Source: an uncultured Lachnospiraceae bacterium
GTDB lineage: Bacteria; Bacillota; Clostridia; Lachnospirales; Lachnospiraceae
Assembly (NCBI GenBank): GCA_947178145.1
Contig: CAMWXE010000009.1
Coordinates: 1 to 64,000, forward strand
Length of the DNA stretch: 64,000 nt
Direction: 5' to 3'
A program made the translations under genes and the position numbers. A model generated the notes under the pieces. That model had not been told where the DNA came from and did no database searches. It saw nothing but the letters and a program-made list of their open reading frames with translations. Positions 1 to 64,000 of the stretch are shown one piece after another (the stretch's first letter is position 1; the number at the start of each line of letters is the position of its first letter).

Positions 1-53
1 AGAGCATCTGCCTTACAAGCAGAGGGTCATAGGTTCGAGCCCTATAGGTCCCA
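1..53 (+). tRNA. tRNA-Val (anticodon TAC), 5' truncated by window edge
   Basis: The visible part starts in the D-arm region. The anticodon loop CTTACAA gives anticodon TAC (valine). The T arm ATAGG-TTCGAGC-CCTAT is intact and is followed by the acceptor 3' strand AGGTCCC and discriminator A. CCA is not encoded. The acceptor 5' strand lies outside the window. It is the first of three closely spaced tRNA genes. Confidence 0.9.
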
Positions 54-67
54 TTAAAGTTTATTAT

Positions 68-153
68 GCCGGCGTGGCGGAACTGGCAGACGCCCGGGAC
101 TTAAAATCCCGTGGGTAGCGATACCCGTACCGGTTCGATTCCGGTCGCCGGCA
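68..153 (+). tRNA. tRNA-Leu (anticodon TAA)
   Basis: Class II tRNA of 86 nt. The acceptor strands GCCGGCG and CGCCGGC pair. The anticodon loop CTTAAAA gives TAA. A long variable arm (GTGGGTAGCGATACCCGTA) and the T loop TTCGATT are present. The discriminator is A and CCA is not encoded. It sits 14 nt after tRNA-Val, so co-transcription is likely. Confidence 0.95.
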
Positions 154-183
154 CTAGATAATAAACTTATAATTTTATAATAT

Positions 184-257
184 GTGCGTTTAGCTCAGCT
201 GGATAGAGCGTTTGGCTACGGACCAAAAGGTCGGGGGTTCGAATCCTCTAACGCACG
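184..257 (+). tRNA. tRNA-Arg (anticodon ACG)
   Basis: Standard 74-nt cloverleaf. The acceptor strands GTGCGTT and AACGCAC pair, with discriminator G. The anticodon loop CTACGGA gives ACG, normally read as ICG for CGN codons. The T loop is TTCGAAT. CCA is not encoded. It is the last tRNA of the group, upstream of a hairpin terminator. Confidence 0.95.
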
Positions 258-301
258 TGCTTAGAGCGTTTGCGCTTGGAACAGCGTAGTTACGTAGGTT
301 T

Positions 302-335
302 AAAGGACTGGAAGATTTTCAGTCCTTTAATTTTT
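302..335 (+). terminator. Rho-independent terminator of the tRNA operon
   Basis: A 9-bp stem AAAGGACTG / CAGTCCTTT with a 9-nt loop, followed by AATTTTT. It lies 45 nt after tRNA-Arg. Confidence 0.8.
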
Positions 336-976
336 GGATCTTATATTCAGTTGTTTAGATATCCTGATGTACAGCAGCATGATTATTTTTGAGATGTAAT
401 ACCTGAATGCCATTGCAACGTATCTGCCTTCTTTGATCCTGTCTGAGGGGCTGGAGCAAGTGGATCTCGCAATGTATTCTGGATGGATAAAAGTTATGGA
501 ATTAATTACATGCAATGCGGTGCAATGTTTTTAACAGAAGCATCAGAACGAAAATTCGGATGAGGTAGCTTGAATTGGTAAAATTAATAAATAATTGATT
601 TTTTTGATAAATTTTTTTATTAAATTTTTATATCACGAAAAAAAACGAAATTTTTTATGTGCGCTATTCACAAATCAAAATATGATTTATCGTCAATTAT
701 TCCCATTGAAAATAAAGTGCACAATTGATAATATTAATTCATGAGAAAGTTATAGCATATTTAATCATTCATAAACTGAATTTTTAGTTTAAAACTGTTT
801 ATGGAGAGAACCGCAGAAGAATTGAGCATTATCAAAAAGTAGGCGGTTTTATTTATGGCAGGCGTTGGTATCGTTTCCAATGATTGAAATTGCACGAAAA
901 AGGATTATATTAGGTATTTTATTTATGTGCAATATGTTGGAAAATATAATCGAAAAGTGAATTTGATTCAACAACT
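336..976. other. AT-rich intergenic stretch with no supported gene
   Basis: About 640 bases between the tRNA terminator and the sugar-transport operon. It is strongly AT-rich and no reading frame with a ribosome site was found. A short inverted repeat AACCGC (809-814) / GCGGTT (843-848) followed by TTATTT could be a weak hairpin. Nothing else was recognised. Confidence 0.5.
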
Positions 977-1001
977 TTGTTAAAGCGATATATGTTTACA
1001 A
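977..1001 (+). promoter_or_regulatory. Imperfect dyad upstream of the sugar ABC operon (possible operator)
   Basis: TTGTTAAA and GTTTACAA form an imperfect 25-bp dyad centred on CGATATAT, about 85 bp before the binding-protein start. Its size and place fit a LacI-family operator, which is usual for maltodextrin uptake in Firmicutes. No such regulator gene lies in the window. A convincing -35/-10 pair could not be fixed. Confidence 0.3.
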
Positions 1002-1085
1002 AAAGGTATATTATTATCCTGTATTAAGGGTATTAATAATATAAAAAGCTACAAAATACATATTTAGTAAGGAGAGGTAGAGAAT

Positions 1086-2423
1086 ATGAAAAAGCGTGTA
1101 TTAGCATTAGTAATGTCAACAGCGATGGTTGCATCCGTGTTGACAGCGTGTGGTGGGAAGAGTGATACACCAGACACAAGCAGCACAACAGCAGATAACA
1201 ATACATCTGCCGACAGCAACACAGCAGCGGATAATAATAACACATCCGCAGATAACAGTGCAGCAGGTGAGCAGACCATGGATTTTGGCAGCGGTACGAT
1301 CAAGATCTGGGTTCCTGACGCAGTGACCGGTGTGACAGAGACTTTGTGTAACTCTTTCTTTGAAGCACATCCGGAGATGAACGGTTATACAGTATCGATC
1401 GAGCCAATGGGTGAGGGTGATGCGGCTGGTAATGTTATTACAGACGTGGAGGCAGCGCCGGATCTCTATGCATTTGCACAGGATCAGATGGCACGTCTCG
1501 TTACGGCAGGTGCACTTACTACAATTAATGGCGATTATGCTACATTTGTGCAGGAATCCAATGATGCAGGCGCAGCGGCGGCAGCAAAGGTAGGCAGTGA
1601 GGTTTATGCATTTCCATTGACCTCTGATAATGGATATTTCATGTATTATGATAAGAGTGTGATAACAGATCCTACTTCACTGGATCAGATTATTGCAGAC
1701 TGCGAAGCAGCAGGCAAGAACTTCTATTTTGACACAGGAAGCTGGTATCAGACAGCATTCTTCTTTGCTACAGGCTGCGAGCTGTCATTTGAAACAGATG
1801 AAAAGGGTAACTTTACAAGCATAAAGAATACATATGCATCTGAGAATGGACTGAAAGCATTAAAAGCAATCAGAACAATGTCAGAGTCAAAGTGCTATAT
1901 GGATGGTTCTTCGGTTGGTGATGCTGTGAACTGGGCAGCAATTGTGGACGGTACATGGGATTCTTCCGCAGCAAAGGATGTGTTAGGTGACAACTATGCA
2001 TGTGCTCCGCTTCCTAAATTTACAGTGGATGGTGAGACATTCCAGTTAGGTGGATTTGGCGGATTTAAGCTTTTGGGCGTAAAGCCGCAGGCAGAAGCAG
2101 GCAAATTAGTTGTTTGTCTGGAACTTGCAAAATATTTGTCTGACACAGATGCACAGCTCACTCGTTTCAACGAGGTTGGCTGGGGTCCTTCCAATCTGAC
2201 AGCACAGCAGGATCCGGCTGTACAGGCTGACGAGGCACTTTCAGCTCTTGGCGAGCAGCTTCAGTATACAATTCCGCAGGGACAGTATCCGAACGATTAC
2301 TGGTCAGAGGCAGATGCACTTGGTGAGACAATCTGCGGCGGCAACTTCAAAGGCTATACAGATGAGCAGCTTATGGCAGAGCTTGAAGCATTTGCATCAA
2401 AGATGGATGCACTTGTACAGTAA
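1086..2423 (+). CDS. Sugar (maltose/maltodextrin-type) ABC transporter substrate-binding lipoprotein
   Basis: Extracellular solute-binding lipoprotein of 445 aa that delivers an oligosaccharide to the permease pair encoded next. The N terminus has a Lys-rich start, a hydrophobic stretch and a lipobox (LTAC, lipidated Cys22). A low-complexity Ser/Thr/Asn/Asp linker follows to about residue 60, a typical tether. The mature part opens with an IKIWVPD strand typical of family 1 solute-binding (MalE-like) proteins and has aromatic-rich segments (residues about 200-230) suited to sugar stacking. The start has a strong AAGGAGAGG site. A hairpin separates it from the permease genes, and GH13 enzyme and MalF/MalG-like neighbours support an alpha-glucan substrate. 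The exact sugar is inferred. Confidence 0.88.
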   Translation: MKKRVLALVMSTAMVASVLTACGGKSDTPDTSSTTADNNTSADSNTAADNNNTSADNSAAGEQTMDFGSGTIKIWVPDAVTGVTETLCNSFFEAHPEMNGYTVSIEPMGEGDAAGNVITDVEAAPDLYAFAQDQMARLVTAGALTTINGDYATFVQESNDAGAAAAAKVGSEVYAFPLTSDNGYFMYYDKSVITDPTSLDQIIADCEAAGKNFYFDTGSWYQTAFFFATGCELSFETDEKGNFTSIKNTYASENGLKALKAIRTMSESKCYMDGSSVGDAVNWAAIVDGTWDSSAAKDVLGDNYACAPLPKFTVDGETFQLGGFGGFKLLGVKPQAEAGKLVVCLELAKYLSDTDAQLTRFNEVGWGPSNLTAQQDPAVQADEALSALGEQLQYTIPQGQYPNDYWSEADALGETICGGNFKGYTDEQLMAELEAFASKMDALVQ

Positions 2424-2499
2424 TAAACTGGCAGTTATAATCAGGCATAAAATGCAATATACTATAAAATTTGAACAACTAGTAACAGAAAACAGTACG

Positions 2500-2524
2500 C
2501 AGCAGGGGACCAGTTCTCCTGCTG
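2500..2524 (+). promoter_or_regulatory. Intergenic stem-loop between binding protein and permease genes
   Basis: A 10-bp stem (CAGCAGGGGA pairing with TCTCCTGCTG, one G-U pair) with a 5-nt loop and no T-tract. Hairpins at this point of sugar ABC operons commonly protect the upstream mRNA, so the binding protein is made in excess over the permeases. That role is inferred. Confidence 0.55.
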
Positions 2525-2555
2525 TGTATCACCACATGATAACCTGGAGGAAACT

Positions 2556-3959
2556 ATGAAGGAAAATCGAATTGCTGGATTTTTTAAGGGAGTAGGGAAC
2601 GCTTTGGGATTAATCGGAACGGCATTTTCAAAAGGCGACTGGAAGACAAAGCTTTCTTTCATAATTATGGGATTTGGCTCGCTCATGAGGAAGCAGTTTG
2701 CCCGCGGAATTGCATTTCTTGCCGTTGAAGTTCTCTACATTTGGTACATTGTGTCCTTTGGTGCAGGCTATCTCAAGGATTTCGGAACCCTTGGAACTGT
2801 TGCGACACGCGAAGAGCCTGCTTATTTTAACGGAGTAGAAATCGGAAAGACGACTGTGTTTGGTGACAACAGCTTTTTGATTTTGTTATTCAGTGTAATG
2901 TCACTGTTTATTACCGTTTTATTCATTATTATCTGGTATATCAATGTTAAAAACAATTATGAGTCACAGTTAAGGCTGGAGTCCGGGAAAAAGCTTCCGA
3001 CTAACAAACAGGACCTGAGCAGTCTGTTAGACCATAACTTTGACAAAACACTCCTTGCAATTCCTGTGTTTGGCGTGTTCATGTTTGTTGTAGTTCCGAT
3101 TGTCTTTATGATTCTGGTTGCATTTACCAACTATGATGCAAACCATCAGCCACCCACTAATCTGTTTTCATGGGTAGGATTTGAGAACTTTAAGAATCTT
3201 CTTTCCATAGGAGGTTCGGGCTTTGGTTCAACGTTCTTTACCGTTTTAGGATGGACTTTAGTATGGGCATTTTTTGCAACGTTCCTCAACTACTTTGGAG
3301 GTATGGCAGTTGCAATTCTGATAAACAAAAAAGGTATCAAGTTCAAAAAATTATGGAGAACGATTCTGGTAATGACAATTGCGGTTCCGCAGTTTGTATC
3401 ACTTCTCTACATCGGTAAGATGTTTGCAAGGGATGGTCTGATCAACGGCTATCTGATGAAGTGGGGCGTGATCGACCAGGCGATTCCGTTCTGGACGGAT
3501 CCGACACTTGCAAAGGTTATGATTATCGTGATCAATGTGTGGGTTGGTATTCCTTATGTTATGTTAATCACTACCGGACTTCTGATGAATATTCCGGAGG
3601 ATTTATATGAGAGCGCACGTATTGACGGTGCCAATCCATGGCAGATGTTCGTCAAGATTACATTGCCGTACATGCTTTTCGTGACAGGTCCTTATCTGTT
3701 GACATCGTTTACAGGCAACCTGAACAATTTCAACGTAATCTACCTGCTCAATACTGGTTCTCCGTTGAGTACAGAGCTGACCGGCGGTGCGGGACGAACC
3801 GACTTGCTGATCACCTGGCTGTATAAGCTGACTGTCAATGATACGAACTACCGAATGGCAGCCGTGATCGGTATCATGGTATTTGTGGTAACTGCAGTGA
3901 TTTCGCTGGTGGTATACAATATCTTACCTTCAGTAAAGGATGAGGAGGGATTCCAATAA
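2556..3959 (+). CDS. Sugar ABC transporter permease, MalF-like
   Basis: Inner-membrane permease subunit of 467 aa. There is a long N-terminal extension with extra membrane segments and a loop before the conserved BPD_transp_1 core, the MalF arrangement. The EAA loop that contacts the ATPase is seen as EDLYESARIDGANPW near residue 350. Translation starts behind a CTGGAGGAAAC site, and the stop overlaps the next start by one base. No ATP-binding subunit lies in the window, so a shared MsmX-like ATPase encoded elsewhere is likely. Specificity for maltodextrin is inferred from neighbours. Confidence 0.9.
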   Translation: MKENRIAGFFKGVGNALGLIGTAFSKGDWKTKLSFIIMGFGSLMRKQFARGIAFLAVEVLYIWYIVSFGAGYLKDFGTLGTVATREEPAYFNGVEIGKTTVFGDNSFLILLFSVMSLFITVLFIIIWYINVKNNYESQLRLESGKKLPTNKQDLSSLLDHNFDKTLLAIPVFGVFMFVVVPIVFMILVAFTNYDANHQPPTNLFSWVGFENFKNLLSIGGSGFGSTFFTVLGWTLVWAFFATFLNYFGGMAVAILINKKGIKFKKLWRTILVMTIAVPQFVSLLYIGKMFARDGLINGYLMKWGVIDQAIPFWTDPTLAKVMIIVINVWVGIPYVMLITTGLLMNIPEDLYESARIDGANPWQMFVKITLPYMLFVTGPYLLTSFTGNLNNFNVIYLLNTGSPLSTELTGGAGRTDLLITWLYKLTVNDTNYRMAAVIGIMVFVVTAVISLVVYNILPSVKDEEGFQ

Positions 3960-4810
3960 TGGCAAGTAAGAAAAGAATTACAAATATTATTACTTATGTT
4001 GTATTGGTGCTGATTAGTATCATCTGGCTGTTCCCGTTTGTCTGTCTGGTGCTGCAGAGTTTCCGCTCGTATACAGAGATGGGCGGCGGTATGGTTGACT
4101 ATGTCATTCCAAAGAAATTCTCACTGGATTCATACAGGTTCCTCTTTGATCCGAGCAGCAATTTTATGAACTGGTACAAAAATACGTTAATCATCTCTGT
4201 CTTTGTAACAATTGGTCAGACGATATTTGTGCTCTGCACCAGCTACGTACTTTCGAGAATGCGTTTTAAAGGGCGCGAGCTTCTGATGAGATTCTGGTTA
4301 ATACTTGGTATGTTCCCGGGATTCTTAAGCATGATTTGTCTCTATTTCCTGTTAAAGCAGTTTGGACTGACACAGGAGGGCGCGGTTCCCGGATTGATTT
4401 TGATCAGTGTCGCAAGTTCTGGTATGGGATACTATATCTGCAAAGGCTTCTTTGACACGCTGCCGAAAGCGCTGGATGAGGCGGCAAGAATTGACGGCGC
4501 GACAAGGGCGCAGATCTTCTTTGGAATGATCATTCCTCTGGCAAAGCCAATCATCATCTATCAGGCGTTGGTTGCATTTATGGGACCATGGTGTGATTAT
4601 GTGTTTGCTTCCTATGTGGCATTTGGCAACAGTGCCAGCTACAACGTTGCGGTAGGTCTGCAGAGATGGTTGTTCACAGGCGACTATCAGGGATACTTTA
4701 CAAGATTCTGCGCCGGCGGCGTATTGGTTGCAGTACCAGTCACGATCCTGTTCATGTGCCTGCAGAAGTACTATGTAGAAGGTGTAACCGGCGGTGCTGT
4801 GAAGGGTTAA
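3959..4810 (+). CDS. Sugar ABC transporter permease, MalG-like
   Basis: Second permease subunit of 283 aa, with the usual MalG length and a first membrane helix near residues 10-32. The EAA loop reads KALDEAARIDGATRA at about residue 175 and would dock to the ATPase. The start codon overlaps the MalF-like stop (TAATG), so the two are translationally coupled. The C-terminal end GVTGGAVKG is typical of MalG-type permeases. Confidence 0.92.
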   Translation: MASKKRITNIITYVVLVLISIIWLFPFVCLVLQSFRSYTEMGGGMVDYVIPKKFSLDSYRFLFDPSSNFMNWYKNTLIISVFVTIGQTIFVLCTSYVLSRMRFKGRELLMRFWLILGMFPGFLSMICLYFLLKQFGLTQEGAVPGLILISVASSGMGYYICKGFFDTLPKALDEAARIDGATRAQIFFGMIIPLAKPIIIYQALVAFMGPWCDYVFASYVAFGNSASYNVAVGLQRWLFTGDYQGYFTRFCAGGVLVAVPVTILFMCLQKYYVEGVTGGAVKG

Positions 4811-4819
4811 GGCAATGCT

Positions 4820-4978
4820 ATGATTATTCAATTTATGATTGGTATTCTTCTGGTCGGAGCCGCGCTTGGGCTTGGACTGAGAGGCGGAATCGACTGGCAG
4901 AGGGGCCGTGGGAAATCGTGGGGCGAAAGTTACATGAAAGAGTACGGTCTCGATGACGAGAAAAAAGAAAATAAATAA
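4820..4978 (+). CDS. Small single-pass membrane protein (52 aa) after the MalG-like gene
   Basis: A short frame beginning 10 nt after the MalG-like stop. The product has a hydrophobic helix (residues about 2-20, rich in Ile, Leu, Gly) followed by a charged, glycine-rich segment with RGGIDWQRGRGKSWGES and a Lys/Glu end. No family was recognised. Position inside the operon and before its terminator argues that it is translated, perhaps as an accessory peptide of the transporter. The ribosome site is weak (AAGGCAATGC), so translation may be coupled to the upstream gene. Confidence 0.6.
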   Translation: MIIQFMIGILLVGAALGLGLRGGIDWQRGRGKSWGESYMKEYGLDDEKKENK

Positions 4979-4989
4979 GCACTTTTGGG

Positions 4990-5019
4990 CGACTCCTGTT
5001 ATGGTAATAGCAGGAGTCG
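4990..5019 (+). terminator. Hairpin terminator of the sugar ABC operon
   Basis: A 13-bp stem (CGACTCCTGTTAT with ATAGCAGGAGTCG, one G-U pair) and a GGTA loop. The following TTCTAAAAT is a poor T-tract, so termination may be partial and allow read-through into the GH13 gene. Confidence 0.7.
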
Positions 5020-5135
5020 TTCTAAAATATGCGCGGGCAGTATTGGGAATGGAGTAAGGCATTGCCGGGCTGCGTGTTTGTAGGGAAGCGTTCCTGAGTA
5101 GAGTTTTGGAAAATGAAAATAAAGGGAGATGCGAT

Positions 5136-6890
5136 ATGCAAAAAAGGTTTGGAAAACGCCCGCTTGGGATTGTGATGGCAGCTGTGATGGCAGCACAGCT
5201 TTGTGCGTGCGGAAGCACACAAAAATCAGATTTACAGGAGACGGAGACATCGAGTGCATTGACAGGGGAAGAGTCCAGTGCCGTGGAGGGCACTTCCGGA
5301 GAGGGACAGACAGAGACACCCGATGCCACAGTTTCCGGTGATGGAGAGGACGGTGCGGAGAGCGCAGCTGCCATTCAATACGATTATGAGCAGGAGCTAA
5401 ACATTATAGACGACAATTACAGAAATTATTATGAGATTTTTGTCTACTCGTTCTATGATTCCGATGGAGATGGAATCGGTGATCTGAATGGTGTTACCGA
5501 GAAGCTTGACTATGTCAGGGATATGGGATTTAACGGGATCTGGCTGATGCCAGTCATGCAGTCGCCGACGTATCATAAGTACGATGTGATTGATTATTAT
5601 TCCATAGATAAAGAATATGGCACTGTGGAGGATTTTCAGAAGCTGGTTGAGGAGTGCCATAAGAGGGATATCAATGTGGTGATCGATTTTGTCATCAATC
5701 ATTCCTCGTCGGAGAATCAGTGGTTTGTCGAGGCCTGTGATTATCTGAAGGCGCTTCCGGAGGGACAGGAGCCTGATCTGGCAGAGTGCCCTTATGTGGA
5801 TTACTATCATTTTGCAAAGGAACAGGTCAATAAGGACTACTATCAGGTAGATGGAAGCGAATGGTATTATGAGGGCGTATTTTGGTCTGGGATGCCAGAC
5901 CTGAATCTGGCAAGCGAGGCTCTTAGAACGGAATTGGAAGATATATCACGCTTTTGGGTTGACGACATGGGGGTCGATGGTTTCCGCATGGATGCCGCCA
6001 TGCATTTTGAGGAGAATGACATCACCTTCAACACGGAAACTTTAAATTGGCTGTACAGCTTTTGCAAGGGCTTGAATCCGGATTTCTATATGGTGTCAGA
6101 GGTATGGGCAGGCAAGGCTGTGATAGAGAATTATTATGCGAGCATGACGCCGAGCATGTTTAATTTTGATGCTGCGGACGCAGAGGGAAAACTGATAAAA
6201 GCAGCCAGAGGCAATTATTCGGCAGCAAATTTTGTGGAGAGTATGGTGGGATACCAGCAGGATTATGCAGAGAAAAATCCCGATTACATTGATGCGCCGT
6301 TTATCACAAACCATGACATGGGGCGTGTCGCAAATGCGCTTGTGAAGGATGCCAATAATATGAAGATGGCCGGCGGTCTGCTGATGACGATGAACGGCAG
6401 CCCGTTCGTATATTATGGAGAAGAGATCGGAATGTCAAGTTCTGGTCAAAAGGATGAGAATAAGAGACTTCCCATGATCTGGTCGGATTCGGATACAACC
6501 GGCATGACAAATGGCCCTCTGGACGCGGACAAGGACGTTGCCTTTGCGTTTGCGGGAGTGGAGCAGCAGTTAGACGATTCGTATTCGATACTGAATTATT
6601 ATAAGAGGGCAGTGCGGCTGCGGAATGAGAACCCGGAGATTGCGAGAGGACAGATTGCAATTGTGGAGGCGTTGACGGAGGGAAATCAGGCGGCGATCAC
6701 AAAGACATACGAAGATAGTACGATTGGCATTGTATATAATACTTCGGATGATATGCTTACAGTGGAATTAGCGGGCACAGAGCTTGCTGATATGGCGATT
6801 CGCGGATATCTGACACTGAATGGCGAAGTGGTGGAGCTTACAGAGAGTGCGTTGTCAATGCCGGCGAAATCGATTTGCATTTTAAAATAA
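5136..6890 (+). CDS. GH13 alpha-amylase family lipoprotein
   Basis: Surface-anchored alpha-glucan hydrolase of 584 aa. The N terminus has an LCAC lipobox (Cys25) and a Glu/Thr/Ser-rich linker to about residue 80. The catalytic barrel carries all four GH13 signatures in order: INVVIDFVINHSS (region I), GVDGFRMDAAMH with the Asp nucleophile (II), YMVSEVW with the Glu acid/base (III), and FITNHD with the transition-state Asp (IV). An initial YEIFVYSFYDSDGDGIGDLNG motif resembles oligo-1,6-glucosidase and neopullulanase relatives. The start at 5136 follows AAAGGGAGA; an in-frame ATG ten codons upstream lacks a site. It likely degrades dextrins for the neighbouring importer. Confidence 0.92.
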   Translation: MQKRFGKRPLGIVMAAVMAAQLCACGSTQKSDLQETETSSALTGEESSAVEGTSGEGQTETPDATVSGDGEDGAESAAAIQYDYEQELNIIDDNYRNYYEIFVYSFYDSDGDGIGDLNGVTEKLDYVRDMGFNGIWLMPVMQSPTYHKYDVIDYYSIDKEYGTVEDFQKLVEECHKRDINVVIDFVINHSSSENQWFVEACDYLKALPEGQEPDLAECPYVDYYHFAKEQVNKDYYQVDGSEWYYEGVFWSGMPDLNLASEALRTELEDISRFWVDDMGVDGFRMDAAMHFEENDITFNTETLNWLYSFCKGLNPDFYMVSEVWAGKAVIENYYASMTPSMFNFDAADAEGKLIKAARGNYSAANFVESMVGYQQDYAEKNPDYIDAPFITNHDMGRVANALVKDANNMKMAGGLLMTMNGSPFVYYGEEIGMSSSGQKDENKRLPMIWSDSDTTGMTNGPLDADKDVAFAFAGVEQQLDDSYSILNYYKRAVRLRNENPEIARGQIAIVEALTEGNQAAITKTYEDSTIGIVYNTSDDMLTVELAGTELADMAIRGYLTLNGEVVELTESALSMPAKSICILK

Positions 6891-6901
6891 AATATTCAGG
6901 G

Positions 6902-6943
6902 AAAGCGAAAGAATCTTGCGAGAGAACATTCTTTCGCTTTTTT
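6902..6943 (+). terminator. Rho-independent terminator after the GH13 gene
   Basis: The 13-bp stem AAAGCGAAAGAAT / ATTCTTTCGCTTT is followed by a T-run. Confidence 0.85.
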
Positions 6944-6955
6944 GGCGAGAAAAAG

Positions 6956-7097
6956 GTTACAATTCACACCCACGCCAGCTTTTATCAGCTTATATGTTAT
7001 TGAGGTGTGAATTATAACAGATTTTGCACACAAATTGATAAAGGGCATCAATTTGGCGCATGATTCCCACTACTTTGGCGTGGGTGTGAAAAGTAAC
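6956..7097. mobile_element. MITE-like non-coding element with 22-bp terminal inverted repeats and 8-bp target duplication
   Basis: The outer 22 bases at each end (6956-6977 and 7076-7097) are inverted copies that differ at two positions. Both contain GTTAC, two variable bases, then TTCACACCCACGCCA. The 142-bp element is flanked on both sides by the perfect direct repeat AGAAAAAG (6948-6955 and 7098-7105), as left by transposition. Inside are a further copy of the TTCACACC arm (7004-7012, inverted) and a CAAATTGAT/ATCAATTTG hairpin (7031-7055). No transposase is encoded. An 8-bp duplication occurs in several IS families, so the mobilising family cannot be named. Confidence 0.75.
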
Positions 7098-7219
7098 AGA
7101 AAAAGGACTTTATACACAACAAGGAATAGCATCTTGTATTTTTATGAAAAATATATTATAGTTAGTAGTGCAGAAGCGTTGCAGCATGCGAACATAGAAC
7201 CATTTATTCGGAGGAAGAG

Positions 7220-7831
7220 ATGAAGCTTTATATCATACGTCACGGAGAGACAGAATGGAATGTAAAGAGACGCTTTCAGGGACGATCCGATATCCCGCTG
7301 AATGACGAAGGCCGCAGACTTGCCCATATTACAGCGGAGGCATTAAAGTCGGTGCCGTTTACAAAAATATATACAAGTCCATTAAAGCGAGCCTATGAGA
7401 CTGCAATGATTATAAAGGGAGAGCGAGAGATTCCTGTGATTGTGGAACCCAGAATAATAGAGATTGGGTTTGGCGAGTACGAGGGGCTTTGCTGTGGAAA
7501 AGATAATTATAATATTCCAGACCCTGAGTTTATGAATTTCTTTGATAAACCTGAGGCCTACAAGCCGCCAAACGGGGCAGAGGGGATAGAGGAATTAAAG
7601 GCAAGAACTGCTGATTTTTTGCAGGAAATTGTATATAATAAAAATATGGAAAGTGATACAATATTAGTGTCGACGCATGGGGCCGCACTGAGGGGGATTC
7701 TGTCCAATATAAACAAACTTGGAATTGAGGACTTCTGGAGAGGCGGCGTGCATAAAAACTGCGCGGTTACCTTAGCGGACGTGAGAGACGGGCGGGCAGT
7801 AATTATTGAAGAGGGAAAGACATATTATTAA
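7220..7831 (+). CDS. Histidine phosphatase family protein (phosphoglycerate mutase-like)
   Basis: Cytosolic phosphatase of 203 aa in the branch-1 histidine phosphatase fold. The phospho-accepting histidine lies in the N-terminal RHGETEWN motif (residues 7-14). A downstream STHGAALR block supplies the second catalytic His, and the YTSPLKRAYETA segment supplies an arginine. Length and motifs match GpmB/CobC/PhoE-type members whose substrates vary, so no substrate is assigned. The start follows CGGAGGAAGAG. It is preceded by the MITE-like element, which separates it from the GH13 terminator. Confidence 0.88.
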   Translation: MKLYIIRHGETEWNVKRRFQGRSDIPLNDEGRRLAHITAEALKSVPFTKIYTSPLKRAYETAMIIKGEREIPVIVEPRIIEIGFGEYEGLCCGKDNYNIPDPEFMNFFDKPEAYKPPNGAEGIEELKARTADFLQEIVYNKNMESDTILVSTHGAALRGILSNINKLGIEDFWRGGVHKNCAVTLADVRDGRAVIIEEGKTYY

Positions 7832-7891
7832 GAATATAAGGAACCATAGTGAAATACGATAGGGGTTCTAACGAAAGAAGGCGTCACAGTT

Positions 7892-8191
7892 TTGGAAAAT
7901 GAGTATAGCAAAGTAAAAGTAAACAATGAGATGGATTTCTGCTCAGTTACTGAGGCAGAGGTAAAGACAATACTGGAGAAGGCATTTATGAAGGCGCGCG
8001 TTTCCTATTTTCTCAGATGGGAAAAACCTGGCCTGCTGTCTAAAATATTTGGTGGAGGGAAAGACAGAATTGTATTCTGTATCAATTCAGCGCAGCTGGA
8101 GACTGCAGATGCGGTTTTGAAAGAACTTGGGGATATTGAGGGAAAAATAAACATGTTGAAAACGAAATCAAATAATAAAATTGGGTTTTAA
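7892..8191 (+). CDS. Conserved hypothetical protein, 99 aa
   Basis: Small soluble protein starting with TTG behind AGAAGGCG. No signal or membrane segment is seen. It has an N-terminal Val/Lys/Glu-rich part, a central FLRWEKPGLLSKIFGGGKDRIVFCI stretch interrupted by glycines, and a C-terminal helix ending in a basic tail. The strand-helix pattern with RIVFCINSAQLETADAVLKEL loosely recalls small signal-transducing-protein domains (DUF2007-like), but this is not a firm match. It ends one base before a bidirectional terminator shared with the convergent SH3 protein gene. Confidence 0.65.
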   Translation: MENEYSKVKVNNEMDFCSVTEAEVKTILEKAFMKARVSYFLRWEKPGLLSKIFGGGKDRIVFCINSAQLETADAVLKELGDIEGKINMLKTKSNNKIGF

Positions 8192-8243
8192 AAAATGGGC
8201 AGGAGACGAGAATCCATATAACATTCTTGCTCCTGCTCATTTT
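8192..8243. terminator. Bidirectional terminator between convergent genes
   Basis: A 14-bp stem (AAAATGGGCAGGAG with CTCCTGCTCATTTT, one G-U pair). Extra pairing inside the loop extends the structure. A-tract and T-tract on the two sides allow use from both strands, and it fills most of the 62-bp gap between the two convergent stops. Confidence 0.8.
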
Positions 8244-8253
8244 GAATCGTTTG

Positions 8254-9375
8254 TCAGTACCTGTTGTCATTATCTTCGTAATATTCGTCATCGGGATATT
8301 GAGTATCTTCGTAATATTCGTCGTCGGGATATTGATCATCCTCGTAATATTCGTCGTCGGGATATTGATCATCCTCGTAATATTCGTCGTCGGAATAGGA
8401 ATCATCTTCATAATATTCGTCATCGGAATAGGGATTATCTTCGTAATATTCATCGTCGGAATAGGAATTATCTTCATAATATTCGTCGTCAGAATAGGGA
8501 TCATCCTCGTAATACTCGTCATCAGAATACAGATCATCCTCGTCTGCAGCATCGTTATCCTTTCGAAAAAGGCTGTATACAGAGTAACAGATCATCGCCA
8601 GGACACCTAGAATGGCAATTGCAATTACGACAAGTATGGGAGTGCCAAGCAGTGGGGATGTTACTTCAATGAAATTGTCTGCAGGGGAGTCGTCCTCAGT
8701 CTGTGGTTCGGCGACAGATTCATTGTCAGGAAGAGCGGCGGGAGGAGTATCCTCGCTTATTCCCGGGTCAGGATTTTCTTCTGCAGCAGTGGGGGCTGTA
8801 ACAGGATTTTCCTCAACAGGATTTGCCACAACAGGATTTTCTGTGCTGGCAACAGGGGTGGCAGATACATAATCGGCAAGAATGTATCCAATACCATTGG
8901 AATACTGAATCTGATACCAGTTGTCGGCAGTTTTTCCTGTAACTGTGACAGACTGTCCATATTTGAGCTTTCCGAGTGAGGCGTACGTAGTAGATGGGCC
9001 ACTGCGGATATTTAGCCCTTTCTGTGGTATGACATAAAATGTGCCCTGCATCGGAGTCACTTCAAAGCTATCCTGACTGGAAGGTTCAGGCTGCGGTGTT
9101 GCAGTTGTGGTATCTGCGGGGGCCTGTGGTGCGACATTCTGGTCAGTAGTGGTCTGTGTGGGGATGTTTTCTACAGCAGAAGTATTACTGTCAGATGGTA
9201 CAGTGGCAGGCTGTGATTCCTGCGGTACAGGCGTTTCAGCGGGCGTCCCGGCATTCTGGGTAGTGTTTTCAGCGGCATATACGGATATTGCGGGTGCAGT
9301 GACAAAGAGCATTACAGCTGAGGTACATACAAGTATTTTGTTGATTCGGCTTTTATTGTAAAATATTTTATCCAC
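8254..9375 (-). CDS. Membrane-anchored SH3-domain protein with acidic tyrosine-rich C-terminal repeats
   Basis: A 373-aa protein. It has an N-terminal signal segment (residues about 13-34, ending VYAAE), a Thr/Pro/Gln-rich stretch, and one bacterial SH3 domain (about 110-170) with the GLNIRSGPSTTYASLGKL hallmark, often cell-wall or peptide binding. A Pro/Glu-rich linker and a transmembrane helix (about 243-266, followed by FRK) come next. The C-terminal 88 residues are eight 11-residue repeats of the form xYSDDEYYEDx or xYPDDEYYEDx. The topology implies an external SH3 domain and a cytoplasmic acidic tail, although the tail could face out if the signal is cleaved and the charge rule fails. 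Function unknown. Confidence 0.8.
   Translation of the reverse strand: MDKIFYNKSRINKILVCTSAVMLFVTAPAISVYAAENTTQNAGTPAETPVPQESQPATVPSDSNTSAVENIPTQTTTDQNVAPQAPADTTTATPQPEPSSQDSFEVTPMQGTFYVIPQKGLNIRSGPSTTYASLGKLKYGQSVTVTGKTADNWYQIQYSNGIGYILADYVSATPVASTENPVVANPVEENPVTAPTAAEENPDPGISEDTPPAALPDNESVAEPQTEDDSPADNFIEVTSPLLGTPILVVIAIAILGVLAMICYSVYSLFRKDNDAADEDDLYSDDEYYEDDPYSDDEYYEDNSYSDDEYYEDNPYSDDEYYEDDSYSDDEYYEDDQYPDDEYYEDDQYPDDEYYEDTQYPDDEYYEDNDNRY
8272..8535 (-). repeat. Eight tandem 33-bp coding repeats (DDEYYED units)
   Basis: Eight in-frame 33-bp units encode the C-terminal tail of the SH3 protein. Units differ mainly in the Ser/Pro before DDEYYED and in the linker residue (L, P, S, P, S, Q, Q, T). 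The three units nearest the C terminus are most alike in DNA (two adjacent copies are nearly identical), suggesting recent expansion by slippage or unequal crossover. Confidence 0.93.
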
Positions 9376-9460
9376 TTGGGAATCCTCCTTATTTTATTTC
9401 CTAACGCTCATTATAGCATGTCCATACAAAAGATTGTATATAAAATATCAATAAAATTTC

Positions 9461-9489
9461 TTGACATTTCGTTGGAGATTTAATACTAT
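9461..9489 (+). promoter_or_regulatory. Sigma-A promoter of valS
   Basis: TTGACA (9461-9466), 17-bp spacer, TACTAT (9484-9489). Predicted start near 9496, giving a leader of about 170 nt before valS. Confidence 0.8.
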
Positions 9490-9495
9490 TATTAA

Positions 9496-9629
9496 ATATG
9501 AATACTTTTTGAGCAGGATCTCACGTTTTGTCCGCGTTACAGGACAGGACTCTATTGGGAGTTTTTGAAGAGGATGTAGTACCGCGTTTATTCGCCCTTT
9601 GCTGTAGAGTTTACAGTAAAGGTTTTTTT
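9496..9629 (+). promoter_or_regulatory. T-box-like attenuator leader of valS
   Basis: The leader ends in a strong intrinsic terminator: CCTTTGCTGTA (9596-9606) pairs with TACAGTAAAGG (9612-9622), then seven T. Just upstream is GTAGTACCGCG followed by TTCGCCC. This resembles the T-box core (TGGNACCGCG) and its pairing partner. AAGAGG (9568-9573) can pair with CCCTTT (9595-9600), competing with the terminator stem as a T-box antiterminator does. Uncharged tRNA-Val would then allow read-through. The element is unusual: the tRNA-binding tetranucleotide reads TAGT where TGGT is expected, and no standard Stem I with a clear valine specifier loop was found in about 70 nt. Confidence 0.55.
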
Positions 9630-9664
9630 ACGTTTAGAAAGGAATACAGGAATGGAGGATTTTT

Positions 9665-12319
9665 ATGAGCAAAGAGTTGGCAAAGACGTATGACCCACAT
9701 GGTCTGGAGGACAGGATTTATCAGAAGTGGCTTGACAGGAAATATTTTCACGCAGAAGTTGACCGAAGCAGGAAGCCGTTTACGATTGTGATTCCACCTC
9801 CAAACATTACAGGGCAGCTTCATATGGGACATGCACTGGACAATACAATGCAGGATATTCTGATTCGTTTTAAAAGAATGCAAGGCTTCAATGCACTTTG
9901 GCAGCCGGGGACGGACCATGCCAGCATCGCCACAGAGGTCAAGATAATCGAAAAACTAAAAGAAGAGGGAATTGATAAGCATGACCTTGGGCGTGAAAAG
10001 TTTCTTGCGCGCGCATGGGATTGGAAAAGGGAGTATGGCGGACGTATTATCAGCCAGCTGAAAAAGCTTGGCTCATCATGTGACTGGGACAGAGAGCGCT
10101 TTACGATGGACGAGGGCTGCAATAAGGCTGTCACGGAAGTGTTCTGCAAAATGCATGAGAAAGGTTATATCTACAAGGGAGCCAGAATGATTAACTGGTG
10201 CCCGGTATGCAATACGTCGATATCGGATGCAGAAGTTGAGTATGAGGAACAGGCGGGACATTTGTGGCACATTAAGTATCCGGTTCTGAAGGAGGACGGG
10301 ACAGAGTCCGGTGCATATTTGACCTTTGCGACAACAAGACCAGAGACGATGCTTGGTGATACGGCGGTGGCAATTCACCCGGAGGATGAGCGGTATGCGC
10401 ACCTGAGAGGAAAGAAGCTGATGCTTCCGCTGATGAACCGCGAGATTCCGGTAGTGGAGGACACCTATGTTGACAGGGAGTTTGGTACAGGCGTCGTGAA
10501 GATTACACCGGCACACGACCCGAACGACTTTGAGGTTGGCAAGCGGCACAATCTGCCCATTGTCAATATTATGAACGATGACGCGACCATCAATGAGAAT
10601 GGCGGAAAGTATGCGGGCATGGAGCGCTATGCGGCCAGAAAGGCGATTGTGGAGGCGCTTGACAGCATGGGGCTTCTCGTAAAGGTGGAGGATTACAGCC
10701 ACAATGTAGGCACACACGACCGCTGCAAGACGACGATTGAGCCGCTTGTCAAGCAGCAGTGGTTTGTGAAGATGGATGAACTGATCAAGCCTGCAGTGGA
10801 GGCTGTAAAAAATGGCGAGATCAAGCTGATCCCAGAGCGAATGGACAAGACGTACTATAACTGGACGGACAATATCAAGGACTGGTGTATCTCACGCCAG
10901 CTCTGGTGGGGACATCGGATACCAGCGTATTACTGCGATGACTGTGGTGAGATTGTAGTGGCAAAGAGCATGCCGGAGACCTGTCCCAAGTGCGGCTGCA
11001 GGCATCTTACACAGGATCCGGATACGCTCGATACGTGGTTTTCGTCTGCGCTGTGGCCTTTCTCGACGCTGGGATGGCCTGACAGGACGGAGGATTTGGA
11101 TTATTTTTACCCGACAGATGTGCTTGTGACGGGATATGATATTATTTTCTTCTGGGTGATTCGCATGATCTTCTCAGGATACGAACATATGAATGAGAAG
11201 CCTTTTGGCACAGTGCTTTTCCATGGCCTGGTGCGTGATTCCCAGGGCAGAAAGATGTCAAAGTCGCTTGGCAATGGCATCGATCCGCTTGAGGTGATTG
11301 AACAGTATGGCGCGGATGCCCTCAGAATGACTTTGATTACTGGAAATGCGCCTGGAAATGACATGCGCTTTTACTATGAGAGGGTGGAGGCAAACCGGAA
11401 TTTTGCCAATAAGATCTGGAATGCGTCGCGCTTTATTATGATGAATATGGAGGGCAAGGAGGTCACAGATGCGACAGCTTCCCTCGAGCTGGTTGATCGC
11501 TGGATTATCTCGAAGTTAAACGGCATTGTAAAAGAAGTCACAGACAATATGGAGCATTTTGAACTTGGCATTGCAGTTCAGAAGATATATGACTTTATAT
11601 GGGATGAATTTTGTGACTGGTATATTGAGATGGTAAAGCCAAGACTTTACAATTCGGACAATGCGGTATCACAGAACGCGGCACTGTGGACTTTAAAGAA
11701 TGTGCTAATCGATGCACTCAAGCTTCTGCATCCATATATGCCATTTATCACGGAGGAAATCTTCTGTACACTTCAGGTGGAGGAGGAATCCATCATGATC
11801 TCGAAATGGCCGGAGTACACATCAGCGCGCAATTTTGCGGAGGATGAGAGGGATATTGAGATTATCAAGGAGGCGGTGCGCGGCATCAGAAATGTGAGAA
11901 GCGAGATGAATGTGGCGCCCTCGAAGAAAGCGCATGTATTTGTGGTGTCTGACAATGCTGAGATTAGAAGAACTTTTGAGGAAGGAAAACTTTTCTTCGC
12001 ATCGCTTGCTTCTGCATCCGATGTCACGATACAGGACAACAAAGATGGCATTGCTGAGGATGCGGTTTCTGTAGTGATTGCCAATGCCAATATTTATATT
12101 CCTTTTGCGGAGCTGGTTGATATTCGCCAGGAGATTGAGCGTCTGGAAAAAGAGTCAAAACGCTTAGACAGTGAGCTTGCGCGTGTGAACGGTATGCTGA
12201 ATAATGAGAAGTTTATGTCAAAGGCGCCTGCGGCAAAGATTGCCGAGGAGCGGGGAAAATTAGCAAAATATGTACAAATGAAGGAACAAGTTACAGAACG
12301 GCTTGCGCAATTAAGGTAA
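9665..12319 (+). CDS. valS: Valyl-tRNA synthetase
   Basis: Class Ia aminoacyl-tRNA synthetase of 884 aa that charges tRNA-Val. The HIGH-type motif [14 protein letters not shown] lies near residues 44-57 and the KMSKS loop ([10 protein letters not shown]) near residue 530. An editing (CP1) region with the [15 protein letters not shown] segment removes mischarged threonine. Zinc-type cysteine pairs CDDCGE and CPKCGC occur near residue 425. The C terminus has a valS-type coiled-coil arm rich in Lys/Glu. The ribosome site AATGGAGG is well placed. It lies directly behind the attenuator leader, so expression probably responds to tRNA-Val charging. Confidence 0.97.
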
Positions 12320-12374
12320 ATAGTGGTACAATAAAGACATAAAGGGGCAGGGGTGCCTTCTCGGAGGTGAACAA

Positions 12375-13760
12375 ATGGTTAATGTCAAGTCTTATGTCAG
12401 AATAGCAGACGATAAAAAAGAAGCGTGGCTTTACTTGTGCGCGCCGGAAGAGGGCACAAGGTATGAAAAGTCAGAAATCATGCGATACCTTCAGCTAAAT
12501 GGAGTCGTGGCAGGTATCAATGAGTCACACATTGCAGCGATGTGTAAGAAGCAGATCTATGACCGTGAGGTAAAAATTGCATCCAGCGAAATAGGAGAAC
12601 CAGGAAGTGCAGGGCGGTTCGAGTTTTTCTTTAGCACAGAGAAGCCCAAACCTGAGATCCGAAGCGATGGTACAGTGGATTATAGAAGTATGTCTCTGGT
12701 ACAGAATGTTGAGGAGGGGCAGCTGCTTGCAGTGTATCATCCGGCCGTTCAGGGGAAGGCTGGAAGAGACGTCACAGGTGCAATCGAAAAGACCAATACC
12801 TATAAGGAGCTCAGACCGCTTACAGGTAAGGGAATCAGCAACGAGGGAGATCCCAATAAGTACTATGCAACCAAGTCTGGCAAGATTGAATATGACGGTG
12901 CCAGCAAACTGTCAGTGGTAGAGGTATACGAGATACAGGGCGGCTGTGACTATGCCAACAATGCGCTTGTGGATTTCAACGGGGATGTCATCATACATGG
13001 CAATGTGGAAGCTGGTGTCACTGTACGGGCCGGAAAGAGCCTTACAGTTGAGGGTGTGGTGGAGTCGGCAAATATCTCGGCTGGCGGGACTGTGTGTCTT
13101 AAGCGTGGCATGCAGGGAGCCGGCAAAGGTGAGATTGTTGCAGGCGGAGACATTTTCACGGAGTTTATTGAATATGCAAATGTCAGTGCAGGTGGAAGCG
13201 TACAGTCCAATGTCATACTGAACTCCAAAGTGACTGCGGGGGAGCAGATTACACTTACTGGAAAGAAGGGGTTGATTGCCGGAGGATATGTGCATGCGAT
13301 GATGGGGGTAAAGTGTCAAAATGCGGGAAATATGTCTGAAATTAAGACAGGAATCCATGTCGGGGTAATGCCGGAGATCATGGAACAGCGCATTACGATG
13401 AATGAAGAGTACAAGCAGCTGAATGAGGAGTTGGATGAGGTGGCAGCAGGTATGGCGAAAATACTGCGCGTAAGGCAGCAGACAGGAGAGCTCAGCGACC
13501 AGCTTCAGGCACATCTCGATGATTTGAAGAAAAAGAAGAGTGATATCTATGTCCGGTGTATCAGGACGAAGAAACAGGTCGATGATCTGGAAAAAATAAT
13601 CATGAAGTCACGGGAAGCCAAGATTCGGATCAGTGGAAATGTCTACAAAGGTACTGTGATCAGCATTGACGACAATCGTATGGTGATTAGCCGCGATACA
13701 AGCTTTATGGAGTACTCCGCACAGAATGGTGTGATTGTTGGAACAGTGGTGGTGATATAA
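12375..13760 (+). CDS. FapA family protein (DUF342)
   Basis: A 461-aa cytosolic protein with the DUF342/FapA layout. It has an N-terminal region, a repeated polymerising beta-helix core rich in glycine turns (residues about 185-330, for example VEAGVTVRAGKSLTVEGVVE), and a long C-terminal coiled coil (about 335-420) before a closing beta segment. Members are common in Clostridia and often near motility or surface genes, but the molecular role is not settled. The start follows TCGGAGGTGAAC. It may be read from its own short leader after valS; a terminator follows. Confidence 0.82.
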   Translation: MVNVKSYVRIADDKKEAWLYLCAPEEGTRYEKSEIMRYLQLNGVVAGINESHIAAMCKKQIYDREVKIASSEIGEPGSAGRFEFFFSTEKPKPEIRSDGTVDYRSMSLVQNVEEGQLLAVYHPAVQGKAGRDVTGAIEKTNTYKELRPLTGKGISNEGDPNKYYATKSGKIEYDGASKLSVVEVYEIQGGCDYANNALVDFNGDVIIHGNVEAGVTVRAGKSLTVEGVVESANISAGGTVCLKRGMQGAGKGEIVAGGDIFTEFIEYANVSAGGSVQSNVILNSKVTAGEQITLTGKKGLIAGGYVHAMMGVKCQNAGNMSEIKTGIHVGVMPEIMEQRITMNEEYKQLNEELDEVAAGMAKILRVRQQTGELSDQLQAHLDDLKKKKSDIYVRCIRTKKQVDDLEKIIMKSREAKIRISGNVYKGTVISIDDNRMVISRDTSFMEYSAQNGVIVGTVVVI

Positions 13761-13770
13761 ATTTTGAAAG

Positions 13771-13804
13771 AAAAAGGGTTCGCGCTCTGCAGCGAACTCT
13801 TTTT
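13771..13804 (+). terminator. Rho-independent terminator after the FapA-family gene
   Basis: GGGTTCGC pairs with GCGAACTC across an 8-nt loop, flanked by AAAAA and TTTTT. Confidence 0.85.
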
Positions 13805-13831
13805 ATGCGCGGGTGCATAGGAGGAGAACAT

Positions 13832-15211
13832 ATGAGAGAACAAGTCGTACAGAGCTATGCCGAGGCAGAGCATTTTTTGGAGGATGTGCCCAGGTTTACG
13901 AAAAAAAATCCAATAGAGGATACATTCGGATTTTATGAATATATACAGCAATGCGAGAATGGCAGATACTGCGAGACAAATCTGGGGAGGGTGATTCATG
14001 TAGCAGGGACCAATGGAAAAGGCTCAGTGTGTGCTTATTTGCAGAGCATCTGCATGGAGAGCGGCTACAGAACAGGAATGTTTATCTCACCGCATCTTGT
14101 GACGACGAGAGAGCGCTTCTGCATCAACGGCAGCATGATATCCGAAAGAGAGTTTGTGGAGGCGTTTAATTGGCTTACTGGTGAGATTGTGGCATATCGC
14201 CGCAAGGTTCCTGATTATTGTCCGACGTATTTTGAACGGTTGTTTTTCATGGGCATTTATGTGTTTGCGCGGGCAAAAATCGATGTTATGATATTGGAAA
14301 CAGGACTTGGAGGCCGTCTTGACACGACCAATGTGATTCGGAAACCGGCGGTGACAGTGATCACAGAGATTGGCCTGGATCACATGGCGTATCTGGGAGA
14401 CACTGTAGAAAAGATTGCAGAAGAGAAGGCAGGAATTATCAAGGCAGGTGTGCCTGTCGTATTTTCGGACAGAAAAAGGGAGACTTCTGAGGTTATTCGC
14501 AGAAAAGCGAAGGAACTTGGGTGCAAATATCATGCAGTGTCGGATAATGACTATAAAATAAACGAAATTCAGAAAAAATTCATTGATTTTTCTGTTGTCA
14601 GTCGTTATTATGATTATGGTAGCCTGATAGCTGGCACCACAGCGGTCTATCAGGCGGAGAACGCGGCAGTTGCAGTCCGCACCTGTGAAATATTAAAAAA
14701 AGATTGTGGTTTTGGCGAAATTGCTGTAAAATCCATACAGGAAGGAATCAGAAAGATGCGCTGGGCCTGCCGCATGGAGGAGATTCGACCTGGAGTATTT
14801 ATCGATGGAGCGCACAATGAGGATGGGATTGCGGCATTTGTACGCTCCTTGAATATGTCGCCAGATTTTTCTGATCAAGAGAATGGGAAAAAGTGTGTGC
14901 TCATTTTTTCTGTTGTCGAGGACAAGCGGTATGACAAAATGATAGAGATGCTCTGTGGACTTTCAATGGTTACAGCTTTTGTGATTACACGGATACCAGG
15001 GGAGCGAGGGGCCAATCTGGCAGCGCTAAAAGAGATATTTGAGAAATATGCAGATAAAAACACAAGAATAGATACCTATGATAAGATAGAGGATGCACTT
15101 GCTTTTGGGTTGTCAGTCAGGAAAGATACAGACAGCGTATATATTGTCGGGTCACTGTATCTGGCAGGGATTGTGGAAGGCAGTATGGAGGATTGTGATG
15201 ATAAATTTTGA
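13832..15211 (+). CDS. folC: Bifunctional folylpolyglutamate synthase / dihydrofolate synthase
   Basis: Mur-ligase family enzyme of 459 aa that adds glutamate to dihydropteroate or folates, retaining folate cofactors in the cell. The ATP-binding loop is HVAGTNGKGSVCAYL near residues 49-63. The downstream EIGLDHMAYLGDTVEKIAEEKAGIIK block carries the Mg-binding and carbamylated-Lys region of FolC, and DGAHNEDGI matches the C-terminal ATP-contact motif. The chosen ATG follows AGGAGGAGAAC; an in-frame ATG nine codons upstream lacks a site. Its 3' end overlaps the next small gene. Confidence 0.93.
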   Translation: MREQVVQSYAEAEHFLEDVPRFTKKNPIEDTFGFYEYIQQCENGRYCETNLGRVIHVAGTNGKGSVCAYLQSICMESGYRTGMFISPHLVTTRERFCINGSMISEREFVEAFNWLTGEIVAYRRKVPDYCPTYFERLFFMGIYVFARAKIDVMILETGLGGRLDTTNVIRKPAVTVITEIGLDHMAYLGDTVEKIAEEKAGIIKAGVPVVFSDRKRETSEVIRRKAKELGCKYHAVSDNDYKINEIQKKFIDFSVVSRYYDYGSLIAGTTAVYQAENAAVAVRTCEILKKDCGFGEIAVKSIQEGIRKMRWACRMEEIRPGVFIDGAHNEDGIAAFVRSLNMSPDFSDQENGKKCVLIFSVVEDKRYDKMIEMLCGLSMVTAFVITRIPGERGANLAALKEIFEKYADKNTRIDTYDKIEDALAFGLSVRKDTDSVYIVGSLYLAGIVEGSMEDCDDKF

Positions 15212-15347
15212 GGAAGAATTGAAGAAGTTTCATCCCAGCCTTGAGGTTGAGGATGTGGAGGATGCAGTATATAATCAGGATTTGACAGATCTTGCAGATG
15301 TGCTGGTGAGTCTGGTAAAGGAATCAAAGGAAGAAGAAAAAGAATAG
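15198..15347 (+). CDS. Small acidic hypothetical protein, 49 aa
   Basis: A short frame whose ATG lies inside the 3' end of folC, behind ATGGAGGATT. The product is highly acidic, rich in Glu/Asp/Leu/Val, and predicted to be one or two amphipathic helices (LEVEDVEDAVYNQDLTDLADVLVSLV). The last residues are a charged KEEEKE tail. No family name was recognised. The overlap with folC and the 11-nt gap to the next gene point to one transcription unit. Confidence 0.7.
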   Translation: MINFEEELKKFHPSLEVEDVEDAVYNQDLTDLADVLVSLVKESKEEEKE

Positions 15348-15358
15348 GGGAGCTTGAC

Positions 15359-16750
15359 ATGTATTGCTTTAATTGTGGATGTTTGTTGTCGGAGAAGGAT
15401 TTCTGTACAGGCTGTGGAGCTGATGTAGTACTGTATAAGAAAATTATGTACGCTGCCAACCATCTCTATAATGATGCGTTGGAGAAGGCAAAGGTTCGGG
15501 ATTTAACGGGGGCGATATCAAGTCTGCGGCGATGTCTTAAGCTGGACAGATGCCATATTGATGCAAGGAATTTGTTGGGACTTGTGTATTTTGAGAGGGG
15601 CGAGGTGGTATCGGCACTGAGTCAGTGGATTATCAGTAAAAATACCAGGAGTGAGAAAAATATTGCAAACGACTATATTGATATGATCCAAAACAGCCCG
15701 GGACGGCTGGAATCCTACAACCAGACAATCAGGAAATATAATATGGCACTTACATACTGTCAGCAGGATAGTCTTGATCTGGCTGTGATACAGCTTAAGA
15801 AAGTAATCTCCCTGAATCCGAGATTTGTGCAGGCAAGGCAGCTTTTGGCGCTTTTGTATCTGAACAGTCAGGAGTGGGAGAAGGCAAAAAAGGAGCTAAA
15901 CCATATTCTTAGCATTGATGTTAACAATACAACGACGCTCAAGTATCTCAAAGAGGTGGATGCGATGATGCCCACCGAGGAGGAGCGCACGCGGAAGAAG
16001 AAGGATGCGATTGTATATCAGAGTGGTAATGATACTGTGATACAGCCAGTGGGAAAAAAGGACAGATCCGGGCTGCATACCTTGGTGAATATGCTGGTCG
16101 GCGTGCTGATCGGCGCGGGAATTGCATGGTTTCTGGTACTGCCGGCGAGGATACAGCAGGCACAGGAGGAAGTCAATGAGCGATATAAGGCAGTCAGTGA
16201 ACAGCTGGATGCGAGGACGGTACAGGTCAGTGAATTGACTGCACAAGTCGATGAATTGACACAGGAGAAGGATTCCCTGTCAAGCAGTCTGAATGCAGCG
16301 CAGGCAGATAAGATACAGATACAGGCAAATACGCAGCTGATCGAAGCAGTTCTGATGCATATGAACAAAACAGGCGATGAGATGGCGGTGGCAGACGCAT
16401 TGGAGAAAATTGACGGGGAATACATGCAGAACGAAGCTACAGAGAGCTTTAAGGCGCTGTATGAAGCCTTAAAAGGCAATGTGGGAAAAGTCGTGTCAAG
16501 GAAATGTTATGATGTAGGTTATGCAGCATACCGTGCAGAGGAGTATGACACGGCTATAGAGAATCTCGAGAGGGCATATTCATATGACGCAACAAACGGA
16601 GATGCGTTGTATAATCTTGGCAATTCTTATAACAGAAAAGGAGATCTCGACAAGGCGGTAGAGATTTATGAGCAGGTAATAGAGCTTTTCCCGGGTACAG
16701 AGAAGGCGAGAAGGTCGCAGAATTACATCAAAGAAATCAAGGGTGACTGA
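15359..16750 (+). CDS. Zinc-ribbon / TPR membrane protein
   Basis: A 463-aa protein with an N-terminal zinc ribbon (CFNCGCLLSEKDFCTGCG, four Cys in CxxC pairs). Next come TPR-like helices (about 30-210), a single transmembrane helix (about 243-264), an external coiled coil (about 265-320) and further TPR repeats (about 380-455, with YNLGNSYNRKGDLDKAVEIYEQVI). The architecture places a zinc-ribbon/TPR module inside the cell and a TPR module outside, suiting a scaffold across the membrane. Function unknown. It starts behind GGGGAGC and is followed by a terminator before the spoIIA operon. Confidence 0.8.
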   Translation: MYCFNCGCLLSEKDFCTGCGADVVLYKKIMYAANHLYNDALEKAKVRDLTGAISSLRRCLKLDRCHIDARNLLGLVYFERGEVVSALSQWIISKNTRSEKNIANDYIDMIQNSPGRLESYNQTIRKYNMALTYCQQDSLDLAVIQLKKVISLNPRFVQARQLLALLYLNSQEWEKAKKELNHILSIDVNNTTTLKYLKEVDAMMPTEEERTRKKKDAIVYQSGNDTVIQPVGKKDRSGLHTLVNMLVGVLIGAGIAWFLVLPARIQQAQEEVNERYKAVSEQLDARTVQVSELTAQVDELTQEKDSLSSSLNAAQADKIQIQANTQLIEAVLMHMNKTGDEMAVADALEKIDGEYMQNEATESFKALYEALKGNVGKVVSRKCYDVGYAAYRAEEYDTAIENLERAYSYDATNGDALYNLGNSYNRKGDLDKAVEIYEQVIELFPGTEKARRSQNYIKEIKGD

Positions 16751-16779
16751 CGGAGTACGTTGCGAGCACATCGAACACA

Positions 16780-16818
16780 CAAAAGAGGACATGCCAGAAG
16801 GGTACGTCCTCTTTTGTT
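16780..16818 (+). terminator. Rho-independent terminator before the spoIIA operon
   Basis: CAAAAGAGGAC and GTCCTCTTTTG form an 11-bp stem whose 3' arm includes the T-run. Confidence 0.8.
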
Positions 16819-16840
16819 GTATCAAAAAGGAGGAGATAGA

Positions 16841-17170
16841 ATGGAAAAGAAGATGGAGGAGTATGCGATCATTGACAATTATCTGTGTATCAGGATGCCT
16901 GGGGAGGTGGATCATCACGGTGCAGCTAATATCCGGGAATGTGCGGACAGATTAATACTTGACGATAAGGTGAAAAATATCGTATTTGACTTTGAGGACA
17001 CAACGTTTATGGACAGCTCTGGGCTGGGGATAATTATTGGCAGATACCGAAAGATTTCCTGCTTTGGCGGAAAGGTATACGCGATCAATACAAATGAACG
17101 CATTAGCAGGCTTTTGAAAGCATCAGGGATGTCAGCGATTATAGAAATTGTCGCATCGTCACAAAAATAA
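16841..17170 (+). CDS. spoIIAA: Anti-sigma F factor antagonist
   Basis: STAS-domain protein of 109 aa. In its dephosphorylated state it binds SpoIIAB and frees sigma F in the forespore. The phosphorylated serine lies in FMDSSGLGIIIGRY (Ser59/Ser60). Length and order match the classic spoIIAA-spoIIAB-sigF operon. The chosen ATG follows AAAAAGGAGGAG; the frame is open further upstream through the terminator hairpin, which is not coding. Confidence 0.95.
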   Translation: MEKKMEEYAIIDNYLCIRMPGEVDHHGAANIRECADRLILDDKVKNIVFDFEDTTFMDSSGLGIIIGRYRKISCFGGKVYAINTNERISRLLKASGMSAIIEIVASSQK

Positions 17171-17224
17171 TAGAAAGGCAGTAACTATGAAGATTGGATA
17201 GTTATGGAAGGAATATGATTTTAT

Positions 17225-17746
17225 ATGGAAAATGAGTACACAAAGAGCCAGAATACACAATGCATAGCAAATGAAATCTGTATGGAATTTGACGCGATAT
17301 CAGAGAATGAGGGACTTGCAAGAATTGTAATTGCCGCATTTTTGTCAAGGGTCGATCCGACAGTGGATGAGATTGAGGACGTGAAGACAGCAGTGTCGGA
17401 AGCCGTCACCAATGCGATTATTCATGGATACGGCGAGAAGGGAGGCCGCGTCGTCATGCGCGCGAGACTCTCGCCGGAGAATGAGTTGTCGGTAGAGGTA
17501 TCAGATAAGGGAGTGGGTATTGCCGACGTGGAACAGGCAATGCAGCCGCTCTTTACCACTGGGGCAGTCAATGAGAGGACTGGCATGGGATTTTCGTTTA
17601 TGGAGGCCTTCATGGACAGGCTGGAGGTGGAGAGCAGTGTTGGCGAGGGAACCTGTGTACATATGTGGAAAAGCTTTGGCGGCGTACAGGACGAAGAGCT
17701 GCCGATCTTGCAGGCGGCAGTGTGGAACAGAAGCGGCAGGGTATGA
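17225..17746 (+). CDS. spoIIAB: Anti-sigma F factor (serine kinase)
   Basis: GHKL-fold kinase of 173 aa that sequesters sigma F and phosphorylates SpoIIAA. The N box is SEAVTNAIIHGY (about residues 58-69), the G1 box DKGVGI and the G2 box ERTGMGFSFM. The C-terminal part after about residue 145 is somewhat longer than in Bacillus. The 54-nt gap to spoIIAA holds a TAACTAT/ATAGTTA hairpin (17182-17204). The stop overlaps the sigF start as ATGA. The SD-like GGAAGGAA is about 11 nt from the start, rather far. Confidence 0.94.
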   Translation: MENEYTKSQNTQCIANEICMEFDAISENEGLARIVIAAFLSRVDPTVDEIEDVKTAVSEAVTNAIIHGYGEKGGRVVMRARLSPENELSVEVSDKGVGIADVEQAMQPLFTTGAVNERTGMGFSFMEAFMDRLEVESSVGEGTCVHMWKSFGGVQDEELPILQAAVWNRSGRV

Positions 17747-18474
17747 CAATGGAGGAGAGAGAACTTTTTATCAGGGCACAGCGCGGAGAAAAGGAGGCAA
17801 AGGAACAATTATTTGAGAAGAATACGGGTCTTGTATACCATGTGGTGAAACGGTTTGCAGGCAGGGGCGGGACAAACGGGATAGAGACAGAGGATTTGTT
17901 CCAGATCGGTGCAATGGGGCTTGTAAAGGCGATTGAGAAGTTTGATATGGATTATGGAGTATGCTTTTCGACGTATGCAGTTCCAGTGATTATGGGGGAA
18001 ATACGGAGATTCCTGCGGGACGACGGAATGATAAAGGTTAGCAGAAGTGTCAAGGAAAATGCCAGACAGTTGAACCGACTGCGCGAAGAATTCTGGCAGA
18101 AGACAGGCAGGGAACCAATGTTGTCGGAGCTTGCCGCGGAGTCAGGGATTGCCTTGGAGGACATTGTGACAGCACTCGGTGCAGGGAGGGAGGTGGAGTC
18201 AATCTATAAGACCGTGTATGAGTCTGACGGCAGTGAGGTGCTTTTGGTGGATATGCTGGGTGAGGAGGGAGAGAGTGATGAGATTGTCAACAGACTGCTT
18301 CTGGAAAAGCTTTTGAATGAGCTTGATGAGAGGGAGAGAAATCTGATTCAGCTCAGGTATTTTGAAAATAAGACACAGATGCAGGTGGCAGGCGACCTTG
18401 GCATGAGCCAGGTGCAGGTGAGTCGTCTGGAGAAAAAAGTATTGCTTCGGCTGAGACAGGGGGCAATGGCGTAA
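17743..18474 (+). CDS. sigF: RNA polymerase sporulation sigma factor F
   Basis: Sigma-70 family protein of 243 aa, the first forespore-specific sigma factor. Region 2 shows LVYHVVKRFAGRG...IETEDLFQIGAMGLVKAIEKFDMDYG broken by variable residues. FSTYAVPVIMGEIRRFLRDDG is the hallmark of SigF/SigG. Region 4 ends with a helix-turn-helix (TQMQVAGDLGMSQVQVSRLEKK). The ATG at 17743 overlaps the spoIIAB stop by 4 nt; ATG at 17749 is an alternative. An open frame extends 26 codons upstream inside spoIIAB and is not used here. Confidence 0.95.
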   Translation: MTMEERELFIRAQRGEKEAKEQLFEKNTGLVYHVVKRFAGRGGTNGIETEDLFQIGAMGLVKAIEKFDMDYGVCFSTYAVPVIMGEIRRFLRDDGMIKVSRSVKENARQLNRLREEFWQKTGREPMLSELAAESGIALEDIVTALGAGREVESIYKTVYESDGSEVLLVDMLGEEGESDEIVNRLLLEKLLNELDERERNLIQLRYFENKTQMQVAGDLGMSQVQVSRLEKKVLLRLRQGAMA

Positions 18475-18512
18475 GAAAATAGAAAAAAGGCGTATTTGGT
18501 GGAGCTGGACGC

Positions 18513-18540
18513 TAAAGTTTGTAAAGAAGAATGCCGATAT
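18513..18540 (+). promoter_or_regulatory. Sigma-D (SigD/FliA-type) promoter
   Basis: TAAA (18513-18516), 16-bp spacer, GCCGATAT (18533-18540). The -10 is a perfect match to the flagellar sigma-28 consensus (TAAA-N15/16-GCCGATAT). It is 70 bp before the downstream start codon. A GTAGGGAA/TTTCCTAC stem-loop (18558-18576) lies in the leader. Confidence 0.75.
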
Positions 18541-18609
18541 TAAGAATAACAGGTAATGTAGGGAAAAATTTCCTACGAGTTTTTAATATGGGTATATAGA
18601 AAGGTTGGT

Positions 18610-19458
18610 ATGAAAATGAACGGAATCAATTACAGTTCAATCTTGAACAATACAGGACTTTTTTCAAATCAGACAAACAAGGACGAGGCAGCTTTTACAG
18701 GAACTGTTATCGGCGCAAACAGAAGAGCGCAGAGCAGAAAGACCACAGCGGACAACAGGCAGACAAATACGGACAAGGATACCTATGAGTACACTGGCCA
18801 GGCACGCGAGGTAACGGCGGGTTACAGCAAACCAAAGCGCACAGAGTCATCTGGGTATAAGCCGCTTGACGCCGATGGCATACAGGAAGGCATTGAGCTC
18901 AGTGACGCAGCTAAGAATCTGTTGGCAGAACTCCGTGAGAAATATGGAAATATGGATTTTGCTGTGGCAGAGTGGTCTACGGATGAGGAGCAGGATTACT
19001 ATGCAGGCTTGTCTGACAAATCGTACAGCGTATTGATCAATCCAGAACTTCTGGAGAAGATGGCGACAGATCCGTCCGCAAGAGAAGAGTATGAAGCGAT
19101 TATCAGTGGTGCGGGCGATAAGTTTGACACACTCAAGGAAGAGCTTGGCGAGGATGCAGATAAGGTTCAGAGCTTTAGCATTACAATGGATAAGGATGGA
19201 ACCGTGTCTTATGCAGTGAAGCTCTTAAAAGATATGGAGGAGAGCAGCAAGGCAGACAAGGAGTCAGCGCAGGAACGCATCGAGGAGAAGCGCGCTGAGA
19301 AGAAGAAAGCGGAGAAAGAACGGCAGGAGAGAGTGGTACAGAAGAAGCAGGAGACAGAGAAGGTGGAGGCTTCTTCGATCGAAGAGCTCATCAAGGCAAT
19401 CAAGGCAAAGTTACATCCTGAAGAGAATGAGGAGACAGGCGATACAGCGGAAGAATAG
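18610..19458 (+). CDS. Hypothetical protein with charged coiled-coil tail, sigma-D promoter (DUF6033-like)
   Basis: A 282-aa soluble protein with no signal peptide. The N-terminal 90 residues are polar and probably disordered. A folded middle (about 95-205) contains ELSDAAKNLLAELREKYGNMDF and SYSVLINPELLEKMATDP. The last 70 residues are a Lys/Glu-rich helix (EERRAEKKKAEKERQ-like). It resembles a Lachnospiraceae family I know as DUF6033, not confirmed here. ATG at 18616 is an alternative start. The perfect sigma-D promoter suggests late-flagellar or motility-phase expression. Confidence 0.65.
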   Translation: MKMNGINYSSILNNTGLFSNQTNKDEAAFTGTVIGANRRAQSRKTTADNRQTNTDKDTYEYTGQAREVTAGYSKPKRTESSGYKPLDADGIQEGIELSDAAKNLLAELREKYGNMDFAVAEWSTDEEQDYYAGLSDKSYSVLINPELLEKMATDPSAREEYEAIISGAGDKFDTLKEELGEDADKVQSFSITMDKDGTVSYAVKLLKDMEESSKADKESAQERIEEKRAEKKKAEKERQERVVQKKQETEKVEASSIEELIKAIKAKLHPEENEETGDTAEE

Positions 19459-19480
19459 GAAATACGAACGTGTCAATTTA

Positions 19481-19513
19481 AAACAGCGTGTGTTTGGGCA
19501 TACGCTGTTTTTT
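19481..19513 (+). terminator. Rho-independent terminator
   Basis: AAACAGCGTGTG pairs with CATACGCTGTTT (12 bp, one G-U) followed by TTT. Confidence 0.85.
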
Positions 19514-19521
19514 CGTTGATA

Positions 19522-19549
19522 TTGCCTTTTTACAGATAGGTGATATAAT
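19522..19549 (+). promoter_or_regulatory. Promoter of trkA-trkH
   Basis: TTGCCT (19522-19527), 16-bp spacer, TATAAT (19544-19549). Confidence 0.6.
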
Positions 19550-19605
19550 ATACGTGAAAGCAGTGAAAATGTCGCGCACTGCAGCGAAGAGGAGGACAAA
19601 ATGAC

Positions 19606-20964
19606 GTGAAGATAATAATTGCAGGAGATGGCAAGGTCGGTGCGATGCTGACAAAACAGCTCTCAGTGGAAGGATATGACCTGACTCTGATCGATGCCAA
19701 TCAGAAAGTACTAGGTTCCACTGAGGAGAGATATGATATTATGGCTGTACAGGGAAACTGTGCGTCCATGGAGACGTTGGAGCGAGCGGGAGTCAGGGAG
19801 GCAGACCTGATTATTGCAGTGACAAATGCAGACGAGATCAATCTGCTCTGCTGTATGACAGCGCATGGTATGAATTCTAATATCCACACCATTGCCCGTA
19901 TCAGAAATCCGGAATACACAGATCAGATCTTCAAGATGAGGGGGCTTTTTGCACTTTCCATGATGATCAATCCAGAGCGGCAGGCGGCGGTGGAGATTGA
20001 GCGGCTATTGAAATACCCGGGTTTCCTGAAGCGCGATACCTTTGCCAAGGGCAGAGTGGAGATTGTGGAGCTGCGTGTGGACGCCGGACATAAGCTGTGC
20101 AATATCGCGCTCAATGATTTGTACAGTATTGTCAAGTGTAAGATTCTGGTATGTACCGTGATTCGCAACGGTAAGGCGATTATGCCTGGCGGTGACTTTG
20201 TGCTGATGGAGGGAGATCGGATTTTCGTGACGGCACCGACGAATGCACTCACAACATTGCTGAAAAATCTGGGGATTATCACGCACAAGGCGAAGCGTGT
20301 GATTCTGTGCGGGGGAGGCCGTGTGAGCTATTATCTGGCGCACATGCTCCTGAAAAATGGTATCGGTGTACAGATTGTGGAGCAAAATTATGACAAGTGT
20401 CTCCAGCTTGCCAACACGATTCCTAAAGCCACAGTGATTCACGGAGACGCCTCGAAGGAATTTCTGCTCGACAATGAGGGGATTTCTGACTGCGATGCCC
20501 TGGTGACGCTCACAGGCGTGGATGAGATGAATATCATTATCTCTCTGTATGGAAGCAGCTGCAAGGTTCCACAGATTATCACAAAGCTTGGAAGGCTGGA
20601 AAACAATACGATCCTGGATGCGCTTCCCCTGGGAAGCATCATCAGTCCGAAGGAACTGAGCTGTAACAATATTGTACAATATGTGCGTGCGATGCAGAAT
20701 CAGACAGGGGCTGCGCTCACAGTGTATATGATCGCAGATGGTCAGGCGGAGGCAGTGGAATTTATCGTGGATCAGAACACACTGCACTGTGGGGAACCGC
20801 TCAAAAAACTCAAAATCAAGAGGAATGTGCTGGTCGTATGCATCATGCATGGCGCACAGTTGGAGATACCAAACGGTGATTCCAGCTTTGTGCGAGGGGA
20901 TACAGTGATTGTCGTGACGGGGGCAGACAGGGTGCTCTACAAGTTGAATGACATTTTTGAATAA
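19606..20964 (+). CDS. trkA: Trk potassium uptake regulatory protein TrkA
   Basis: Cytosolic NAD(H)/nucleotide-binding gating subunit of 452 aa. It contains two RCK modules: an N-terminal Rossmann domain starting MKIIIAGDGKVGAMLTKQL with the first TrkA_C domain to about residue 220, and a second Rossmann domain starting RVILCGGGRVSYYLAHML with its TrkA_C domain. Both glycine motifs are present. The start is GTG behind GGAGGACAAA; the ATG five bases earlier opens only a two-codon frame (ATG ACG TGA) that overlaps it. It is paired with trkH 28 nt downstream. Confidence 0.94.
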   Translation: MKIIIAGDGKVGAMLTKQLSVEGYDLTLIDANQKVLGSTEERYDIMAVQGNCASMETLERAGVREADLIIAVTNADEINLLCCMTAHGMNSNIHTIARIRNPEYTDQIFKMRGLFALSMMINPERQAAVEIERLLKYPGFLKRDTFAKGRVEIVELRVDAGHKLCNIALNDLYSIVKCKILVCTVIRNGKAIMPGGDFVLMEGDRIFVTAPTNALTTLLKNLGIITHKAKRVILCGGGRVSYYLAHMLLKNGIGVQIVEQNYDKCLQLANTIPKATVIHGDASKEFLLDNEGISDCDALVTLTGVDEMNIIISLYGSSCKVPQIITKLGRLENNTILDALPLGSIISPKELSCNNIVQYVRAMQNQTGAALTVYMIADGQAEAVEFIVDQNTLHCGEPLKKLKIKRNVLVVCIMHGAQLEIPNGDSSFVRGDTVIVVTGADRVLYKLNDIFE

Positions 20965-20991
20965 AAAGGGGAAAAAGGATAAAAAACGGCT

Positions 20992-22452
20992 ATGAATTAT
21001 AAAATGATGGGCAGATTTATAGGGCATATTCTGCTAGTTGAGGCGGTGTTTATGATACCGTCGCTGATCATAAGTCTGGTCAGACAGGAAACGATGGCGT
21101 GTATGGGATTTGCGGCAAGTATTGGCATGATACTGGTCATATCACTGCTTCTGCTTGTGCTGTGCAAGGGCAGCAGGAGAGGTTTTAAGGCGAAGGAGGG
21201 ACTTGTCTGTGTCGGCATCAGCTGGATTGTGATGAGTCTGTTGGGGGCTATGCCATTTTATCTGTCGAGAGAGATTCCATACTATCTGGATGCATTGTTT
21301 GAGACGGTATCAGGCTTTACGACAACAGGGTCTTCCATCCTGTCGGAGATTGAGGGGCTTTCCATGAGCATCCTTTACTGGAGGAGCTTCACACACTGGC
21401 TGGGCGGTATGGGTGTGCTGGTATTTGTGCTGGCGGTGGGAGCCTCCGGTGAGAGCAGCAAGGGCTTTACGATGCATCTTCTTCGGGCGGAGAGTCCGGG
21501 GCCGCAAGTGGGAAAGCTTGTGCCTAAAATGAAAAAAACAGCAGAGATTTTGTACCTGATCTATATCCTGCTCACGGTGATCAATATTGTATTTCTGTTG
21601 TTTGGCGGTATGCCGTTGTTTGAGGCCGTCTGCACGGCATTTGGCACGGCGGGCACAGGAGGCTTTGGCATTAAAAATGACAGTATTGCGGGATACAGCC
21701 CATACATACAGAATGTATGTACGGTGTTTATGCTGCTGTTCGGTGTCAATTTTAGCTGCTACTATATGATCTTGCTGCGCCAGTTCAAAAGTGTGTTCCG
21801 GGATGAGGAGCTGCGGCTTTATCTGGGCGTGGTGGTTGGAAGTATTATTTTGATCACATTGAATCTCAAAGGATTTTACAGCACGTTTGAGGAGACGCTG
21901 CGCCACGCGGCATTTCAGGTGGCAAGTATCGTGACGACAACGGGATATGCCACGACAGACTTTGATTTGTGGCCTTCGTTTTCCAAATCGATCATTCTGG
22001 GATTGATGGTGATCGGTGCGAGTGCGGGAAGTACCGGAGGTGGTTTTAAGTGTGCGAGGGTACTGATTGTTGTCAAGGGGCTTCGCAGGAATCTGCGCCG
22101 CGCGATATCGCCGCAGAAGGTGCAGGTTGTCCGCATTAATGACCATATGGTTGACGAGAAAGTATTGGAAAACACCAATGCATATCTGTCAGCTTATGTG
22201 ATAATACTGTTTATTAGTTTTATTGCGGTATCGATAGACCGGTTTTCTGTCATGACCAGTTTTACAGCAGTGCTTTCCTGCTTCAACAATATCGGTCCGG
22301 GACTTGAAGCGGTAGGTCCTACCTGCAATTTTGGCGATTTTAGCTGGCTGTCAAAGATTGTGCTGATTATGGACATGCTTGCGGGCAGGCTTGAGATTTT
22401 CCCGATACTGATCCTGTTCTCCAGAAGCACATGGGGGCGGCTGAAAGGTTAA
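20992..22452 (+). CDS. trkH: Trk potassium transporter membrane subunit TrkH
   Basis: Integral membrane K+ translocation subunit of 486 aa with four pore (P-loop) repeats. Selectivity-filter-type segments are SGFTTTGSSIL, GTAGTGGFGIKN, TTTGYATTDF and NIGPGLEAVG. An additional ASAGSTGGGFKCAR segment lies at the third-to-fourth repeat boundary. It works with TrkA, encoded just upstream. Its last four bases overlap the end of the convergent PHP gene. Confidence 0.94.
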   Translation: MNYKMMGRFIGHILLVEAVFMIPSLIISLVRQETMACMGFAASIGMILVISLLLLVLCKGSRRGFKAKEGLVCVGISWIVMSLLGAMPFYLSREIPYYLDALFETVSGFTTTGSSILSEIEGLSMSILYWRSFTHWLGGMGVLVFVLAVGASGESSKGFTMHLLRAESPGPQVGKLVPKMKKTAEILYLIYILLTVINIVFLLFGGMPLFEAVCTAFGTAGTGGFGIKNDSIAGYSPYIQNVCTVFMLLFGVNFSCYYMILLRQFKSVFRDEELRLYLGVVVGSIILITLNLKGFYSTFEETLRHAAFQVASIVTTTGYATTDFDLWPSFSKSIILGLMVIGASAGSTGGGFKCARVLIVVKGLRRNLRRAISPQKVQVVRINDHMVDEKVLENTNAYLSAYVIILFISFIAVSIDRFSVMTSFTAVLSCFNNIGPGLEAVGPTCNFGDFSWLSKIVLIMDMLAGRLEIFPILILFSRSTWGRLKG

Positions 22453-23246
22453 ATGGTCGAAAAAATGTCATCTATGCTGTGCGTGGGAATGGGAGTGTTG
22501 GTCTTGTCAAAGATGAATACGGGCAAATGGTTTGCAGTACCGTCTTTCCACGCAAGGTGCTCTGGCGGGACGTGGAGCGAGAAGCCGCACCCGCTCTTGA
22601 TGCGCCTCACATAGTCGTCGATGGAGTTTAGCGGTTTGTCAAAGTCCATGCCATAGATACATCCGTTGTCAGTTCTGCCGACATGATGGATGTCGGAGCC
22701 AGCGGTCATGGTGATGTGGTGTTCTCTGGCATAGCGGTATGCCATGCGGTTCTGCTCATGTGGATTTCCGGCGTTTGCCACTTCAAAGGCATCACACTGG
22801 TGCGGATGGACATAGATTTCGGACAGATAGCCTCTCTCCCGAAAGGGGTGTGCCTGCACGACAAGTCCGCCGTCTGCCTTGATTTTCTCATAGTGGGTGA
22901 TATGGTCCCATGCCATCATATCAGGGTGCTCTCTGAGCCATTTTTTGTCAAGCCCGTAGACTAGGAATTCATCGCCGTTAAAACGGCATTCCCATGCAAA
23001 GAATACTTTGAGCCCCTGGCGGCCGCCCTCTGCCCTGGCATCTTCGTAGCCACTGCAGAAGAGGTCCACGCGCTCCTCCCAGGGAAGGTTTTTGGGGATG
23101 CAGCAGTTGCCGTTAAAGAAATGGTCTGTGACGATAATGCCGTCATAGCCAAGGCTTTTGTAGTAAGATATGTATTCGGAGCCTGCACTTTTGGCGCAGG
23201 CGCTGGCACCGGTGGTGTGCAGATGCACTTCGTATCGATATGACAT
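22449..23246 (-). CDS. PHP-domain metal-dependent phosphoesterase
   Basis: A 265-aa protein of the PHP superfamily. The first metal motif is EVHLHTTGAS at the N terminus, followed by GIIVTDHFF, a central VVQAHPFRER and a C-terminal TAGSDIHH motif. Together these supply the His/Asp ligands. Related short PHP proteins are phosphoesterases or nucleases; no substrate is assigned. The start follows AGGAGGTAACTATT. It is convergent with trkH (4-bp overlap) and divergent from the decarboxylase-like gene. Confidence 0.85.
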   Translation of the reverse strand: MSYRYEVHLHTTGASACAKSAGSEYISYYKSLGYDGIIVTDHFFNGNCCIPKNLPWEERVDLFCSGYEDARAEGGRQGLKVFFAWECRFNGDEFLVYGLDKKWLREHPDMMAWDHITHYEKIKADGGLVVQAHPFRERGYLSEIYVHPHQCDAFEVANAGNPHEQNRMAYRYAREHHITMTAGSDIHHVGRTDNGCIYGMDFDKPLNSIDDYVRRIKSGCGFSLHVPPEHLAWKDGTANHLPVFIFDKTNTPIPTHSIDDIFSTI

Positions 23247-23339
23247 AATAGTTACCTCCTTTTATTCATTAATATAGCACAAATTCTAAAGAATGTTAAC
23301 AGTTCCTGAACAGGATTTTGTCTGACGGAAAGGAAAAGA

Positions 23340-24824
23340 ATGAATCAGAGCAACACACCGCTGCTGCAGGCGGTAACAGAATTGATCGAGACGAAGCCGG
23401 CGTATTTCAGAATACCAGGGCACAGGCTGGATAAGGGGGTCAGTTCCCGCTGGACAGACCAGGTTGGAACGGCGATTTTTGCATATGATGTGACGGAGAC
23501 GCCGCTCACGGATGATCTGCACAGCCCGGAGGGCGCAATCGGCGAGGCACAGCGGCTGCTTGGTGAGCTCTACAGTGCGGATCAGAGCTTTTTCCTTGTC
23601 AATGGGAGTACCTGTGGGAATGAGGCGATGATCATCAGCGCGGCATTTGAGGGTGAGAAGATTATGATCGCCAGAAATGCGCACAAGTCGGCGTTGATGG
23701 GGCTGATCCTGTCCGGTGCAGAGCCGGTGTATGTGATGCCGGAGGTGATTGATGACTGGGCGATACAGGGGGAGATTGCGGCGGAGGCTGTCAGAAAAGC
23801 CTTTGCGGAGAATCCTGACTGCAGGGCGTTGTTTCTGGTGAGCCCAAGCTATTATGGCATATGTTCTGATTTGAGGGCGATTGCGGATATCTGTCATGAG
23901 TACGGTGCGCTTTTGCTGGTGGATGAGGCACACGGGGGACATGTGTACTTTCATGACAGACTTCCTGCCGGAGCGCTTGAGGCGGGAGCGGATGTCTGTG
24001 TGCAGAGTATGCACAAGGTTACAGGTGCGCTGACACAGAGTTCGGTACTGCATATCAAACATCACGGTGTGGGAGAATCCGTATTGGAGCGGATTGCGCA
24101 AAATCTTCAGTTGGTGCAGAGCACAAGCCCAAGTTACCTCCTGATGACCTCGCTTGACTGTGCCAGGTATGAGCTTGCCAGGAATGGGGCAAAAATGATG
24201 GAGAAGGCGCTGCATCTTGCGGCGTATGCAAGGCATAGGATTTGCAAAATATCCGGTTTTCGCTGTATGGAGGGGGAGCGCTTAGACAGGACAAGACTGG
24301 TGATATCGGCGGGGAATATCGGACTGACGGGCTATGCGCTGGAGAAAATACTTTTTGAGGAATACGCTGTCAATATGGAGCTCTCAGACTATGAGAATGT
24401 GCTTGCCATCGTGACCTATGCAAATGAGATAGAAGATATGGACAAACTTGTTGCGGCCTGTGCGGAGATTAGCGGGAGATATGCGGGGCGGGACGCTCTG
24501 CGGAGAGAAGACAGCTATCCGCCATTTCCGCAGCTTCCACAGCAGGTTATGACGCCGCGCAGGGCATATTTTTCGGCTGCTGAGACGGTATGCTGGCAAG
24601 AGGCAGCAGGACAAATCGCCGGGCAGATGATTGCGCCATATCCGCCCGGCATTCCGGTGATTTATCCCGGTGAACGGATCAGCCAGGCAGTATGGGACTA
24701 TATAGAATGTTTTCGGAGAGACGGGAGACAGATTCATGGCGCTGGCCCCAATGGGCGTCTGGATTGGGTGAAGGTGATTGGAACGGAAACAAAAAGTTGC
24801 AAAAATGCAATAGATGAAATATAA
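23340..24824 (+). CDS. Orn/Lys/Arg decarboxylase-like PLP enzyme
   Basis: Fold-type I PLP enzyme of 494 aa. The N-terminal signature is FRIPGHRLDKG. The cofactor site includes FFLVNGSTCGNEAMI (phosphate binding), LLVDEAHGGH (Asp to pyridine N) and SMHKVTGALTQSS (the PLP lysine). The shorter length and C-terminal YPPGIPVIYPGERI motif match the SpeA/YaaO-type group found in Firmicutes rather than the long inducible forms. The likely role is arginine or lysine decarboxylation towards polyamines; the substrate cannot be fixed by eye. The end of the gene contains the -35 element of the next promoter. Confidence 0.88.
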   Translation: MNQSNTPLLQAVTELIETKPAYFRIPGHRLDKGVSSRWTDQVGTAIFAYDVTETPLTDDLHSPEGAIGEAQRLLGELYSADQSFFLVNGSTCGNEAMIISAAFEGEKIMIARNAHKSALMGLILSGAEPVYVMPEVIDDWAIQGEIAAEAVRKAFAENPDCRALFLVSPSYYGICSDLRAIADICHEYGALLLVDEAHGGHVYFHDRLPAGALEAGADVCVQSMHKVTGALTQSSVLHIKHHGVGESVLERIAQNLQLVQSTSPSYLLMTSLDCARYELARNGAKMMEKALHLAAYARHRICKISGFRCMEGERLDRTRLVISAGNIGLTGYALEKILFEEYAVNMELSDYENVLAIVTYANEIEDMDKLVAACAEISGRYAGRDALRREDSYPPFPQLPQQVMTPRRAYFSAAETVCWQEAAGQIAGQMIAPYPPGIPVIYPGERISQAVWDYIECFRRDGRQIHGAGPNGRLDWVKVIGTETKSCKNAIDEI

Positions 24825-24860
24825 TATCTCTTAAAGAGAAAAAATACTCTCTTATAGAGA
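24797..24860 (+). promoter_or_regulatory. Module A: TTGCAA/TATAAT promoter with paired XRE-type operators
   Basis: TTGCAA (24797-24802), 17-bp spacer, TATAAT (24820-24825), then palindrome TCTCTTAAAGAGA (24827-24839) and a second copy TCTCTTATAGAGA (24848-24860), 21 bp apart. The operators cover the expected start of transcription, which suits repression. It is followed 80 bp later by the glycosyltransferase operon. Confidence 0.85.
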
Positions 24861-24939
24861 GTCATTATTGACAGGCAGGACTTGTCTGGAGGAGCAGAGT
24901 GAGAATGCGCATAATATGGTTAAAATAAAGGAGGCAGAT

Positions 24940-26481
24940 ATGAAGTCAAAGAAGTTACTGATTCCGCTGACAGAATTCGTGGAATATATGAGAGAGCATG
25001 TTGGGCTTTGCTTTGCGGTCGCGTTCGCTGTTGTGCTGGTATATGCAAAACAGGCTTTCTCGACGGATTTCTATATTGATGCGGAGGTGATTTTGAATCA
25101 TCCGCATACCATATATAACTGGAATCAGATTGGACGCTTTGGACTGATTGCCCTGAAATATCTGGTTGGAAATAACTGGTATAACCCCTATTTTGAGGCG
25201 GTTCTCTTTTTGGCTTCTCTATGGGGATTGGGAATGGGGATCTCCTGCCTTTTTTATGGGTTTTATGACAGGGGCAGGGAGTACGTTTATTTTATATTTG
25301 TCGCTTTGTTTTTGATATTTCCGACGTATGCAGATCAGTTTATGTTCCGTTTTCAGTCCTTTGAGACGGTGTTTGCCATGCTTTTGGTGGTGCTTGCAAC
25401 ACGCTATTTTTATCTGGGGGTGACCGAAAAAAATTATTGGGCGTATGGGTTAGCCATATTTTTGGATGTATTTTCTTTTGGAATTTACCAGTCTATGGTG
25501 AATTTACAGATCTGTTTCTATATTGCAGTCTATCTGTTCACTGTGGAACAATATGAAAGAGGAGAGTCCAGGAAACTGATCTGTTGTGAATTGGTGCATT
25601 TTCTCATCAGTTTTGCTGTCTATGGTATTATTGTAAAATTATTCTTTGACAGTGGGGACTATCTGAGCAGACAGGTAGGATGGTTTTCCGGAGATCTGAT
25701 GTCAGCGGTTATGAATCTGTTGGCGTACATCAAGCGGATTCTGCTGGCGATGGACAACTTTTATCCGATCACTTATCCTGCATGTGTCTGCGCCTGTATG
25801 GCAATGCTTCTATGGAAGGCATTGTGCCAAAGGCAAAAGCTTTTGTCATATGTCATCGGTTTTGGCGGCATGCTGGCCTCCCCTTTTTTCCTTGCGCTGG
25901 CTACGGGAACGCCATCCCCTTACAGGGCGCAGTGTATGCTTCCGTTTACCTGCGCGGTGCTGTGGCTGTTCTTTGCGTCGTGGCTGCGGGAACGCGGGGG
26001 AGCTCGATGCGCAGCTTGTGTTATATTGGGATGTGTTTTCCTGCTTTGTCAGACTTCTGTTTTGATGAGGATGTTCTATACACAGGATGTCATTCGCGAC
26101 GCGGACCAGATAATCGCGACACAAATAATAGAGAGAATACAGGAAAACAGTACGCCAGACAGCAATAAGCCAGTGGTGTTTCTCGGGCATTTGGATGCGA
26201 AGGGCAACGGTTCTTGTTATACCAGGGCGGAGGCACCATCTTACCTGAGCTATTCTGTATATGAATTTGCCTTTATAGAAGGCGTGCCTGTGGAAACGCC
26301 GGAGTATTTTAATACAGGCAGAATTTTGGGGTATTTTGAGACGCTTGGATTTCCGTATGCGGCGCCATCCGCAGCGGTGGTGGAGGAAGCAAAAGCGGCA
26401 GGTGCGGCGATGGACTGCTGGCCGGCGGCGACTTCCGTGCAGGAAACACAGGAGTATATCGTTGTAAAGTTGAGCGATTAG
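24940..26481 (+). CDS. Membrane glucosyltransferase, GtrII-like (Glucos_trans_II)
   Basis: Integral membrane protein of 513 aa with about ten hydrophobic segments and a C-terminal soluble part (from about residue 415). After the first helix comes DFYIDAEVILNHPHTIYNW, with acidic residues early in an external loop as in GT-C enzymes that use polyprenyl-phosphate glucose. It is typical of the GtrII-like family that decorates surface polysaccharides. The ATG follows AAAGGAGGCAGAT. It is first gene behind operator module A, with an acyltransferase and another membrane GT downstream. Acceptor and sugar are unknown. Confidence 0.75.
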   Translation: MKSKKLLIPLTEFVEYMREHVGLCFAVAFAVVLVYAKQAFSTDFYIDAEVILNHPHTIYNWNQIGRFGLIALKYLVGNNWYNPYFEAVLFLASLWGLGMGISCLFYGFYDRGREYVYFIFVALFLIFPTYADQFMFRFQSFETVFAMLLVVLATRYFYLGVTEKNYWAYGLAIFLDVFSFGIYQSMVNLQICFYIAVYLFTVEQYERGESRKLICCELVHFLISFAVYGIIVKLFFDSGDYLSRQVGWFSGDLMSAVMNLLAYIKRILLAMDNFYPITYPACVCACMAMLLWKALCQRQKLLSYVIGFGGMLASPFFLALATGTPSPYRAQCMLPFTCAVLWLFFASWLRERGGARCAACVILGCVFLLCQTSVLMRMFYTQDVIRDADQIIATQIIERIQENSTPDSNKPVVFLGHLDAKGNGSCYTRAEAPSYLSYSVYEFAFIEGVPVETPEYFNTGRILGYFETLGFPYAAPSAAVVEEAKAAGAAMDCWPAATSVQETQEYIVVKLSD

Positions 26482-26526
26482 GGATAAGATGATACTGCGG
26501 AGCGCGGTTTAAGAGGGAGATTTGAG

Positions 26527-27630
26527 ATGGAGGGGCGTCAAAGAGATGTATTGCCAGATGTTTTAAAAGGCTTTGGCATTGTAATGGTAGTGCTGGGACA
26601 CTGCATTCAGTCGGGCAGCGGGCTGGCATACCTGGAAAACGCATGTTATTTTGAAGACAGATGGTATCAGTTTATCTACAGTTTTCATATGCCGTTGTTT
26701 ATGATAATCAGCGGTTATTATGCATGGAACAGCGTTCAGAGGGCAGCAACTCCAAAGGACCGGAAAACAATGCTCAGGAAGAAGTGTATCTACCTGATTA
26801 CGCCAAATGTCGGATGGAAGCTGATTGAATTTGTGTATCTGTTTGCCACGGATTCTTACATTTACTGGGGTTTTGGTGTATTTCTAAAGGATCTGGTTCT
26901 TGGCATATTGGAGAATTTCTGGTTTTTGTGGGCAATTTTGTACGCCTTTTTGCTGGTTTGCCTGATGCATTACCGGCTTCGGGATTCTATATGGATCTAT
27001 ATTCTGATTTTTGTGGCGATGTTTTTCACGCCGGATGGAATGGCACTGAATGCATATAAGTATATGCTGCCATATTATCTGATCGGTTTTTATGGAAATA
27101 AAAATAAAAAGCGGCTGTCGTCAGCAAAGCTTTATCAGGAAATCTTTCAAAAGGGAAGTCTGCGGACTGGCGTGGCGGTGCTGGTGAGCGGAATTGTGTT
27201 TTTGGCATTGTTTTCTTTTTTTACAGCAGATTCTTTCATTTATCTGACTGGATATAAGCTGATTGGGAAAAATTATATGGTGCAGCTGCAGATTGACTTG
27301 TACCGGTTTCTTGTGGGGCTTTGCGGCATTGTCTTTTGGATATTTGTGTGGAAGATGCTGCTTGACCTGTGCCGGAAGTGGGATTATCGAGCGCGGGTGC
27401 TTGCGTATCTGGGAAAGAGAGGACTTGGAATTTATATTATTTCCGGGATACTGGTGCTGCATGTGGTGCATCCAGTCACTGCAGACTGGGAGCCGCGGTA
27501 CGGGGTGAACGTGGCAGAGACATTGCTGGTGCTGCTTGCTTCCGCTGTCATTGTGGAAGGGATGAGAAGGATCAGGGGGATATGCCGGCTTGTCGGAGAA
27601 GAGCGAAGATGTGGATCAACAAGAGGATAG
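26527..27630 (+). CDS. Acyltransferase 3 family membrane protein
   Basis: Multi-pass protein of 367 aa. The N-terminal DVLKGFGIVMVVLGHC motif (catalytic-type His) and SFHMPLFMIISGYY are the signatures of acyltransferase-3 enzymes, which move acetyl or similar groups onto sugars or lipids at the membrane. The C terminus RGLGIYIISGILVLHVVH is also typical. It lies 45 nt after the GtrII-like gene and 12 nt before the next, so it is part of the operon. The presumed role is O-acylation of the surface glycan made or decorated by its neighbours. Confidence 0.85.
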   Translation: MEGRQRDVLPDVLKGFGIVMVVLGHCIQSGSGLAYLENACYFEDRWYQFIYSFHMPLFMIISGYYAWNSVQRAATPKDRKTMLRKKCIYLITPNVGWKLIEFVYLFATDSYIYWGFGVFLKDLVLGILENFWFLWAILYAFLLVCLMHYRLRDSIWIYILIFVAMFFTPDGMALNAYKYMLPYYLIGFYGNKNKKRLSSAKLYQEIFQKGSLRTGVAVLVSGIVFLALFSFFTADSFIYLTGYKLIGKNYMVQLQIDLYRFLVGLCGIVFWIFVWKMLLDLCRKWDYRARVLAYLGKRGLGIYIISGILVLHVVHPVTADWEPRYGVNVAETLLVLLASAVIVEGMRRIRGICRLVGEERRCGSTRG

Positions 27631-27642
27631 AGGAGACTACGG

Positions 27643-29049
27643 GTGAGGGAAGAGATGCAGAAACGAAAAGAAACAGAGATAGAACGGCTGATTTGTGCAG
27701 TTTATTTTACGGGATTTCTGGTGATGGCGGTGGCGATGATGGTCTTTCAGCCGCATGTGGATTCGATTTCGGAGGTTCCGGTCAGTCCGCCGGATGAGTA
27801 TTTCAGAATGCTGATTCCGAAGTTTATCTGTGAGCATGGTACACTTCCGACGGGGCTGGAAGAGGAAGTACGAATTACAGGCTGTGGGTTTTCCTATGGT
27901 CTGTACAATGTGCTGCCGTATATTATACAAGGGTACTGTATGCGTCTGGTCAATCTGTTTACGGATTCGCAGCTTGCCTTATTGTATGCCGGGCGTGCAG
28001 TAAATGTCGTCTTCGGGCTTTTGATGGCGTGGGTGGTGTATCTGCTGGGCAGGAGAGTTTTTAAAGACAGCCGTTTTCGCTGGCTGTTTTGCTTTGCGGT
28101 GATGTATCTGCCGATGAATCTGTTTGTTCACACCTATATAAACACGGATTCCTGCTGCATGTTGTCCACAGCGGTGATTCTATATGCGCTGGTATGTGCT
28201 TACCAGGATGGATTTGATTACAAAAACAGTATATGGCTGAGTATTGGCATTGTTCTCTGCGCGCTTTCTTACTATAATGCATACGGATATATTCTGAGCA
28301 GTATGATTCTGTTTGTGGGCTATTTTCTCACGAAGCAGGGGCGATGGCGCTTTGACTGGAAGCGTATGCTGAAATATGGGATTTTTATCAGTGTGCTGGT
28401 ATTGACAGGTGCAGGCTGGTGGTTTGTCAGAGCGTATTTTGTCCTGGACGGCGATATTCTGGGATTAAAGACCAAGGAGCAGCTGGCGCTTCTGTATGCC
28501 CTGGAGGAGACCAGTCCGCTGAACACCTATCAGGCAAAGGGAATTGGCATCTGGCAGATGCTCGAGGAGAATCAGTTTTTTCAGTGTCTGTATGACAGTT
28601 TTATCGCAGCGTTCGGATCGCTGTGTATCCGGGGGAACCGATGGACATACCTGTCCTATAAGCTGTTTTTTGGCGCGGGGATACTGGGATGGATTGCGGC
28701 ATGGATTTTTGACCCGGATATGAGAAAATGGAACGGCAGACGGGTATTCTTTCATTTGAATCTGTTTTTGTGTGCCATTCTTCCTTTGCTTATTATGATT
28801 GATTATGCATACACGATGAATTATCAGCACCAGGGAAGATATATACTGCCTTCTCTGATTCCGATTATGTATTATGCTGTGCGGGGAATAGAAACGCTTG
28901 CGGCAGTAAAAATAAAACGCTGTGCGCTGCCAAAGATTTTGGTGAATGCAGGTGTTGCGTTTGCATTGTTTATAGCGATAGGAAGTGCAGTTTATATGGT
29001 CTTTTTCCGGGCGCTTCCTGTTTATCGGACGATGGGGATGATGTATTGA
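27643..29049 (+). CDS. Multi-pass membrane protein, GT-C / DUF2142-like
   Basis: A 468-aa protein with about eleven hydrophobic segments. The first external loop carries PPDEYFRMLIPKFICEHGTLP, with the acidic DE pair expected in GT-C glycosyltransferases (GT39-like or DUF2142). An interior YAYTMNYQHQGRYILPSLIP motif resembles DUF2142 members. The start is GTG 13 nt after the preceding stop, behind AGAGGAGAC; ATG at 27655 is an alternative. It probably transfers a lipid-linked sugar outside the membrane (inferred). It is the last gene of the module A operon. Confidence 0.65.
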   Translation: MREEMQKRKETEIERLICAVYFTGFLVMAVAMMVFQPHVDSISEVPVSPPDEYFRMLIPKFICEHGTLPTGLEEEVRITGCGFSYGLYNVLPYIIQGYCMRLVNLFTDSQLALLYAGRAVNVVFGLLMAWVVYLLGRRVFKDSRFRWLFCFAVMYLPMNLFVHTYINTDSCCMLSTAVILYALVCAYQDGFDYKNSIWLSIGIVLCALSYYNAYGYILSSMILFVGYFLTKQGRWRFDWKRMLKYGIFISVLVLTGAGWWFVRAYFVLDGDILGLKTKEQLALLYALEETSPLNTYQAKGIGIWQMLEENQFFQCLYDSFIAAFGSLCIRGNRWTYLSYKLFFGAGILGWIAAWIFDPDMRKWNGRRVFFHLNLFLCAILPLLIMIDYAYTMNYQHQGRYILPSLIPIMYYAVRGIETLAAVKIKRCALPKILVNAGVAFALFIAIGSAVYMVFFRALPVYRTMGMMY

Positions 29050-29096
29050 TGCCAAATAGTGCTATATTATTTTGCAGGAATTTGCTGCATTCATTA

Positions 29097-29125
29097 TTGA
29101 TAAAAAAAAAGAACTATGATATAGT
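29097..29125 (+). promoter_or_regulatory. Promoter of the DUF5722-like gene
   Basis: TTGATA (29097-29102), 17-bp spacer mostly A, TATAGT (29120-29125). No TCTC-type operator is present. Confidence 0.65.
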
Positions 29126-29193
29126 TAAAATAAGTGACGCAGAAATGCGGACACCGGAAACTAATACATTAATATTTTTATGGAGGGACTTTA

Positions 29194-30792
29194 ATGAAAA
29201 AAAAGTGGAAATTAGGTATGCTCCTGACACTGCTTTTGGTGTTTGTTATGCAAATGACCGTTATGGCAGCAGGCGAGTCGGTCACGATCAATTACTGTTA
29301 TATTGAAGGTGATCAGGTCATTGTAATCGGCAGCGGTGCAGTTGCAGCAAGCGATGATGGAAATTATTATCTGTTTGCGCTGAAACCATATGAAGCAGGG
29401 GTGGGTGCCAGAACAGATTATTGTGCGTCTGCACCGGCAGCAGAGCTGGTTCAGTTCACAACACCGTTAGGGCTTGACACGGCCGCTTCGAAGCTGTATT
29501 CAAGATTCGTTGTTACTGCTCTGCGCGGTGGCGCATTTGTTCCAGTAAGTACGGAAATGTACATCACAAATCCGGAAGCTGTTGCAAAGGCATCCACAAA
29601 GAGCATCGCAGAAGCAACAGGAAACAAAAAGGGTCTTTACTGTGGATGGCAGTATGCACAGTATCTTTCAGACCTCGGTGCCGGCTATGTGGCATCAGTT
29701 CTCAACACAGCAGATTTCTTTAATGGCGGCGGCGTTAATTATACATACAATGGGAAGACATACCAGTTTAATGCGCAGCAGGTTCAGTCAACAGATATTT
29801 TGGTAAGGCTTTATAATGCGCAGAATGTTGACATTGTTATGACAATTGTGAACGGGTATAACGCTGCAAATGCGGATATGGTATATCCGGAAGCACTGAC
29901 AACTGGCAAGCATCCCAATTACTATGCGTTTAATGTCGAAAATCCATCTGGTGAAGAGAAGCTGGAAGCATTTATGTCATTTATTTCAGAGCGTTATAGC
30001 GGCGGACAGTATGGTTCCATACACAATTATGTGATCGGCAATGAGGTAAACAGCAGTGATTCATGGCATTATGCAGGCGAGATTTCAGTGGACGAGTTCG
30101 CTGTAAAGTATGCAAAACAGTTCCGCGTATGCTACAATGCGATTAAGAGCCATAACATGGGTGCAAATGTTTATATTTGTACAGACCAGAGATGGCTGCA
30201 TAACGATGGCGGAAGTTCTTATGGCGGCAAACCTGTACTTGATGGGTTTAACGCAGAAATCTTAAGAACAGGAAATATTAACTGGGGTCTTTCTTTCCAT
30301 CCATATCCGGCACCGCTGGCAAATACAAACTTCTGGACAGACGCACCTGGTTATGGACCGTTGAGACTGGTTGACCATACAGAGAATACAAAGATGATCA
30401 CTCCGCTGAATATGGAAGTTGTGACCAATTATATGCAGAAACCAGAATATCTTGCACCATCAGGGGCTGTTAGAAATATCTTTATTTCAGAGTTAGGATT
30501 CAGCTCTATGTCTACTGTAAGTCCAGGGGTGGACGAGGGTGTTCAGGCGGCAGCTCTTGTATATGCATTTAAGCTGATTCAGGCAAATCCATATATTAAA
30601 GGTGTTGCTTTTAACAGTGTGATCGATAATGATTTTGAGGTGGCAAATGACAAGCTGGCAGTAGGCTTGATGAGAAGTGATACTGCACAGAAACCTGCAT
30701 ATAGTGCATTCCAGAATATGGATAAGGCAAATATGGATCATTTCCTGCCATATATCGGAGCATCCAGCTGGGCACAGCTTGGTGTTCAATAA
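29194..30792 (+). CDS. Secreted DUF5722 family glycoside hydrolase-like protein
   Basis: Exported protein of 532 aa with a signal peptide (residues 1-25, cleavage after VMAA). A beta-rich N-terminal domain runs to about residue 125. A large TIM-barrel-like domain follows, with HNYVIGNEVNSSDSWHYAG (Asn-Glu near 282-283) and IFISELGFSSMS (Glu near 433). An NE pair and a later Glu at these distances match acid/base and nucleophile of clan-A glycosidases, so hydrolysis of a surface polysaccharide is inferred. The family matches DUF5722 from memory. It has its own promoter and a strong terminator and lies inside the glycan locus. Confidence 0.75.
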   Translation: MKKKWKLGMLLTLLLVFVMQMTVMAAGESVTINYCYIEGDQVIVIGSGAVAASDDGNYYLFALKPYEAGVGARTDYCASAPAAELVQFTTPLGLDTAASKLYSRFVVTALRGGAFVPVSTEMYITNPEAVAKASTKSIAEATGNKKGLYCGWQYAQYLSDLGAGYVASVLNTADFFNGGGVNYTYNGKTYQFNAQQVQSTDILVRLYNAQNVDIVMTIVNGYNAANADMVYPEALTTGKHPNYYAFNVENPSGEEKLEAFMSFISERYSGGQYGSIHNYVIGNEVNSSDSWHYAGEISVDEFAVKYAKQFRVCYNAIKSHNMGANVYICTDQRWLHNDGGSSYGGKPVLDGFNAEILRTGNINWGLSFHPYPAPLANTNFWTDAPGYGPLRLVDHTENTKMITPLNMEVVTNYMQKPEYLAPSGAVRNIFISELGFSSMSTVSPGVDEGVQAAALVYAFKLIQANPYIKGVAFNSVIDNDFEVANDKLAVGLMRSDTAQKPAYSAFQNMDKANMDHFLPYIGASSWAQLGVQ

Positions 30793-30802
30793 TAAGAGGA
30801 AT

Positions 30803-30836
30803 AAAAAAGAGCCTTTTTTGAAAAGGCTCTTTTTTG
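30803..30836. terminator. Bidirectional terminator between convergent genes
   Basis: AAAAAAGAGCCTTTT pairs with AAAAGGCTCTTTTTT (15 bp). A and T tracts serve both strands. Confidence 0.9.
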
Positions 30837-30837
30837 T

Positions 30838-31974
30838 TTAAGCTTTTGTGAATGGCATGCGATGGTAGAGGAACAGCAGTAATGCTTTGATGCAATCGAT
30901 TCCCATGGAAATCAACAGACAACAGATAAAAACAACAATAGGATAGAAAATATCATATCCTAATTTGGTGATCAGATTAGGGGTAATGCCAATCGTAACT
31001 GCGTATATTCTGTTTCCAATACCGCGGTAATTCAGGAAAAGAAACACAGCCATATGAATTAAGTAGATCCAGTAGGTTTTCTTGCCAATATAGTTTATGA
31101 CTTTGCTCCAACGGGGAGGCGTTTCTCTTGCAAAGGTCAGGAAAAAGCCGGCAAAGCAGACTGTGAATACGAGCGACACAGCGGTAGTCCAATAGTAAAA
31201 ATAATTGTTTTCCAGTGTTCGCTGAAAAAGGACACACTGCAAAATAAAACGCACGATATTGATACCGACCATAGCTGCCGGGAATAAAATTCGGTATTTC
31301 CAGTTATTTTTGAAACGGTGTTGATTCTGATAAAGCACATACCCAATCAGTACATAGGTAAGTGAGACATCAAATATCACAAAAGTGCCAATTGTACCAA
31401 ATTGAGATGGAAATAATGCCTGCAAGTCTGACACAAACATGCTGATGACATTGATTGCAATAATCCATCGGCAGACCTTCGGGGAGAGGGGATGTTCTAA
31501 GGTCAGCAGCTTTAATAGTGGAAATAAGATGACAATGCGCAGGTATGAAGTAATATACCATAGATGTGTGCTGAAGTTTCCCTCAAGAAAATTCAGTGTT
31601 ACAAAGTGGCGCAGCAGTTCTGTAAAGTTGAATGCAGGGTGCGCCAGGCATTCCAGCAAGGAAGCTTCGTTGGTAATCCAATTGTCCAGCACCTGGAGAC
31701 CGATCTTTAACAGAAGTACTGGTATTAGAATTCTGCAGAAGGTTTTTCCGACAGATTTCCAGAAAGGTTCTTTCGTGGCCGGCAGAAAGAATCCCATAAT
31801 CAAAAAGAATACAGCAACACCATCATCAAAAAATCCATGTATCAGCAATAGCTCCTTATCAAGTCCTCCATTAATGACGGGCTCCGCACGGACATGACAG
31901 CCAATCACAATAAAACAGGCAAAAATCCGCATTAATTGGACGCGGTAATCGTATTTGTCATATTTTTGCAACAT
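30838..31974 (-). CDS. Acyltransferase 3 family membrane protein
   Basis: Multi-pass protein of 378 aa. VQLMRIFACFIVIGCHVR near residue 12 carries the conserved Arg and His of acyltransferase-3 enzymes, and GVAVFFLIMGFFL follows as the second signature. It differs from the copy at 26.5 kb and has closest overall shape to surface-polysaccharide O-acetyltransferases (WecH-like). The ATG follows CCAGGAGGAACTATT. It is the only gene of this region on the minus strand and has its own promoter. Confidence 0.85.
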   Translation of the reverse strand: MLQKYDKYDYRVQLMRIFACFIVIGCHVRAEPVINGGLDKELLLIHGFFDDGVAVFFLIMGFFLPATKEPFWKSVGKTFCRILIPVLLLKIGLQVLDNWITNEASLLECLAHPAFNFTELLRHFVTLNFLEGNFSTHLWYITSYLRIVILFPLLKLLTLEHPLSPKVCRWIIAINVISMFVSDLQALFPSQFGTIGTFVIFDVSLTYVLIGYVLYQNQHRFKNNWKYRILFPAAMVGINIVRFILQCVLFQRTLENNYFYYWTTAVSLVFTVCFAGFFLTFARETPPRWSKVINYIGKKTYWIYLIHMAVFLFLNYRGIGNRIYAVTIGITPNLITKLGYDIFYPIVVFICCLLISMGIDCIKALLLFLYHRMPFTKA

Positions 31975-32000
31975 AATAGTTCCTCCTGGTATTTTGCTAC

Positions 32001-32028
32001 AGTATAGTAAATAATTGGTTCTTATCAA
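32001..32028 (-). promoter_or_regulatory. Promoter of the minus-strand acyltransferase gene
   Basis: On the minus strand: TTGATA, 16-bp spacer, TATACT, about 25 bp before the start codon. Confidence 0.6.
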
Positions 32029-32091
32029 TATAGCATAGCAATATATCGGATGTAAATAGATTTTGCCTGCAAATTAATTTTTTGAAAGTTG

Positions 32092-32120
32092 TTGCATCTA
32101 TTTGTTGTAAACGGTACAAT
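32092..32120 (+). promoter_or_regulatory. Promoter of the DUF6020-like gene
   Basis: TTGCAT (32092-32097), 17-bp spacer, TACAAT (32115-32120). The -35 resembles the TTGCAA of modules A-D but no operator palindrome follows. Confidence 0.55.
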
Positions 32121-32178
32121 GGTGAATGAATGTTTCGAAGGGTATCATAATAAGACTATCGGAGAAGGGGGAAGTGAG

Positions 32179-33801
32179 ATGTTTATCAATAGGAGGTTGA
32201 GAGGAACCGCAAGGGGAGATTTTATCAGAAAGACTGTCGGACTTTTGCTGGCGGCGTTTCTGTTTTCTTTATATGGGACATTTCCTTATTTTGGTGCGGT
32301 TTCCATGCTGTGGGTATTGATACGCTTTGTGGGGTATTTTGCCATTAGCTTAGCGGTTTGTCTGTCGGTGTACAAAGTGGCTGGGTGGATTTTGCCGAAG
32401 ATGCACTGCAGGAAGATCGAGGCTGTTCTATATGACAAATGGTCTGACAGGGTGTACTTTCTGATTGTGTGGGGAATATTGATTGTGAGTTGGATTCCGG
32501 CGTACCTCGCATTTTTCCCGGGAATATTTGGGTATGACGCACCGAATCAGATGGAGCAGATATTGAGCAATCAGTATACCTCGCATCATCCGCTCCTGCA
32601 TACGTTGATTTTGCGTGTTTTCTTAGACTGCGGAAAAGCTGTTTTTGGGACATATAATGGGGGTGTGGCGCTGTTTTGTATTTTTCAGGGACTTGTTTTG
32701 AGCGGCAGCATCGCGTATTCCTTTTTGATTATGAAAGAGCTGAAAATACCATTTCCGATTTTGACGATTAGTCTCATTTGGTGTATTTGGAGTCCTGTGC
32801 TGCAGGTGCTGGCGTTTAATACGACAAAAGATATCCTGTTTGGCGCGCTGTTTTTGCATTTTGCTATCAATTGTTATCATTGGCTGATGCGAGGGAAGAA
32901 AAAGACGATTGTTCAGATGGTATGGCTGATTGTGTCCGGGATTTTGATGTGTCTGCTCAGAAATCAGGGAATTTATATCGTTGTGGTGCTTTTGGCAATC
33001 AGTGTGTTTGTCTGCTGGAACAATCAGAAATTTTTGGTATCCCTGTGTGTAATCATCGTCGCGAGTCAGTCCTTTTTCTGGATTTCCAATCATGTGTTTG
33101 GTGTGCAGAAGGGAGATGCGCGTGAGATGCTGAGTGTTCCGATGCAGCAGACAGCACTGGTCTGCAAGCTGTATATGGAGGGTGAAGCTGTTCAACTGAC
33201 TCCAGAGGAGTTTGAGAAATTTGCGCTTTTAGTGGACAAGGAACATATCCCGGATTTGCATCTCTCCACAGCAGACCCGATTAAAATGTACTTTAATACA
33301 GCGGTATTGAAACAGGATATTGCAGGGTATCTCTCTCTGTATCTTACGGTAGGGGCGCACAATGTTGGAACTTATCTGACAGCGTTTCGATGTCTGGCAT
33401 ATCCGTATTGGGATATGTCGGAGAGCGTTGCGCGCGGTATCAGTATATCCAATACATTTCCAGAACTCTCTGAGAGTTGGGGGATTTACCAGAATTCCCT
33501 GCTGCCAGGATATAAGGAATATCTGAGCAGTTATATTTTGCATGGAATGGGTGAGAAAATTCCTGTTGTATCATGGTTTTTGCAGCCTGGATTGTGCATT
33601 TGGATTATGACTGCGCTGCTTGGTGTGGCAATCGCCGGGAAAAACAGGGCGGTATTTCTGACTGCCCTGACAGGAATGCTGCTTATGGGAACATTGCTGT
33701 TAGGACCAGTTGCCCTGCTGCGGTATCTCTTTCCGCTGATGATACTGGCGCCCTGGTTTTTGGCTGTTCTGTGCGGGGAAGTTTTCAAAACATCACATTG
33801 A
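32179..33801 (+). CDS. Multi-pass membrane protein, DUF6020-like
   Basis: A 540-aa protein with about twelve hydrophobic segments. The conserved-looking external stretch FPGIFGYDAPNQMEQ...SHHPLLHTL sits after the third or fourth helix, with an Asp early in the first large loop, the GT-C pattern. The family resembles DUF6020, which is common in Lachnospiraceae polysaccharide loci. The ATG at 32179 follows GAAGGGGGAAGTGAG. Frames starting earlier would begin upstream of the predicted transcription start. The next gene starts 15 nt after its stop. Confidence 0.7.
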   Translation: MFINRRLRGTARGDFIRKTVGLLLAAFLFSLYGTFPYFGAVSMLWVLIRFVGYFAISLAVCLSVYKVAGWILPKMHCRKIEAVLYDKWSDRVYFLIVWGILIVSWIPAYLAFFPGIFGYDAPNQMEQILSNQYTSHHPLLHTLILRVFLDCGKAVFGTYNGGVALFCIFQGLVLSGSIAYSFLIMKELKIPFPILTISLIWCIWSPVLQVLAFNTTKDILFGALFLHFAINCYHWLMRGKKKTIVQMVWLIVSGILMCLLRNQGIYIVVVLLAISVFVCWNNQKFLVSLCVIIVASQSFFWISNHVFGVQKGDAREMLSVPMQQTALVCKLYMEGEAVQLTPEEFEKFALLVDKEHIPDLHLSTADPIKMYFNTAVLKQDIAGYLSLYLTVGAHNVGTYLTAFRCLAYPYWDMSESVARGISISNTFPELSESWGIYQNSLLPGYKEYLSSYILHGMGEKIPVVSWFLQPGLCIWIMTALLGVAIAGKNRAVFLTALTGMLLMGTLLLGPVALLRYLFPLMILAPWFLAVLCGEVFKTSH

Positions 33802-33816
33802 CAGGGGGGAATCGTG

Positions 33817-36144
33817 ATGATGGAGAATTGGAAGAATCGGATAATGGAAAATCAGAGAGTCATCTGGTTATTGATTTCTATTGAATTGGCGGTTCTTATT
33901 TGTCTGGCAGTTTTCATTGGGATGAGTCACAATGAGCAGGTTGAGACAGCTTTGTCTGATTGGGAGTCTGTGTATATTGCATATAACGACGGATGGTATA
34001 TTGACGAGAGTATTATAAAGTCATATTACAATGGTGAGGATATCGTGCAGGAGGGGGCTGAGACAGGGATTCTATATGGTCCTTATATCGCGCTGGAACA
34101 AGGGAACTATTCTGTCCTGATCGCATATGATTGCGACAGCAGCCAAAGTTGTCTGATTCATGCTGTCTCTGACGATGGATATGAGACAGTAAAGACTACA
34201 ATACTGCCGGCAGACCAGAGAGAAATTGTTGAATCGATTGCACTGGAAAAGGACATTGACAGTCTGCAGATTATTCCGACCTATAACGGACAGGGGGCCT
34301 TGAAAATATCTGGGATACAAATCGAAAAACTGGCTTCCGATTTGCCGAAAATGGTATTTGTACTTGTCTTTGTAATGTCCCTTATCTTGGATTTGTACTT
34401 GCTTTTTTATAAATATACAGACAAAAAGCTTCTCTGGTTACTTGGGGGGACAACATTATTGGCATCGTTACCGCTGCTCATGAAAGGGATCTATTGTGGA
34501 CCGGATTTGCCGTTTCACCTTATGCGGATTGAGGGATTGGCAGAGGAGTTTCGCGGCGGATACATACCGCCCAAGGTATCTTCGCTGTGGCTGGAGGGAT
34601 ATGGCTATCCGGTTTCGGTCTATTATGGGGATTTGCTGTTATATGCGTTTGCACTTTTGCGTATAGCGGGGGTGTCCGCCATCACTGTGTATAAGCTTTA
34701 TATTGTCTTTATCAATGCAGGGACGACGGTCATTTCATACGTTTGTTTCCAGAAAATATTTGGGCGAAGGGACATTGCGCTTGCAGCGTCGCTTGCGTAT
34801 GTGACGGCCGGGTATCGGATTGTGGATCTCTATACGCGTTCTGCTGTCGGGGAGTACAGTGCGATGATGTTTCTGCCGGTGGTTGCGCTGGCGGTTTACA
34901 GGATTTATGCGGCAGAGTGTGGTGAGCGGGAGAACTATCGGAAAAACGCTTTTCTTTTGGCACTTGGAATGACAGGGCTAATCGGGACACATATCCTGAC
35001 GATGGAAATGGTCGTCTTTGTGCTGGCTTTGCTCTGTGTGGTTTTATGGAAAAAGACTTTTCGGAGAGATACCCTGCGGGTCTATGGTCTGGCTGTATTG
35101 GAAACGATAGTATTAAACCTGTATTTTATTGTTCCATTCCTCGATTACTATATCAATGTCGATGTCAATATAAATAATTCGATTGACAATGTTGTCCAAC
35201 ACAATCAATTTCACGGTGCCTATATTGGACAGTACTTTGCTTTTTTCCAGAGTATATTTGGAGGAAGTGATGTCGATTTGTCAGTGAGGATGAGTTTGAC
35301 TCCGGGGCTTATCTTAATGCTGGCTCTGGCGGCGGGGATTGTGCTGTGGATTGAGAACAGACTGACAAAGGAAATGAAACTGCTGACAGCGTTTTCGATG
35401 ATTATGCTGTTTATGGCGTCGAATCTGTTTCCGTGGGATTATCTGGCGGAGCATTTCAAGTTGGGACAGCTGTTGGCACAGGTGCAGTATCCATGGAGAT
35501 ATATTGGTATTGCCATCGTGTTTCTGACAATGCTTCTTGGAAGTATTCTGCGCTTTCTGACTACAGAGTGGGATTTGGGGCAGGTAAAGAAAGTGTACTT
35601 GATAACAGCGGGGGCCTGCATGTTTATGTCGTGTTGTTATGTGAGCGATTACAGCAACGGCACCGAGCCGCTGCTCTACAGCTATGATGTATCTTCGTAC
35701 AAGGCAGCTTCGATGGGCACAGAGGAATATTTAAGGTATGGGACGAATTACCACATGCTGTCCGGCGGAATTAACAGCGAAGATATGCAGGAAGTATCCA
35801 TGCTTTCCAGAGAGGGGCATGCGATGGAGCTGTACTGTAAGGCGGGGGATACAGATGGGTTCGTGGAAGTGCCAATGCTCCATTACAAAGGATATCGTGT
35901 CACGGATGAATACGGAAGTACATATGAAATAACAGATGGAACAAATAATGTTATCCGATTTTCACTGCCGGCTGGATTTTCGGGGAAGGTTGTGATTGAT
36001 TTTGTCGAGCCGTGGTATTGGAGGGCAGGCGAGATGATTTCCGCGCTTGCAGTGTTGTATTTGTGTGCAGGCAGCGTGGTTCGAAGAGCAGGTACACGGC
36101 TGTCAATAGAAAAAAAGACTACGGTTTCCTCCTCATCGAAGTAG
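33817..36144 (+). CDS. Large membrane protein, PTPS-related / GT-C type
   Basis: A 775-aa protein. It has one N-terminal helix (about 16-36), an external beta-rich domain of about 130 residues, then a block of about twelve membrane segments (about 180-620), and a C-terminal external domain. The motif GPDLPFHLMRIEGLAEEFRGG broken by GYIPPKVSSLW matches the 6-pyruvoyl-tetrahydropterin synthase-related membrane family (PF10131-like), thought to act in polysaccharide assembly. Start could be GTG 33814, ATG 33817 or ATG 33820; GGGGGGA spacing favours the latter two. A very strong hairpin ends the unit. Confidence 0.7.
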   Translation: MMENWKNRIMENQRVIWLLISIELAVLICLAVFIGMSHNEQVETALSDWESVYIAYNDGWYIDESIIKSYYNGEDIVQEGAETGILYGPYIALEQGNYSVLIAYDCDSSQSCLIHAVSDDGYETVKTTILPADQREIVESIALEKDIDSLQIIPTYNGQGALKISGIQIEKLASDLPKMVFVLVFVMSLILDLYLLFYKYTDKKLLWLLGGTTLLASLPLLMKGIYCGPDLPFHLMRIEGLAEEFRGGYIPPKVSSLWLEGYGYPVSVYYGDLLLYAFALLRIAGVSAITVYKLYIVFINAGTTVISYVCFQKIFGRRDIALAASLAYVTAGYRIVDLYTRSAVGEYSAMMFLPVVALAVYRIYAAECGERENYRKNAFLLALGMTGLIGTHILTMEMVVFVLALLCVVLWKKTFRRDTLRVYGLAVLETIVLNLYFIVPFLDYYINVDVNINNSIDNVVQHNQFHGAYIGQYFAFFQSIFGGSDVDLSVRMSLTPGLILMLALAAGIVLWIENRLTKEMKLLTAFSMIMLFMASNLFPWDYLAEHFKLGQLLAQVQYPWRYIGIAIVFLTMLLGSILRFLTTEWDLGQVKKVYLITAGACMFMSCCYVSDYSNGTEPLLYSYDVSSYKAASMGTEEYLRYGTNYHMLSGGINSEDMQEVSMLSREGHAMELYCKAGDTDGFVEVPMLHYKGYRVTDEYGSTYEITDGTNNVIRFSLPAGFSGKVVIDFVEPWYWRAGEMISALAVLYLCAGSVVRRAGTRLSIEKKTTVSSSSK

Positions 36145-36150
36145 AGAGAA

Positions 36151-36196
36151 TCCTGTGCCAAATTGATAAATGTATCAATTTGGCGCAGGATTTTTT
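36151..36196 (+). terminator. Strong rho-independent terminator containing a dispersed hairpin sequence
   Basis: An 18-bp stem (36151-36168 with 36173-36190, one G-U pair) with AATG loop, then TTTTTT. Its arms CAAATTGATAAA and ATCAATTTGGCGCA are shared with the interior of the MITE-like element near 7031-7060. Confidence 0.92.
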
Positions 36197-36237
36197 ATTA
36201 TGTTGGGCGATGGAATAATGGTAATCGTAAAAAATAG

Positions 36238-36306
36238 TTGCAAGTATTTATAGAATGATGTATAATGAATATCTCTCAAAGAGAAGATAAACCTCTCTTT
36301 TAGAGA
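36238..36306 (+). promoter_or_regulatory. Module B: TTGCAA/TATAAT promoter with paired XRE-type operators
   Basis: TTGCAA (36238-36243), 17-bp spacer, TATAAT (36261-36266), TCTCTCAAAGAGA (36272-36284), TCTCTTTTAGAGA (36294-36306), 22 bp apart. It drives the lipoprotein, MBOAT, SGNH and AlgX-like genes. Confidence 0.83.
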
Positions 36307-36349
36307 TAGTATCATTTCAGAAAAAGACTGTGATAAAAATGGAGGAAAC

Positions 36350-37123
36350 ATGAGAAAATTTTACAACAAAGGAACATATGTGATGTCAGCTTTCCTGATT
36401 GGAACCATGATGATGTCGGGATGTGGTGCATCAGGGAATCAGGCGGAGGAACAAACCGTACAGGAGGAGAGCTCTGTAGTGGTATCAGAGAGTATTCATG
36501 AGGAGACCCAGACAACAACGGAGACAGAGACCGCATCTGCAGAGGAAACCCAGACAACGACGGAGACATTAACGGAGACAGAGACGGCGTCGGAGGCTGC
36601 ATCGATTGCGGAGACGGAGTCAGAAAGGAAACCGCAGGCGGAGACAGAGATAGAGATAGAGATAAAGACGCAATCAACATCACAGGAGGCTGAACAGGAA
36701 TCAAAGGCTGCTGCGGAGGGATCTGTCTCGTCGGGAGATTTTTGTATGACGGTAAAAGGTGTGACAATTCCTCTCGGAGATGATATGCGCAACTACACAG
36801 CACAGCTTGGGGATCCGGATGCCTATGGTTCTGCGAAGAGTTGTGTGGAAGAGGGAGACGACAAAGTATATACTTACGGCGGTGTCGTTATTTATACTTA
36901 TATTACGAATGGTATGGATATTATTTCTATCATCGAAATAGAAGGGAGTGAGTCGCTTCCATCCGGTATTCATATCGGCAGCACGAAAGCTGACGTGATT
37001 GCGGCCTACGGAAGTAATTATACAGAAGAGGGAACAGAATTGCTGTACGAGATGGGCGGAAAAACGATAGGGTTACAGATGAACGGCGATACGGTTTCTT
37101 TTATCGAACTATTCGGCAGATAA
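36350..37123 (+). CDS. Lipoprotein with Thr/Glu-rich linker and small C-terminal domain
   Basis: A 257-aa lipoprotein (lipobox MSGC, Cys25). Residues about 30-125 are a low-complexity tether of Thr, Glu, Ser and Ala, with repeats such as TQTTTETETASAEE. The C-terminal 130 residues form a compact beta-rich domain (VKGVTIPLGDDMRNYTAQLGDP, and GIHIGSTKADVIAAYGSNY, a two-lobe pattern like SmpA/OmlA or DUF4309 folds). No function is assigned. It is first gene of the module B operon, 19 nt before the MBOAT gene, so a role at the cell surface next to O-acetylation is inferred. Confidence 0.7.
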   Translation: MRKFYNKGTYVMSAFLIGTMMMSGCGASGNQAEEQTVQEESSVVVSESIHEETQTTTETETASAEETQTTTETLTETETASEAASIAETESERKPQAETEIEIEIKTQSTSQEAEQESKAAAEGSVSSGDFCMTVKGVTIPLGDDMRNYTAQLGDPDAYGSAKSCVEEGDDKVYTYGGVVIYTYITNGMDIISIIEIEGSESLPSGIHIGSTKADVIAAYGSNYTEEGTELLYEMGGKTIGLQMNGDTVSFIELFGR

Positions 37124-37142
37124 GGGCAGAGGAGAATTCAAA

Positions 37143-38516
37143 ATGGTATTCAGTTCCTGTATCTTTTTATTTTTCTTTTTGCCGGTTACGTATTTGTTAT
37201 ATTGGATCAGTCCGAATCTGAAGGTCAAAAATGCAGTGCTGATTCTGGCGAGTCTGTTTTTCTACACTTTTGGTGAGCCTGTATATATCCTTCTCATGAT
37301 CGGTTCGATACTGATCAATTATGTGCTGGCGCGTCTGATTGCATCAAAGCAGCAGGGAGGGCGTGGAATCCTTGCGCTGGCAGTGCTGTTCAATATTGGA
37401 ATGCTTGTTGTGTTCAAATACAGCGCGTTGCTGATGGAAACGGCCGGGCACTTGCTCAGAGTGGAGCTGCCGATTCCCGATATTGCGCTTCCAATCGGTA
37501 TTTCATTCTACACGTTTCAGGCGCTTTCCTACTGCATTGATGTGTACAGGGACAGGAGCACTGTGCAGAGAAATGTGTGGAAACTGATGCTGTACATTTC
37601 TTTTTTTCCACAGCTGATTGCAGGACCGATTGTCAAGTATCACGACATAGAATCGCAGCTTTCTGACAGACAGGTCACAATCGGGGACACAGCGGCAGGG
37701 ATACAGCGTTTTATCTGCGGTATGGGAAAGAAGCTGTTGATTGCAAATGCAATGGCGTATATTGTAGACACACTTTATACGACACAGATTACATTCTGGC
37801 TGACTGCATGGATTGTGGCGGTATGCTATATCTTTCAGATATATTATGATTTTAGCGGCTATTCGGACATGGCAATCGGACTTGGAAGGATGTTTGGATT
37901 CACTTTTCAGGAAAATTTCAACTATCCTTACATATCCGGGAACATTCAGGAGTTCTGGCGCAGATGGCATATTTCTCTGTCTACATGGTTTAAAGAATAT
38001 CTCTATATTCCGCTTGGCGGAAACCGCAAGGGCGAGGGAAGAACGATGCTCAACAAACTGATTATCTTTATGGCGACTGGGATTTGGCACGGGGCGAACT
38101 GGACGTTTCTGATGTGGGGGCTTTTCCATGGTTTGTTTATCACGCTGGAATATAAGAAGGTAATCCCGCTGAAAAACAAGGTGTTTGCACATATTTACAC
38201 AATGCTTGTGGTAATCTGCGGGTTTGTGATTTTCAGGGCGGATACGCTCGGGCAGGCAGTGCATATTCTGGGGGCGATGTTTGCTGGATTTCGTGTGGAG
38301 GCGGCAGAGCTGGTGCTGATCGCGAAGCTTCTGACACCGTATCATGTGATATGCCTGCTCGCTGCGCTTGTGTTATCTGCGCCGGTTTCTAAGTGGTTAG
38401 CGGTCAGGATAAAGCAGCAGGTGGTTGTATGTGCAGCGTCTATGCTTCTGTTGGTTTTATGTATCATGAATCTGGCGACGAGCAGTTACAATCCGTTTAT
38501 TTATTTTCGCTTTTGA
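37143..38516 (+). CDS. MBOAT family O-acyltransferase (AlgI/DltB-like)
   Basis: Polytopic membrane protein of 457 aa. MVFSSCIFLFFFLPVTYLLYW is the usual AlgI start. The core has YDFSGYSDMAIGLGRMFG and NFNYPYISGNIQEFWRRWHISLS, with the catalytic-type His in GIWHGANWTF near residue 313 and the second His in LFHGLF. AlgI-type proteins pass acetyl groups across the membrane to an extracytoplasmic transferase. Here the AlgX-like protein two genes downstream is the likely partner, and the intervening SGNH-like protein may take part. The start follows AGAGGAGAATTCAAA. Confidence 0.92.
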   Translation: MVFSSCIFLFFFLPVTYLLYWISPNLKVKNAVLILASLFFYTFGEPVYILLMIGSILINYVLARLIASKQQGGRGILALAVLFNIGMLVVFKYSALLMETAGHLLRVELPIPDIALPIGISFYTFQALSYCIDVYRDRSTVQRNVWKLMLYISFFPQLIAGPIVKYHDIESQLSDRQVTIGDTAAGIQRFICGMGKKLLIANAMAYIVDTLYTTQITFWLTAWIVAVCYIFQIYYDFSGYSDMAIGLGRMFGFTFQENFNYPYISGNIQEFWRRWHISLSTWFKEYLYIPLGGNRKGEGRTMLNKLIIFMATGIWHGANWTFLMWGLFHGLFITLEYKKVIPLKNKVFAHIYTMLVVICGFVIFRADTLGQAVHILGAMFAGFRVEAAELVLIAKLLTPYHVICLLAALVLSAPVSKWLAVRIKQQVVVCAASMLLLVLCIMNLATSSYNPFIYFRF

Positions 38517-38528
38517 GGAGGAAAGCCT

Positions 38529-39584
38529 GTGAACTATTTGAGACGAAGACAGAAGGCGGCATTGCATATCTTTTGGCTGTTGATTTTAGTGATGCAGCCG
38601 ATGCAGGCAGTTTTTGCGACGACGTCGTACGAAAGTGATGGTGTCGCATATGAGGAAGGATATATATTTGTCGGGGAGAGCCATATCAATATTGCCTGCA
38701 CGCATGTCTACAGTGATGCAGTAGATGAGTCAGGGAATCTGCCGGGAGTCGAGAATGTGCATTATGAGCTTGTTTGGACTTATGATATTGGTGATCAGCC
38801 GGGTAATCCCAACCGATATATTATGAAGGGGAATCTGTTCTTTGTGTTTGGAGGTCTGGAACCCAATGACAGCAACGAGACAACACTTCATACAAGCAAG
38901 GAATATATATACAGCGACGGGCAGGGACAGCACGGCGTAGCAGTCACAAAAATACATGAGATTATGGAGAATAATCCCAACATTGCCCACTGGAATATCA
39001 TATCGTGGCATGGGGCGGTGCAGGCGGCGAAAACAACGGATCAGAGCATTCCCGATTACTATGTCGCATCCTATCGCAACTGGATTGCATATGAGTTCCC
39101 GGAGGCGGATGTCTATTTTCTGTCAATCTCTACAATGACAAAGTTTTACCGGCCAGCCAGGAATCCAGAACTGCTAAATGAGGTTTTAAAAGAATCATTT
39201 CCAGACAATTTCCTGGATTATACAGAGTTTTACAATCAGAGGTATCCGCAGGGAATGTGGGATCCGAATCAGAGGTCGGATAGTCTTCATTGGAGCAGTG
39301 AGACATATGTGGAATTGGTTACGGATATTATCAACGAGATCCAGCACAGACGGGGAATTGCGTACGCAGTGACAGAGGTGGTGAACACACTTCACACAAA
39401 TGAAAATACGGTCATATATCCTGTCTTTAATCTGTTCGGCGCGATTCTTTCGACAAGGGTGGATGCGGGACTGCCAGTTTATGTGACGGGTGTAACAAAA
39501 AATGGGTATCTTCGAATCGATTTAAAGGGATTTATAGACTCTGTTCATAGAGCAGATTTGAGTGAAGACAAAGAAGCAGTGTAA
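38529..39584 (+). CDS. Secreted SGNH-like protein with SH3-like tail, paralogue 1
   Basis: Exported protein of 351 aa with a signal segment (residues about 10-30). The mature part starts TTSYESDGVAYEEGYIFVGESH. Ser51 in FVGESH and Asp251/His254 in RSDSLHWSS have the spacing of block I Ser and block V DxxH of SGNH hydrolases. Other conserved blocks are KGNLFFVFGG, KEYIYSDGQGQ, KIHEIMENNPNIAHWNIIS and YEFPEADVYFLSIST. The last 70 residues are an SH3-like beta module. Start is GTG behind GAGGAGGAAAG, 12 nt after the MBOAT stop. It is likely an esterase or O-acetyltransferase for surface glycan (inferred). No named family was recognised. Confidence 0.75.
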   Translation: MNYLRRRQKAALHIFWLLILVMQPMQAVFATTSYESDGVAYEEGYIFVGESHINIACTHVYSDAVDESGNLPGVENVHYELVWTYDIGDQPGNPNRYIMKGNLFFVFGGLEPNDSNETTLHTSKEYIYSDGQGQHGVAVTKIHEIMENNPNIAHWNIISWHGAVQAAKTTDQSIPDYYVASYRNWIAYEFPEADVYFLSISTMTKFYRPARNPELLNEVLKESFPDNFLDYTEFYNQRYPQGMWDPNQRSDSLHWSSETYVELVTDIINEIQHRRGIAYAVTEVVNTLHTNENTVIYPVFNLFGAILSTRVDAGLPVYVTGVTKNGYLRIDLKGFIDSVHRADLSEDKEAV

Positions 39585-39597
39585 AGGACAGGAATAC

Positions 39598-40680
39598 ATG
39601 AGAAGAGAGTGGGAAGAGAAGCAGATTGGGATATGGTTTTATGTGATATTGTTCTGGGTGTTATGCCTGATTCCCTCGGTTGGAATGCTGTTCTATGGCT
39701 CAGAACTTGCAGAGAACAGGGAATTATCAAAAGTACCCTCACCCCGGACAGAGGATGGCAGATGGAACAGTGATTATTTTGGGGAACTGCAGACCTATGT
39801 ATCGGAACATTTTGCATTCCGGGGAGAGCTGGTTATAGCAGACAGTTTGATAAAATATAAACTTTTTCATACGCCCAGTGATGACCAGGTAGTGATCGGG
39901 AAAGAGGGATGGCTCTTCTTTGGGGAGACGCTGGCAGATTATGCGGGAGTTACGATGACGGACAGCGAGCTTGACCAGATTGCGTCAAAGATGAAAGAGG
40001 TATGTGATTATATGAAAAGCAAGGGAAAACAGCCGCTTTTCGTTATCGTACCGAATAAAAACCAGATTTATCCCGAATATATGCCTGCGCGTTTTGGCGG
40101 TAAAGCAGAGCAGAATAATCTGACACTTTTGCAGGAGAAGCTGCAGCAGACCGGTGTGCCGTATGTAGACGCATACCATCTTTTACTGGAAGGAAAGGCG
40201 GAAGACGAGCTGTATCTGCACGAGGACACACACTGGAACAATACAGGGGCAAGGCTTGTCCTGAATGAGATCTATGAAGTGTATGGTCTGGCAGACCGCT
40301 ATGAACTGGCAGGATATCAGATTGAGGAGAACCACAGTCCAGATCTGTATGCGATTCTGTTTCCGGCAGAAGCGCATTTTGAAGCGCAGCGCATTTATGA
40401 GGATGGCAAGAGTTGTCAGTATATTGGCAGGATGCATAGTGTGGATGATATAAAGATTCGCACAGCGGCTGATGATGGAAATGGAATGTCCATACTTGTC
40501 TATCGCGACAGCTTTGGCAGGGCACTGATACCATATATGGGCCAAACATTTGACAGTGTGACATTTCATCGATCGACACCGTATGATCTTTCCATGGTGG
40601 AAACTACGGAGTGTGACTACGTTCTGATTGAGATTGTCGAGCGCAATCTTGCGGATTTGGGACAGATACAAATACCCTGA
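39598..40680 (+). CDS. AlgX/AlgJ-like SGNH O-acetyltransferase (DHHW-type)
   Basis: A 360-aa protein with an N-terminal membrane anchor (about 12-34) and an external ALGX-type SGNH domain. Motifs include ENRELSKVPSP, the GKEGWLFFGE strand, YLHEDTHWNNTGA (Asp and His of the triad) and LVYRDSFGRALIPYMGQ (Ser in RDSFG). In alginate-type systems such proteins accept acetyl groups via AlgI and esterify the polysaccharide. The ATG chosen follows AGGACAGGAATAC. It closes the module B operon; a perfect hairpin terminator follows. Confidence 0.85.
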   Translation: MRREWEEKQIGIWFYVILFWVLCLIPSVGMLFYGSELAENRELSKVPSPRTEDGRWNSDYFGELQTYVSEHFAFRGELVIADSLIKYKLFHTPSDDQVVIGKEGWLFFGETLADYAGVTMTDSELDQIASKMKEVCDYMKSKGKQPLFVIVPNKNQIYPEYMPARFGGKAEQNNLTLLQEKLQQTGVPYVDAYHLLLEGKAEDELYLHEDTHWNNTGARLVLNEIYEVYGLADRYELAGYQIEENHSPDLYAILFPAEAHFEAQRIYEDGKSCQYIGRMHSVDDIKIRTAADDGNGMSILVYRDSFGRALIPYMGQTFDSVTFHRSTPYDLSMVETTECDYVLIEIVERNLADLGQIQIP

Positions 40681-40702
40681 AAAGGTCACATTATTGGATA
40701 CG

Positions 40703-40741
40703 AAAACGCTCTCCGGCTTGGATAAGCCGGAGAGCGTTTTT
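40703..40741. terminator. Bidirectional hairpin terminator
   Basis: A 17-bp perfect stem (40703-40719 with 40724-40740) with GGAT loop and A/T tracts, between convergent genes. Confidence 0.93.
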
Positions 40742-40762
40742 CTGGTTTGGTCTGTATTAGCA

Positions 40763-41620
40763 TTAAAAGTTAAAAAATATATGTGGAGATGACTCATTTA
40801 CAACAGTTTTGCCATTCTCTAAAATCCTTCCACGATAGCCGACAGACAATTTTCCACTGAATCCTTCCGGAACGAGTGCATACCAGGAGAAGCAAGAGTA
40901 ATCATTACTACCCATTTCCCACGTTTCAAAAAGCTGGCATCCTGGATATTCGATACCGTTATGGGATACTGTAAACGTAGCCGCATGCAGTACCCAGCCA
41001 TTTTCATCAATATAGTCCCACAAACTATCACAACTGGTAATGCTATCATCATAAGTATACGATTGAACTCTTAAAAAGTCGCCCTTGCTGATATCAATGT
41101 CCATTAAAGTTGTGCCTGCTACAGAAGCATCGGTGGTGGCCCACACATCGATTTTTCTCCACTCGTATCCAGGCAGGGTATAATCTGCCAGATAACCAGG
41201 AAAGTACTCATAAGCGTTGCCTTTGCTAAATGAAATATTTACCATGCAGTCCTCGTAATTGTATTGGGCTGAATGGATACTTGGAAATCTGTACGTTGCT
41301 CCTTCTACTGCTATAATATTTCCGGAATCGTCCGGTTGTGTCTGTGATGCTGTACCCTGGTAGGGCAGTATGTTTGCTGGGTCAAGTGTAGCGGCGTTAT
41401 AGGGCTGTCTGCCTTCAGCTGCACCGTGCTGCGTATAGTGCACATAAAGCGCATCTGCAGAGGTGCCAAGTGCCCATCCGGCCACGTCCGGATTCTGTTC
41501 CAGATACCACTCCGGGTCGAAGACTGCACCGTCAGCCATATACTGCGGGGCCGCGCATACAGAGATGCTGCTGCTTAAGATTGTAGCTGCCGCTACAGAT
41601 AACAATAGTTTTTTCTTCAT
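40763..41620 (-). CDS. Secreted protein with FDPEWYLEQNPDV-type surface repeat
   Basis: Exported protein of 285 aa with a clear signal peptide (residues 1-23, ending VCAA). Residues about 30-75 hold one copy of a motif widespread in Lachnospiraceae secreted proteins: FDPEWYLEQNPDV, then HYTQHGAAEGRQPY. The remainder (about 105-285) is beta-rich and ends FNF, with no recognised family. The ATG follows CGGAGGAATTACAAC. Its promoter carries the TCTC palindrome between -35 and -10, so it belongs to the same regulon although it is transcribed in the opposite direction. Confidence 0.78.
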   Translation of the reverse strand: MKKKLLLSVAAATILSSSISVCAAPQYMADGAVFDPEWYLEQNPDVAGWALGTSADALYVHYTQHGAAEGRQPYNAATLDPANILPYQGTASQTQPDDSGNIIAVEGATYRFPSIHSAQYNYEDCMVNISFSKGNAYEYFPGYLADYTLPGYEWRKIDVWATTDASVAGTTLMDIDISKGDFLRVQSYTYDDSITSCDSLWDYIDENGWVLHAATFTVSHNGIEYPGCQLFETWEMGSNDYSCFSWYALVPEGFSGKLSVGYRGRILENGKTVVNESSPHIFFNF

Positions 41621-41669
41621 GTTGTAATTCCTCCGTTTTTGTGTTTTGTAATAATTATCCAACAGAGAT

Positions 41670-41698
41670 AGTATACTTCTCTTTAAGAGAATAATCAA
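41670..41698 (-). promoter_or_regulatory. Module E: promoter with XRE-type operator in the spacer
   Basis: On the minus strand: TTGATT (41693-41698), 17-bp spacer, TATACT (41670-41675). The palindrome TCTCTTAAAGAGA (41678-41690) fills the spacer. A degenerate second copy (TCTCTGTTGGATA) follows 22 bp on. Binding here would block polymerase directly. Confidence 0.78.
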
Positions 41699-41835
41699 GT
41701 GATTTTAAGTATTTTACCTTTCTTTTTAATTTTAAATATTATTCCGTATTTCGCGCATGTTCTCCAATACGTTCCCGGACATGGGAATAGAAATGTTTTT
41801 ACAGTTCCTAAGTCTAAAATATAAAGCGAAAAGAG

Positions 41836-41900
41836 TTGCAAATTTTCTGATAATCCAGTATAATGTCTCTTATAGAGAATAGAACAAGCTCTATAAGAGA
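41836..41900 (+). promoter_or_regulatory. Module C: TTGCAA/TATAAT promoter with paired XRE-type operators
   Basis: TTGCAA (41836-41841), 17-bp spacer, TATAAT (41859-41864), TCTCTTATAGAGA (41866-41878), GCTCTATAAGAGA (41888-41900), 22 bp apart. It drives SGNH-like paralogues 2 and 3 and probably those beyond. Confidence 0.83.
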
Positions 41901-41915
41901 AGCGACAGGGAATAA

Positions 41916-42029
41916 CCTGTCCTTCAAGGAATTGTTGCGTAAAACCTCCTGGGCAAATAAGCGCGGATACAGGGGCTGTGAAGGCGGACAATTTGGAACA
42001 ACAAAATGACTATTCAGAAGGAGGAAGTG
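41916..42029 (+). promoter_or_regulatory. Conserved leader, copy 1 (possible structured RNA)
   Basis: This leader segment matches one at 44211-44330 over its length. Shared parts are a TGTCCTT-AAGG palindrome, an identical 16-mer ATAAGCGCGGATACAG (41957-41972), an ACAG-CTGT hairpin, GCGGACA, TTTGG-ACAACA, and the GGAGGAAGTG site. No riboswitch class was recognised. In this copy the ribosome site is followed by only a 7-codon frame (42032-42055), and the real gene starts further down. Confidence 0.5.
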
Positions 42030-42085
42030 AGCATGGGGCCAGGGGGTTGGCGTTAGTCACATTATTAAAGGAAGAGGTAAAAGTT

Positions 42086-43090
42086 GTGAAGAAAAAGGTT
42101 ATGACAATTTTATTGTGTTTGCTATTTTTATGTACTATTGCAGCGGATTCAATTTCTGTGGTGGCAGCACAGATGTTCTACGAGAGCGATCAGGAATATC
42201 ATGAGGAGGGATACATTTTTATAGGGGAAAGTCATATTGGCATTGCAATGGCTTACATAGGGAATGCGACAGATGAAATGGGGAATGTTCCCAATGTCAA
42301 TGGTGTGAAGTTCTTCTATACAGATAATGGTTCAGACAATTATATCATGAAGGGAAATCTGTTTTTTGTATGTGAGGGAACAGATAAGAAAACACAGTCG
42401 GCTAAGGAGTATATCTACAGTGATGGAAATGGGAAGCGGGGCAAAGCAGTTGAACGGGTACATGCGATTATAGAATCAAATCCCAACATAGCACATTGGA
42501 ATATTATTTTGTATCAGGGTACAGCGCAGGCAAAGTCGGGAAGTCAAAGTATAGCGGACTACTACGTGAATTCTTACGAAAACTGGATTGATTATGAGTT
42601 TCCAGAGGCGGATATCTATTTTTTATCCATATCGACAATGACAAAGTATTTTAGGGGATGCAGAAATCCGGAACTGCTAAATGACACGCTGCGCAGCGCG
42701 TTCCCGGATACTTTTCTGGACTATACAGAATTTTATAACCAGAGATACCCACAGGGAATGTGGGATCCAAGTCAAAAAACGGACACCGTACATTGGAGCT
42801 GGAATACATATCTGGATCTGGTCACAGGTGTTATCACAGAAGTGCAAAACAGGCGCGGGGACGTTGATACTGTGAACATCGTTGTGACGGATACAGAGGC
42901 GGTACTCTATACAAATGACAGTACTGTCATTTATTCCGTACCAGATCTGAGTGGAGCGGTTTTGTTTGCAGAGCTGGAAACAGGGCTTCCCATTCATGTG
43001 ACAGGAACAACAGAAAATGGATTTTTCCGTATTGATTTGGGTGAGATAACAGCATATGTTGATTTGACAGGACTGAGCACAGCACAATAA
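42086..43090 (+). CDS. Secreted SGNH-like protein with SH3-like tail, paralogue 2
   Basis: A 334-aa exported protein. A signal peptide (residues about 1-28, ending VVAA) precedes QMFYESDQEYHEEGYIFIGESH, with the candidate nucleophile Ser in GESH. TDTVHWSW gives the Asp/His pair. It shares the KGNLFFV, KEYIYSDGNG, NPNIAHWNII and NQRYPQGMWDP blocks with paralogue 1. The GTG start follows AAAGGAAGAGG. A frame open 36 codons further upstream runs through the conserved leader and would spoil the signal peptide, so it is rejected. It is first gene behind module C. The C-terminal SH3-like part is nearly the same as in paralogue 3. Confidence 0.75.
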   Translation: MKKKVMTILLCLLFLCTIAADSISVVAAQMFYESDQEYHEEGYIFIGESHIGIAMAYIGNATDEMGNVPNVNGVKFFYTDNGSDNYIMKGNLFFVCEGTDKKTQSAKEYIYSDGNGKRGKAVERVHAIIESNPNIAHWNIILYQGTAQAKSGSQSIADYYVNSYENWIDYEFPEADIYFLSISTMTKYFRGCRNPELLNDTLRSAFPDTFLDYTEFYNQRYPQGMWDPSQKTDTVHWSWNTYLDLVTGVITEVQNRRGDVDTVNIVVTDTEAVLYTNDSTVIYSVPDLSGAVLFAELETGLPIHVTGTTENGFFRIDLGEITAYVDLTGLSTAQ

Positions 43091-43115
43091 TAAAATAATT
43101 CGGAGAAGGAAATAG

Positions 43116-44189
43116 ATGAAAGGGTTCAAAATGTTTTGGAAAAGAAAGTGGACAAGGAGGTTAAGGGGGATTGCTGCCTGTCTGTCTCTGTGTCTGGCAT
43201 TGCTGCAGGTACAGACAGTCTGTGCCATGACAATATATATGAGTGACGGGGAGGCGTATGAGGAAGGTTACATTTTTGTCGGGGAGAGTCATGTCGGCCT
43301 GCTGGCTCGGACAATTGGCGACTGGACGAATGCGGAGGGCGACGTGAACGGACTTTCTGGCGTTCGATTTTTGTATCAGGAAGATGGTTCCGTGTCGGTG
43401 CTTGAGGATGGAAGACCAAATACAATGTATATGAAAGGAAATCTGTTTTTTGTATTTGAAGGCTGGAGTGGTGGGAGTGATCTTGCTATACAGACAAACA
43501 AGAACTACATATTTAGCGACGGACAGGGAAAACGTGGCCGTGGCGTGGAGCGTGTGCATGAGATCATGGACATGAATCCGAATATAGGACACTGGAATAT
43601 TATATGCTATCAGGGCACAGCAGCTTCCGCGGTTGACAGTGGAGCAAATCTTGGGAAGTATTATGTGGATTCCTATAGAAACTGGATCGAGTATGAGTTT
43701 CCAGAAGCAGATATTTATTTTCTGTCACACTCAACAATGACAAAGTTTTACAGGAGCCATAAGGAGAAAAACGGCATTAACAACGCGCTGTCCGCAGCAT
43801 TTCCAGAGCGCTATCTGGATTATATGAGTTTCTTTCAGGAGCGCTATCCACAGGGAATGGCAGATCCAATGGAGCGATCGGATACCCTTCACTGGAGCAG
43901 TGTGACATACACAGAGCTGTTCACAGATATTATTCAGAGAATACAGCAGAATCGCGGAATCGATCATAATACAGTGGAAGCAGCTGTGACAGATGTAGAG
44001 GCGGTACTCTATACAAATGACAGTACGGTCATTTATATGTCGCCCGATTTGCGCGGTGCGGTTCTGTTTGCAGAGCTGGAAACAGGGCTTCCCATTCATG
44101 TCACGGGGATAACGGACAATGGATTCTTTCGTATTGATATGGGTGAGATAACAGCATATATTCACGGAGAGGGACTTAGCGATGTGTGA
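43116..44189 (+). CDS. Secreted SGNH-like protein with SH3-like tail, paralogue 3
   Basis: A 357-aa exported protein. The basic N terminus (KRKWTRRLRG) and hydrophobic core end VCAM before TIYMSDGEAYEEGYIFVGESHVG. SDTLHWSS supplies the Asp/His pair. It differs from its relatives in a longer loop after the first block and in ISHSTMTKFYRSHKEK replacing the usual ISTMTK region. It starts 25 nt after paralogue 2 with GGAGAAGG. The catalytic role is inferred as for paralogue 1. Confidence 0.75.
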   Translation: MKGFKMFWKRKWTRRLRGIAACLSLCLALLQVQTVCAMTIYMSDGEAYEEGYIFVGESHVGLLARTIGDWTNAEGDVNGLSGVRFLYQEDGSVSVLEDGRPNTMYMKGNLFFVFEGWSGGSDLAIQTNKNYIFSDGQGKRGRGVERVHEIMDMNPNIGHWNIICYQGTAASAVDSGANLGKYYVDSYRNWIEYEFPEADIYFLSHSTMTKFYRSHKEKNGINNALSAAFPERYLDYMSFFQERYPQGMADPMERSDTLHWSSVTYTELFTDIIQRIQQNRGIDHNTVEAAVTDVEAVLYTNDSTVIYMSPDLRGAVLFAELETGLPIHVTGITDNGFFRIDMGEITAYIHGEGLSDV

Positions 44190-44210
44190 TAGCTGCAGAA
44201 TAGATAATAA

Positions 44211-44330
44211 TTTGTCCTTTAAGGGATTGCGGAATGAAGCCTACCGGATCACGGGCAGATAAGCGCGGATACAGAGACTGTGAAAGCGGACAGTTTGGTA
44301 CAACAGGATGACAATTAAAAGGAGGAAGTG
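44211..44330 (+). promoter_or_regulatory. Conserved leader, copy 2 (possible structured RNA)
   Basis: Second copy of the leader found at 41916-42029, without an upstream TTGCAA/operator module. The 16-mer ATAAGCGCGGATACAG is at 44259-44274. Here GGAGGAAGTGTGCGTG leads straight into paralogue 4. It either spread by tandem duplication of leader plus gene or is kept as an RNA element. Confidence 0.5.
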
Positions 44331-44333
44331 TGC

Positions 44334-45425
44334 GTGAAGACTAAGGGCATAAGTTCAGGACAACGATGGAGGCAGTCTCTGAAAGGAATTTTTTGCGTTG
44401 TTATGGCACTGGTGTTTGCGGTTTTGCCTTGTGTAAATGCAAAAGCGGTGACATTTTACGAGAGTGATGGTGCAAGCTATGAAGAGGGGTATATTTTTGT
44501 GGGCGAGAGCCATATGGGGATTGCAAGCACCCATATTCTGGATGATACAGATCATTCAGGGATGATCCCTGGACTTGACGGTGTCTTGTTTAATCTGGAA
44601 TGGGAGGGAGGACTGTATGGATCGTATCGTATGAAAGGGAATTTGTTCTTTGTATTTGGCGGTACGAATGCGCAGAACGAGGAGGCGACGCAGACGAGCA
44701 AGGATTATATCTATAGTGATGGGAAGGGGCAGCGTGGTCTGGCTGTAACTAAGATTCATGAAATTATGGATAAGAATCCCAATATTGCGCACTGGAATAT
44801 CATATCGTATCACGGAAGTGTACAGGCAAAGATTCTGGAGGGAAGGACGATTCCGAATTATTATGTGGCCTCTTATCGAAATTGGATGGAATACGAGTTC
44901 CCGGAGGCGGATATTTATTTTCTTTCTATTTCAACGATGACCAAGTATTACAGGGGAGCAGCCAATCCGGATTTATTAAACAGGGTATTGAAGGAGGCAT
45001 TTCCAGACAACTTTTTGGATTACACAGAATTTTATAACCAGAGGTATCCACAGGGAATGTATGACCCGACATTGCGGTCGGATACGATACACTGGAGTCC
45101 GAAGACCTATACAGAACTGATTGTGAGCGTCATCCAGGAGACACAGCGCAGGCGGGAGATTGCGAAGGCATCAGTGGTTCCAGAGCCTGTGGAAGTGATC
45201 GTCACAGATGCAGAGGCGGTGCTCTATACCAATGACAATACCGTCATATATTCTGTACCAGACTGGAATGGAGAGGTGCTTTTCGCAGAGTTGGAGGTTG
45301 GTCTTCCCATTCACGTCACGGGTATAACGGACAATGGATTTTTCCGTATTGATTTGGGTGAAATAACAGCCTATATTCATGGAGTAGGACTGAGTGAAGC
45401 ATGGGAAGGCCAGACGGCCAATTAA
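44334..45425 (+). CDS. Secreted SGNH-like protein with SH3-like tail, paralogue 4
   Basis: A 363-aa exported protein with a signal peptide ending near VNAKA, then VTFYESDGASYEEGYIFVGESHMG. SDTIHWSP is the Asp/His motif. It is closest to paralogue 1 in the catalytic part (KGNLFFVFGG, TKIHEIMDKNPNIAHWNIIS), while its SH3-like tail is closest to paralogues 2 and 3. That mosaic suggests recombination. GTG at 44334 is chosen for 8-nt spacing to GGAGG; GTG 44328 is only 2 nt away. Confidence 0.75.
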   Translation: MKTKGISSGQRWRQSLKGIFCVVMALVFAVLPCVNAKAVTFYESDGASYEEGYIFVGESHMGIASTHILDDTDHSGMIPGLDGVLFNLEWEGGLYGSYRMKGNLFFVFGGTNAQNEEATQTSKDYIYSDGKGQRGLAVTKIHEIMDKNPNIAHWNIISYHGSVQAKILEGRTIPNYYVASYRNWMEYEFPEADIYFLSISTMTKYYRGAANPDLLNRVLKEAFPDNFLDYTEFYNQRYPQGMYDPTLRSDTIHWSPKTYTELIVSVIQETQRRREIAKASVVPEPVEVIVTDAEAVLYTNDNTVIYSVPDWNGEVLFAELEVGLPIHVTGITDNGFFRIDLGEITAYIHGVGLSEAWEGQTAN

Positions 45426-45439
45426 GTTCATCGCAATGA

Positions 45440-45465
45440 AAAGCGAGTACTGATGTACTCGATTT
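45440..45465 (+). terminator. Hairpin between SGNH-like paralogues 4 and 5
   Basis: CGAGTAC-TGAT-GTACTCG with AAAA and TTTT flanks. Probably a partial terminator or attenuator. Confidence 0.6.
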
Positions 45466-45556
45466 TGCCTATATAGGAAAGTGCGGTTTGCCACCAGTTT
45501 GGAGATAAAACGGAAGATTGACAATGAGGGAAACAATGAAAGGAAGCGTTGATTTT

Positions 45557-46588
45557 ATGAGAAAGAGATTTGTAAGTGGCTTTATGGTGATAATGTTCTG
45601 CCTGTTTATGGCTTTGCCGGTGAATGCTATGACTGTGTATGAGAGTGATGGTATTGTACATGAAGAAGGCTATATTATCATTGGGGAAAGTCATGCAATC
45701 AATACAGCGAGGGCGATCGGTGACAGGGCAGAGGCTGCTGGAAATATGTTTCAGTGGGGAGGGACAGATATTTCATATGAATTTCAGTGGGATGGAAGTA
45801 TCGAGGTGACACCAGAAGGGGCTCCAAACACGTTTCGGATGAAAGGAAATCTATTTGTTGTGTTTGAGGGGATTTCGCAGAAAACAGACGGAAAGACACA
45901 GTGCAGCTATGAGTATATCTATAGCGATGGAAAAGGAAAACAAGGGCGCGGAGTACAAAAAATACATGAAATTATGGATGGCAATCCCAATATCCTTCAT
46001 TGGAACATTATTTCTATGTGTGGCGCATCTTCGGCAGGAAAAGGAAAAGCGGTTGCCGATATCTGCGCAGCTTCTTATAGAAACTGGATTGAGTATGAAT
46101 TTCCAGAAGCGGACTGCTATTTTCTTTCGATTGCAACAAACAAAAAGTATTATAGACATGTGCAGGACAGACATGTCTATAACCGTACGCTGGCAGCAGC
46201 ATTTCCAGAGGAATTTTTAGATTATACGGATTTCTATGAGGAAAGATATCCGGAGAGACTTGTCGATACCATTCATTGGGACGATGAAACTTATATTGAC
46301 CTCATTGTCGATGTACTCTGGAAAATTGAGGAGAGAAGGAGCGCGGCGGAAAAAGATTCTCCTGCGGAGTATGCAGTTACAGCATTGCAGGATATATTGT
46401 ACACAAATGATCAAACTGTGGTTTATGACTGTCCTGACTTTCGCGGGCGTGTGATATTGCATTCCTGTGCCGGGGGATTGCCCGTGCAGATATCGGGTGT
46501 GACGGACAATGGATTTTATCAGATTGATTTAGGCGGAGCAGTTTATTATGTTCCGGAGACAGGACTGTCGAGGTCAGAGCAGCAATAG
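45557..46588 (+). CDS. Secreted SGNH-like protein with SH3-like tail, paralogue 5 (most divergent)
   Basis: A 343-aa exported protein. Signal peptide MRKRFVSGFMVIMFCLFMA onward ends VNAM, then TVYESDGIVHEEGYIIIGESHA. The catalytic pair is in VDTIHWDD. The NQRYPQGMWDP block is shortened to EERYPERLVDT, and the KGNLFVVFEG and HEIMDGNPNILHWNIIS blocks remain. Its SH3-like tail has drifted (SCAGGLPVQISGVTDNGFYQIDLG). The start follows AAAGGAAG; ATG 45536 (after GAGGGAAA) is an alternative. A structured terminator follows, then the convergent XRE gene. Confidence 0.75.
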   Translation: MRKRFVSGFMVIMFCLFMALPVNAMTVYESDGIVHEEGYIIIGESHAINTARAIGDRAEAAGNMFQWGGTDISYEFQWDGSIEVTPEGAPNTFRMKGNLFVVFEGISQKTDGKTQCSYEYIYSDGKGKQGRGVQKIHEIMDGNPNILHWNIISMCGASSAGKGKAVADICAASYRNWIEYEFPEADCYFLSIATNKKYYRHVQDRHVYNRTLAAAFPEEFLDYTDFYEERYPERLVDTIHWDDETYIDLIVDVLWKIEERRSAAEKDSPAEYAVTALQDILYTNDQTVVYDCPDFRGRVILHSCAGGLPVQISGVTDNGFYQIDLGGAVYYVPETGLSRSEQQ

Positions 46589-46600
46589 AATGCCATATGG

Positions 46601-46637
46601 AAAATCCCCTGAGCAGTCCGGCTGTACAGAGGATTTT
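46601..46637 (+). terminator. Terminator of the SGNH-like gene cluster
   Basis: AAAATCC (46601-46607) pairs with GGATTTT (46631-46637), with inner CTG/CAG pairing. A second hairpin CCCCTCA-GGAT-TGAGGGG (46644-46661) lies between it and the XRE gene end. Confidence 0.6.
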
Positions 46638-46691
46638 GCTTCACCCCTCAGGATTGAGGGGCTGGAATATTGATGTGCCGAAGAGACTGTG

Positions 46692-47024
46692 TTATGTCTC
46701 GCTGTCAGTGACATTCTGCGTGATCATGACCTGCATTGCCGCAAGGATTATCTGAAGCTGCTTGTCCGTACACTTGTGTGCGCAGTTGTTGACTTCTTGT
46801 ATCAGGGGGCTGTTGCTTGCAGATAGAAAGATCAGACTGTCGAGAGATAGATTTAGAATGTCACAGAGCTTAAAAAGTACTTTGACCGATGGCATGCGAT
46901 GTTCGCTTTCCAGATGCATGTAGTGAACAGGTGAAATATCTACCAGTTCCGCAACCTGCTCTTGTGTGAGATTCATTTTGATGCGCGCTGCGCGTATTGC
47001 ATTTCCTAAAGTTCCTTTTTCCAT
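46692..47024 (-). CDS. XRE family transcriptional regulator (SinR-sized)
   Basis: A 110-aa protein with an N-terminal HTH_3 domain (residues about 6-62: IRAARIKMNLTQEQVAELVDIS, recognition helix near SPVHYMHLESEHRMPSV). The C-terminal stretch of about 45 residues ends in a predicted helix (TDKQLQIILAAMQVMI) that may dimerise. The ATG follows AAAGGAGAATATAT; an in-frame ATG 16 codons upstream lacks a site. It sits at the end of the glycan locus, and copies of the TCTC palindrome lie in front of it. It is therefore the natural candidate for the protein that binds modules A-E and its own promoter. Binding is inferred. Confidence 0.88.
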   Translation of the reverse strand: MEKGTLGNAIRAARIKMNLTQEQVAELVDISPVHYMHLESEHRMPSVKVLFKLCDILNLSLDSLIFLSASNSPLIQEVNNCAHKCTDKQLQIILAAMQVMITQNVTDSET

Positions 47025-47064
47025 ATATATTCTCCTTTCTTTATTGAGTATTCGTTTTTCGGAT

Positions 47065-47150
47065 ACTCTCAATAAGCATATAGAGAATAGAATTTGATGA
47101 AAACAAGCAAAGAGAGAAATAAAAGTCTCAATAAGAGACTAAAAGAGACA
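47065..47150 (-). promoter_or_regulatory. Module F: XRE-type operator cluster upstream of the XRE gene
   Basis: One perfect-length palindrome (plus strand TCTCAATAAGAGA, 47126-47138; minus TCTCTTATTGAGA) lies with overlapping half-sites (47067-47086 and 47135-47149). A weak minus-strand promoter TTGCTT / TATTCT is possible within this span. This suggests autoregulation. Confidence 0.6.
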
Positions 47151-47321
47151 AAACAGGTGGAAAATTGGAAAATTATAGTTCTCTGTGCGAGATAGTCAGC
47201 GCATATCATGAGCGTTACTTTTTCTGCAATGAAATCAGATAAAAGGGTAGGATATCAATATTTGAACCGTATTTTTAGTTGTCCCAAAATATCGAACGAT
47301 CACTGATAAGGTAAAAAGTAG

Positions 47322-47386
47322 TTGCAATTTCTCTTATAAGGAAGTACAATCTCTCTTAAAGAGAATAAATAAATCTCTTAAAGAGA
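47322..47386 (+). promoter_or_regulatory. Module D: TTGCAA/TACAAT promoter with two (plus one partial) operators
   Basis: TTGCAA (47322-47327), 17-bp spacer, TACAAT (47345-47350), then TCTCTTAAAGAGA at 47352-47364 and 47374-47386, 22 bp apart. A partial copy TCTCTTATAAGGA (47330-47342) is in the spacer. It points to the right, away from the XRE gene. No ordinary gene begins within 300 bp. Confidence 0.83.
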
Positions 47387-47394
47387 AGGATTTA

Positions 47395-47448
47395 ATGTCA
47401 TTTTGGGTGCGGGAGATATCGCAATATTTTCGGCCAGTTTCATCCTAA
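47395..47448 (+). CDS. Possible 17-residue peptide behind module D
   Basis: ATG at 47395, 8 nt after the last operator, preceded by GAAGGA with 4-nt spacing. The product would be MSFWVREISQYFRPVSS, rich in aromatic residues and arginine. It has no signal peptide. The downstream DNA holds GATATCG (47415-47421) / CGATATC (47451-47457), so this could instead be a small RNA or leader of the DUF3048 gene. Translation is unproven. Confidence 0.3.
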   Translation: MSFWVREISQYFRPVSS

Positions 47449-47715
47449 AACGATATCATGACGTAGATGACATGGATGGTACTTGCCGTGTATCTATTGG
47501 TCAGTATCTGTCGAAATAGAAGAAATTGCAAAATATTGAGACAGGTGGGTACATTTTTCCAGTAGATGTGCTATAATAAAAAACACAACTGTCAGCGATT
47601 TGTGGGCGAAACAAAGGCTTCTTTATCTTTATTCTTGATATTGACGGAGCGATTCGTTATTGACAGTACAGAAACAAAACATGATATTATCCAGAAAAAC
47701 AGGAGGAAGGGATCT

Positions 47716-48882
47716 ATGAGAAACAAAAACAGGAACAAAAGGTGTATGATGGCGTGTGCGGCGATACTGGCAGCGATTACTGTGATGTCTGCCGTACCCG
47801 GCAATCAGGTGACAGAGGAGAAGGGAAGCGAGACAGTGACCGAGGTTGGTATGGACTATACGGCACAGGAGAATGTACTCCCGGTGAATTGGCTCGAGAT
47901 GACAGGAATGGATGCGCAGCTGCTGCCGTCAGCACAGCTGACCACACCACAGGGCAACCTGTACCGCAGTGAGCTGACAAACGAATGGATTGATATCAGT
48001 CTGCAGAATCAGCGGCCAGTGGCGGTCATGGTTGACAATGAGAAAGCGGCTCTTCCGCACTACGGACTGACAGAGGCCGATGTCGTGTACGAGATGATGA
48101 ACAGCACTGCGAACGGACGCATCACGCGACTGATGGCAATTGTCAAGGACTGGGGAAAGATTACGCAGTTTGGAAATGTTCGGAGTGCACGACAGACCAA
48201 TTTTATGCTTGCAGCGGAGTGGAATGCCATTGTGTGTCACGATGGGGGACCGTTCTATATCAATGAATGGGTTGCAAAGGATTACACGAACAATCTGAGC
48301 GGTGGATTCTCTCGTATCAATAATGGAAAGAAACGGGAATATACAGAATATATCTGTACAGGAGAGCTGGCGAAGAGAATTAAGGCGGCTGGCTATACCA
48401 CGGAGTACAATCAATATTATCCCGGGCAGCATTTTATGTTCTCAGATACTGAGATTGACTTGTCCACACATCCTGCAGCATTGCCGTGTACCCATATTGT
48501 TTTGCCGTTCCCGCACAATCAGTCACAGCTGGTGTACAATGCAGTGACGAAGACTTATGATTACTATGAATATGGAAAGGCACATACAGATCCTCTGCAT
48601 AACAATGCACCGCTTACCTTTAAGAATCTGCTGATACAGGACACAACATTCGCACAGTTAGATAAGGGTGGATACATGATCTACAATGCGATGGATGTAG
48701 GACGTTCTGGCTATTATATCACAAACGGCAAAATGATTCAGGTAGTATGGGCAAAGCTGGGTGAAACAGCGCCGACTGTATATTTTGACAAGCTGACAGG
48801 CCAGCAGATAGAGATCAATACTGGAAAGACTTACATAGCGCTGGTACCTTCTGATTCCTGGGACAGCATCGTTATCCAGTAG
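47716..48882 (+). CDS. DUF3048 domain protein, secreted or anchored
   Basis: A 388-aa exported protein with an N-terminal hydrophobic signal (residues about 10-28). The body shows the DUF3048 pattern: RPVAVMVDNEKAALPHYGLTEADVVYE with glycine loops, GRITRLMAIV, GNVRSARQTNF, and CHDGGP. The C-terminal half matches the associated DUF3048_C domain. Members (YerB in Bacillus) are common in Firmicutes with no settled role. The ATG follows AGGAGGAAGGGATCT; an open frame 50 codons upstream lacks a site. It may be read from module D (320 bp upstream) or from TTGACA-17-GATATT nearer the gene. Confidence 0.85.
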   Translation: MRNKNRNKRCMMACAAILAAITVMSAVPGNQVTEEKGSETVTEVGMDYTAQENVLPVNWLEMTGMDAQLLPSAQLTTPQGNLYRSELTNEWIDISLQNQRPVAVMVDNEKAALPHYGLTEADVVYEMMNSTANGRITRLMAIVKDWGKITQFGNVRSARQTNFMLAAEWNAIVCHDGGPFYINEWVAKDYTNNLSGGFSRINNGKKREYTEYICTGELAKRIKAAGYTTEYNQYYPGQHFMFSDTEIDLSTHPAALPCTHIVLPFPHNQSQLVYNAVTKTYDYYEYGKAHTDPLHNNAPLTFKNLLIQDTTFAQLDKGGYMIYNAMDVGRSGYYITNGKMIQVVWAKLGETAPTVYFDKLTGQQIEINTGKTYIALVPSDSWDSIVIQ

Positions 48883-48894
48883 TCGGATACAGGA

Positions 48895-49416
48895 TCAGGA
48901 ATCAAATTTTTTACAGCTCATGACAGAGTTGTGGTACGCGGGATTGTTGGTCACATCTTCGTCAAACCACGCAGGCGGGATAAAGGCGTTTGCCATCTCC
49001 ACACTTGGAAATTCCACTTCTGCCATGACGAGCGGTGCGAAGGGCGGTGCAAAGACATCGAGCTCTATGGAGAGCGTTGGCGTGGTTATGGGCTTATAGC
49101 TGTCATCGAACTGCGGATTTTCGACGGGAATGACATATCTTTTCTTAGATATGACATTCCCGTCAGCTTTTTTCAGCAGATGCTGATAGGATGTTTCATC
49201 GAGGGGAAGATTGTATTCTTCGCGCGCCATCAGACCGCTGCCCTTATAAGTCAGATAGTAGGAGTCGTTTGATTTGCGGACGCGCACGACGGGCGATGTG
49301 TTTAAATAAGCCTGTTCAATGACTTTACAGGGGAAGTGATCGAGGTTTTTGGGCAGATTTTTTATCGTGTATTTTTTTTCTATTTCTAAATTTTCCATAT
49401 TTTCTTTATTTTCCAT
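48895..49416 (-). CDS. CYTH domain protein (inorganic triphosphatase-like)
   Basis: A 173-aa cytosolic protein. The N-terminal EIEKKY is the ExExK hallmark of CYTH enzymes, followed by the strand-rich tunnel fold with alternating charged residues (VVRVRKSNDSYYLTYKG, EEYNLPLDE, SIELDVF, MAEVEFPS). Such proteins hydrolyse tripolyphosphate or similar substrates with Mg2+. The start follows AAAGGATATG. It starts 6 nt after the stop of the next upstream gene on this strand, forming a two-gene unit. Confidence 0.85.
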   Translation of the reverse strand: MENKENMENLEIEKKYTIKNLPKNLDHFPCKVIEQAYLNTSPVVRVRKSNDSYYLTYKGSGLMAREEYNLPLDETSYQHLLKKADGNVISKKRYVIPVENPQFDDSYKPITTPTLSIELDVFAPPFAPLVMAEVEFPSVEMANAFIPPAWFDEDVTNNPAYHNSVMSCKKFDS

Positions 49417-49422
49417 GCGTAA

Positions 49423-50037
49423 TCATATCCTTTCTACAGGGGATTGAGATGTCTGCTGCTTCCATATTAAATGATTTCGCATCGAAATACAAGGACAAAA
49501 TGTACTGATATGTTGTCCCATGTTAGGAGACATAGCGGAGTGGGCGGCATCAGCGATGAAAAGGAGTGTGAACAAAATACACAATGTCACACGGATTTTG
49601 ATGGTCATGCGATGATAATATTTGTTGAAGACGGGTTGAAAAACACAGATGAGCAGCATGCCTCCAAGACCAAAACCAATAGCGCTTGTCAGGCAGATGT
49701 GCCCGTTTACATGACACAGATGTCCACTGTAATCCCACCAGCGAACGCCCCATTTCCATTCCAGCCAGACGCCTGAGAAATATTCCAGTGTAGTACACAA
49801 GATGCAGGAAAGAATAAAAACGGCAGCAGGGTGCTTTCGCAGCCTGTGGAGCAACAAAATCAAGATGACACAGCCTGCACCATAGATGGGAAGATAGGGC
49901 CCCTGGTATACGCCTCTGTTTACAAACGCGTGTGCAGTTACCAGATAGAGCAGCACCTCCCAGAGCCATCCTGCGAAGGCTGTGGTGAAAAACAATAATG
50001 CATAGTAGTCAAAGGGACGGATCGTGTTCTTTTTCAT
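49423..50037 (-). CDS. Multi-pass membrane protein, putative ABC-transporter type IV family (PF06541-like)
   Basis: A 204-aa membrane protein with about six hydrophobic segments. The signature AFAGWLWEVLLYLVTAHAFVNRG followed by GPYLPIYGAG is typical of the family labelled putative ABC transporter type IV (CmpB). The name does not prove transport. A second conserved piece reads LEYFSGVWLEWKWGVRWWDYSG. ATG 50037 is preferred; a TTG seven codons earlier is possible, and neither has a strong ribosome site. It is first gene of a unit with the CYTH protein. Confidence 0.75.
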   Translation of the reverse strand: MKKNTIRPFDYYALLFFTTAFAGWLWEVLLYLVTAHAFVNRGVYQGPYLPIYGAGCVILILLLHRLRKHPAAVFILSCILCTTLEYFSGVWLEWKWGVRWWDYSGHLCHVNGHICLTSAIGFGLGGMLLICVFQPVFNKYYHRMTIKIRVTLCILFTLLFIADAAHSAMSPNMGQHISTFCPCISMRNHLIWKQQTSQSPVERI

Positions 50038-50175
50038 AATGAAGGTAGTATCTCTCAAAATCTGCGGATTAATTCATGAAAGCGTGTGATTGTATATTTC
50101 TTTTTAAAAGAAACTATGTTATCATGGAAGATACAAAAAACAAAAACGAATGATTGATTCGGATGGAGGTACAAG

Positions 50176-51678
50176 ATGGCTGATATTATGAAGCTTCAAA
50201 ATGGAAGCGATGTGCGTGGAATCGCGTGTGAGGGTGTTGTGGGCGAGAATGTGAATCTCACAGAGGATGCCGGAAACCTGATTGGCGGTGGTTTTGTCAG
50301 ATGGCTTGCGGACAAGAAGGGCAAGCGGACAGACGAACTTCGAATTGGAATCGGTCATGATTCCAGAATTACGGCTGACAGTCTGTTTGCGGCAGCGGCG
50401 AAGGGAATTACGGCAGCGGGGGCACATGTTTACGACTGTGGTCTTGTGTCGACGCCTTCGATGTTTATGACAACCGTGTTTGAGGAGTTTGCATTTGATG
50501 GAGCAATCATGATTACAGCGAGTCATCTGCCGTTTAACAGAAACGGATACAAGTTTTTTGACAGGGATGGCGGCCTGGAGCATGATGATATCACGAAGGT
50601 GCTCGAGACTGCGTCAGGGCTTGCGGTGGCGGATGCTGATTTGTCCCATGTGGAAAAAGTTGATTCCATTTCTGTATATTGCAGATTTTTGCAGGAGAAG
50701 ATAAAGAAGAGTATCGGCGCTGACAATTATGACCAGCCGCTTGCGGGGCTGCATATTGTGGTGGATACAGGAAATGGTGCCGGCGGCTTTTTCGTGGAAA
50801 AGGTTTTAAACCCGCTTGGCGCAGACACGACGGGCAGTCAGTTTCTGGAACCGGACGGACGGTTCCCCAATCATATTCCCAACCCTGAGAACAAAGAGGC
50901 GATGGAGTCAATCAGACAGGCCGTGCTAAACAACAAGGCCGATTTGGGTATTATATTTGATACGGACGTGGACAGAATGTCAGCGGTTCTCCCAAACGGC
51001 GATGAGGTGAACAGGGATGCGATTATAGCAATGATGACGGCGATTATTGCTGAGGATTATCCCGGTGGAACGATTGTGACGGATTCGGTCACCAGCGACA
51101 GGCTGACACGTTTTATGGAGCATATTGGCATGAAGCACCACAGATATATGCGAGGGTACAAGAATGTGATTAATGAGTCGATCCGCCTGAATAAGGAGGG
51201 CGTCGTGTCACCGCTTGCCATAGAGACTTCCGGACATGGCGCGCTCAGCGAGAACTATTTCCTCGATGACGGTGCCTACATGGCAGTGAAGCTCTTGATT
51301 GCGCTTGCGAAAGCGGCGAAGGAGAACAAGACGCTCGCCTCCTTTATAGAAAAAATGGAGAAGGGATTTGAGGAGAGGGAGTACCGCTTTAGGATACAGG
51401 GCGACGATTTCAGGACTTACGGGAAAGACGCGCTGGATACTTTTGAGGAGAGGGCCAAAGCAAGGGGATATCACATTGCGCCAAATTCATACGAAGGGAT
51501 TCGCATTACCTTTGACACGGATGAGGTACAAGGATGGCTTTTGCTGCGCATGTCGCTCCACGACCCACAGATGCCGCTTAATATAGAGGGCACAAGGGAG
51601 GGCGACTGCGATAAGCTCTTTGATATTGTGTTGGAGCTTCTTGACGGGTTTGACAGGCTGGTGATTCCGTCAAAATAA
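50176..51678 (+). CDS. Phosphohexomutase (phosphomannomutase/phosphoglucomutase family)
   Basis: Cytosolic enzyme of 500 aa with the four-domain alpha-D-phosphohexomutase layout. The phosphoserine loop is ITASHLPFNRNGYKFF (Ser116), the metal loop FDTDVDRMSA, the sugar loop ETSGHGAL, and the C-terminal phosphate-binding segment has SYEGIRITFD. In the serine loop the usual Asn-Pro after His is Leu-Pro. It interconverts hexose 1- and 6-phosphates for glycan precursors; glucose versus mannose is not decided. The start follows GGATGGAGGTACAAG. Confidence 0.88.
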   Translation: MADIMKLQNGSDVRGIACEGVVGENVNLTEDAGNLIGGGFVRWLADKKGKRTDELRIGIGHDSRITADSLFAAAAKGITAAGAHVYDCGLVSTPSMFMTTVFEEFAFDGAIMITASHLPFNRNGYKFFDRDGGLEHDDITKVLETASGLAVADADLSHVEKVDSISVYCRFLQEKIKKSIGADNYDQPLAGLHIVVDTGNGAGGFFVEKVLNPLGADTTGSQFLEPDGRFPNHIPNPENKEAMESIRQAVLNNKADLGIIFDTDVDRMSAVLPNGDEVNRDAIIAMMTAIIAEDYPGGTIVTDSVTSDRLTRFMEHIGMKHHRYMRGYKNVINESIRLNKEGVVSPLAIETSGHGALSENYFLDDGAYMAVKLLIALAKAAKENKTLASFIEKMEKGFEEREYRFRIQGDDFRTYGKDALDTFEERAKARGYHIAPNSYEGIRITFDTDEVQGWLLLRMSLHDPQMPLNIEGTREGDCDKLFDIVLELLDGFDRLVIPSK

Positions 51679-51756
51679 TTGTAAATGGCAGACAGGGAAC
51701 TGCTTTGTGTGAGTCCCATGCGGGTAAGCGCGGAGTGGTTACAATAGGAGACTGGA

Positions 51757-52308
51757 ATGAGAATAGGAATGGGATATGATGTACACTGTCTTGTGGAGGG
51801 ACGGCCTCTTGTCATTGGCGGTGTGACGATACCATACGAGCTGGGACTTTTGGGACATTCTGATGCGGATGTGCTGCTGCATGCGATAGCGGATGCGCTT
51901 CTCGGCGCGGCAGCGCTCGGCGATATCGGGAAACATTTTCCGGATACGGATCCGGCTTACAAAGGAATTTCAAGCATTGTACTGCTGGAACGGGTTGGGA
52001 AACTGCTGGAGGAGAATCTGTTTTTCATCGAAAATATTGATGCGACGATCATTGCACAGGCCCCGAAAATGCGGCCTTATATCGATCAGATGTGCGATAA
52101 TATTGCAGGAGCGCTGGGAATCAGTGCAGGTCAGGTCAATGTCAAGGCGACGACAGAGGAAGGGCTTGGATTTACCGGTGAGGGGAAAGGAATCTCAGCA
52201 CAGGCAGTCTGTATGCTCACAAGTCCGCGGGAGATGGCAACGATGGATACACAAACAAACATGCGTTCCTGTGAGAGCTGTCCAGGATGTAGTGTGTTGA
52301 AGCAATGA
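51757..52308 (+). CDS. ispF: 2-C-methyl-D-erythritol 2,4-cyclodiphosphate synthase with Cys-rich tail
   Basis: MEP-pathway enzyme that forms the cyclic diphosphate in isoprenoid synthesis. Motifs: [18 protein letters not shown] (Asp/His zinc ligands), [27 protein letters not shown] and [20 protein letters not shown]. At 183 aa it is about 25 residues longer than usual. The extra C terminus ends [16 protein letters not shown] with three cysteines that could bind metal or form disulfides. The start follows AATAGGAGACTGG. Confidence 0.94.
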
Positions 52309-52351
52309 TGGAAATGGGATTGATAGAAATGAGAAATGGCTGGATTGAAAA

Positions 52352-53515
52352 ATGGATCAGATCATCGGGGAACGGGAAGCAGAGCAAGATGCAATTGAGC
52401 GCGTGAAAAAAGAATACGACATTGCAGTTTTTCAGAAAGAACAGGGCGATCCTGTCATATTTGCGGTTCAGAGTGAGGAATCGGCGGACCAGATACAGCA
52501 GAATGGAATCCTGTCAAAGCTCGAACTCGTGCCCCGCGTGGCTGCAATGCGCAGAAATCCGTCGGCCAGCCGTGTGAAGCGCCTTCCATGCATGGCGGAT
52601 ATCAATCGTGTGGAGACGAGACGGATTCGGGCGGTGTCCGCAGGAGAGGGAGATTGTGAGAGCAGCCTGGCAAGAAGGCTGCTTCCAGGCGCACTTGCAT
52701 ATCAAAATCTGCTGCAGGTGCCGCTCTGCTTTGTGGACAGTGACAGTGCAGCGTCCATGGCAGATTTCTTTGAGCGTTTTGGCTTCCACTATATCTATGA
52801 CAGACCATGCTATGACTTGAATCCGGAAACGATATCAGCGGATATGATGGAGCGGGCAGCAGCGGGAGAGACAGTGTCCTTAGACGGCCCCAATATCACG
52901 CTGCAGATGGCTGCGCAGGAGGATCTGCTCGCCCTTGCACACTTTGTCAATGCGAGGCTTTGCAGGCAGTACCGTTTCTTTCCCATCAGAAGTGCTGCGT
53001 ATTATGAGCGTATGCAGGAAACATTGCAAAATAACGGCGGGAATCTGTTTCAGATTATGGAGGACGGGGTACGCAAAGGGTGTTTTGCATACGCCGGTTA
53101 TTCGTCTGAACACATCAGCGAGGTTGTGTTCGATAAAGAGGCTGACAGGGAGCGTTATCTTGTGACGAGGGAATCGGGAAAGCTGGCTGTCATGGCAAGG
53201 ATTGTGAATCTGTCTGCGATGTTGAAGCACATATCGGGAACGGGAAAGATAACGGTTGCGATTCGGCTCACAGATCCTGTGATTGCGGAGAATGACGGAC
53301 TTTTCCTATGGTATATCGACACGGCAGGAAGCCGCATGGAACGGGTGGAGCAGTCGGGGGATAAAGGAGAGGCGGACGCTTCCATGCGCCCGGAAATTAC
53401 GACCACAATCGGAGCATTTACGGCATTTATTTTTGACTATATCCAGTTGAAACAGAATGCGAAATTTGATAGTATATATCTAGCAGGTCCTGCGTGGATG
53501 AACGAAATTGATTGA
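52352..53515 (+). CDS. Eis-like protein (GNAT-derived plus SCP2-like C-terminal domain)
   Basis: A 387-aa cytosolic protein. The C-terminal 120 residues (GKLAVMARIVNLSAMLKHI through ITTTIGAFTAFIFDYI) resemble the SCP2-like domain of the Eis acetyltransferases, and FERFGFHYIYDRPCYDLNP is a hallmark of the clostridial Eis group. The N-terminal GNAT part looks eroded: the acetyl-CoA loop (normally RxxGxG/A) reads SAGEGDCESSLARRLL, so catalytic activity is doubtful. The start has a weak ribosome site. It may be a diverged or non-catalytic member. Confidence 0.6.
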   Translation: MDQIIGEREAEQDAIERVKKEYDIAVFQKEQGDPVIFAVQSEESADQIQQNGILSKLELVPRVAAMRRNPSASRVKRLPCMADINRVETRRIRAVSAGEGDCESSLARRLLPGALAYQNLLQVPLCFVDSDSAASMADFFERFGFHYIYDRPCYDLNPETISADMMERAAAGETVSLDGPNITLQMAAQEDLLALAHFVNARLCRQYRFFPIRSAAYYERMQETLQNNGGNLFQIMEDGVRKGCFAYAGYSSEHISEVVFDKEADRERYLVTRESGKLAVMARIVNLSAMLKHISGTGKITVAIRLTDPVIAENDGLFLWYIDTAGSRMERVEQSGDKGEADASMRPEITTTIGAFTAFIFDYIQLKQNAKFDSIYLAGPAWMNEID

Positions 53516-53539
53516 ATTATTTTATAGGAGGGATGTAGT

Positions 53540-54268
53540 ATGTCACTTGTTACAACACCACATATTAATGCAGAGAAGGATGCTTTTGGCAAGACTGTAC
53601 TGATGCCTGGTGATCCGCTCCGCTCAAAGTTTATCGCCGAAAATTTTCTGGAGAATGCAGTGCTGGTCAACAATATCAGAGGTATCCAGGGATACACAGG
53701 AACTTATAAGGGAACTAGAATCAGCGTGATGGCAAGCGGTATGGGGATGCCGACAATTGGAATCTATTCCTATGAGCTTTTCCATTTTTTTGATGTGGAA
53801 AATATCATGCGAATCGGTTCGACCGGGTCAATGCAGGAGAAGGTGAAGATTCGGGATATTGTATTTGGCATGGGTGCCTGTACGGATTCAAACTATGCAA
53901 AGCAGTATGGACTTGGCGGCACGTTTGCGCCGATTGCAAGCTATGCGCTTCTCAAGGAGGCAATCGCGCAGGCAGAGCAGGCGGGGGCGCATTATCACGT
54001 GGGAAATGTCCTGTCGTCAGATGTATTTTACAATGATAATAAAGCGGCTAATGAGGGCTGGCAGAAGATGGGTGTCCTCTGCGTGGAGATGGAGTCGGCA
54101 GCACTGTACATGAATGCGGCAAGATGCGGAAAAAATGCACTTGGAATCTTTACGGTTTCTGACAGTCTCGTGACAGGCGAAGCGACGACAGCGCAGGAGC
54201 GCCAGAACTCGTTTACACAGATGATGGAAATCGCACTCAACACTGCAGTAAGTTTTGAAAAACAGTAA
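53540..54268 (+). CDS. deoD: Purine-nucleoside phosphorylase, DeoD type
   Basis: A 242-aa enzyme that cleaves purine (deoxy)nucleosides with phosphate to base and sugar 1-phosphate in salvage. Motifs include TPHINAEKDAFGKTVLMPGDPLR near the N terminus, MRIGSTGSMQ, VEMESAALYMNAAR (ribose-contact Met-Glu) and FTVSDSLVTGE with the catalytic Asp. Length matches the hexameric family. The start follows TAGGAGGGATGTAGT. Confidence 0.95.
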   Translation: MSLVTTPHINAEKDAFGKTVLMPGDPLRSKFIAENFLENAVLVNNIRGIQGYTGTYKGTRISVMASGMGMPTIGIYSYELFHFFDVENIMRIGSTGSMQEKVKIRDIVFGMGACTDSNYAKQYGLGGTFAPIASYALLKEAIAQAEQAGAHYHVGNVLSSDVFYNDNKAANEGWQKMGVLCVEMESAALYMNAARCGKNALGIFTVSDSLVTGEATTAQERQNSFTQMMEIALNTAVSFEKQ

Positions 54269-54328
54269 GCCAAAACGCAATATTGACATAATTTAAAATA
54301 AGCAAATCAGTCTCAGCGGAGGCACAAG

Positions 54329-55006
54329 ATGGGATTTATTAGAAATATCAGAAACGAGATAAAGGTCATAAGGGAGCGCGATCCGGCGATTCATTCCAAC
54401 ATGGAAGTCTTTCTATACCCGAGCTTCAAGGTAATGCTTCACTATCGTGTGGCACATAAGCTGTACAAGGGCGGGCACTATTTCCTTGCAAGGTGGATCT
54501 CTCAGCGCGCAGTCAGAAAGACAGGTATCGAGATACACCCTGGTGCCGAGATTGGTGACAATTTTTTTATAGACCATGGAAACGGTGTGATTATCGGTGA
54601 GACGGCGGTAGTCGGCAACAATGTCACGCTGTATCAGGGAGTGACGCTTGGCGGCACAGGGAAAGAGCATGGCAAGCGTCATCCGACGATCGGGGACAAT
54701 GTGATGATCAGTGCTGGTGCCAAGATTATTGGTTCCTTTAAGGTTGGTGAAAATTCCAAGATAGGAGCCGGAAGCGTCGTGATTGAGGAGGTTCCTCCGA
54801 ACTGTACGGTAGTGGGTGTGCCGGGAAGAGTCGTGCGGCGCAACAACCAGAAGCTTGTGCGCGAAGACTTGAATCAGGTCGATCTTCCCGATCCGGTGAA
54901 TGAGGATATCAGAAACCTGCAGTATGCAAACAGTGAGATGACAAACCGTATCCTGGAGCTCGAACAGCAGGTAAGACAGTTGAAAAAAGGGATTGAGGAG
55001 ACGTAA
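54329..55006 (+). CDS. cysE: Serine O-acetyltransferase
   Basis: A 225-aa hexapeptide-repeat enzyme that makes O-acetylserine for cysteine synthesis. An N-terminal helical part (RERDPAIHSNMEVFLYPSF) precedes the left-handed beta helix (IHPGAEIGDNFFIDHGNGVIIGE, with catalytic Asp/His, then GGTGKEHGKRHPTIGDN). The C terminus carries a long helix to about residue 220, beyond the short forms, and no glycine-rich Ile tail typical of the cysteine synthase complex is visible. It is followed by cysS 28 nt downstream, the usual Firmicute order. Confidence 0.94.
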   Translation: MGFIRNIRNEIKVIRERDPAIHSNMEVFLYPSFKVMLHYRVAHKLYKGGHYFLARWISQRAVRKTGIEIHPGAEIGDNFFIDHGNGVIIGETAVVGNNVTLYQGVTLGGTGKEHGKRHPTIGDNVMISAGAKIIGSFKVGENSKIGAGSVVIEEVPPNCTVVGVPGRVVRRNNQKLVREDLNQVDLPDPVNEDIRNLQYANSEMTNRILELEQQVRQLKKGIEET

Positions 55007-55034
55007 GGATACATATATGGGAGGTTATGAAGAA

Positions 55035-56456
55035 ATGGAAAACAAGATGTCCTTTTATAATACACTGACGAAAAAGGTGGAGCTTTTTATTCCCAACGAA
55101 GACGGCAAAGTGGCGATGTACACTTGTGGGCCCACAGTGTATCACTATGCACATATCGGGAATCTGAGAAGCTATATTGTGGAGGATTTGCTGGAAAAGA
55201 CGCTCCGCTATATAGGATATGACGTCAGGCGCGTGATGAATATCACGGATGTGGGGCACCTTTCGAGTGATGCCGACACCGGTGAAGATAAGATGCTCAA
55301 GGGCGCAAAGCGTGAGCACAAAACGGTGATGGAGATTGCAAAATTTTACACAGATGCCTTTTTTAGTGACTGTGGAAAACTGAATATCAAAACACCGGAT
55401 GTGGTGGAGCCGGCCACAAACTGCATCGCAGAATTTATCCATATGGTCGAGACACTGATTCAGAAGGGCTATGCGTATGAGAGCGGCGGAAATATCTATT
55501 TTGACACGGCAAAGCTGGACGAATACTATGTGTTTTCCAGCCAGAGCGAGAAGGAACTCCTCGTCGGTGTGCGCGACGATGTGGACGAGGACACAAACAA
55601 GCGGAATAAGAGCGATTTCGTGCTGTGGTTTACCAAGTCCAAATTCGACGATCAGGAATTGAAGTGGGAGAGTCCATGGGGCGTGGGGTATCCGGGATGG
55701 CATATTGAGTGCTCCTGCATCAGCATGAAGCATCTCGGTGAGTATATGGATATTCACTGCGGCGGCGTGGACAATATGTTCCCGCACCACACGAACGAGA
55801 TTGCGCAGAGTGAGTCATACTTAGGACACAAGTGGTGCAATTACTGGTTTCATGTACACCACTTAGTTGACAGGGAAGGAAAGATGAGCAAGTCAAAGGG
55901 CGAGTTTCTGACGGTGTCACTGCTCGAAGCAAAGGGGTATGACCCGCTTGCATACCGTCTGTTCTGTCTGCAGTCACACTATCGCAAACCGCTTGCGTTT
56001 TCTTATGAGGTGCTTGACAATATCAGTGCTGCGTATGACAAGCTGGTAAAGAAGATCGGGACACTGGACAGAAATGGCACGGTCGACATGGCAAAATTTG
56101 AACAGTACAGGACAATGTTCGAGGAGGCATTATGTGATGATCTGAACTCTTCAATGGCGGTTACGGTACTGTACGATATGCTCAAGGATGATATGTCAGA
56201 TGCAACTAAGTATGCGCTGGCAGAGAGCTTTGATGAAGTGCTCTCGCTGAATCTGACGACGGCACACGCTGCAAGGGAAGCCAGCAATGGCATTGATGCA
56301 GAGCTGGAAAGCTATGTGCTTGCCAGGATTGAGGAGCGAAAGGCCGCCAAGAAGGAAAAGGACTTTGCAAAAGCGGATGCGATTCGCAAGGAATTACAGG
56401 AAAAGGGCATTTTGCTGGAGGATACGCGCGAGGGTGTGAAATGGAAAAAAGCTTAG
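55035..56456 (+). CDS. cysS: Cysteinyl-tRNA synthetase
   Basis: Class Ia synthetase of 473 aa that charges tRNA-Cys. The HIGH-type motif is TCGPTVYHYAHIGNLRSY, and the KMSKS loop is GKMSKSKGEF. Zinc ligands are seen as the first Cys, HIECSC and HHTNEIAQSE. The start follows GGGAGGTTATGAAGAA; in-frame ATG codons upstream fall in the cysE 3' end and lack sites. Its end overlaps mrnC by 16 nt. Confidence 0.96.
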   Translation: MENKMSFYNTLTKKVELFIPNEDGKVAMYTCGPTVYHYAHIGNLRSYIVEDLLEKTLRYIGYDVRRVMNITDVGHLSSDADTGEDKMLKGAKREHKTVMEIAKFYTDAFFSDCGKLNIKTPDVVEPATNCIAEFIHMVETLIQKGYAYESGGNIYFDTAKLDEYYVFSSQSEKELLVGVRDDVDEDTNKRNKSDFVLWFTKSKFDDQELKWESPWGVGYPGWHIECSCISMKHLGEYMDIHCGGVDNMFPHHTNEIAQSESYLGHKWCNYWFHVHHLVDREGKMSKSKGEFLTVSLLEAKGYDPLAYRLFCLQSHYRKPLAFSYEVLDNISAAYDKLVKKIGTLDRNGTVDMAKFEQYRTMFEEALCDDLNSSMAVTVLYDMLKDDMSDATKYALAESFDEVLSLNLTTAHAAREASNGIDAELESYVLARIEERKAAKKEKDFAKADAIRKELQEKGILLEDTREGVKWKKA

Positions 56457-56905
56457 TGATAAACGGCTCAAACGGACAAAGCATGCTCTCGCAGATACAC
56501 AGAGCGTTTGGCGGCGGGGATGTCGACATCAGGACATACTCGCCCCTCACGCTGGCATACATTGGTGATGCAGTGTTTGAGGTGATCATAAGGACGCTGA
56601 TTGTGGAAAAGGGTCAAAGGGCGGCGCACACACTGCATAAGCACACGACAAAAGTAGTCTGTGCACAGACACAGGCGAAAATGATCGATGCGGTGTACGA
56701 GTGTCTGACGGAGGAAGAGCAGGACATTTACAGGAGAGGGAAGAACACAAAGCTTCACTCGACGGCCAGGAGTGCGAGCCTTGCAGATTACCGCAAGGCG
56801 ACTGGGTTTGAGGCGCTCTGTGGATATCTTTTTCTAAGGGACGACACGGTGAGGATAACGCAGCTTGTCAGGCAGGCGATCGAAATGGCACAGATTGAGG
56901 TGTAA
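56441..56905 (+). CDS. mrnC: Mini-ribonuclease 3
   Basis: A 154-aa RNase III-type catalytic domain without a dsRNA-binding domain. In Bacillus it matures 23S rRNA ends. Catalytic blocks are TLAYIGDAVFEVIIR and RKATGFEALCGYLFL, with acidic residues in both. It starts inside the cysS 3' end and lies before rlmB, the standard context. Confidence 0.93.
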   Translation: MEKSLVINGSNGQSMLSQIHRAFGGGDVDIRTYSPLTLAYIGDAVFEVIIRTLIVEKGQRAAHTLHKHTTKVVCAQTQAKMIDAVYECLTEEEQDIYRRGKNTKLHSTARSASLADYRKATGFEALCGYLFLRDDTVRITQLVRQAIEMAQIEV

Positions 56906-56955
56906 CGTATTTATGTGCAAACAGGAATATTATTGAGAAAGGTGCTGCAAGTTAC

Positions 56956-57711
56956 ATGAGATATGAGGAATTTACAATAGAGGGAAGAAATGCAGTGATA
57001 GAGGCTTTTCGTGCGGGAAAGCCGATTGACAAGCTTTTGATACTGGATGGTGCACAGGATGGACCGATCCAGACAATCAAGCGGGAAGCAAAAAAGCGCG
57101 ATACTGTGATCCGGTTTGTGACAAAAGAGCGGCTTGATCAGCTCAGTGAAACAGGAAAGCATCAGGGTGTGATCGCATACGCAGCGGCCTATGAGTACGC
57201 TGAGGTTGCGGATATCCTTGCGGCAGCACGTGCAAAGAAGGAACCGCCCTTTATCGTTCTATTGGATAATATCGAAGATCCACACAATCTGGGTGCGATT
57301 ATCAGAACGGCGAACCTTGCGGGTGCCCATGGTGTTATCATTCCGAAGAACCGCGCGGCGGGACTTACCGCTGCAGTAGCCAGAACCTCTGCAGGAGCAC
57401 TGAACTATACGCCTGTTGCAAGGGTTACCAATCTTGGAAAGACGATGGAGGAGCTCAAGAAGGAAGGTCTGTGGTTTGTCTGCGCAGATATGGACGGCAC
57501 GACGATGTATCAGCTCGATCTCACAGGACCGATCGGGCTTGTGATTGGAAGTGAGGGAGATGGTGTGGGCAGGCTGGTCAGAGAGAAATGTGATTTTGTG
57601 GCATCGATTCCAATGAAGGGTGATATTGACTCCCTGAATGCTTCTGTCGCAGCAGGTGTGCTTGCATATGAGATTGTCAGACAGCGGATGCACTGTGTGC
57701 ATGGAGGATAA
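56956..57711 (+). CDS. rlmB: 23S rRNA (guanosine-2'-O-)-methyltransferase RlmB (TrmH family)
   Basis: SPOUT-class methyltransferase of 251 aa. The N-terminal substrate-binding domain (FTIEGRNAVIEAFRAGKPI) precedes the knot domain with LDNIEDPHNLGAIIRTA, VIPKNRAAGLT, GLVIGSEGDGV and the closing MKGDIDSLNASVAAGV motif (AdoMet knot). Order mrnC-rlmB-sigH is conserved in Firmicutes. It ends 2 nt before sigH. Confidence 0.93.
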   Translation: MRYEEFTIEGRNAVIEAFRAGKPIDKLLILDGAQDGPIQTIKREAKKRDTVIRFVTKERLDQLSETGKHQGVIAYAAAYEYAEVADILAAARAKKEPPFIVLLDNIEDPHNLGAIIRTANLAGAHGVIIPKNRAAGLTAAVARTSAGALNYTPVARVTNLGKTMEELKKEGLWFVCADMDGTTMYQLDLTGPIGLVIGSEGDGVGRLVREKCDFVASIPMKGDIDSLNASVAAGVLAYEIVRQRMHCVHGG

Positions 57712-57713
57712 CT

Positions 57714-58370
57714 ATGCCAGGCGTATATGAAAGACTTACTGACGAGGAACTGATTGATAAGCTGCGGAGTGGCGAGCAGCAGATAACGGACTACATTATG
57801 GATAAGTACAAGGATCTGGTTCGAAAAAAGGCAAAATCGATGTATATTCTCGGTGCTGACAATGAGGATCTCATCCAGGAGGGGATGATTGGACTATTCA
57901 AGGCAGTGCGTGATTATGATGCGGGGCGGGATGCCAGCTTCTATACCTTTGCCGACTTGTGTATATCACGCCAGATGTATAAGGCGGTACAGGCTTCGCG
58001 CAGGGAAAAGCACACGCCGCTCAATACATACATATCCATTTATGCAGATATGGCGGAAACGGAGAGTGACGGGAATAGTACAGAGCTTGTCAATGTGATC
58101 GCGTCGGCGGTGGAGACAAATCCAGAGCAGCTTATGATTGACAGGGAAAATGTGGCCGACATTGAGGCGATCATCGAGAAGGAACTGAGCAGCTTTGAGA
58201 AACAGGTACTTGATTTGTACATAACAGGTATGAGCTACTCGCAAATTGCAAAGGTATTGTCGCGTGATGAGAAGTCCACGGACAATGCGCTGCAGAGACT
58301 GAAGTCAAAACTTAGGAAAGCAGTGAATAAAAAGGATAAAAAAAGATTTGATGGATGTGATTACAGATGA
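57714..58370 (+). CDS. sigH: RNA polymerase sigma-H factor
   Basis: Sigma-70 family protein of 218 aa for stationary-phase and early sporulation transcription. Region 2 reads LVRKKAKSMYILGADNEDLIQEGM then GLFKAVRDYD and FYTFADLCISRQMYKAVQ. Region 4 has LDLYITGMSYSQIAKVLSRDEKSTDNALQRLKSKL. Position after rlmB is the canonical spo0H context. Its end overlaps the following receiver gene by 4 nt (ATGA), so the two are coupled. Confidence 0.95.
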   Translation: MPGVYERLTDEELIDKLRSGEQQITDYIMDKYKDLVRKKAKSMYILGADNEDLIQEGMIGLFKAVRDYDAGRDASFYTFADLCISRQMYKAVQASRREKHTPLNTYISIYADMAETESDGNSTELVNVIASAVETNPEQLMIDRENVADIEAIIEKELSSFEKQVLDLYITGMSYSQIAKVLSRDEKSTDNALQRLKSKLRKAVNKKDKKRFDGCDYR

Positions 58371-58807
58371 AAAGGAAAAAGGAACCAACGATTCAGAATA
58401 AACCCCAAATGTTGATTGTCGATGATAAGGCTGTCAACAGATATGTGTTAAAAAGTATTTTTGAGGATTCTTATGAGATTATAGAGTGTCAGGACGGGCG
58501 GGTTGCAATGGAAGTACTGGAGGAAAAGCGCGATGAAGTGACAGCAGTACTGCTCGACATTGTCATGCCTGTATGTGATGGTTTTGCGGTGTTAAAGTAC
58601 ATGAAGGAGACAGCACTTCACAGTGTACCCGTGATACTGATCAGCTCCAATGTAGATGATAAGAATATCCACAAAGCATGCGCCTATGATGTCGCTGACT
58701 ATATCCAGAAGCCATTTCAGGAGGAAGTGGTCAGACGGCGCGTGCAGAGAGTCATTGACCTATATCAGACGAAAAGAACAAACATCGAATACGAACAGGC
58801 AGAATAA
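58367..58807 (+). CDS. Stand-alone response regulator receiver protein
   Basis: A 146-aa receiver domain with no output domain. The phosphoacceptor is Asp64 in VLLDIVMP, preceded by the acidic pair in MLIVDDKAVN and followed by the switch Ser in ILISSN and Lys in YIQKPF. The last 20 residues extend the final helix. It begins inside sigH (4-nt overlap), so it is made with sigma H. Partner kinase unknown. Confidence 0.85.
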   Translation: MKRKKEPTIQNKPQMLIVDDKAVNRYVLKSIFEDSYEIIECQDGRVAMEVLEEKRDEVTAVLLDIVMPVCDGFAVLKYMKETALHSVPVILISSNVDDKNIHKACAYDVADYIQKPFQEEVVRRRVQRVIDLYQTKRTNIEYEQAE

Positions 58808-58829
58808 CAGGAAAGGGATTAGGATTGGT

Positions 58830-59660
58830 ATGAAATATGAGAATATTCAGGTAGCAGTCGAAGGGACAGTGCAGGCGACATTGTCACTTTATATACAGGA
58901 GGACTATGCAGATACTTATGGAGAGCGCAGGCGGCCGATGGTTCTGGTCTGTCCAGGCGGCGGGTATGAACATGTGTCAGTCAGGGAGGGAGAGCCAGTC
59001 GCGCTTCATTTTCTGACAGCGGGATGTCATGCGGCAGTGCTCTGGTATGATATCTCGAAGCAGGGCGTGGAGCATCCGCAGGAGCTCAAAGAGCTGGCGT
59101 GGTCTGTAGCTTATATCAGGGAACATGCAAAGCAGTATGCGATTGATCCGGACAAGATACTGGTTGCCGGCTTTTCCGCAGGCGGACATCTCGCGGCAAG
59201 TCTTGGCTGCTTCTGGGATAAGGAATGGCTCGAAAAAGAGATGCAGATGCAGAGCGCATGTTATCGGCCGAACGGCTTGATACTTGCCTATCCAGTCATC
59301 ACATCGGGAGCGTTCGCACACAGGGGAAGTTTTGACAATCTGATGGGCGGGAAAGCAGGCGATAAACTGGCAGAGGAGCTGAGCCTGGAAAAGCAGGTGA
59401 CGGATAAAGTACCGCCCGTATTTATGTGGCATACGTTTGAGGATGGCGCAGTGCCGCTTGAGAATTCTCTGATGTTTGCATCGGCACTCAGGGAAGCAGG
59501 GGTAAATTTTGAGTACCATGTATTTCCGCATGGCGGGCATGGATATGCGCTTGCCACCAGGGAGACGGCCATGAAAGAGGGAGTGGAAATCGAGCCTCAG
59601 TGTGAACAGTGGATGGCCTTGTGCAGGAACTGGCTGAAGTATAATTTTGTGACATTATAA
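58830..59660 (+). CDS. Alpha/beta hydrolase (acetyl-esterase-like)
   Basis: A 276-aa cytosolic esterase-like protein. The oxyanion part is LVCPGGGYEHVS, the nucleophile elbow GFSAGGHLAAS (Ser near residue 115), with an acid in HTFEDGAVP and the His in FPHGGHGYA. The family includes BD-FAE and acetyl-xylan esterase-type enzymes that remove acyl groups from sugars. The ATG follows AGGATTGGT; the frame is open far upstream through the receiver gene. A terminator follows. Confidence 0.85.
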   Translation: MKYENIQVAVEGTVQATLSLYIQEDYADTYGERRRPMVLVCPGGGYEHVSVREGEPVALHFLTAGCHAAVLWYDISKQGVEHPQELKELAWSVAYIREHAKQYAIDPDKILVAGFSAGGHLAASLGCFWDKEWLEKEMQMQSACYRPNGLILAYPVITSGAFAHRGSFDNLMGGKAGDKLAEELSLEKQVTDKVPPVFMWHTFEDGAVPLENSLMFASALREAGVNFEYHVFPHGGHGYALATRETAMKEGVEIEPQCEQWMALCRNWLKYNFVTL

Positions 59661-59694
59661 CGGAATAGAAATTTTATCATATTGCGGACAAAAA

Positions 59695-59728
59695 CAAGGA
59701 AGCCTGATTACTCAGGCTTCCTGTTGTG
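59695..59728 (+). terminator. Hairpin terminator after the esterase gene
   Basis: AGGAAGCCTGA-TTAC-TCAGGCTTCCT, 11-bp perfect stem. The T-tract is weak (GTTGTGT). Confidence 0.75.
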
Positions 59729-59878
59729 TAAAAGGGGAATTCTTCCGGAATTGCTAATTAGCAAGTCTAACATCTCTGCTAAACATAATATAACTATACA
59801 ATGAAACAAGTCTTTTATCTATAACTATATTGTAAAAATATAGCAATATATTAGCCAATATGCTGTTAAAAAATATTA
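59729..59878. other. AT-rich gap between convergent genes with a 14-bp palindrome
   Basis: No gene seen. It holds a perfect palindrome TTGCTAATTAGCAA (59751-59764), then AT-rich DNA with short inverted repeats. Lying between two 3' ends it cannot be an ordinary promoter operator for either flanking gene. Confidence 0.4.
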
Positions 59879-60403
59879 TCAGCGCGTGCTTAACGGCTCA
59901 AAGATGGTCTTTCTTCCAATATATCCAAAGACTCTGACAGACACGATCCCGACAAAAGAACCGCAGCTGTCAATGATGACATCCCGCACAGAGCTGCTGC
60001 GGCCGCTGACAAAGTATTGATGAAGTTCATCGAAGGATGCATACCCTGTACAGAGGATTCCACCGGCGATAATCAACCAGATGCCTCGTATGCCATATAC
60101 ATACAGAGGGAATGCTATGGTAATGGCAAGCAGAAAGTATTCTGTAAAGTGCGCAGTTTTCCGCACATAAAAGTGTATTTTGCGGATACAGCGCGCTATC
60201 TGTGCGTCGGTCAATTCTAAGTCGAGTGCGCGGTCAGCAATGGATACCGCCTTGTAGGATACATTGTAGCTTAGATTAGAGCTGGCCGTACCATCCTGTG
60301 CAGAAAAGGAAAAGATCACATACATCATCAAGATTGCCGGAATAAAGGATAATGGTTTGAGAATAAAACGCAGTAATAACTTGATCAATCGTTTAACATT
60401 CAT
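59879..60403 (-). CDS. VanZ-like family membrane protein
   Basis: A 174-aa membrane protein. It has a first helix (about 15-32), the conserved FSFSAQDG, KTAHFTEYFLLAI, and a YASFDELHQYFVSGRSSSVRDVIID block characteristic of VanZ-like proteins, with last helix near the end. Some members confer low-level teicoplanin resistance; most have no known role. The ATG follows CAGGAGAACCATT. Confidence 0.88.
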   Translation of the reverse strand: MNVKRLIKLLLRFILKPLSFIPAILMMYVIFSFSAQDGTASSNLSYNVSYKAVSIADRALDLELTDAQIARCIRKIHFYVRKTAHFTEYFLLAITIAFPLYVYGIRGIWLIIAGGILCTGYASFDELHQYFVSGRSSSVRDVIIDSCGSFVGIVSVRVFGYIGRKTIFEPLSTR

Positions 60404-60561
60404 AATGGTTCTCCTGTAAAATGATAGTTTTATAGTAACTGGTAAAGATGGGATAAGCAAGAAATTTTTTATTAAGGAACTGTGAAAAAAGCAAGAATGG
60501 CTGTACTTTTTTGGGTTTTATGTTAAAATATAGTTATTACAACGCAGGGGAGGAACATTTT

Positions 60562-61026
60562 ATGCAGGACAGTCTTAAACTTTCAAGGGATGAGATTATT
60601 ATTTGTTACAAGGATGATGTGGCGCGACTGATGCGATATCTCTCGTGGCTTCAGGAGAAAAGCGGTACGGTTGCAACCGATATTTATAAAGGCGAGGGGA
60701 TTGACAAAAGTTCTTTAGCAGTTCCGGTCTATGATTCGACGCTGCTTAGTTTTATTAAGGAAGTGAAGAAGACAGATTTCATCAACAGGAATTATGTGTA
60801 TACTTTTTCGCGATATCGCATTAAGACAGTGGCGGACGAGCTCCGTGTGATCAGTGCCTGTTCTTTGCAGGAGATCGCTGTTTTGGGAGATATCTTATCC
60901 AAATATGTTCTGCGTGGCGATGTGAAGGGGGCAGTCTGGGCAGAGGGCCTCAAGAATGGAGTGTATCTTGCACTGCTGACAAAGATGAAGGAGCTGATGG
61001 AGATCAGTAAGCCGTTGGAATATTGA
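60562..61026 (+). CDS. Hypothetical protein, 154 aa
   Basis: Soluble protein behind GGGGAGGAACATTTT. No signal peptide or membrane segment. It is mostly helical, with EIIICYKDDVARLMRYLSWLQEKSG near the N terminus and LLTKMKELMEISKPLEY at the end. A basic RYRIKTVADELRVISACSLQEIAVLGDIL segment sits in the middle. No family was recognised. A terminator follows 12 nt after the stop. Confidence 0.7.
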   Translation: MQDSLKLSRDEIIICYKDDVARLMRYLSWLQEKSGTVATDIYKGEGIDKSSLAVPVYDSTLLSFIKEVKKTDFINRNYVYTFSRYRIKTVADELRVISACSLQEIAVLGDILSKYVLRGDVKGAVWAEGLKNGVYLALLTKMKELMEISKPLEY

Positions 61027-61038
61027 GAAATATGTGCG

Positions 61039-61070
61039 AAAGAGCATGGTTTGTATGGAACCATGCTTTT
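61039..61070 (+). terminator. Rho-independent terminator
   Basis: AGCATGGTT pairs with AACCATGCT over a 7-nt loop, then TTT. Confidence 0.8.
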
Positions 61071-61100
61071 CATCTATGGATGCTGCACAAGGAGGAGAAT

Positions 61101-61514
61101 ATGCAGGAAACAGTAAGTAATACGACAATGACGCTTGACGAAGTGCGGGAGCGATTTTTGCATGACCGGTTTGCGACGGTGAATGGGGCTGTGATTGACG
61201 CGGTGGAGGAGGGATACGCGAAATGTTCCATGGAATTAAATGATACGCATCGCAATGCTATGGGAGCCGTCATGGGAGGAGCGATATTTACATTGGCGGA
61301 TTTTGCCTTTGCGGTGGCTTCTAACTGGAATAAAAATCCACAGGTATCGCTCAGCGCTTCCATCAGTTTTCTCGGGAGAGCGAAGGGAGAGAAACTGATC
61401 GCGGAGGCACAGAAAATCAAAGAGGGAAGAAAGACCTGTTATTACGAAGTGAGGGTCAGTGATGAGCTTGGAAATCAGGTGGCACACATGACTTCTAATG
61501 GGTTTGCAGTGTGA
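61101..61514 (+). CDS. PaaI-type hotdog-fold thioesterase
   Basis: A 137-aa hotdog protein. The central helix block HRNAMGAVMGGAIFTLADFAFAVA is the PaaI/YbgC-like hallmark, with the Asp in LADFAF as catalytic candidate, followed by VSLSASISFLGRAKGEKL strands. It hydrolyses acyl-CoA type thioesters, substrate unknown. The ATG follows ACAAGGAGGAGAAT. Confidence 0.87.
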   Translation: MQETVSNTTMTLDEVRERFLHDRFATVNGAVIDAVEEGYAKCSMELNDTHRNAMGAVMGGAIFTLADFAFAVASNWNKNPQVSLSASISFLGRAKGEKLIAEAQKIKEGRKTCYYEVRVSDELGNQVAHMTSNGFAV

Positions 61515-61605
61515 TTTTCATGGAAAATCGTTCTGGAAGTTTATGCTTGTGAAAGCAGTGAATCATATTGGGAAAAATGGGAAATATATAATATAATAAA
61601 AGCAG

Positions 61606-61653
61606 CTGTTCAGAACAGGTCGATGCACTTGTGACCGGAAAATTCCTGAACAG
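61606..61653 (+). promoter_or_regulatory. Nested inverted repeat in the ldh leader
   Basis: CTGTTCAG (61606-61613) pairs with CTGAACAG (61646-61653), enclosing GGTC / GACC (61618-61621, 61633-61636). It lies 13-30 nt after a TATAAT-like element and just before the ldh ribosome site, so it could affect translation. It does not match the Rex operator consensus. Confidence 0.4.
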
Positions 61654-61677
61654 TTGAAAGCAAGGAGGACTGAGAAT

Positions 61678-62634
61678 ATGAAAAATGTAGTGATCGACAA
61701 GAGAAAGGTAGCGATTGTCGGCTGTGGTTTTGTGGGTTCGGCCACGGCGTTCTGCCTGATGCAGAGCGGGCTGTTTTCCGAGATGGTACTGATCGATGCA
61801 GACCATGACAGGGCGGAGGGAGAGGCGCTTGACATCGCGCACGGCATTCCGTTTATCGGTCATGTGGATATCTATGCGGGCGGCTACGATGACATTGTGG
61901 ACGCGTCGATTGTCATCATCACAGCGGGGGCAAACCAGAAGCCGGACGAGACAAGGCTTGATCTGGTACACAAGAATGTAGGGATTTACAAGAGTATTAT
62001 CCCGGAGATTGCGAGCAGAAATTATCAGGGAATCCTGCTGATCGTGTCCAATCCGGTAGATATCCTGACTTATGTGGCATGCAGGCTCAGCAATATGCCG
62101 GAGGACAGGGTGATTGGCTCAGGAACAGTGCTTGACAGCGCGAGACTCAAATATAAACTTGGCGAGCATCTCGATGTGGACAGCAAGAGTGTTCACGCGT
62201 TTATCATCGGTGAGCATGGGGACAGTGAGATTGCCGCATGGAGCAGCGCGAATGTATCCGGCGTGCCGCTGAATGATTTCTGTGAGCTGAGAGGGCATTA
62301 CCAGCATGAGGAATCCATGGAGCGGATTGCGGCGGAGGTCAAGAACTGCGCGTATGAGATTATCTCCAAGAAGAGGGCGACCTACTATGGTATCGCGATG
62401 TCAGTGAGGAGAATCTGCGAGGCGATTGTGCGGAATGAACGGTCTATTCTGCCAATATCGCGCATGATACACGGAGAGTACGGCATTGAGGGTATCGCGC
62501 TGAGTATGCCGGCTGTGCTGGGTGAGGACGGCGTGCAGACGAGAGTGGCGATTTCCTTAAATGAGGAGGAGCAGGCGAAGCTGAGGCAGTCGGCGGATAC
62601 GCTCGCATCGGTAATCAAAGAACTTGACATATAG
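61678..62634 (+). CDS. ldh: L-lactate dehydrogenase
   Basis: NAD-dependent enzyme of 318 aa that reduces pyruvate to lactate. The Rossmann motif is VAIVGCGFVGSATA, followed by an acidic LIDAD for NAD. The substrate Arg is in ETRLDL, SNPVDILTY is the family block, and the catalytic His lies in IIGEHGDSEIAAWS (near residue 179). Tryptophan and Ser/Ala residues in this block favour lactate over malate dehydrogenase. The ATG follows CAAGGAGGACTGAGAAT. A strong terminator follows. Confidence 0.92.
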   Translation: MKNVVIDKRKVAIVGCGFVGSATAFCLMQSGLFSEMVLIDADHDRAEGEALDIAHGIPFIGHVDIYAGGYDDIVDASIVIITAGANQKPDETRLDLVHKNVGIYKSIIPEIASRNYQGILLIVSNPVDILTYVACRLSNMPEDRVIGSGTVLDSARLKYKLGEHLDVDSKSVHAFIIGEHGDSEIAAWSSANVSGVPLNDFCELRGHYQHEESMERIAAEVKNCAYEIISKKRATYYGIAMSVRRICEAIVRNERSILPISRMIHGEYGIEGIALSMPAVLGEDGVQTRVAISLNEEEQAKLRQSADTLASVIKELDI

Positions 62635-62652
62635 TGGTGTGTGAAATACAGG

Positions 62653-62695
62653 GAAGCACATTTTGCAGCGAATCGCTGCGGAGTGTGCTTCTTTT
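62653..62695 (+). terminator. Rho-independent terminator of ldh
   Basis: GAAGCACA / TGTGCTTC outer stem and GCAGCG / CGCTGC inner stem, then TTTT. Confidence 0.88.
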
Positions 62696-62790
62696 ATGCA
62701 TGGAGTATTGATTCCCGCTGTATTGGCGGATGAGGGAAGCGCAGCAGTAACGGCAAAGTGCAATTGTTGAAAGAAATCTGTATTTAAGTA

Positions 62791-62822
62791 TTGACAACGA
62801 ACGACCGTTAGCATATACTAAC
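62791..62822 (+). promoter_or_regulatory. feo promoter with TTAG-CTAA dyad over the -10
   Basis: TTGACA (62791-62796), 17-bp spacer, TATACT (62814-62819). The perfect arms GTTAG and CTAAC (62807-62811 and 62818-62822) flank the -10. The dyad resembles half-sites of DtxR/IdeR-type iron repressors. A Fur site was not seen. Confidence 0.6.
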
Positions 62823-62915
62823 ATATATGAGAAGGGGTTAATTATAATTTTACAAGCAAAACAGATTAGTGTCTGGAAAGCAATGCGTCTGTGCATGGGA
62901 AGAGGAGATGAGCGT

Positions 62916-63125
62916 ATGCCGCTTAGTATGGCGAATGTCGGTGAGGCGTTGGAGATTAAGAAGGTCGGCGGAAAAGAGGAGACGAGACAGTTTCTGGAGA
63001 AGCTGGGCTTTGTGGTTGGCGGAATCATCACAGTGGTATCCGATATCAACGGGAGCATGATTGTCAATGTGAAGGATTCCCGGGTTGCCATTGGAAGGGA
63101 TATGGCGAATAAGATTGTTGTATAG
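62916..63125 (+). CDS. feoA: FeoA-domain protein 1
   Basis: A 69-aa SH3-like protein accessory to ferrous iron uptake by FeoB. It shows MPLSMANVGEALEIKKVGG, a RQFLEKLGFVVGGIITVV turn and GSMIVNVKDSRVAIGRDMANKIVV. The start follows GAGGAGATGAGCGT; open frame upstream is ignored. It is the first of two feoA genes. Confidence 0.88.
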   Translation: MPLSMANVGEALEIKKVGGKEETRQFLEKLGFVVGGIITVVSDINGSMIVNVKDSRVAIGRDMANKIVV

Positions 63126-63205
63126 CTGTTATATCCGGCTATTCACATAGGGAACGTTCACGAGAGGGACAGTTCCTGGCAAAGATGGAAATGAGGAGGA
63201 TGAAA

Positions 63206-63427
63206 ATGAGAACACTAAAGGAAGTGCAGTGCGGACAGACCGTGAAGGTGTCTAAGCTCAATGGTGAAGGGCCTGTCAAGAGAAGAATCATGGACATGGG
63301 CATCACAAAGGGCGTGGAGGTCTTTGTGCGCAAAGTGGCTCCGCTGGGCGATCCGGTGGAAGTGACGGTCAGAGGCTATGAGCTGTCTCTCAGGAAAGCT
63401 GACGCGGAAATGATTGTCGTGGAATAA
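63206..63427 (+). CDS. feoA: FeoA-domain protein 2
   Basis: A 73-aa FeoA-type protein with MRTLKEVQCGQTVKVSKLNGEG, RRIMDMGITKGVEVFVRKVAPLGDP and VTVRGYELSLRKADAEMIVV, closer to the classic FeoA pattern than copy 1. The start follows AGGAGGATGAAA. It is 80 nt after copy 1 and 115 nt before feoB. Confidence 0.9.
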   Translation: MRTLKEVQCGQTVKVSKLNGEGPVKRRIMDMGITKGVEVFVRKVAPLGDPVEVTVRGYELSLRKADAEMIVVE

Positions 63428-63442
63428 TTTTTTGACCAGTGG

Positions 63443-63472
63443 TTAGCAATAACTAATCAAAATGAGTATAAT
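63443..63472 (+). promoter_or_regulatory. feoB promoter with TTAG-CTAA dyad over the -35
   Basis: TTAGCA (63443-63448), 18-bp spacer, TATAAT (63467-63472). The dyad TTAGCAATAACTAA (63443-63456) is similar to the one at 62807-62822. A second iron-responsive promoter is suggested. Confidence 0.5.
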
Positions 63473-63542
63473 AAAATAATTAGTAGAAATATCAAACGAG
63501 TCAATTACAGGTTTTGTCCTGTACAGACGAAAGGAGTAAAGT

Positions 63543-64000
63543 ATGTCAGTTAAAATAGCACTAGCAGGCAATCCAAACTGCGGAAAGACAACACTGTTTA
63601 ACGCACTGACAGGTTCCAATCAGTTTGTGGGAAACTGGCCCGGTGTGACAGTCGAGAAAAAGGAAGGCAAGTGGAAGGGAGACAAGGAAGTGGTCATCAT
63701 GGACCTTCCCGGTATTTATTCGCTGTCGCCCTACACACTGGAGGAAGTCGTGGCCAGAAACTATTTAATCGGCGAGAGACCAGACGCGATCCTGAACATT
63801 GTGGACGGAACGAATATCGAGAGAAATCTCTATCTGTCAACACAGCTGATGGAGCTTGGAATCCCGGTTGTCATGGCAGTCAACATGGCGGATATTCTGG
63901 AGAAAAACGGGGATAAGGTACATATTGATAAGCTTTCTAAGAAGCTTGGCTGTGAGGCGGTAGAAATCTCTGCACTGAAAGGGACAGGAGTGGACGAGGC
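63543..64000 (+). CDS. feoB: Ferrous iron transporter FeoB, 3' truncated by window edge
   Basis: The N-terminal G-domain is visible (about 152 codons, continuing past the window). G1 ALAGNPNCGKTTLFN, G2-type GNWPGVTVEKKEG, G3 DLPGIYSLSP, G4 VNMADI and G5 EISALKGTG are all present. FeoB is the membrane Fe(II) permease with GTPase control. The start follows AAAGGAGTAAAGT. It follows two feoA genes in the expected order. Confidence 0.96.
   Translation, partial: MSVKIALAGNPNCGKTTLFNALTGSNQFVGNWPGVTVEKKEGKWKGDKEVVIMDLPGIYSLSPYTLEEVVARNYLIGERPDAILNIVDGTNIERNLYLSTQLMELGIPVVMAVNMADILEKNGDKVHIDKLSKKLGCEAVEISALKGTGVDE

Follow-up and report, generated by a model that had tools for sequence, protein, structure and literature searches.

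An XRE-type regulator coupled to tandem palindromic operators at a predicted surface-glycan locus in Lachnospiraceae

To our knowledge, the regulation of surface glycans in gut Lachnospiraceae is little understood. Lambda CI and the C proteins of restriction-modification systems are helix-turn-helix regulators with tandem phased operators, which repress a divergent promoter and act upstream at their own. In the available text of PMC3163267, the half-site consensus of SinR is given as GTTCTYT, while the available text of PMC10688885 describes how the Caulobacter XRE factors RtrA, RtrB, CdxA and CdxB repress hfiA, affecting the holdfast. The locus compared with these systems here lies in a window of 64,000 nucleotides, the whole stretch of DNA analysed, from an uncultured Lachnospiraceae bacterium. 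Its promoter architecture is rare and is coupled to an XRE regulator and to the recognition helix of that regulator. Judged from sequence, the XRE protein (46692-47024, minus strand) is very probably the dedicated regulator of a surface-glycan-modification locus, acting via palindromes in the target promoters.

Promoter architecture and its rarity in the genome

The features of the locus are collected in Table 1; its products are expected to modify a surface glycan. A preliminary description of this DNA had listed four plus-strand promoters (24797, 36238, 41836 and 47322), each with TTGCAA, exactly 17 bp, TATAAT or TACAAT and then a palindrome pair, and both reading and scanning of the sequence bear this out: the −10 is TACAAT at 47322 and TATAAT at the other three, and the palindrome unit in the promoter pairs is TCTCTnnnAGAGA, with a spacing of 21–22 bp (21 bp at 24827/24848; 22 bp at 36272/36294, 41866/41888 and 47352/47374). 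Similarly, the fifth promoter of that list, on the minus strand (41698-41670; TTGATT, 17 bp, TATACT), does hold a perfect-arm palindrome inside its spacer (41678-41690), and the copy placed before xre is present at 47126-47138 with one mismatch. Absent from the earlier list were a weak third operator between the −35 and −10 of the 47322 promoter (47330-47342, two mismatches), a weak second operator at the minus-strand promoter (41656-41668, two mismatches) and a second site 5′ of xre (47180-47192, one mismatch). The operators are tandem, helically phased at 21–22 bp, and overlap the target promoters in slots that lie, counted from the −10, at −15, +7 and +28/29; 42 of the 51 operator matches with at most one mismatch near −10 boxes fall at −15, +7, +28 or +29, and at the 36238 promoter the pair is displaced 4 bp downstream relative to the other promoters.

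Table 1. Promoters, operators and genes of the locus (positions in the window)
Feature	Position	Strand	Basis
Promoter 1, TTGCAA-17-TATAAT; operators 24827-24839, 24848-24860 (slots +7, +28)	24797..24860	+	Sequence read, scan
GtrII-like membrane glucosyltransferase, first gene after promoter 1	24940..26481	+	Pfam PF14264, E 1.9e-24
OafA-type membrane acyltransferase	26527..27630	+	Pfam PF01757
DUF2142 membrane protein	27649..29049	+	Pfam scan
DUF5722 protein, signal-like N-terminus (by eye)	29194..30792	+	Pfam scan
Second OafA-type acyltransferase, opposite strand	30838..31977	-	Pfam scan
DUF6020 membrane protein	32089..33801	+	Pfam scan
Membrane protein of 776 aa (by eye), without a Pfam family over cut-off	33814..36144	+	
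Promoter 2; operators 36272-36284, 36294-36306 (shifted, +11/+33)	36238..36306	+	Sequence read, scan
Secreted protein, lipoprotein-like by eye, without a Pfam family over cut-off	36350..37123	+	
MBOAT O-acyltransferase (DltB/AlgI type)	37143..38516	+	Pfam PF03062, E 7e-31; TIGR04091 under its cut-off
Secreted SGNH-type protein A	38529..39584	+	Alignment A3
AlgX-like acetyltransferase	39562..40680	+	Pfam PF16822
Secreted protein, no family assigned; contig 111 homologue also has operator promoter	40763..41620	-	
Promoter 3, TTGATT-17-TATACT; operator 41678-41690 in spacer, weak operator 41656-41668 at +7	41656..41698	-	Sequence read, scan
Promoter 4; operators 41866-41878, 41888-41900 (one mismatch)	41836..41900	+	Sequence read, scan
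Secreted SGNH-type protein B	42086..43090	+	Alignment; structure model = SGNH-hydrolase fold
Secreted SGNH-type protein C	43116..44189	+	Alignment
Secreted SGNH-type protein D	44328..45425	+	Alignment
Secreted SGNH-type protein E	45518..46588	+	Alignment
xre, 110-aa HTH_3 regulator, recognition region SPVHYMHLESEHRMPS	46692..47024	-	Pfam PF01381
Predicted xre promoter, TTTTCA-17-TATGCT	47075..47103	-	Prediction only
Operator centred −64 of predicted xre start	47126..47138	-	−64 or −65 in 10/10 genus orthologues
Second site 5′ of xre, centred −118	47180..47192	-	−118 to −120 in 8/10 genus orthologues, one or two mismatches
Promoter 5, TTGCAA-17-TACAAT; operators 47330-47342 (weak), 47352-47364, 47374-47386 (slots −15, +7, +29)	47322..47386	+	
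DUF3048 protein after promoter 5	47566..48882	+	Pfam PF11258/PF17479

Four rigid modules occur in the window (24797, 41836, 47322 and 41698 minus) against none in each of 100 dinucleotide shuffles, the 36238 promoter falling outside the rigid-module rule because its pair is shifted; likewise, four site pairs occur against none in each of 30 shuffles. The loose motif TCTCTTAWAGAGA, with up to three mismatches, is found 60 times in the window against a shuffle mean of 29 and a maximum of 49 (100 shuffles), and because this is only about twofold over chance, it is the strict sites and the way they are phased that carry the evidence. Across the genome, one-mismatch sites occupy 24 distinct places, 10 of them inside this 22.6-kb stretch and 14 outside, the latter not above a reversed-pattern control (26 matches); the binomial P of about 3e-18 for enrichment at the locus is inflated because the motif was derived from the same locus. 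The preliminary description had set beforehand a motif equally common genome-wide as a refuting outcome, which is not what is found: in a pair search of the 5.48-Mb genome, every strict pair falls within this locus. In addition, contig 111 of the same genome carries an operator promoter before a homologue of the secreted protein at 40763..41620, so the operators are more than linked DNA.

Coupling of the operators to the regulator and its recognition helix

The XRE protein of the window belongs to the HTH_3/XRE family (Cro/C1-type HTH; PF01381, 54.2 bits against a curated cut-off of 23), and its recognition-helix signature is HLESEHRxPS. SinR carries a C-terminal helical-hook oligomerisation domain in common with SinI; the structure model here has two C-terminal helices (residues 73–84 and 88–108; block pLDDT 56–69), and the structure matches mostly span residues 1–74. 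Among the matches listed is 3clc, in which the C.Esp1396I tetramer sits on a 35-base operator.

Co-occurrence of motif and regulator in relatives, which had been proposed as a check, is seen within the genus: strict pairs occur in 6 of 38 genomes, and while all six belong to the 10 genomes that have an xre orthologue, none of the 28 without one has a strict pair (Fisher P 8e-5, a figure that ignores shared descent). An operator promoter stands beside xre in all 10 orthologue genomes, except that in G004 it lies within about 3 kb, the module being absent from the xre/DUF3048 gap there. Degenerate operator-like promoters persist where xre was not found, in G002 (before a DUF3048 gene) and G031, and a weaker one, identical in G003 and G024, also occurs where xre was not found; since the genomes are MAGs and the cluster in G003 and G024 is interrupted by contig ends, loss of xre is indistinguishable from its non-assembly. 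The distribution of xre on the rpoB tree is patchy.

The strongest result is the blind recovery of the pair beside a regulator with the same helix in another genus. A scan for the pair alone in 397 genomes of the family matched only this genome and G409, where the pair adjoins an xre whose product is 41% identical over 104 residues and shares HLESEHRxPS. Three further XREs with this signature, from three further genera, have imperfect upstream tandem sites at 21–22 bp, with mismatches of 0+2 (G250), 1+2 (G354) and 2+3 (G472); the G472 operators are the most degenerate of the set, and G354 has a poor −10 and a second site that is off by one base. In a uniform test of up to 700 bp upstream of xre, with a threshold of five mismatches over the two best slots, which lets G472 in, the module was found at 12 of 14 genes with HLESEHRxPS against 0 of 97 other XRE genes (P 2e-14), the 14 family members not being independent (G037/G015 and G014/G017 are near-identical); at a threshold of four, the counts are 11 of 14 against still 0 of 97. 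None of the 29 other XRE loci of the own genome has the module. The reading of the locus as an XRE regulon is thus supported by operators that track the regulator across species, by the blind find in G409 and by the absence of the module upstream of the 97 other XRE genes. The proposed glycan link stands in part: it is clear in this genus and, of the four others, in that of G472 alone, whose divergent operon encodes three glycosyltransferases, a UDP-GlcNAc 2-epimerase, an ABC-2 permease and ATPase, a SIS protein and an epimerase. It rests on these two because the divergent gene in G409 and G250 is lipoprotein-like and the genes next to xre in G354 showed no glycan function.

At the predicted promoter of xre itself, TATGCT occurs at the corresponding place in 12 of 14 regulator family members; predicted xre promoters elsewhere have sites at −43/−65 (G250) and −42/−64 (G472), and promoter prediction found no counterpart in G409 and G354. 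Because the site is fixed at −64/−65 of this promoter throughout the genus, autoregulation is suggested, and XRE probably controls its own gene via the −64 site. A site at −64 is compatible with activation too, and a family member is not obliged to repress.

Proposed regulation and alternative explanations

XRE dimers are predicted to bind the palindromes TCTCT-N3-AGAGA. A target promoter has two or three of these, spaced by 21–22 bp, which is two turns of the helix, and their slots are constant: one within the −35/−10 spacer, one immediately after the −10 that covers the predicted transcription start, and one at a distance of 28/29 bp from the −10. Binding to the tandem operators may be cooperative, and XRE at these slots would block RNA polymerase. 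It is unlikely that another regulator binds the palindromes and that xre is their neighbour by chance or linkage; the weak operator-like promoters that G002 and G031 keep would suit such a regulator, but the blind-found pair in another genus adjoins an xre whose product shares the recognition helix, the module is present at 12 of 14 XRE genes with this helix against 0 of 97 others, and the contig 111 operator promoter shows the operators to be more than linked DNA. XRE proteins can act as activators, and the xre-promoter sites at −64/−65 (−43 in G250, −42 in G472) suit activator positions; that XRE mainly activates the target promoters is just as doubtful, however, since a protein bound at the target operators, which occupy the spacer, the start and positions downstream of it, should get in the way of polymerase, and an activator seems unnecessary at targets whose −35 and −10 are near consensus (TTGCAA/TATAAT).

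Other bacteria have phase-variable glycan loci in which inverted repeats flank promoters. The palindromes here are nevertheless most improbable as sites at which recombination inverts or shuffles promoters, given that their offsets from the −10 are constant in 25 distinct promoters from four genera and that no recombinase family was matched among the 20 window proteins scanned against families. Equally hard to credit is a function in RNA as leader hairpins: the +28/29 palindrome would be transcribed, but the −15 slot is untranscribed, the +7 slot straddles the predicted start, and the unit would give a stem of 5 bp closed by a loop of 3 nt.

Beyond regulation of the targets by XRE, it is conceivable, though tentative, that XRE both represses the glycan promoters and activates its own weak promoter, forming a lambda-like switch, and that this is an old portable Lachnospiraceae unit (41% protein identity). 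The weak promoter would be the predicted TTTTCA-17-TATGCT, and self-activation would come from sites at −64/−65 in the window genus or at about −42 and −64 in G250 and G472. Repression of targets with self-activation could therefore let cells hold glycan-on and glycan-off states that are heritable yet need no inversion of DNA, for which the self-promoter site offers a testable case. The HLESEHRxPS signature foretold the operator in other genera, and the prediction of the regulator, operator code and promoters reaches single-base-pair detail, so that short DNA duplexes and a single purified protein would allow a direct test.

Comparison with known systems

The regulator described here resembles lambda CI and the C proteins in being an HTH protein whose predicted operators are tandem and helically phased. 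Unlike them, it has no phage or restriction-modification context in the genes scanned, and its predicted targets are surface-glycan genes. The closest solved sequence is 3IVP (residues 5–93, E 6e-11, among 26 PDB sequences matched at E up to 10), a putative transposon-related DNA-binding protein of Clostridioides difficile 630, whose recognition region differs (IDPRYLTNIENKGQHPS against ISPVHYMHLESEHRMPS); we know of no operator for it. As presented in the available text of PMC10688885, RtrA, RtrB, CdxA and CdxB are alike in being XRE proteins that influence a surface polysaccharide adhesin, the holdfast, but they belong to an alphaproteobacterium and act via a holdfast inhibitor gene. The suggested analogy with SinR, the biofilm-matrix repressor of Bacillus subtilis, holds for promoter logic and a half-site core; the sequence searches show no special kinship, SinR being absent from the 26 PDB sequences matched at E up to 10, though such an absence does not speak against kinship. 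Common to both are a small XRE-type protein, inverted-repeat operators and promoters of surface-polymer genes, and the SinR half-site, as given in the available text of PMC3163267, contains TCTYT, a shared core that TCTCT fits here.

Operator promoters of the gene cluster

The source genome comprises 5.48 Mb in 200 contigs, of which contig C9 supplies the window (its bases 1–64,000). Clustered between 24.8 and 48.9 kb of the window are genes for glycosyltransferase-like membrane proteins, acyltransferases, MBOAT/AlgX proteins and secreted proteins of SGNH type. The preliminary description had placed five promoters with a 13-bp palindromic operator (TCTCT-N3-AGAGA) here, and one further site before xre, the gene of an HTH_3 regulator and candidate binder of the palindromes; both direct reading of the sequence and scans bear this out, and xre is indeed the sole XRE gene of the contig: among 33 XRE matches genome-wide just one lies on C9 (46695–47024, minus strand).

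Chance was gauged by dinucleotide shuffling, where the window has four modules (promoter plus sites) against none in 100 shuffles, whatever threshold was tried. A genome-wide motif search at ≤1 mismatch places 10 of 24 distinct single sites within this stretch, and the other 14 show no excess over a reversed-pattern control. One operator pair lies outside the window, at 11951/11973 of contig 111, within a correct promoter; as judged from sequence, the gene there, a homologue of 40763–41620, likely belongs to the regulon although it lies away from the cluster.

Of 14 loci examined, 13 have promoters that combine a 17-bp spacer with a site (21 promoters), and in 20 of these a palindrome with ≤2 mismatches lies 7 bases after the −10 start, the 36238 promoter having +11. 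A search of 18 loci, whose rule leaves the 36238 promoter outside, gave 25 distinct promoters, with identical copies merged and three other genera added; sites with ≤1 mismatch around −10 boxes fall at −15, +7, +28 or +29 in 42 of 51 cases.

Coordinates of features in the window and in compared loci
Feature	Location	Remark
Operator promoters	24797, 36238, 41836, 47322 (plus); 41698–41670 (minus)	
Predicted xre promoter, TTTTCA-17-TATGCT, with upstream sites −64 and −118	window 47075–47192	position conserved across species
Imperfect inverted repeat between xre −10 and ribosome-binding site	window 47040–47076	by eye; similar repeat in G004, different-sequence repeats at the matching place in G037/G015, G014 and G017
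Five SGNH-type paralogues	window 38529–46588	no Pfam family above cut-off
Homologue of 40763–41620 protein	L120 11943–12957 (source genome, contig 111)	behind full operator promoter
HLESEHR-type xre with divergent operon	L343 10102–18477 (G472)	single-contig genome; favourable for experiments
Degenerate operator promoters where xre was not found	L270 4883 (plus); L271 9623 (minus); L113; L118	

Co-occurrence of regulator and operator

Within the genus, xre orthologues (76–98% identity) are present in 10 of 38 genomes, the source genome included, and the nine named records with an orthologue are all uncultured Lachnospiraceae MAGs; an eleventh genome, G026, has an XRE match at 35% identity only. 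Six of the 38 genomes have strict pairs, all of them xre-bearing, and with ≤3 mismatches at 22-bp phase a pair lies near xre in all ten orthologue-bearing genomes. Five of the 28 others (G002, G006, G012, G018 and G026) have a single lone three-mismatch match apiece, about the level of the reversed-pattern control (4/38). The eight xre-bearing genomes among the 30 of an rpoB tree are interleaved with the rest, which indicates that gain, loss or missing assembly of xre occurred repeatedly. DUF3048 genes follow the degenerate operator promoters of G002, G003 and G024.

Across 397 family genomes, a blind scan for 22-bp-spaced pairs (≤1 mismatch) matched only the source genome and G409, of a different genus; counted upstream from an xre gene 41% identical to that of the window, the G409 sites begin at 132 and 110 bp, with a weak third at 88 bp, and the recognition regions read TPTHMKHLESEHRKPS in G409 and SPVHYMHLESEHRMPS in the window. 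A profile search from the xre alignment, run on 397 genomes, returned 36 matches in 32 genomes; among the 30 inspected, those with a locus, four have the HxxH[LI]ESEHRxPS region, each from another genus, and all four carry tandem sites 21–22 bp apart upstream of xre (mismatches: G409 1+0, G250 0+2, G354 1+2, G472 2+3; the G472 unit, present twice, is TCTCTTTAAGCT). A uniform rule, which requires a promoter module ≤700 bp upstream, is satisfied by 12 of the 14 XRE genes that have this recognition helix (G004 and G354 are missed) versus 0 of 97 without the helix (26 from the profile search and 71 others); among 29 further XRE loci in the source genome none qualifies; the threshold lets in G472, known beforehand, one step stricter gives 11/14 versus 0/97, and the 14 contain near-identical pairs.

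Promoter of xre and proposed control

A string TTTTCA (or TTTTAA, TTTAAA), 17 bp (16 in G472) and TATGCT precedes xre in 12 of 14 family members compared, being absent in G409 and G354. With +1 taken as 12 bases from the −10 start, all ten genus orthologues have an operator with 1–2 mismatches whose centre is −64 or −65, and eight of them have another centred between −118 and −120; the sites lie at −43/−65 in G250 and −42/−64 in G472. None overlaps the predicted −35 or −10 of xre, unlike at the target promoters, and position alone would fit control of xre from activator-like sites. Most likely, phased XRE dimers would repress the target promoters and the XRE product would directly control its own gene; the 110-aa protein has no recognised sensor domain.

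Target genes and known relatives

In G472, degenerate operators accompany a TTGAAA-17-TATAAT promoter directed at a divergent operon. The operon encodes glycosyltransferases, UDP-GlcNAc 2-epimerase, an ABC-2 permease with its ATPase, a SIS protein and an NAD-dependent epimerase; it looks like a polysaccharide export locus. The gene divergent from xre is lipoprotein-like in G409 and G250, and no glycan gene was seen adjoining xre in G354; the earlier proposal of surface-glycan targets is thus independently supported in just one of the four other genera.

The window encodes five SGNH-type proteins; common to the 15 that were aligned are GESH, as block I, and the motifs GN and DxxH, both invariant. 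For one protein the predicted model adopts an SGNH-hydrolase fold, and its best structure matches include Bacteroides acylhydrolases and sialate O-acetylesterases, with OatA catalytic domains ranking lower. Relatives at E < 1e-40 occur in 15 of 38 genus genomes; matches in 17 further ones reach no more than E 1e-10 to 1e-14 and lie chiefly in the C-terminal part.

As a small HTH_3 regulator the XRE protein is ordinary, with 3IVP as its nearest solved sequence. In the open-licence literature searched, neither this operator nor this regulon was found described. Caulobacter XRE factors are reported to affect a polysaccharide adhesin (PMC10688885). The XRE system resembles SinR in promoter logic, the analogy drawn earlier, and in the TCTYT half-site core (PMC3163267); kinship as SinR is left unclaimed.
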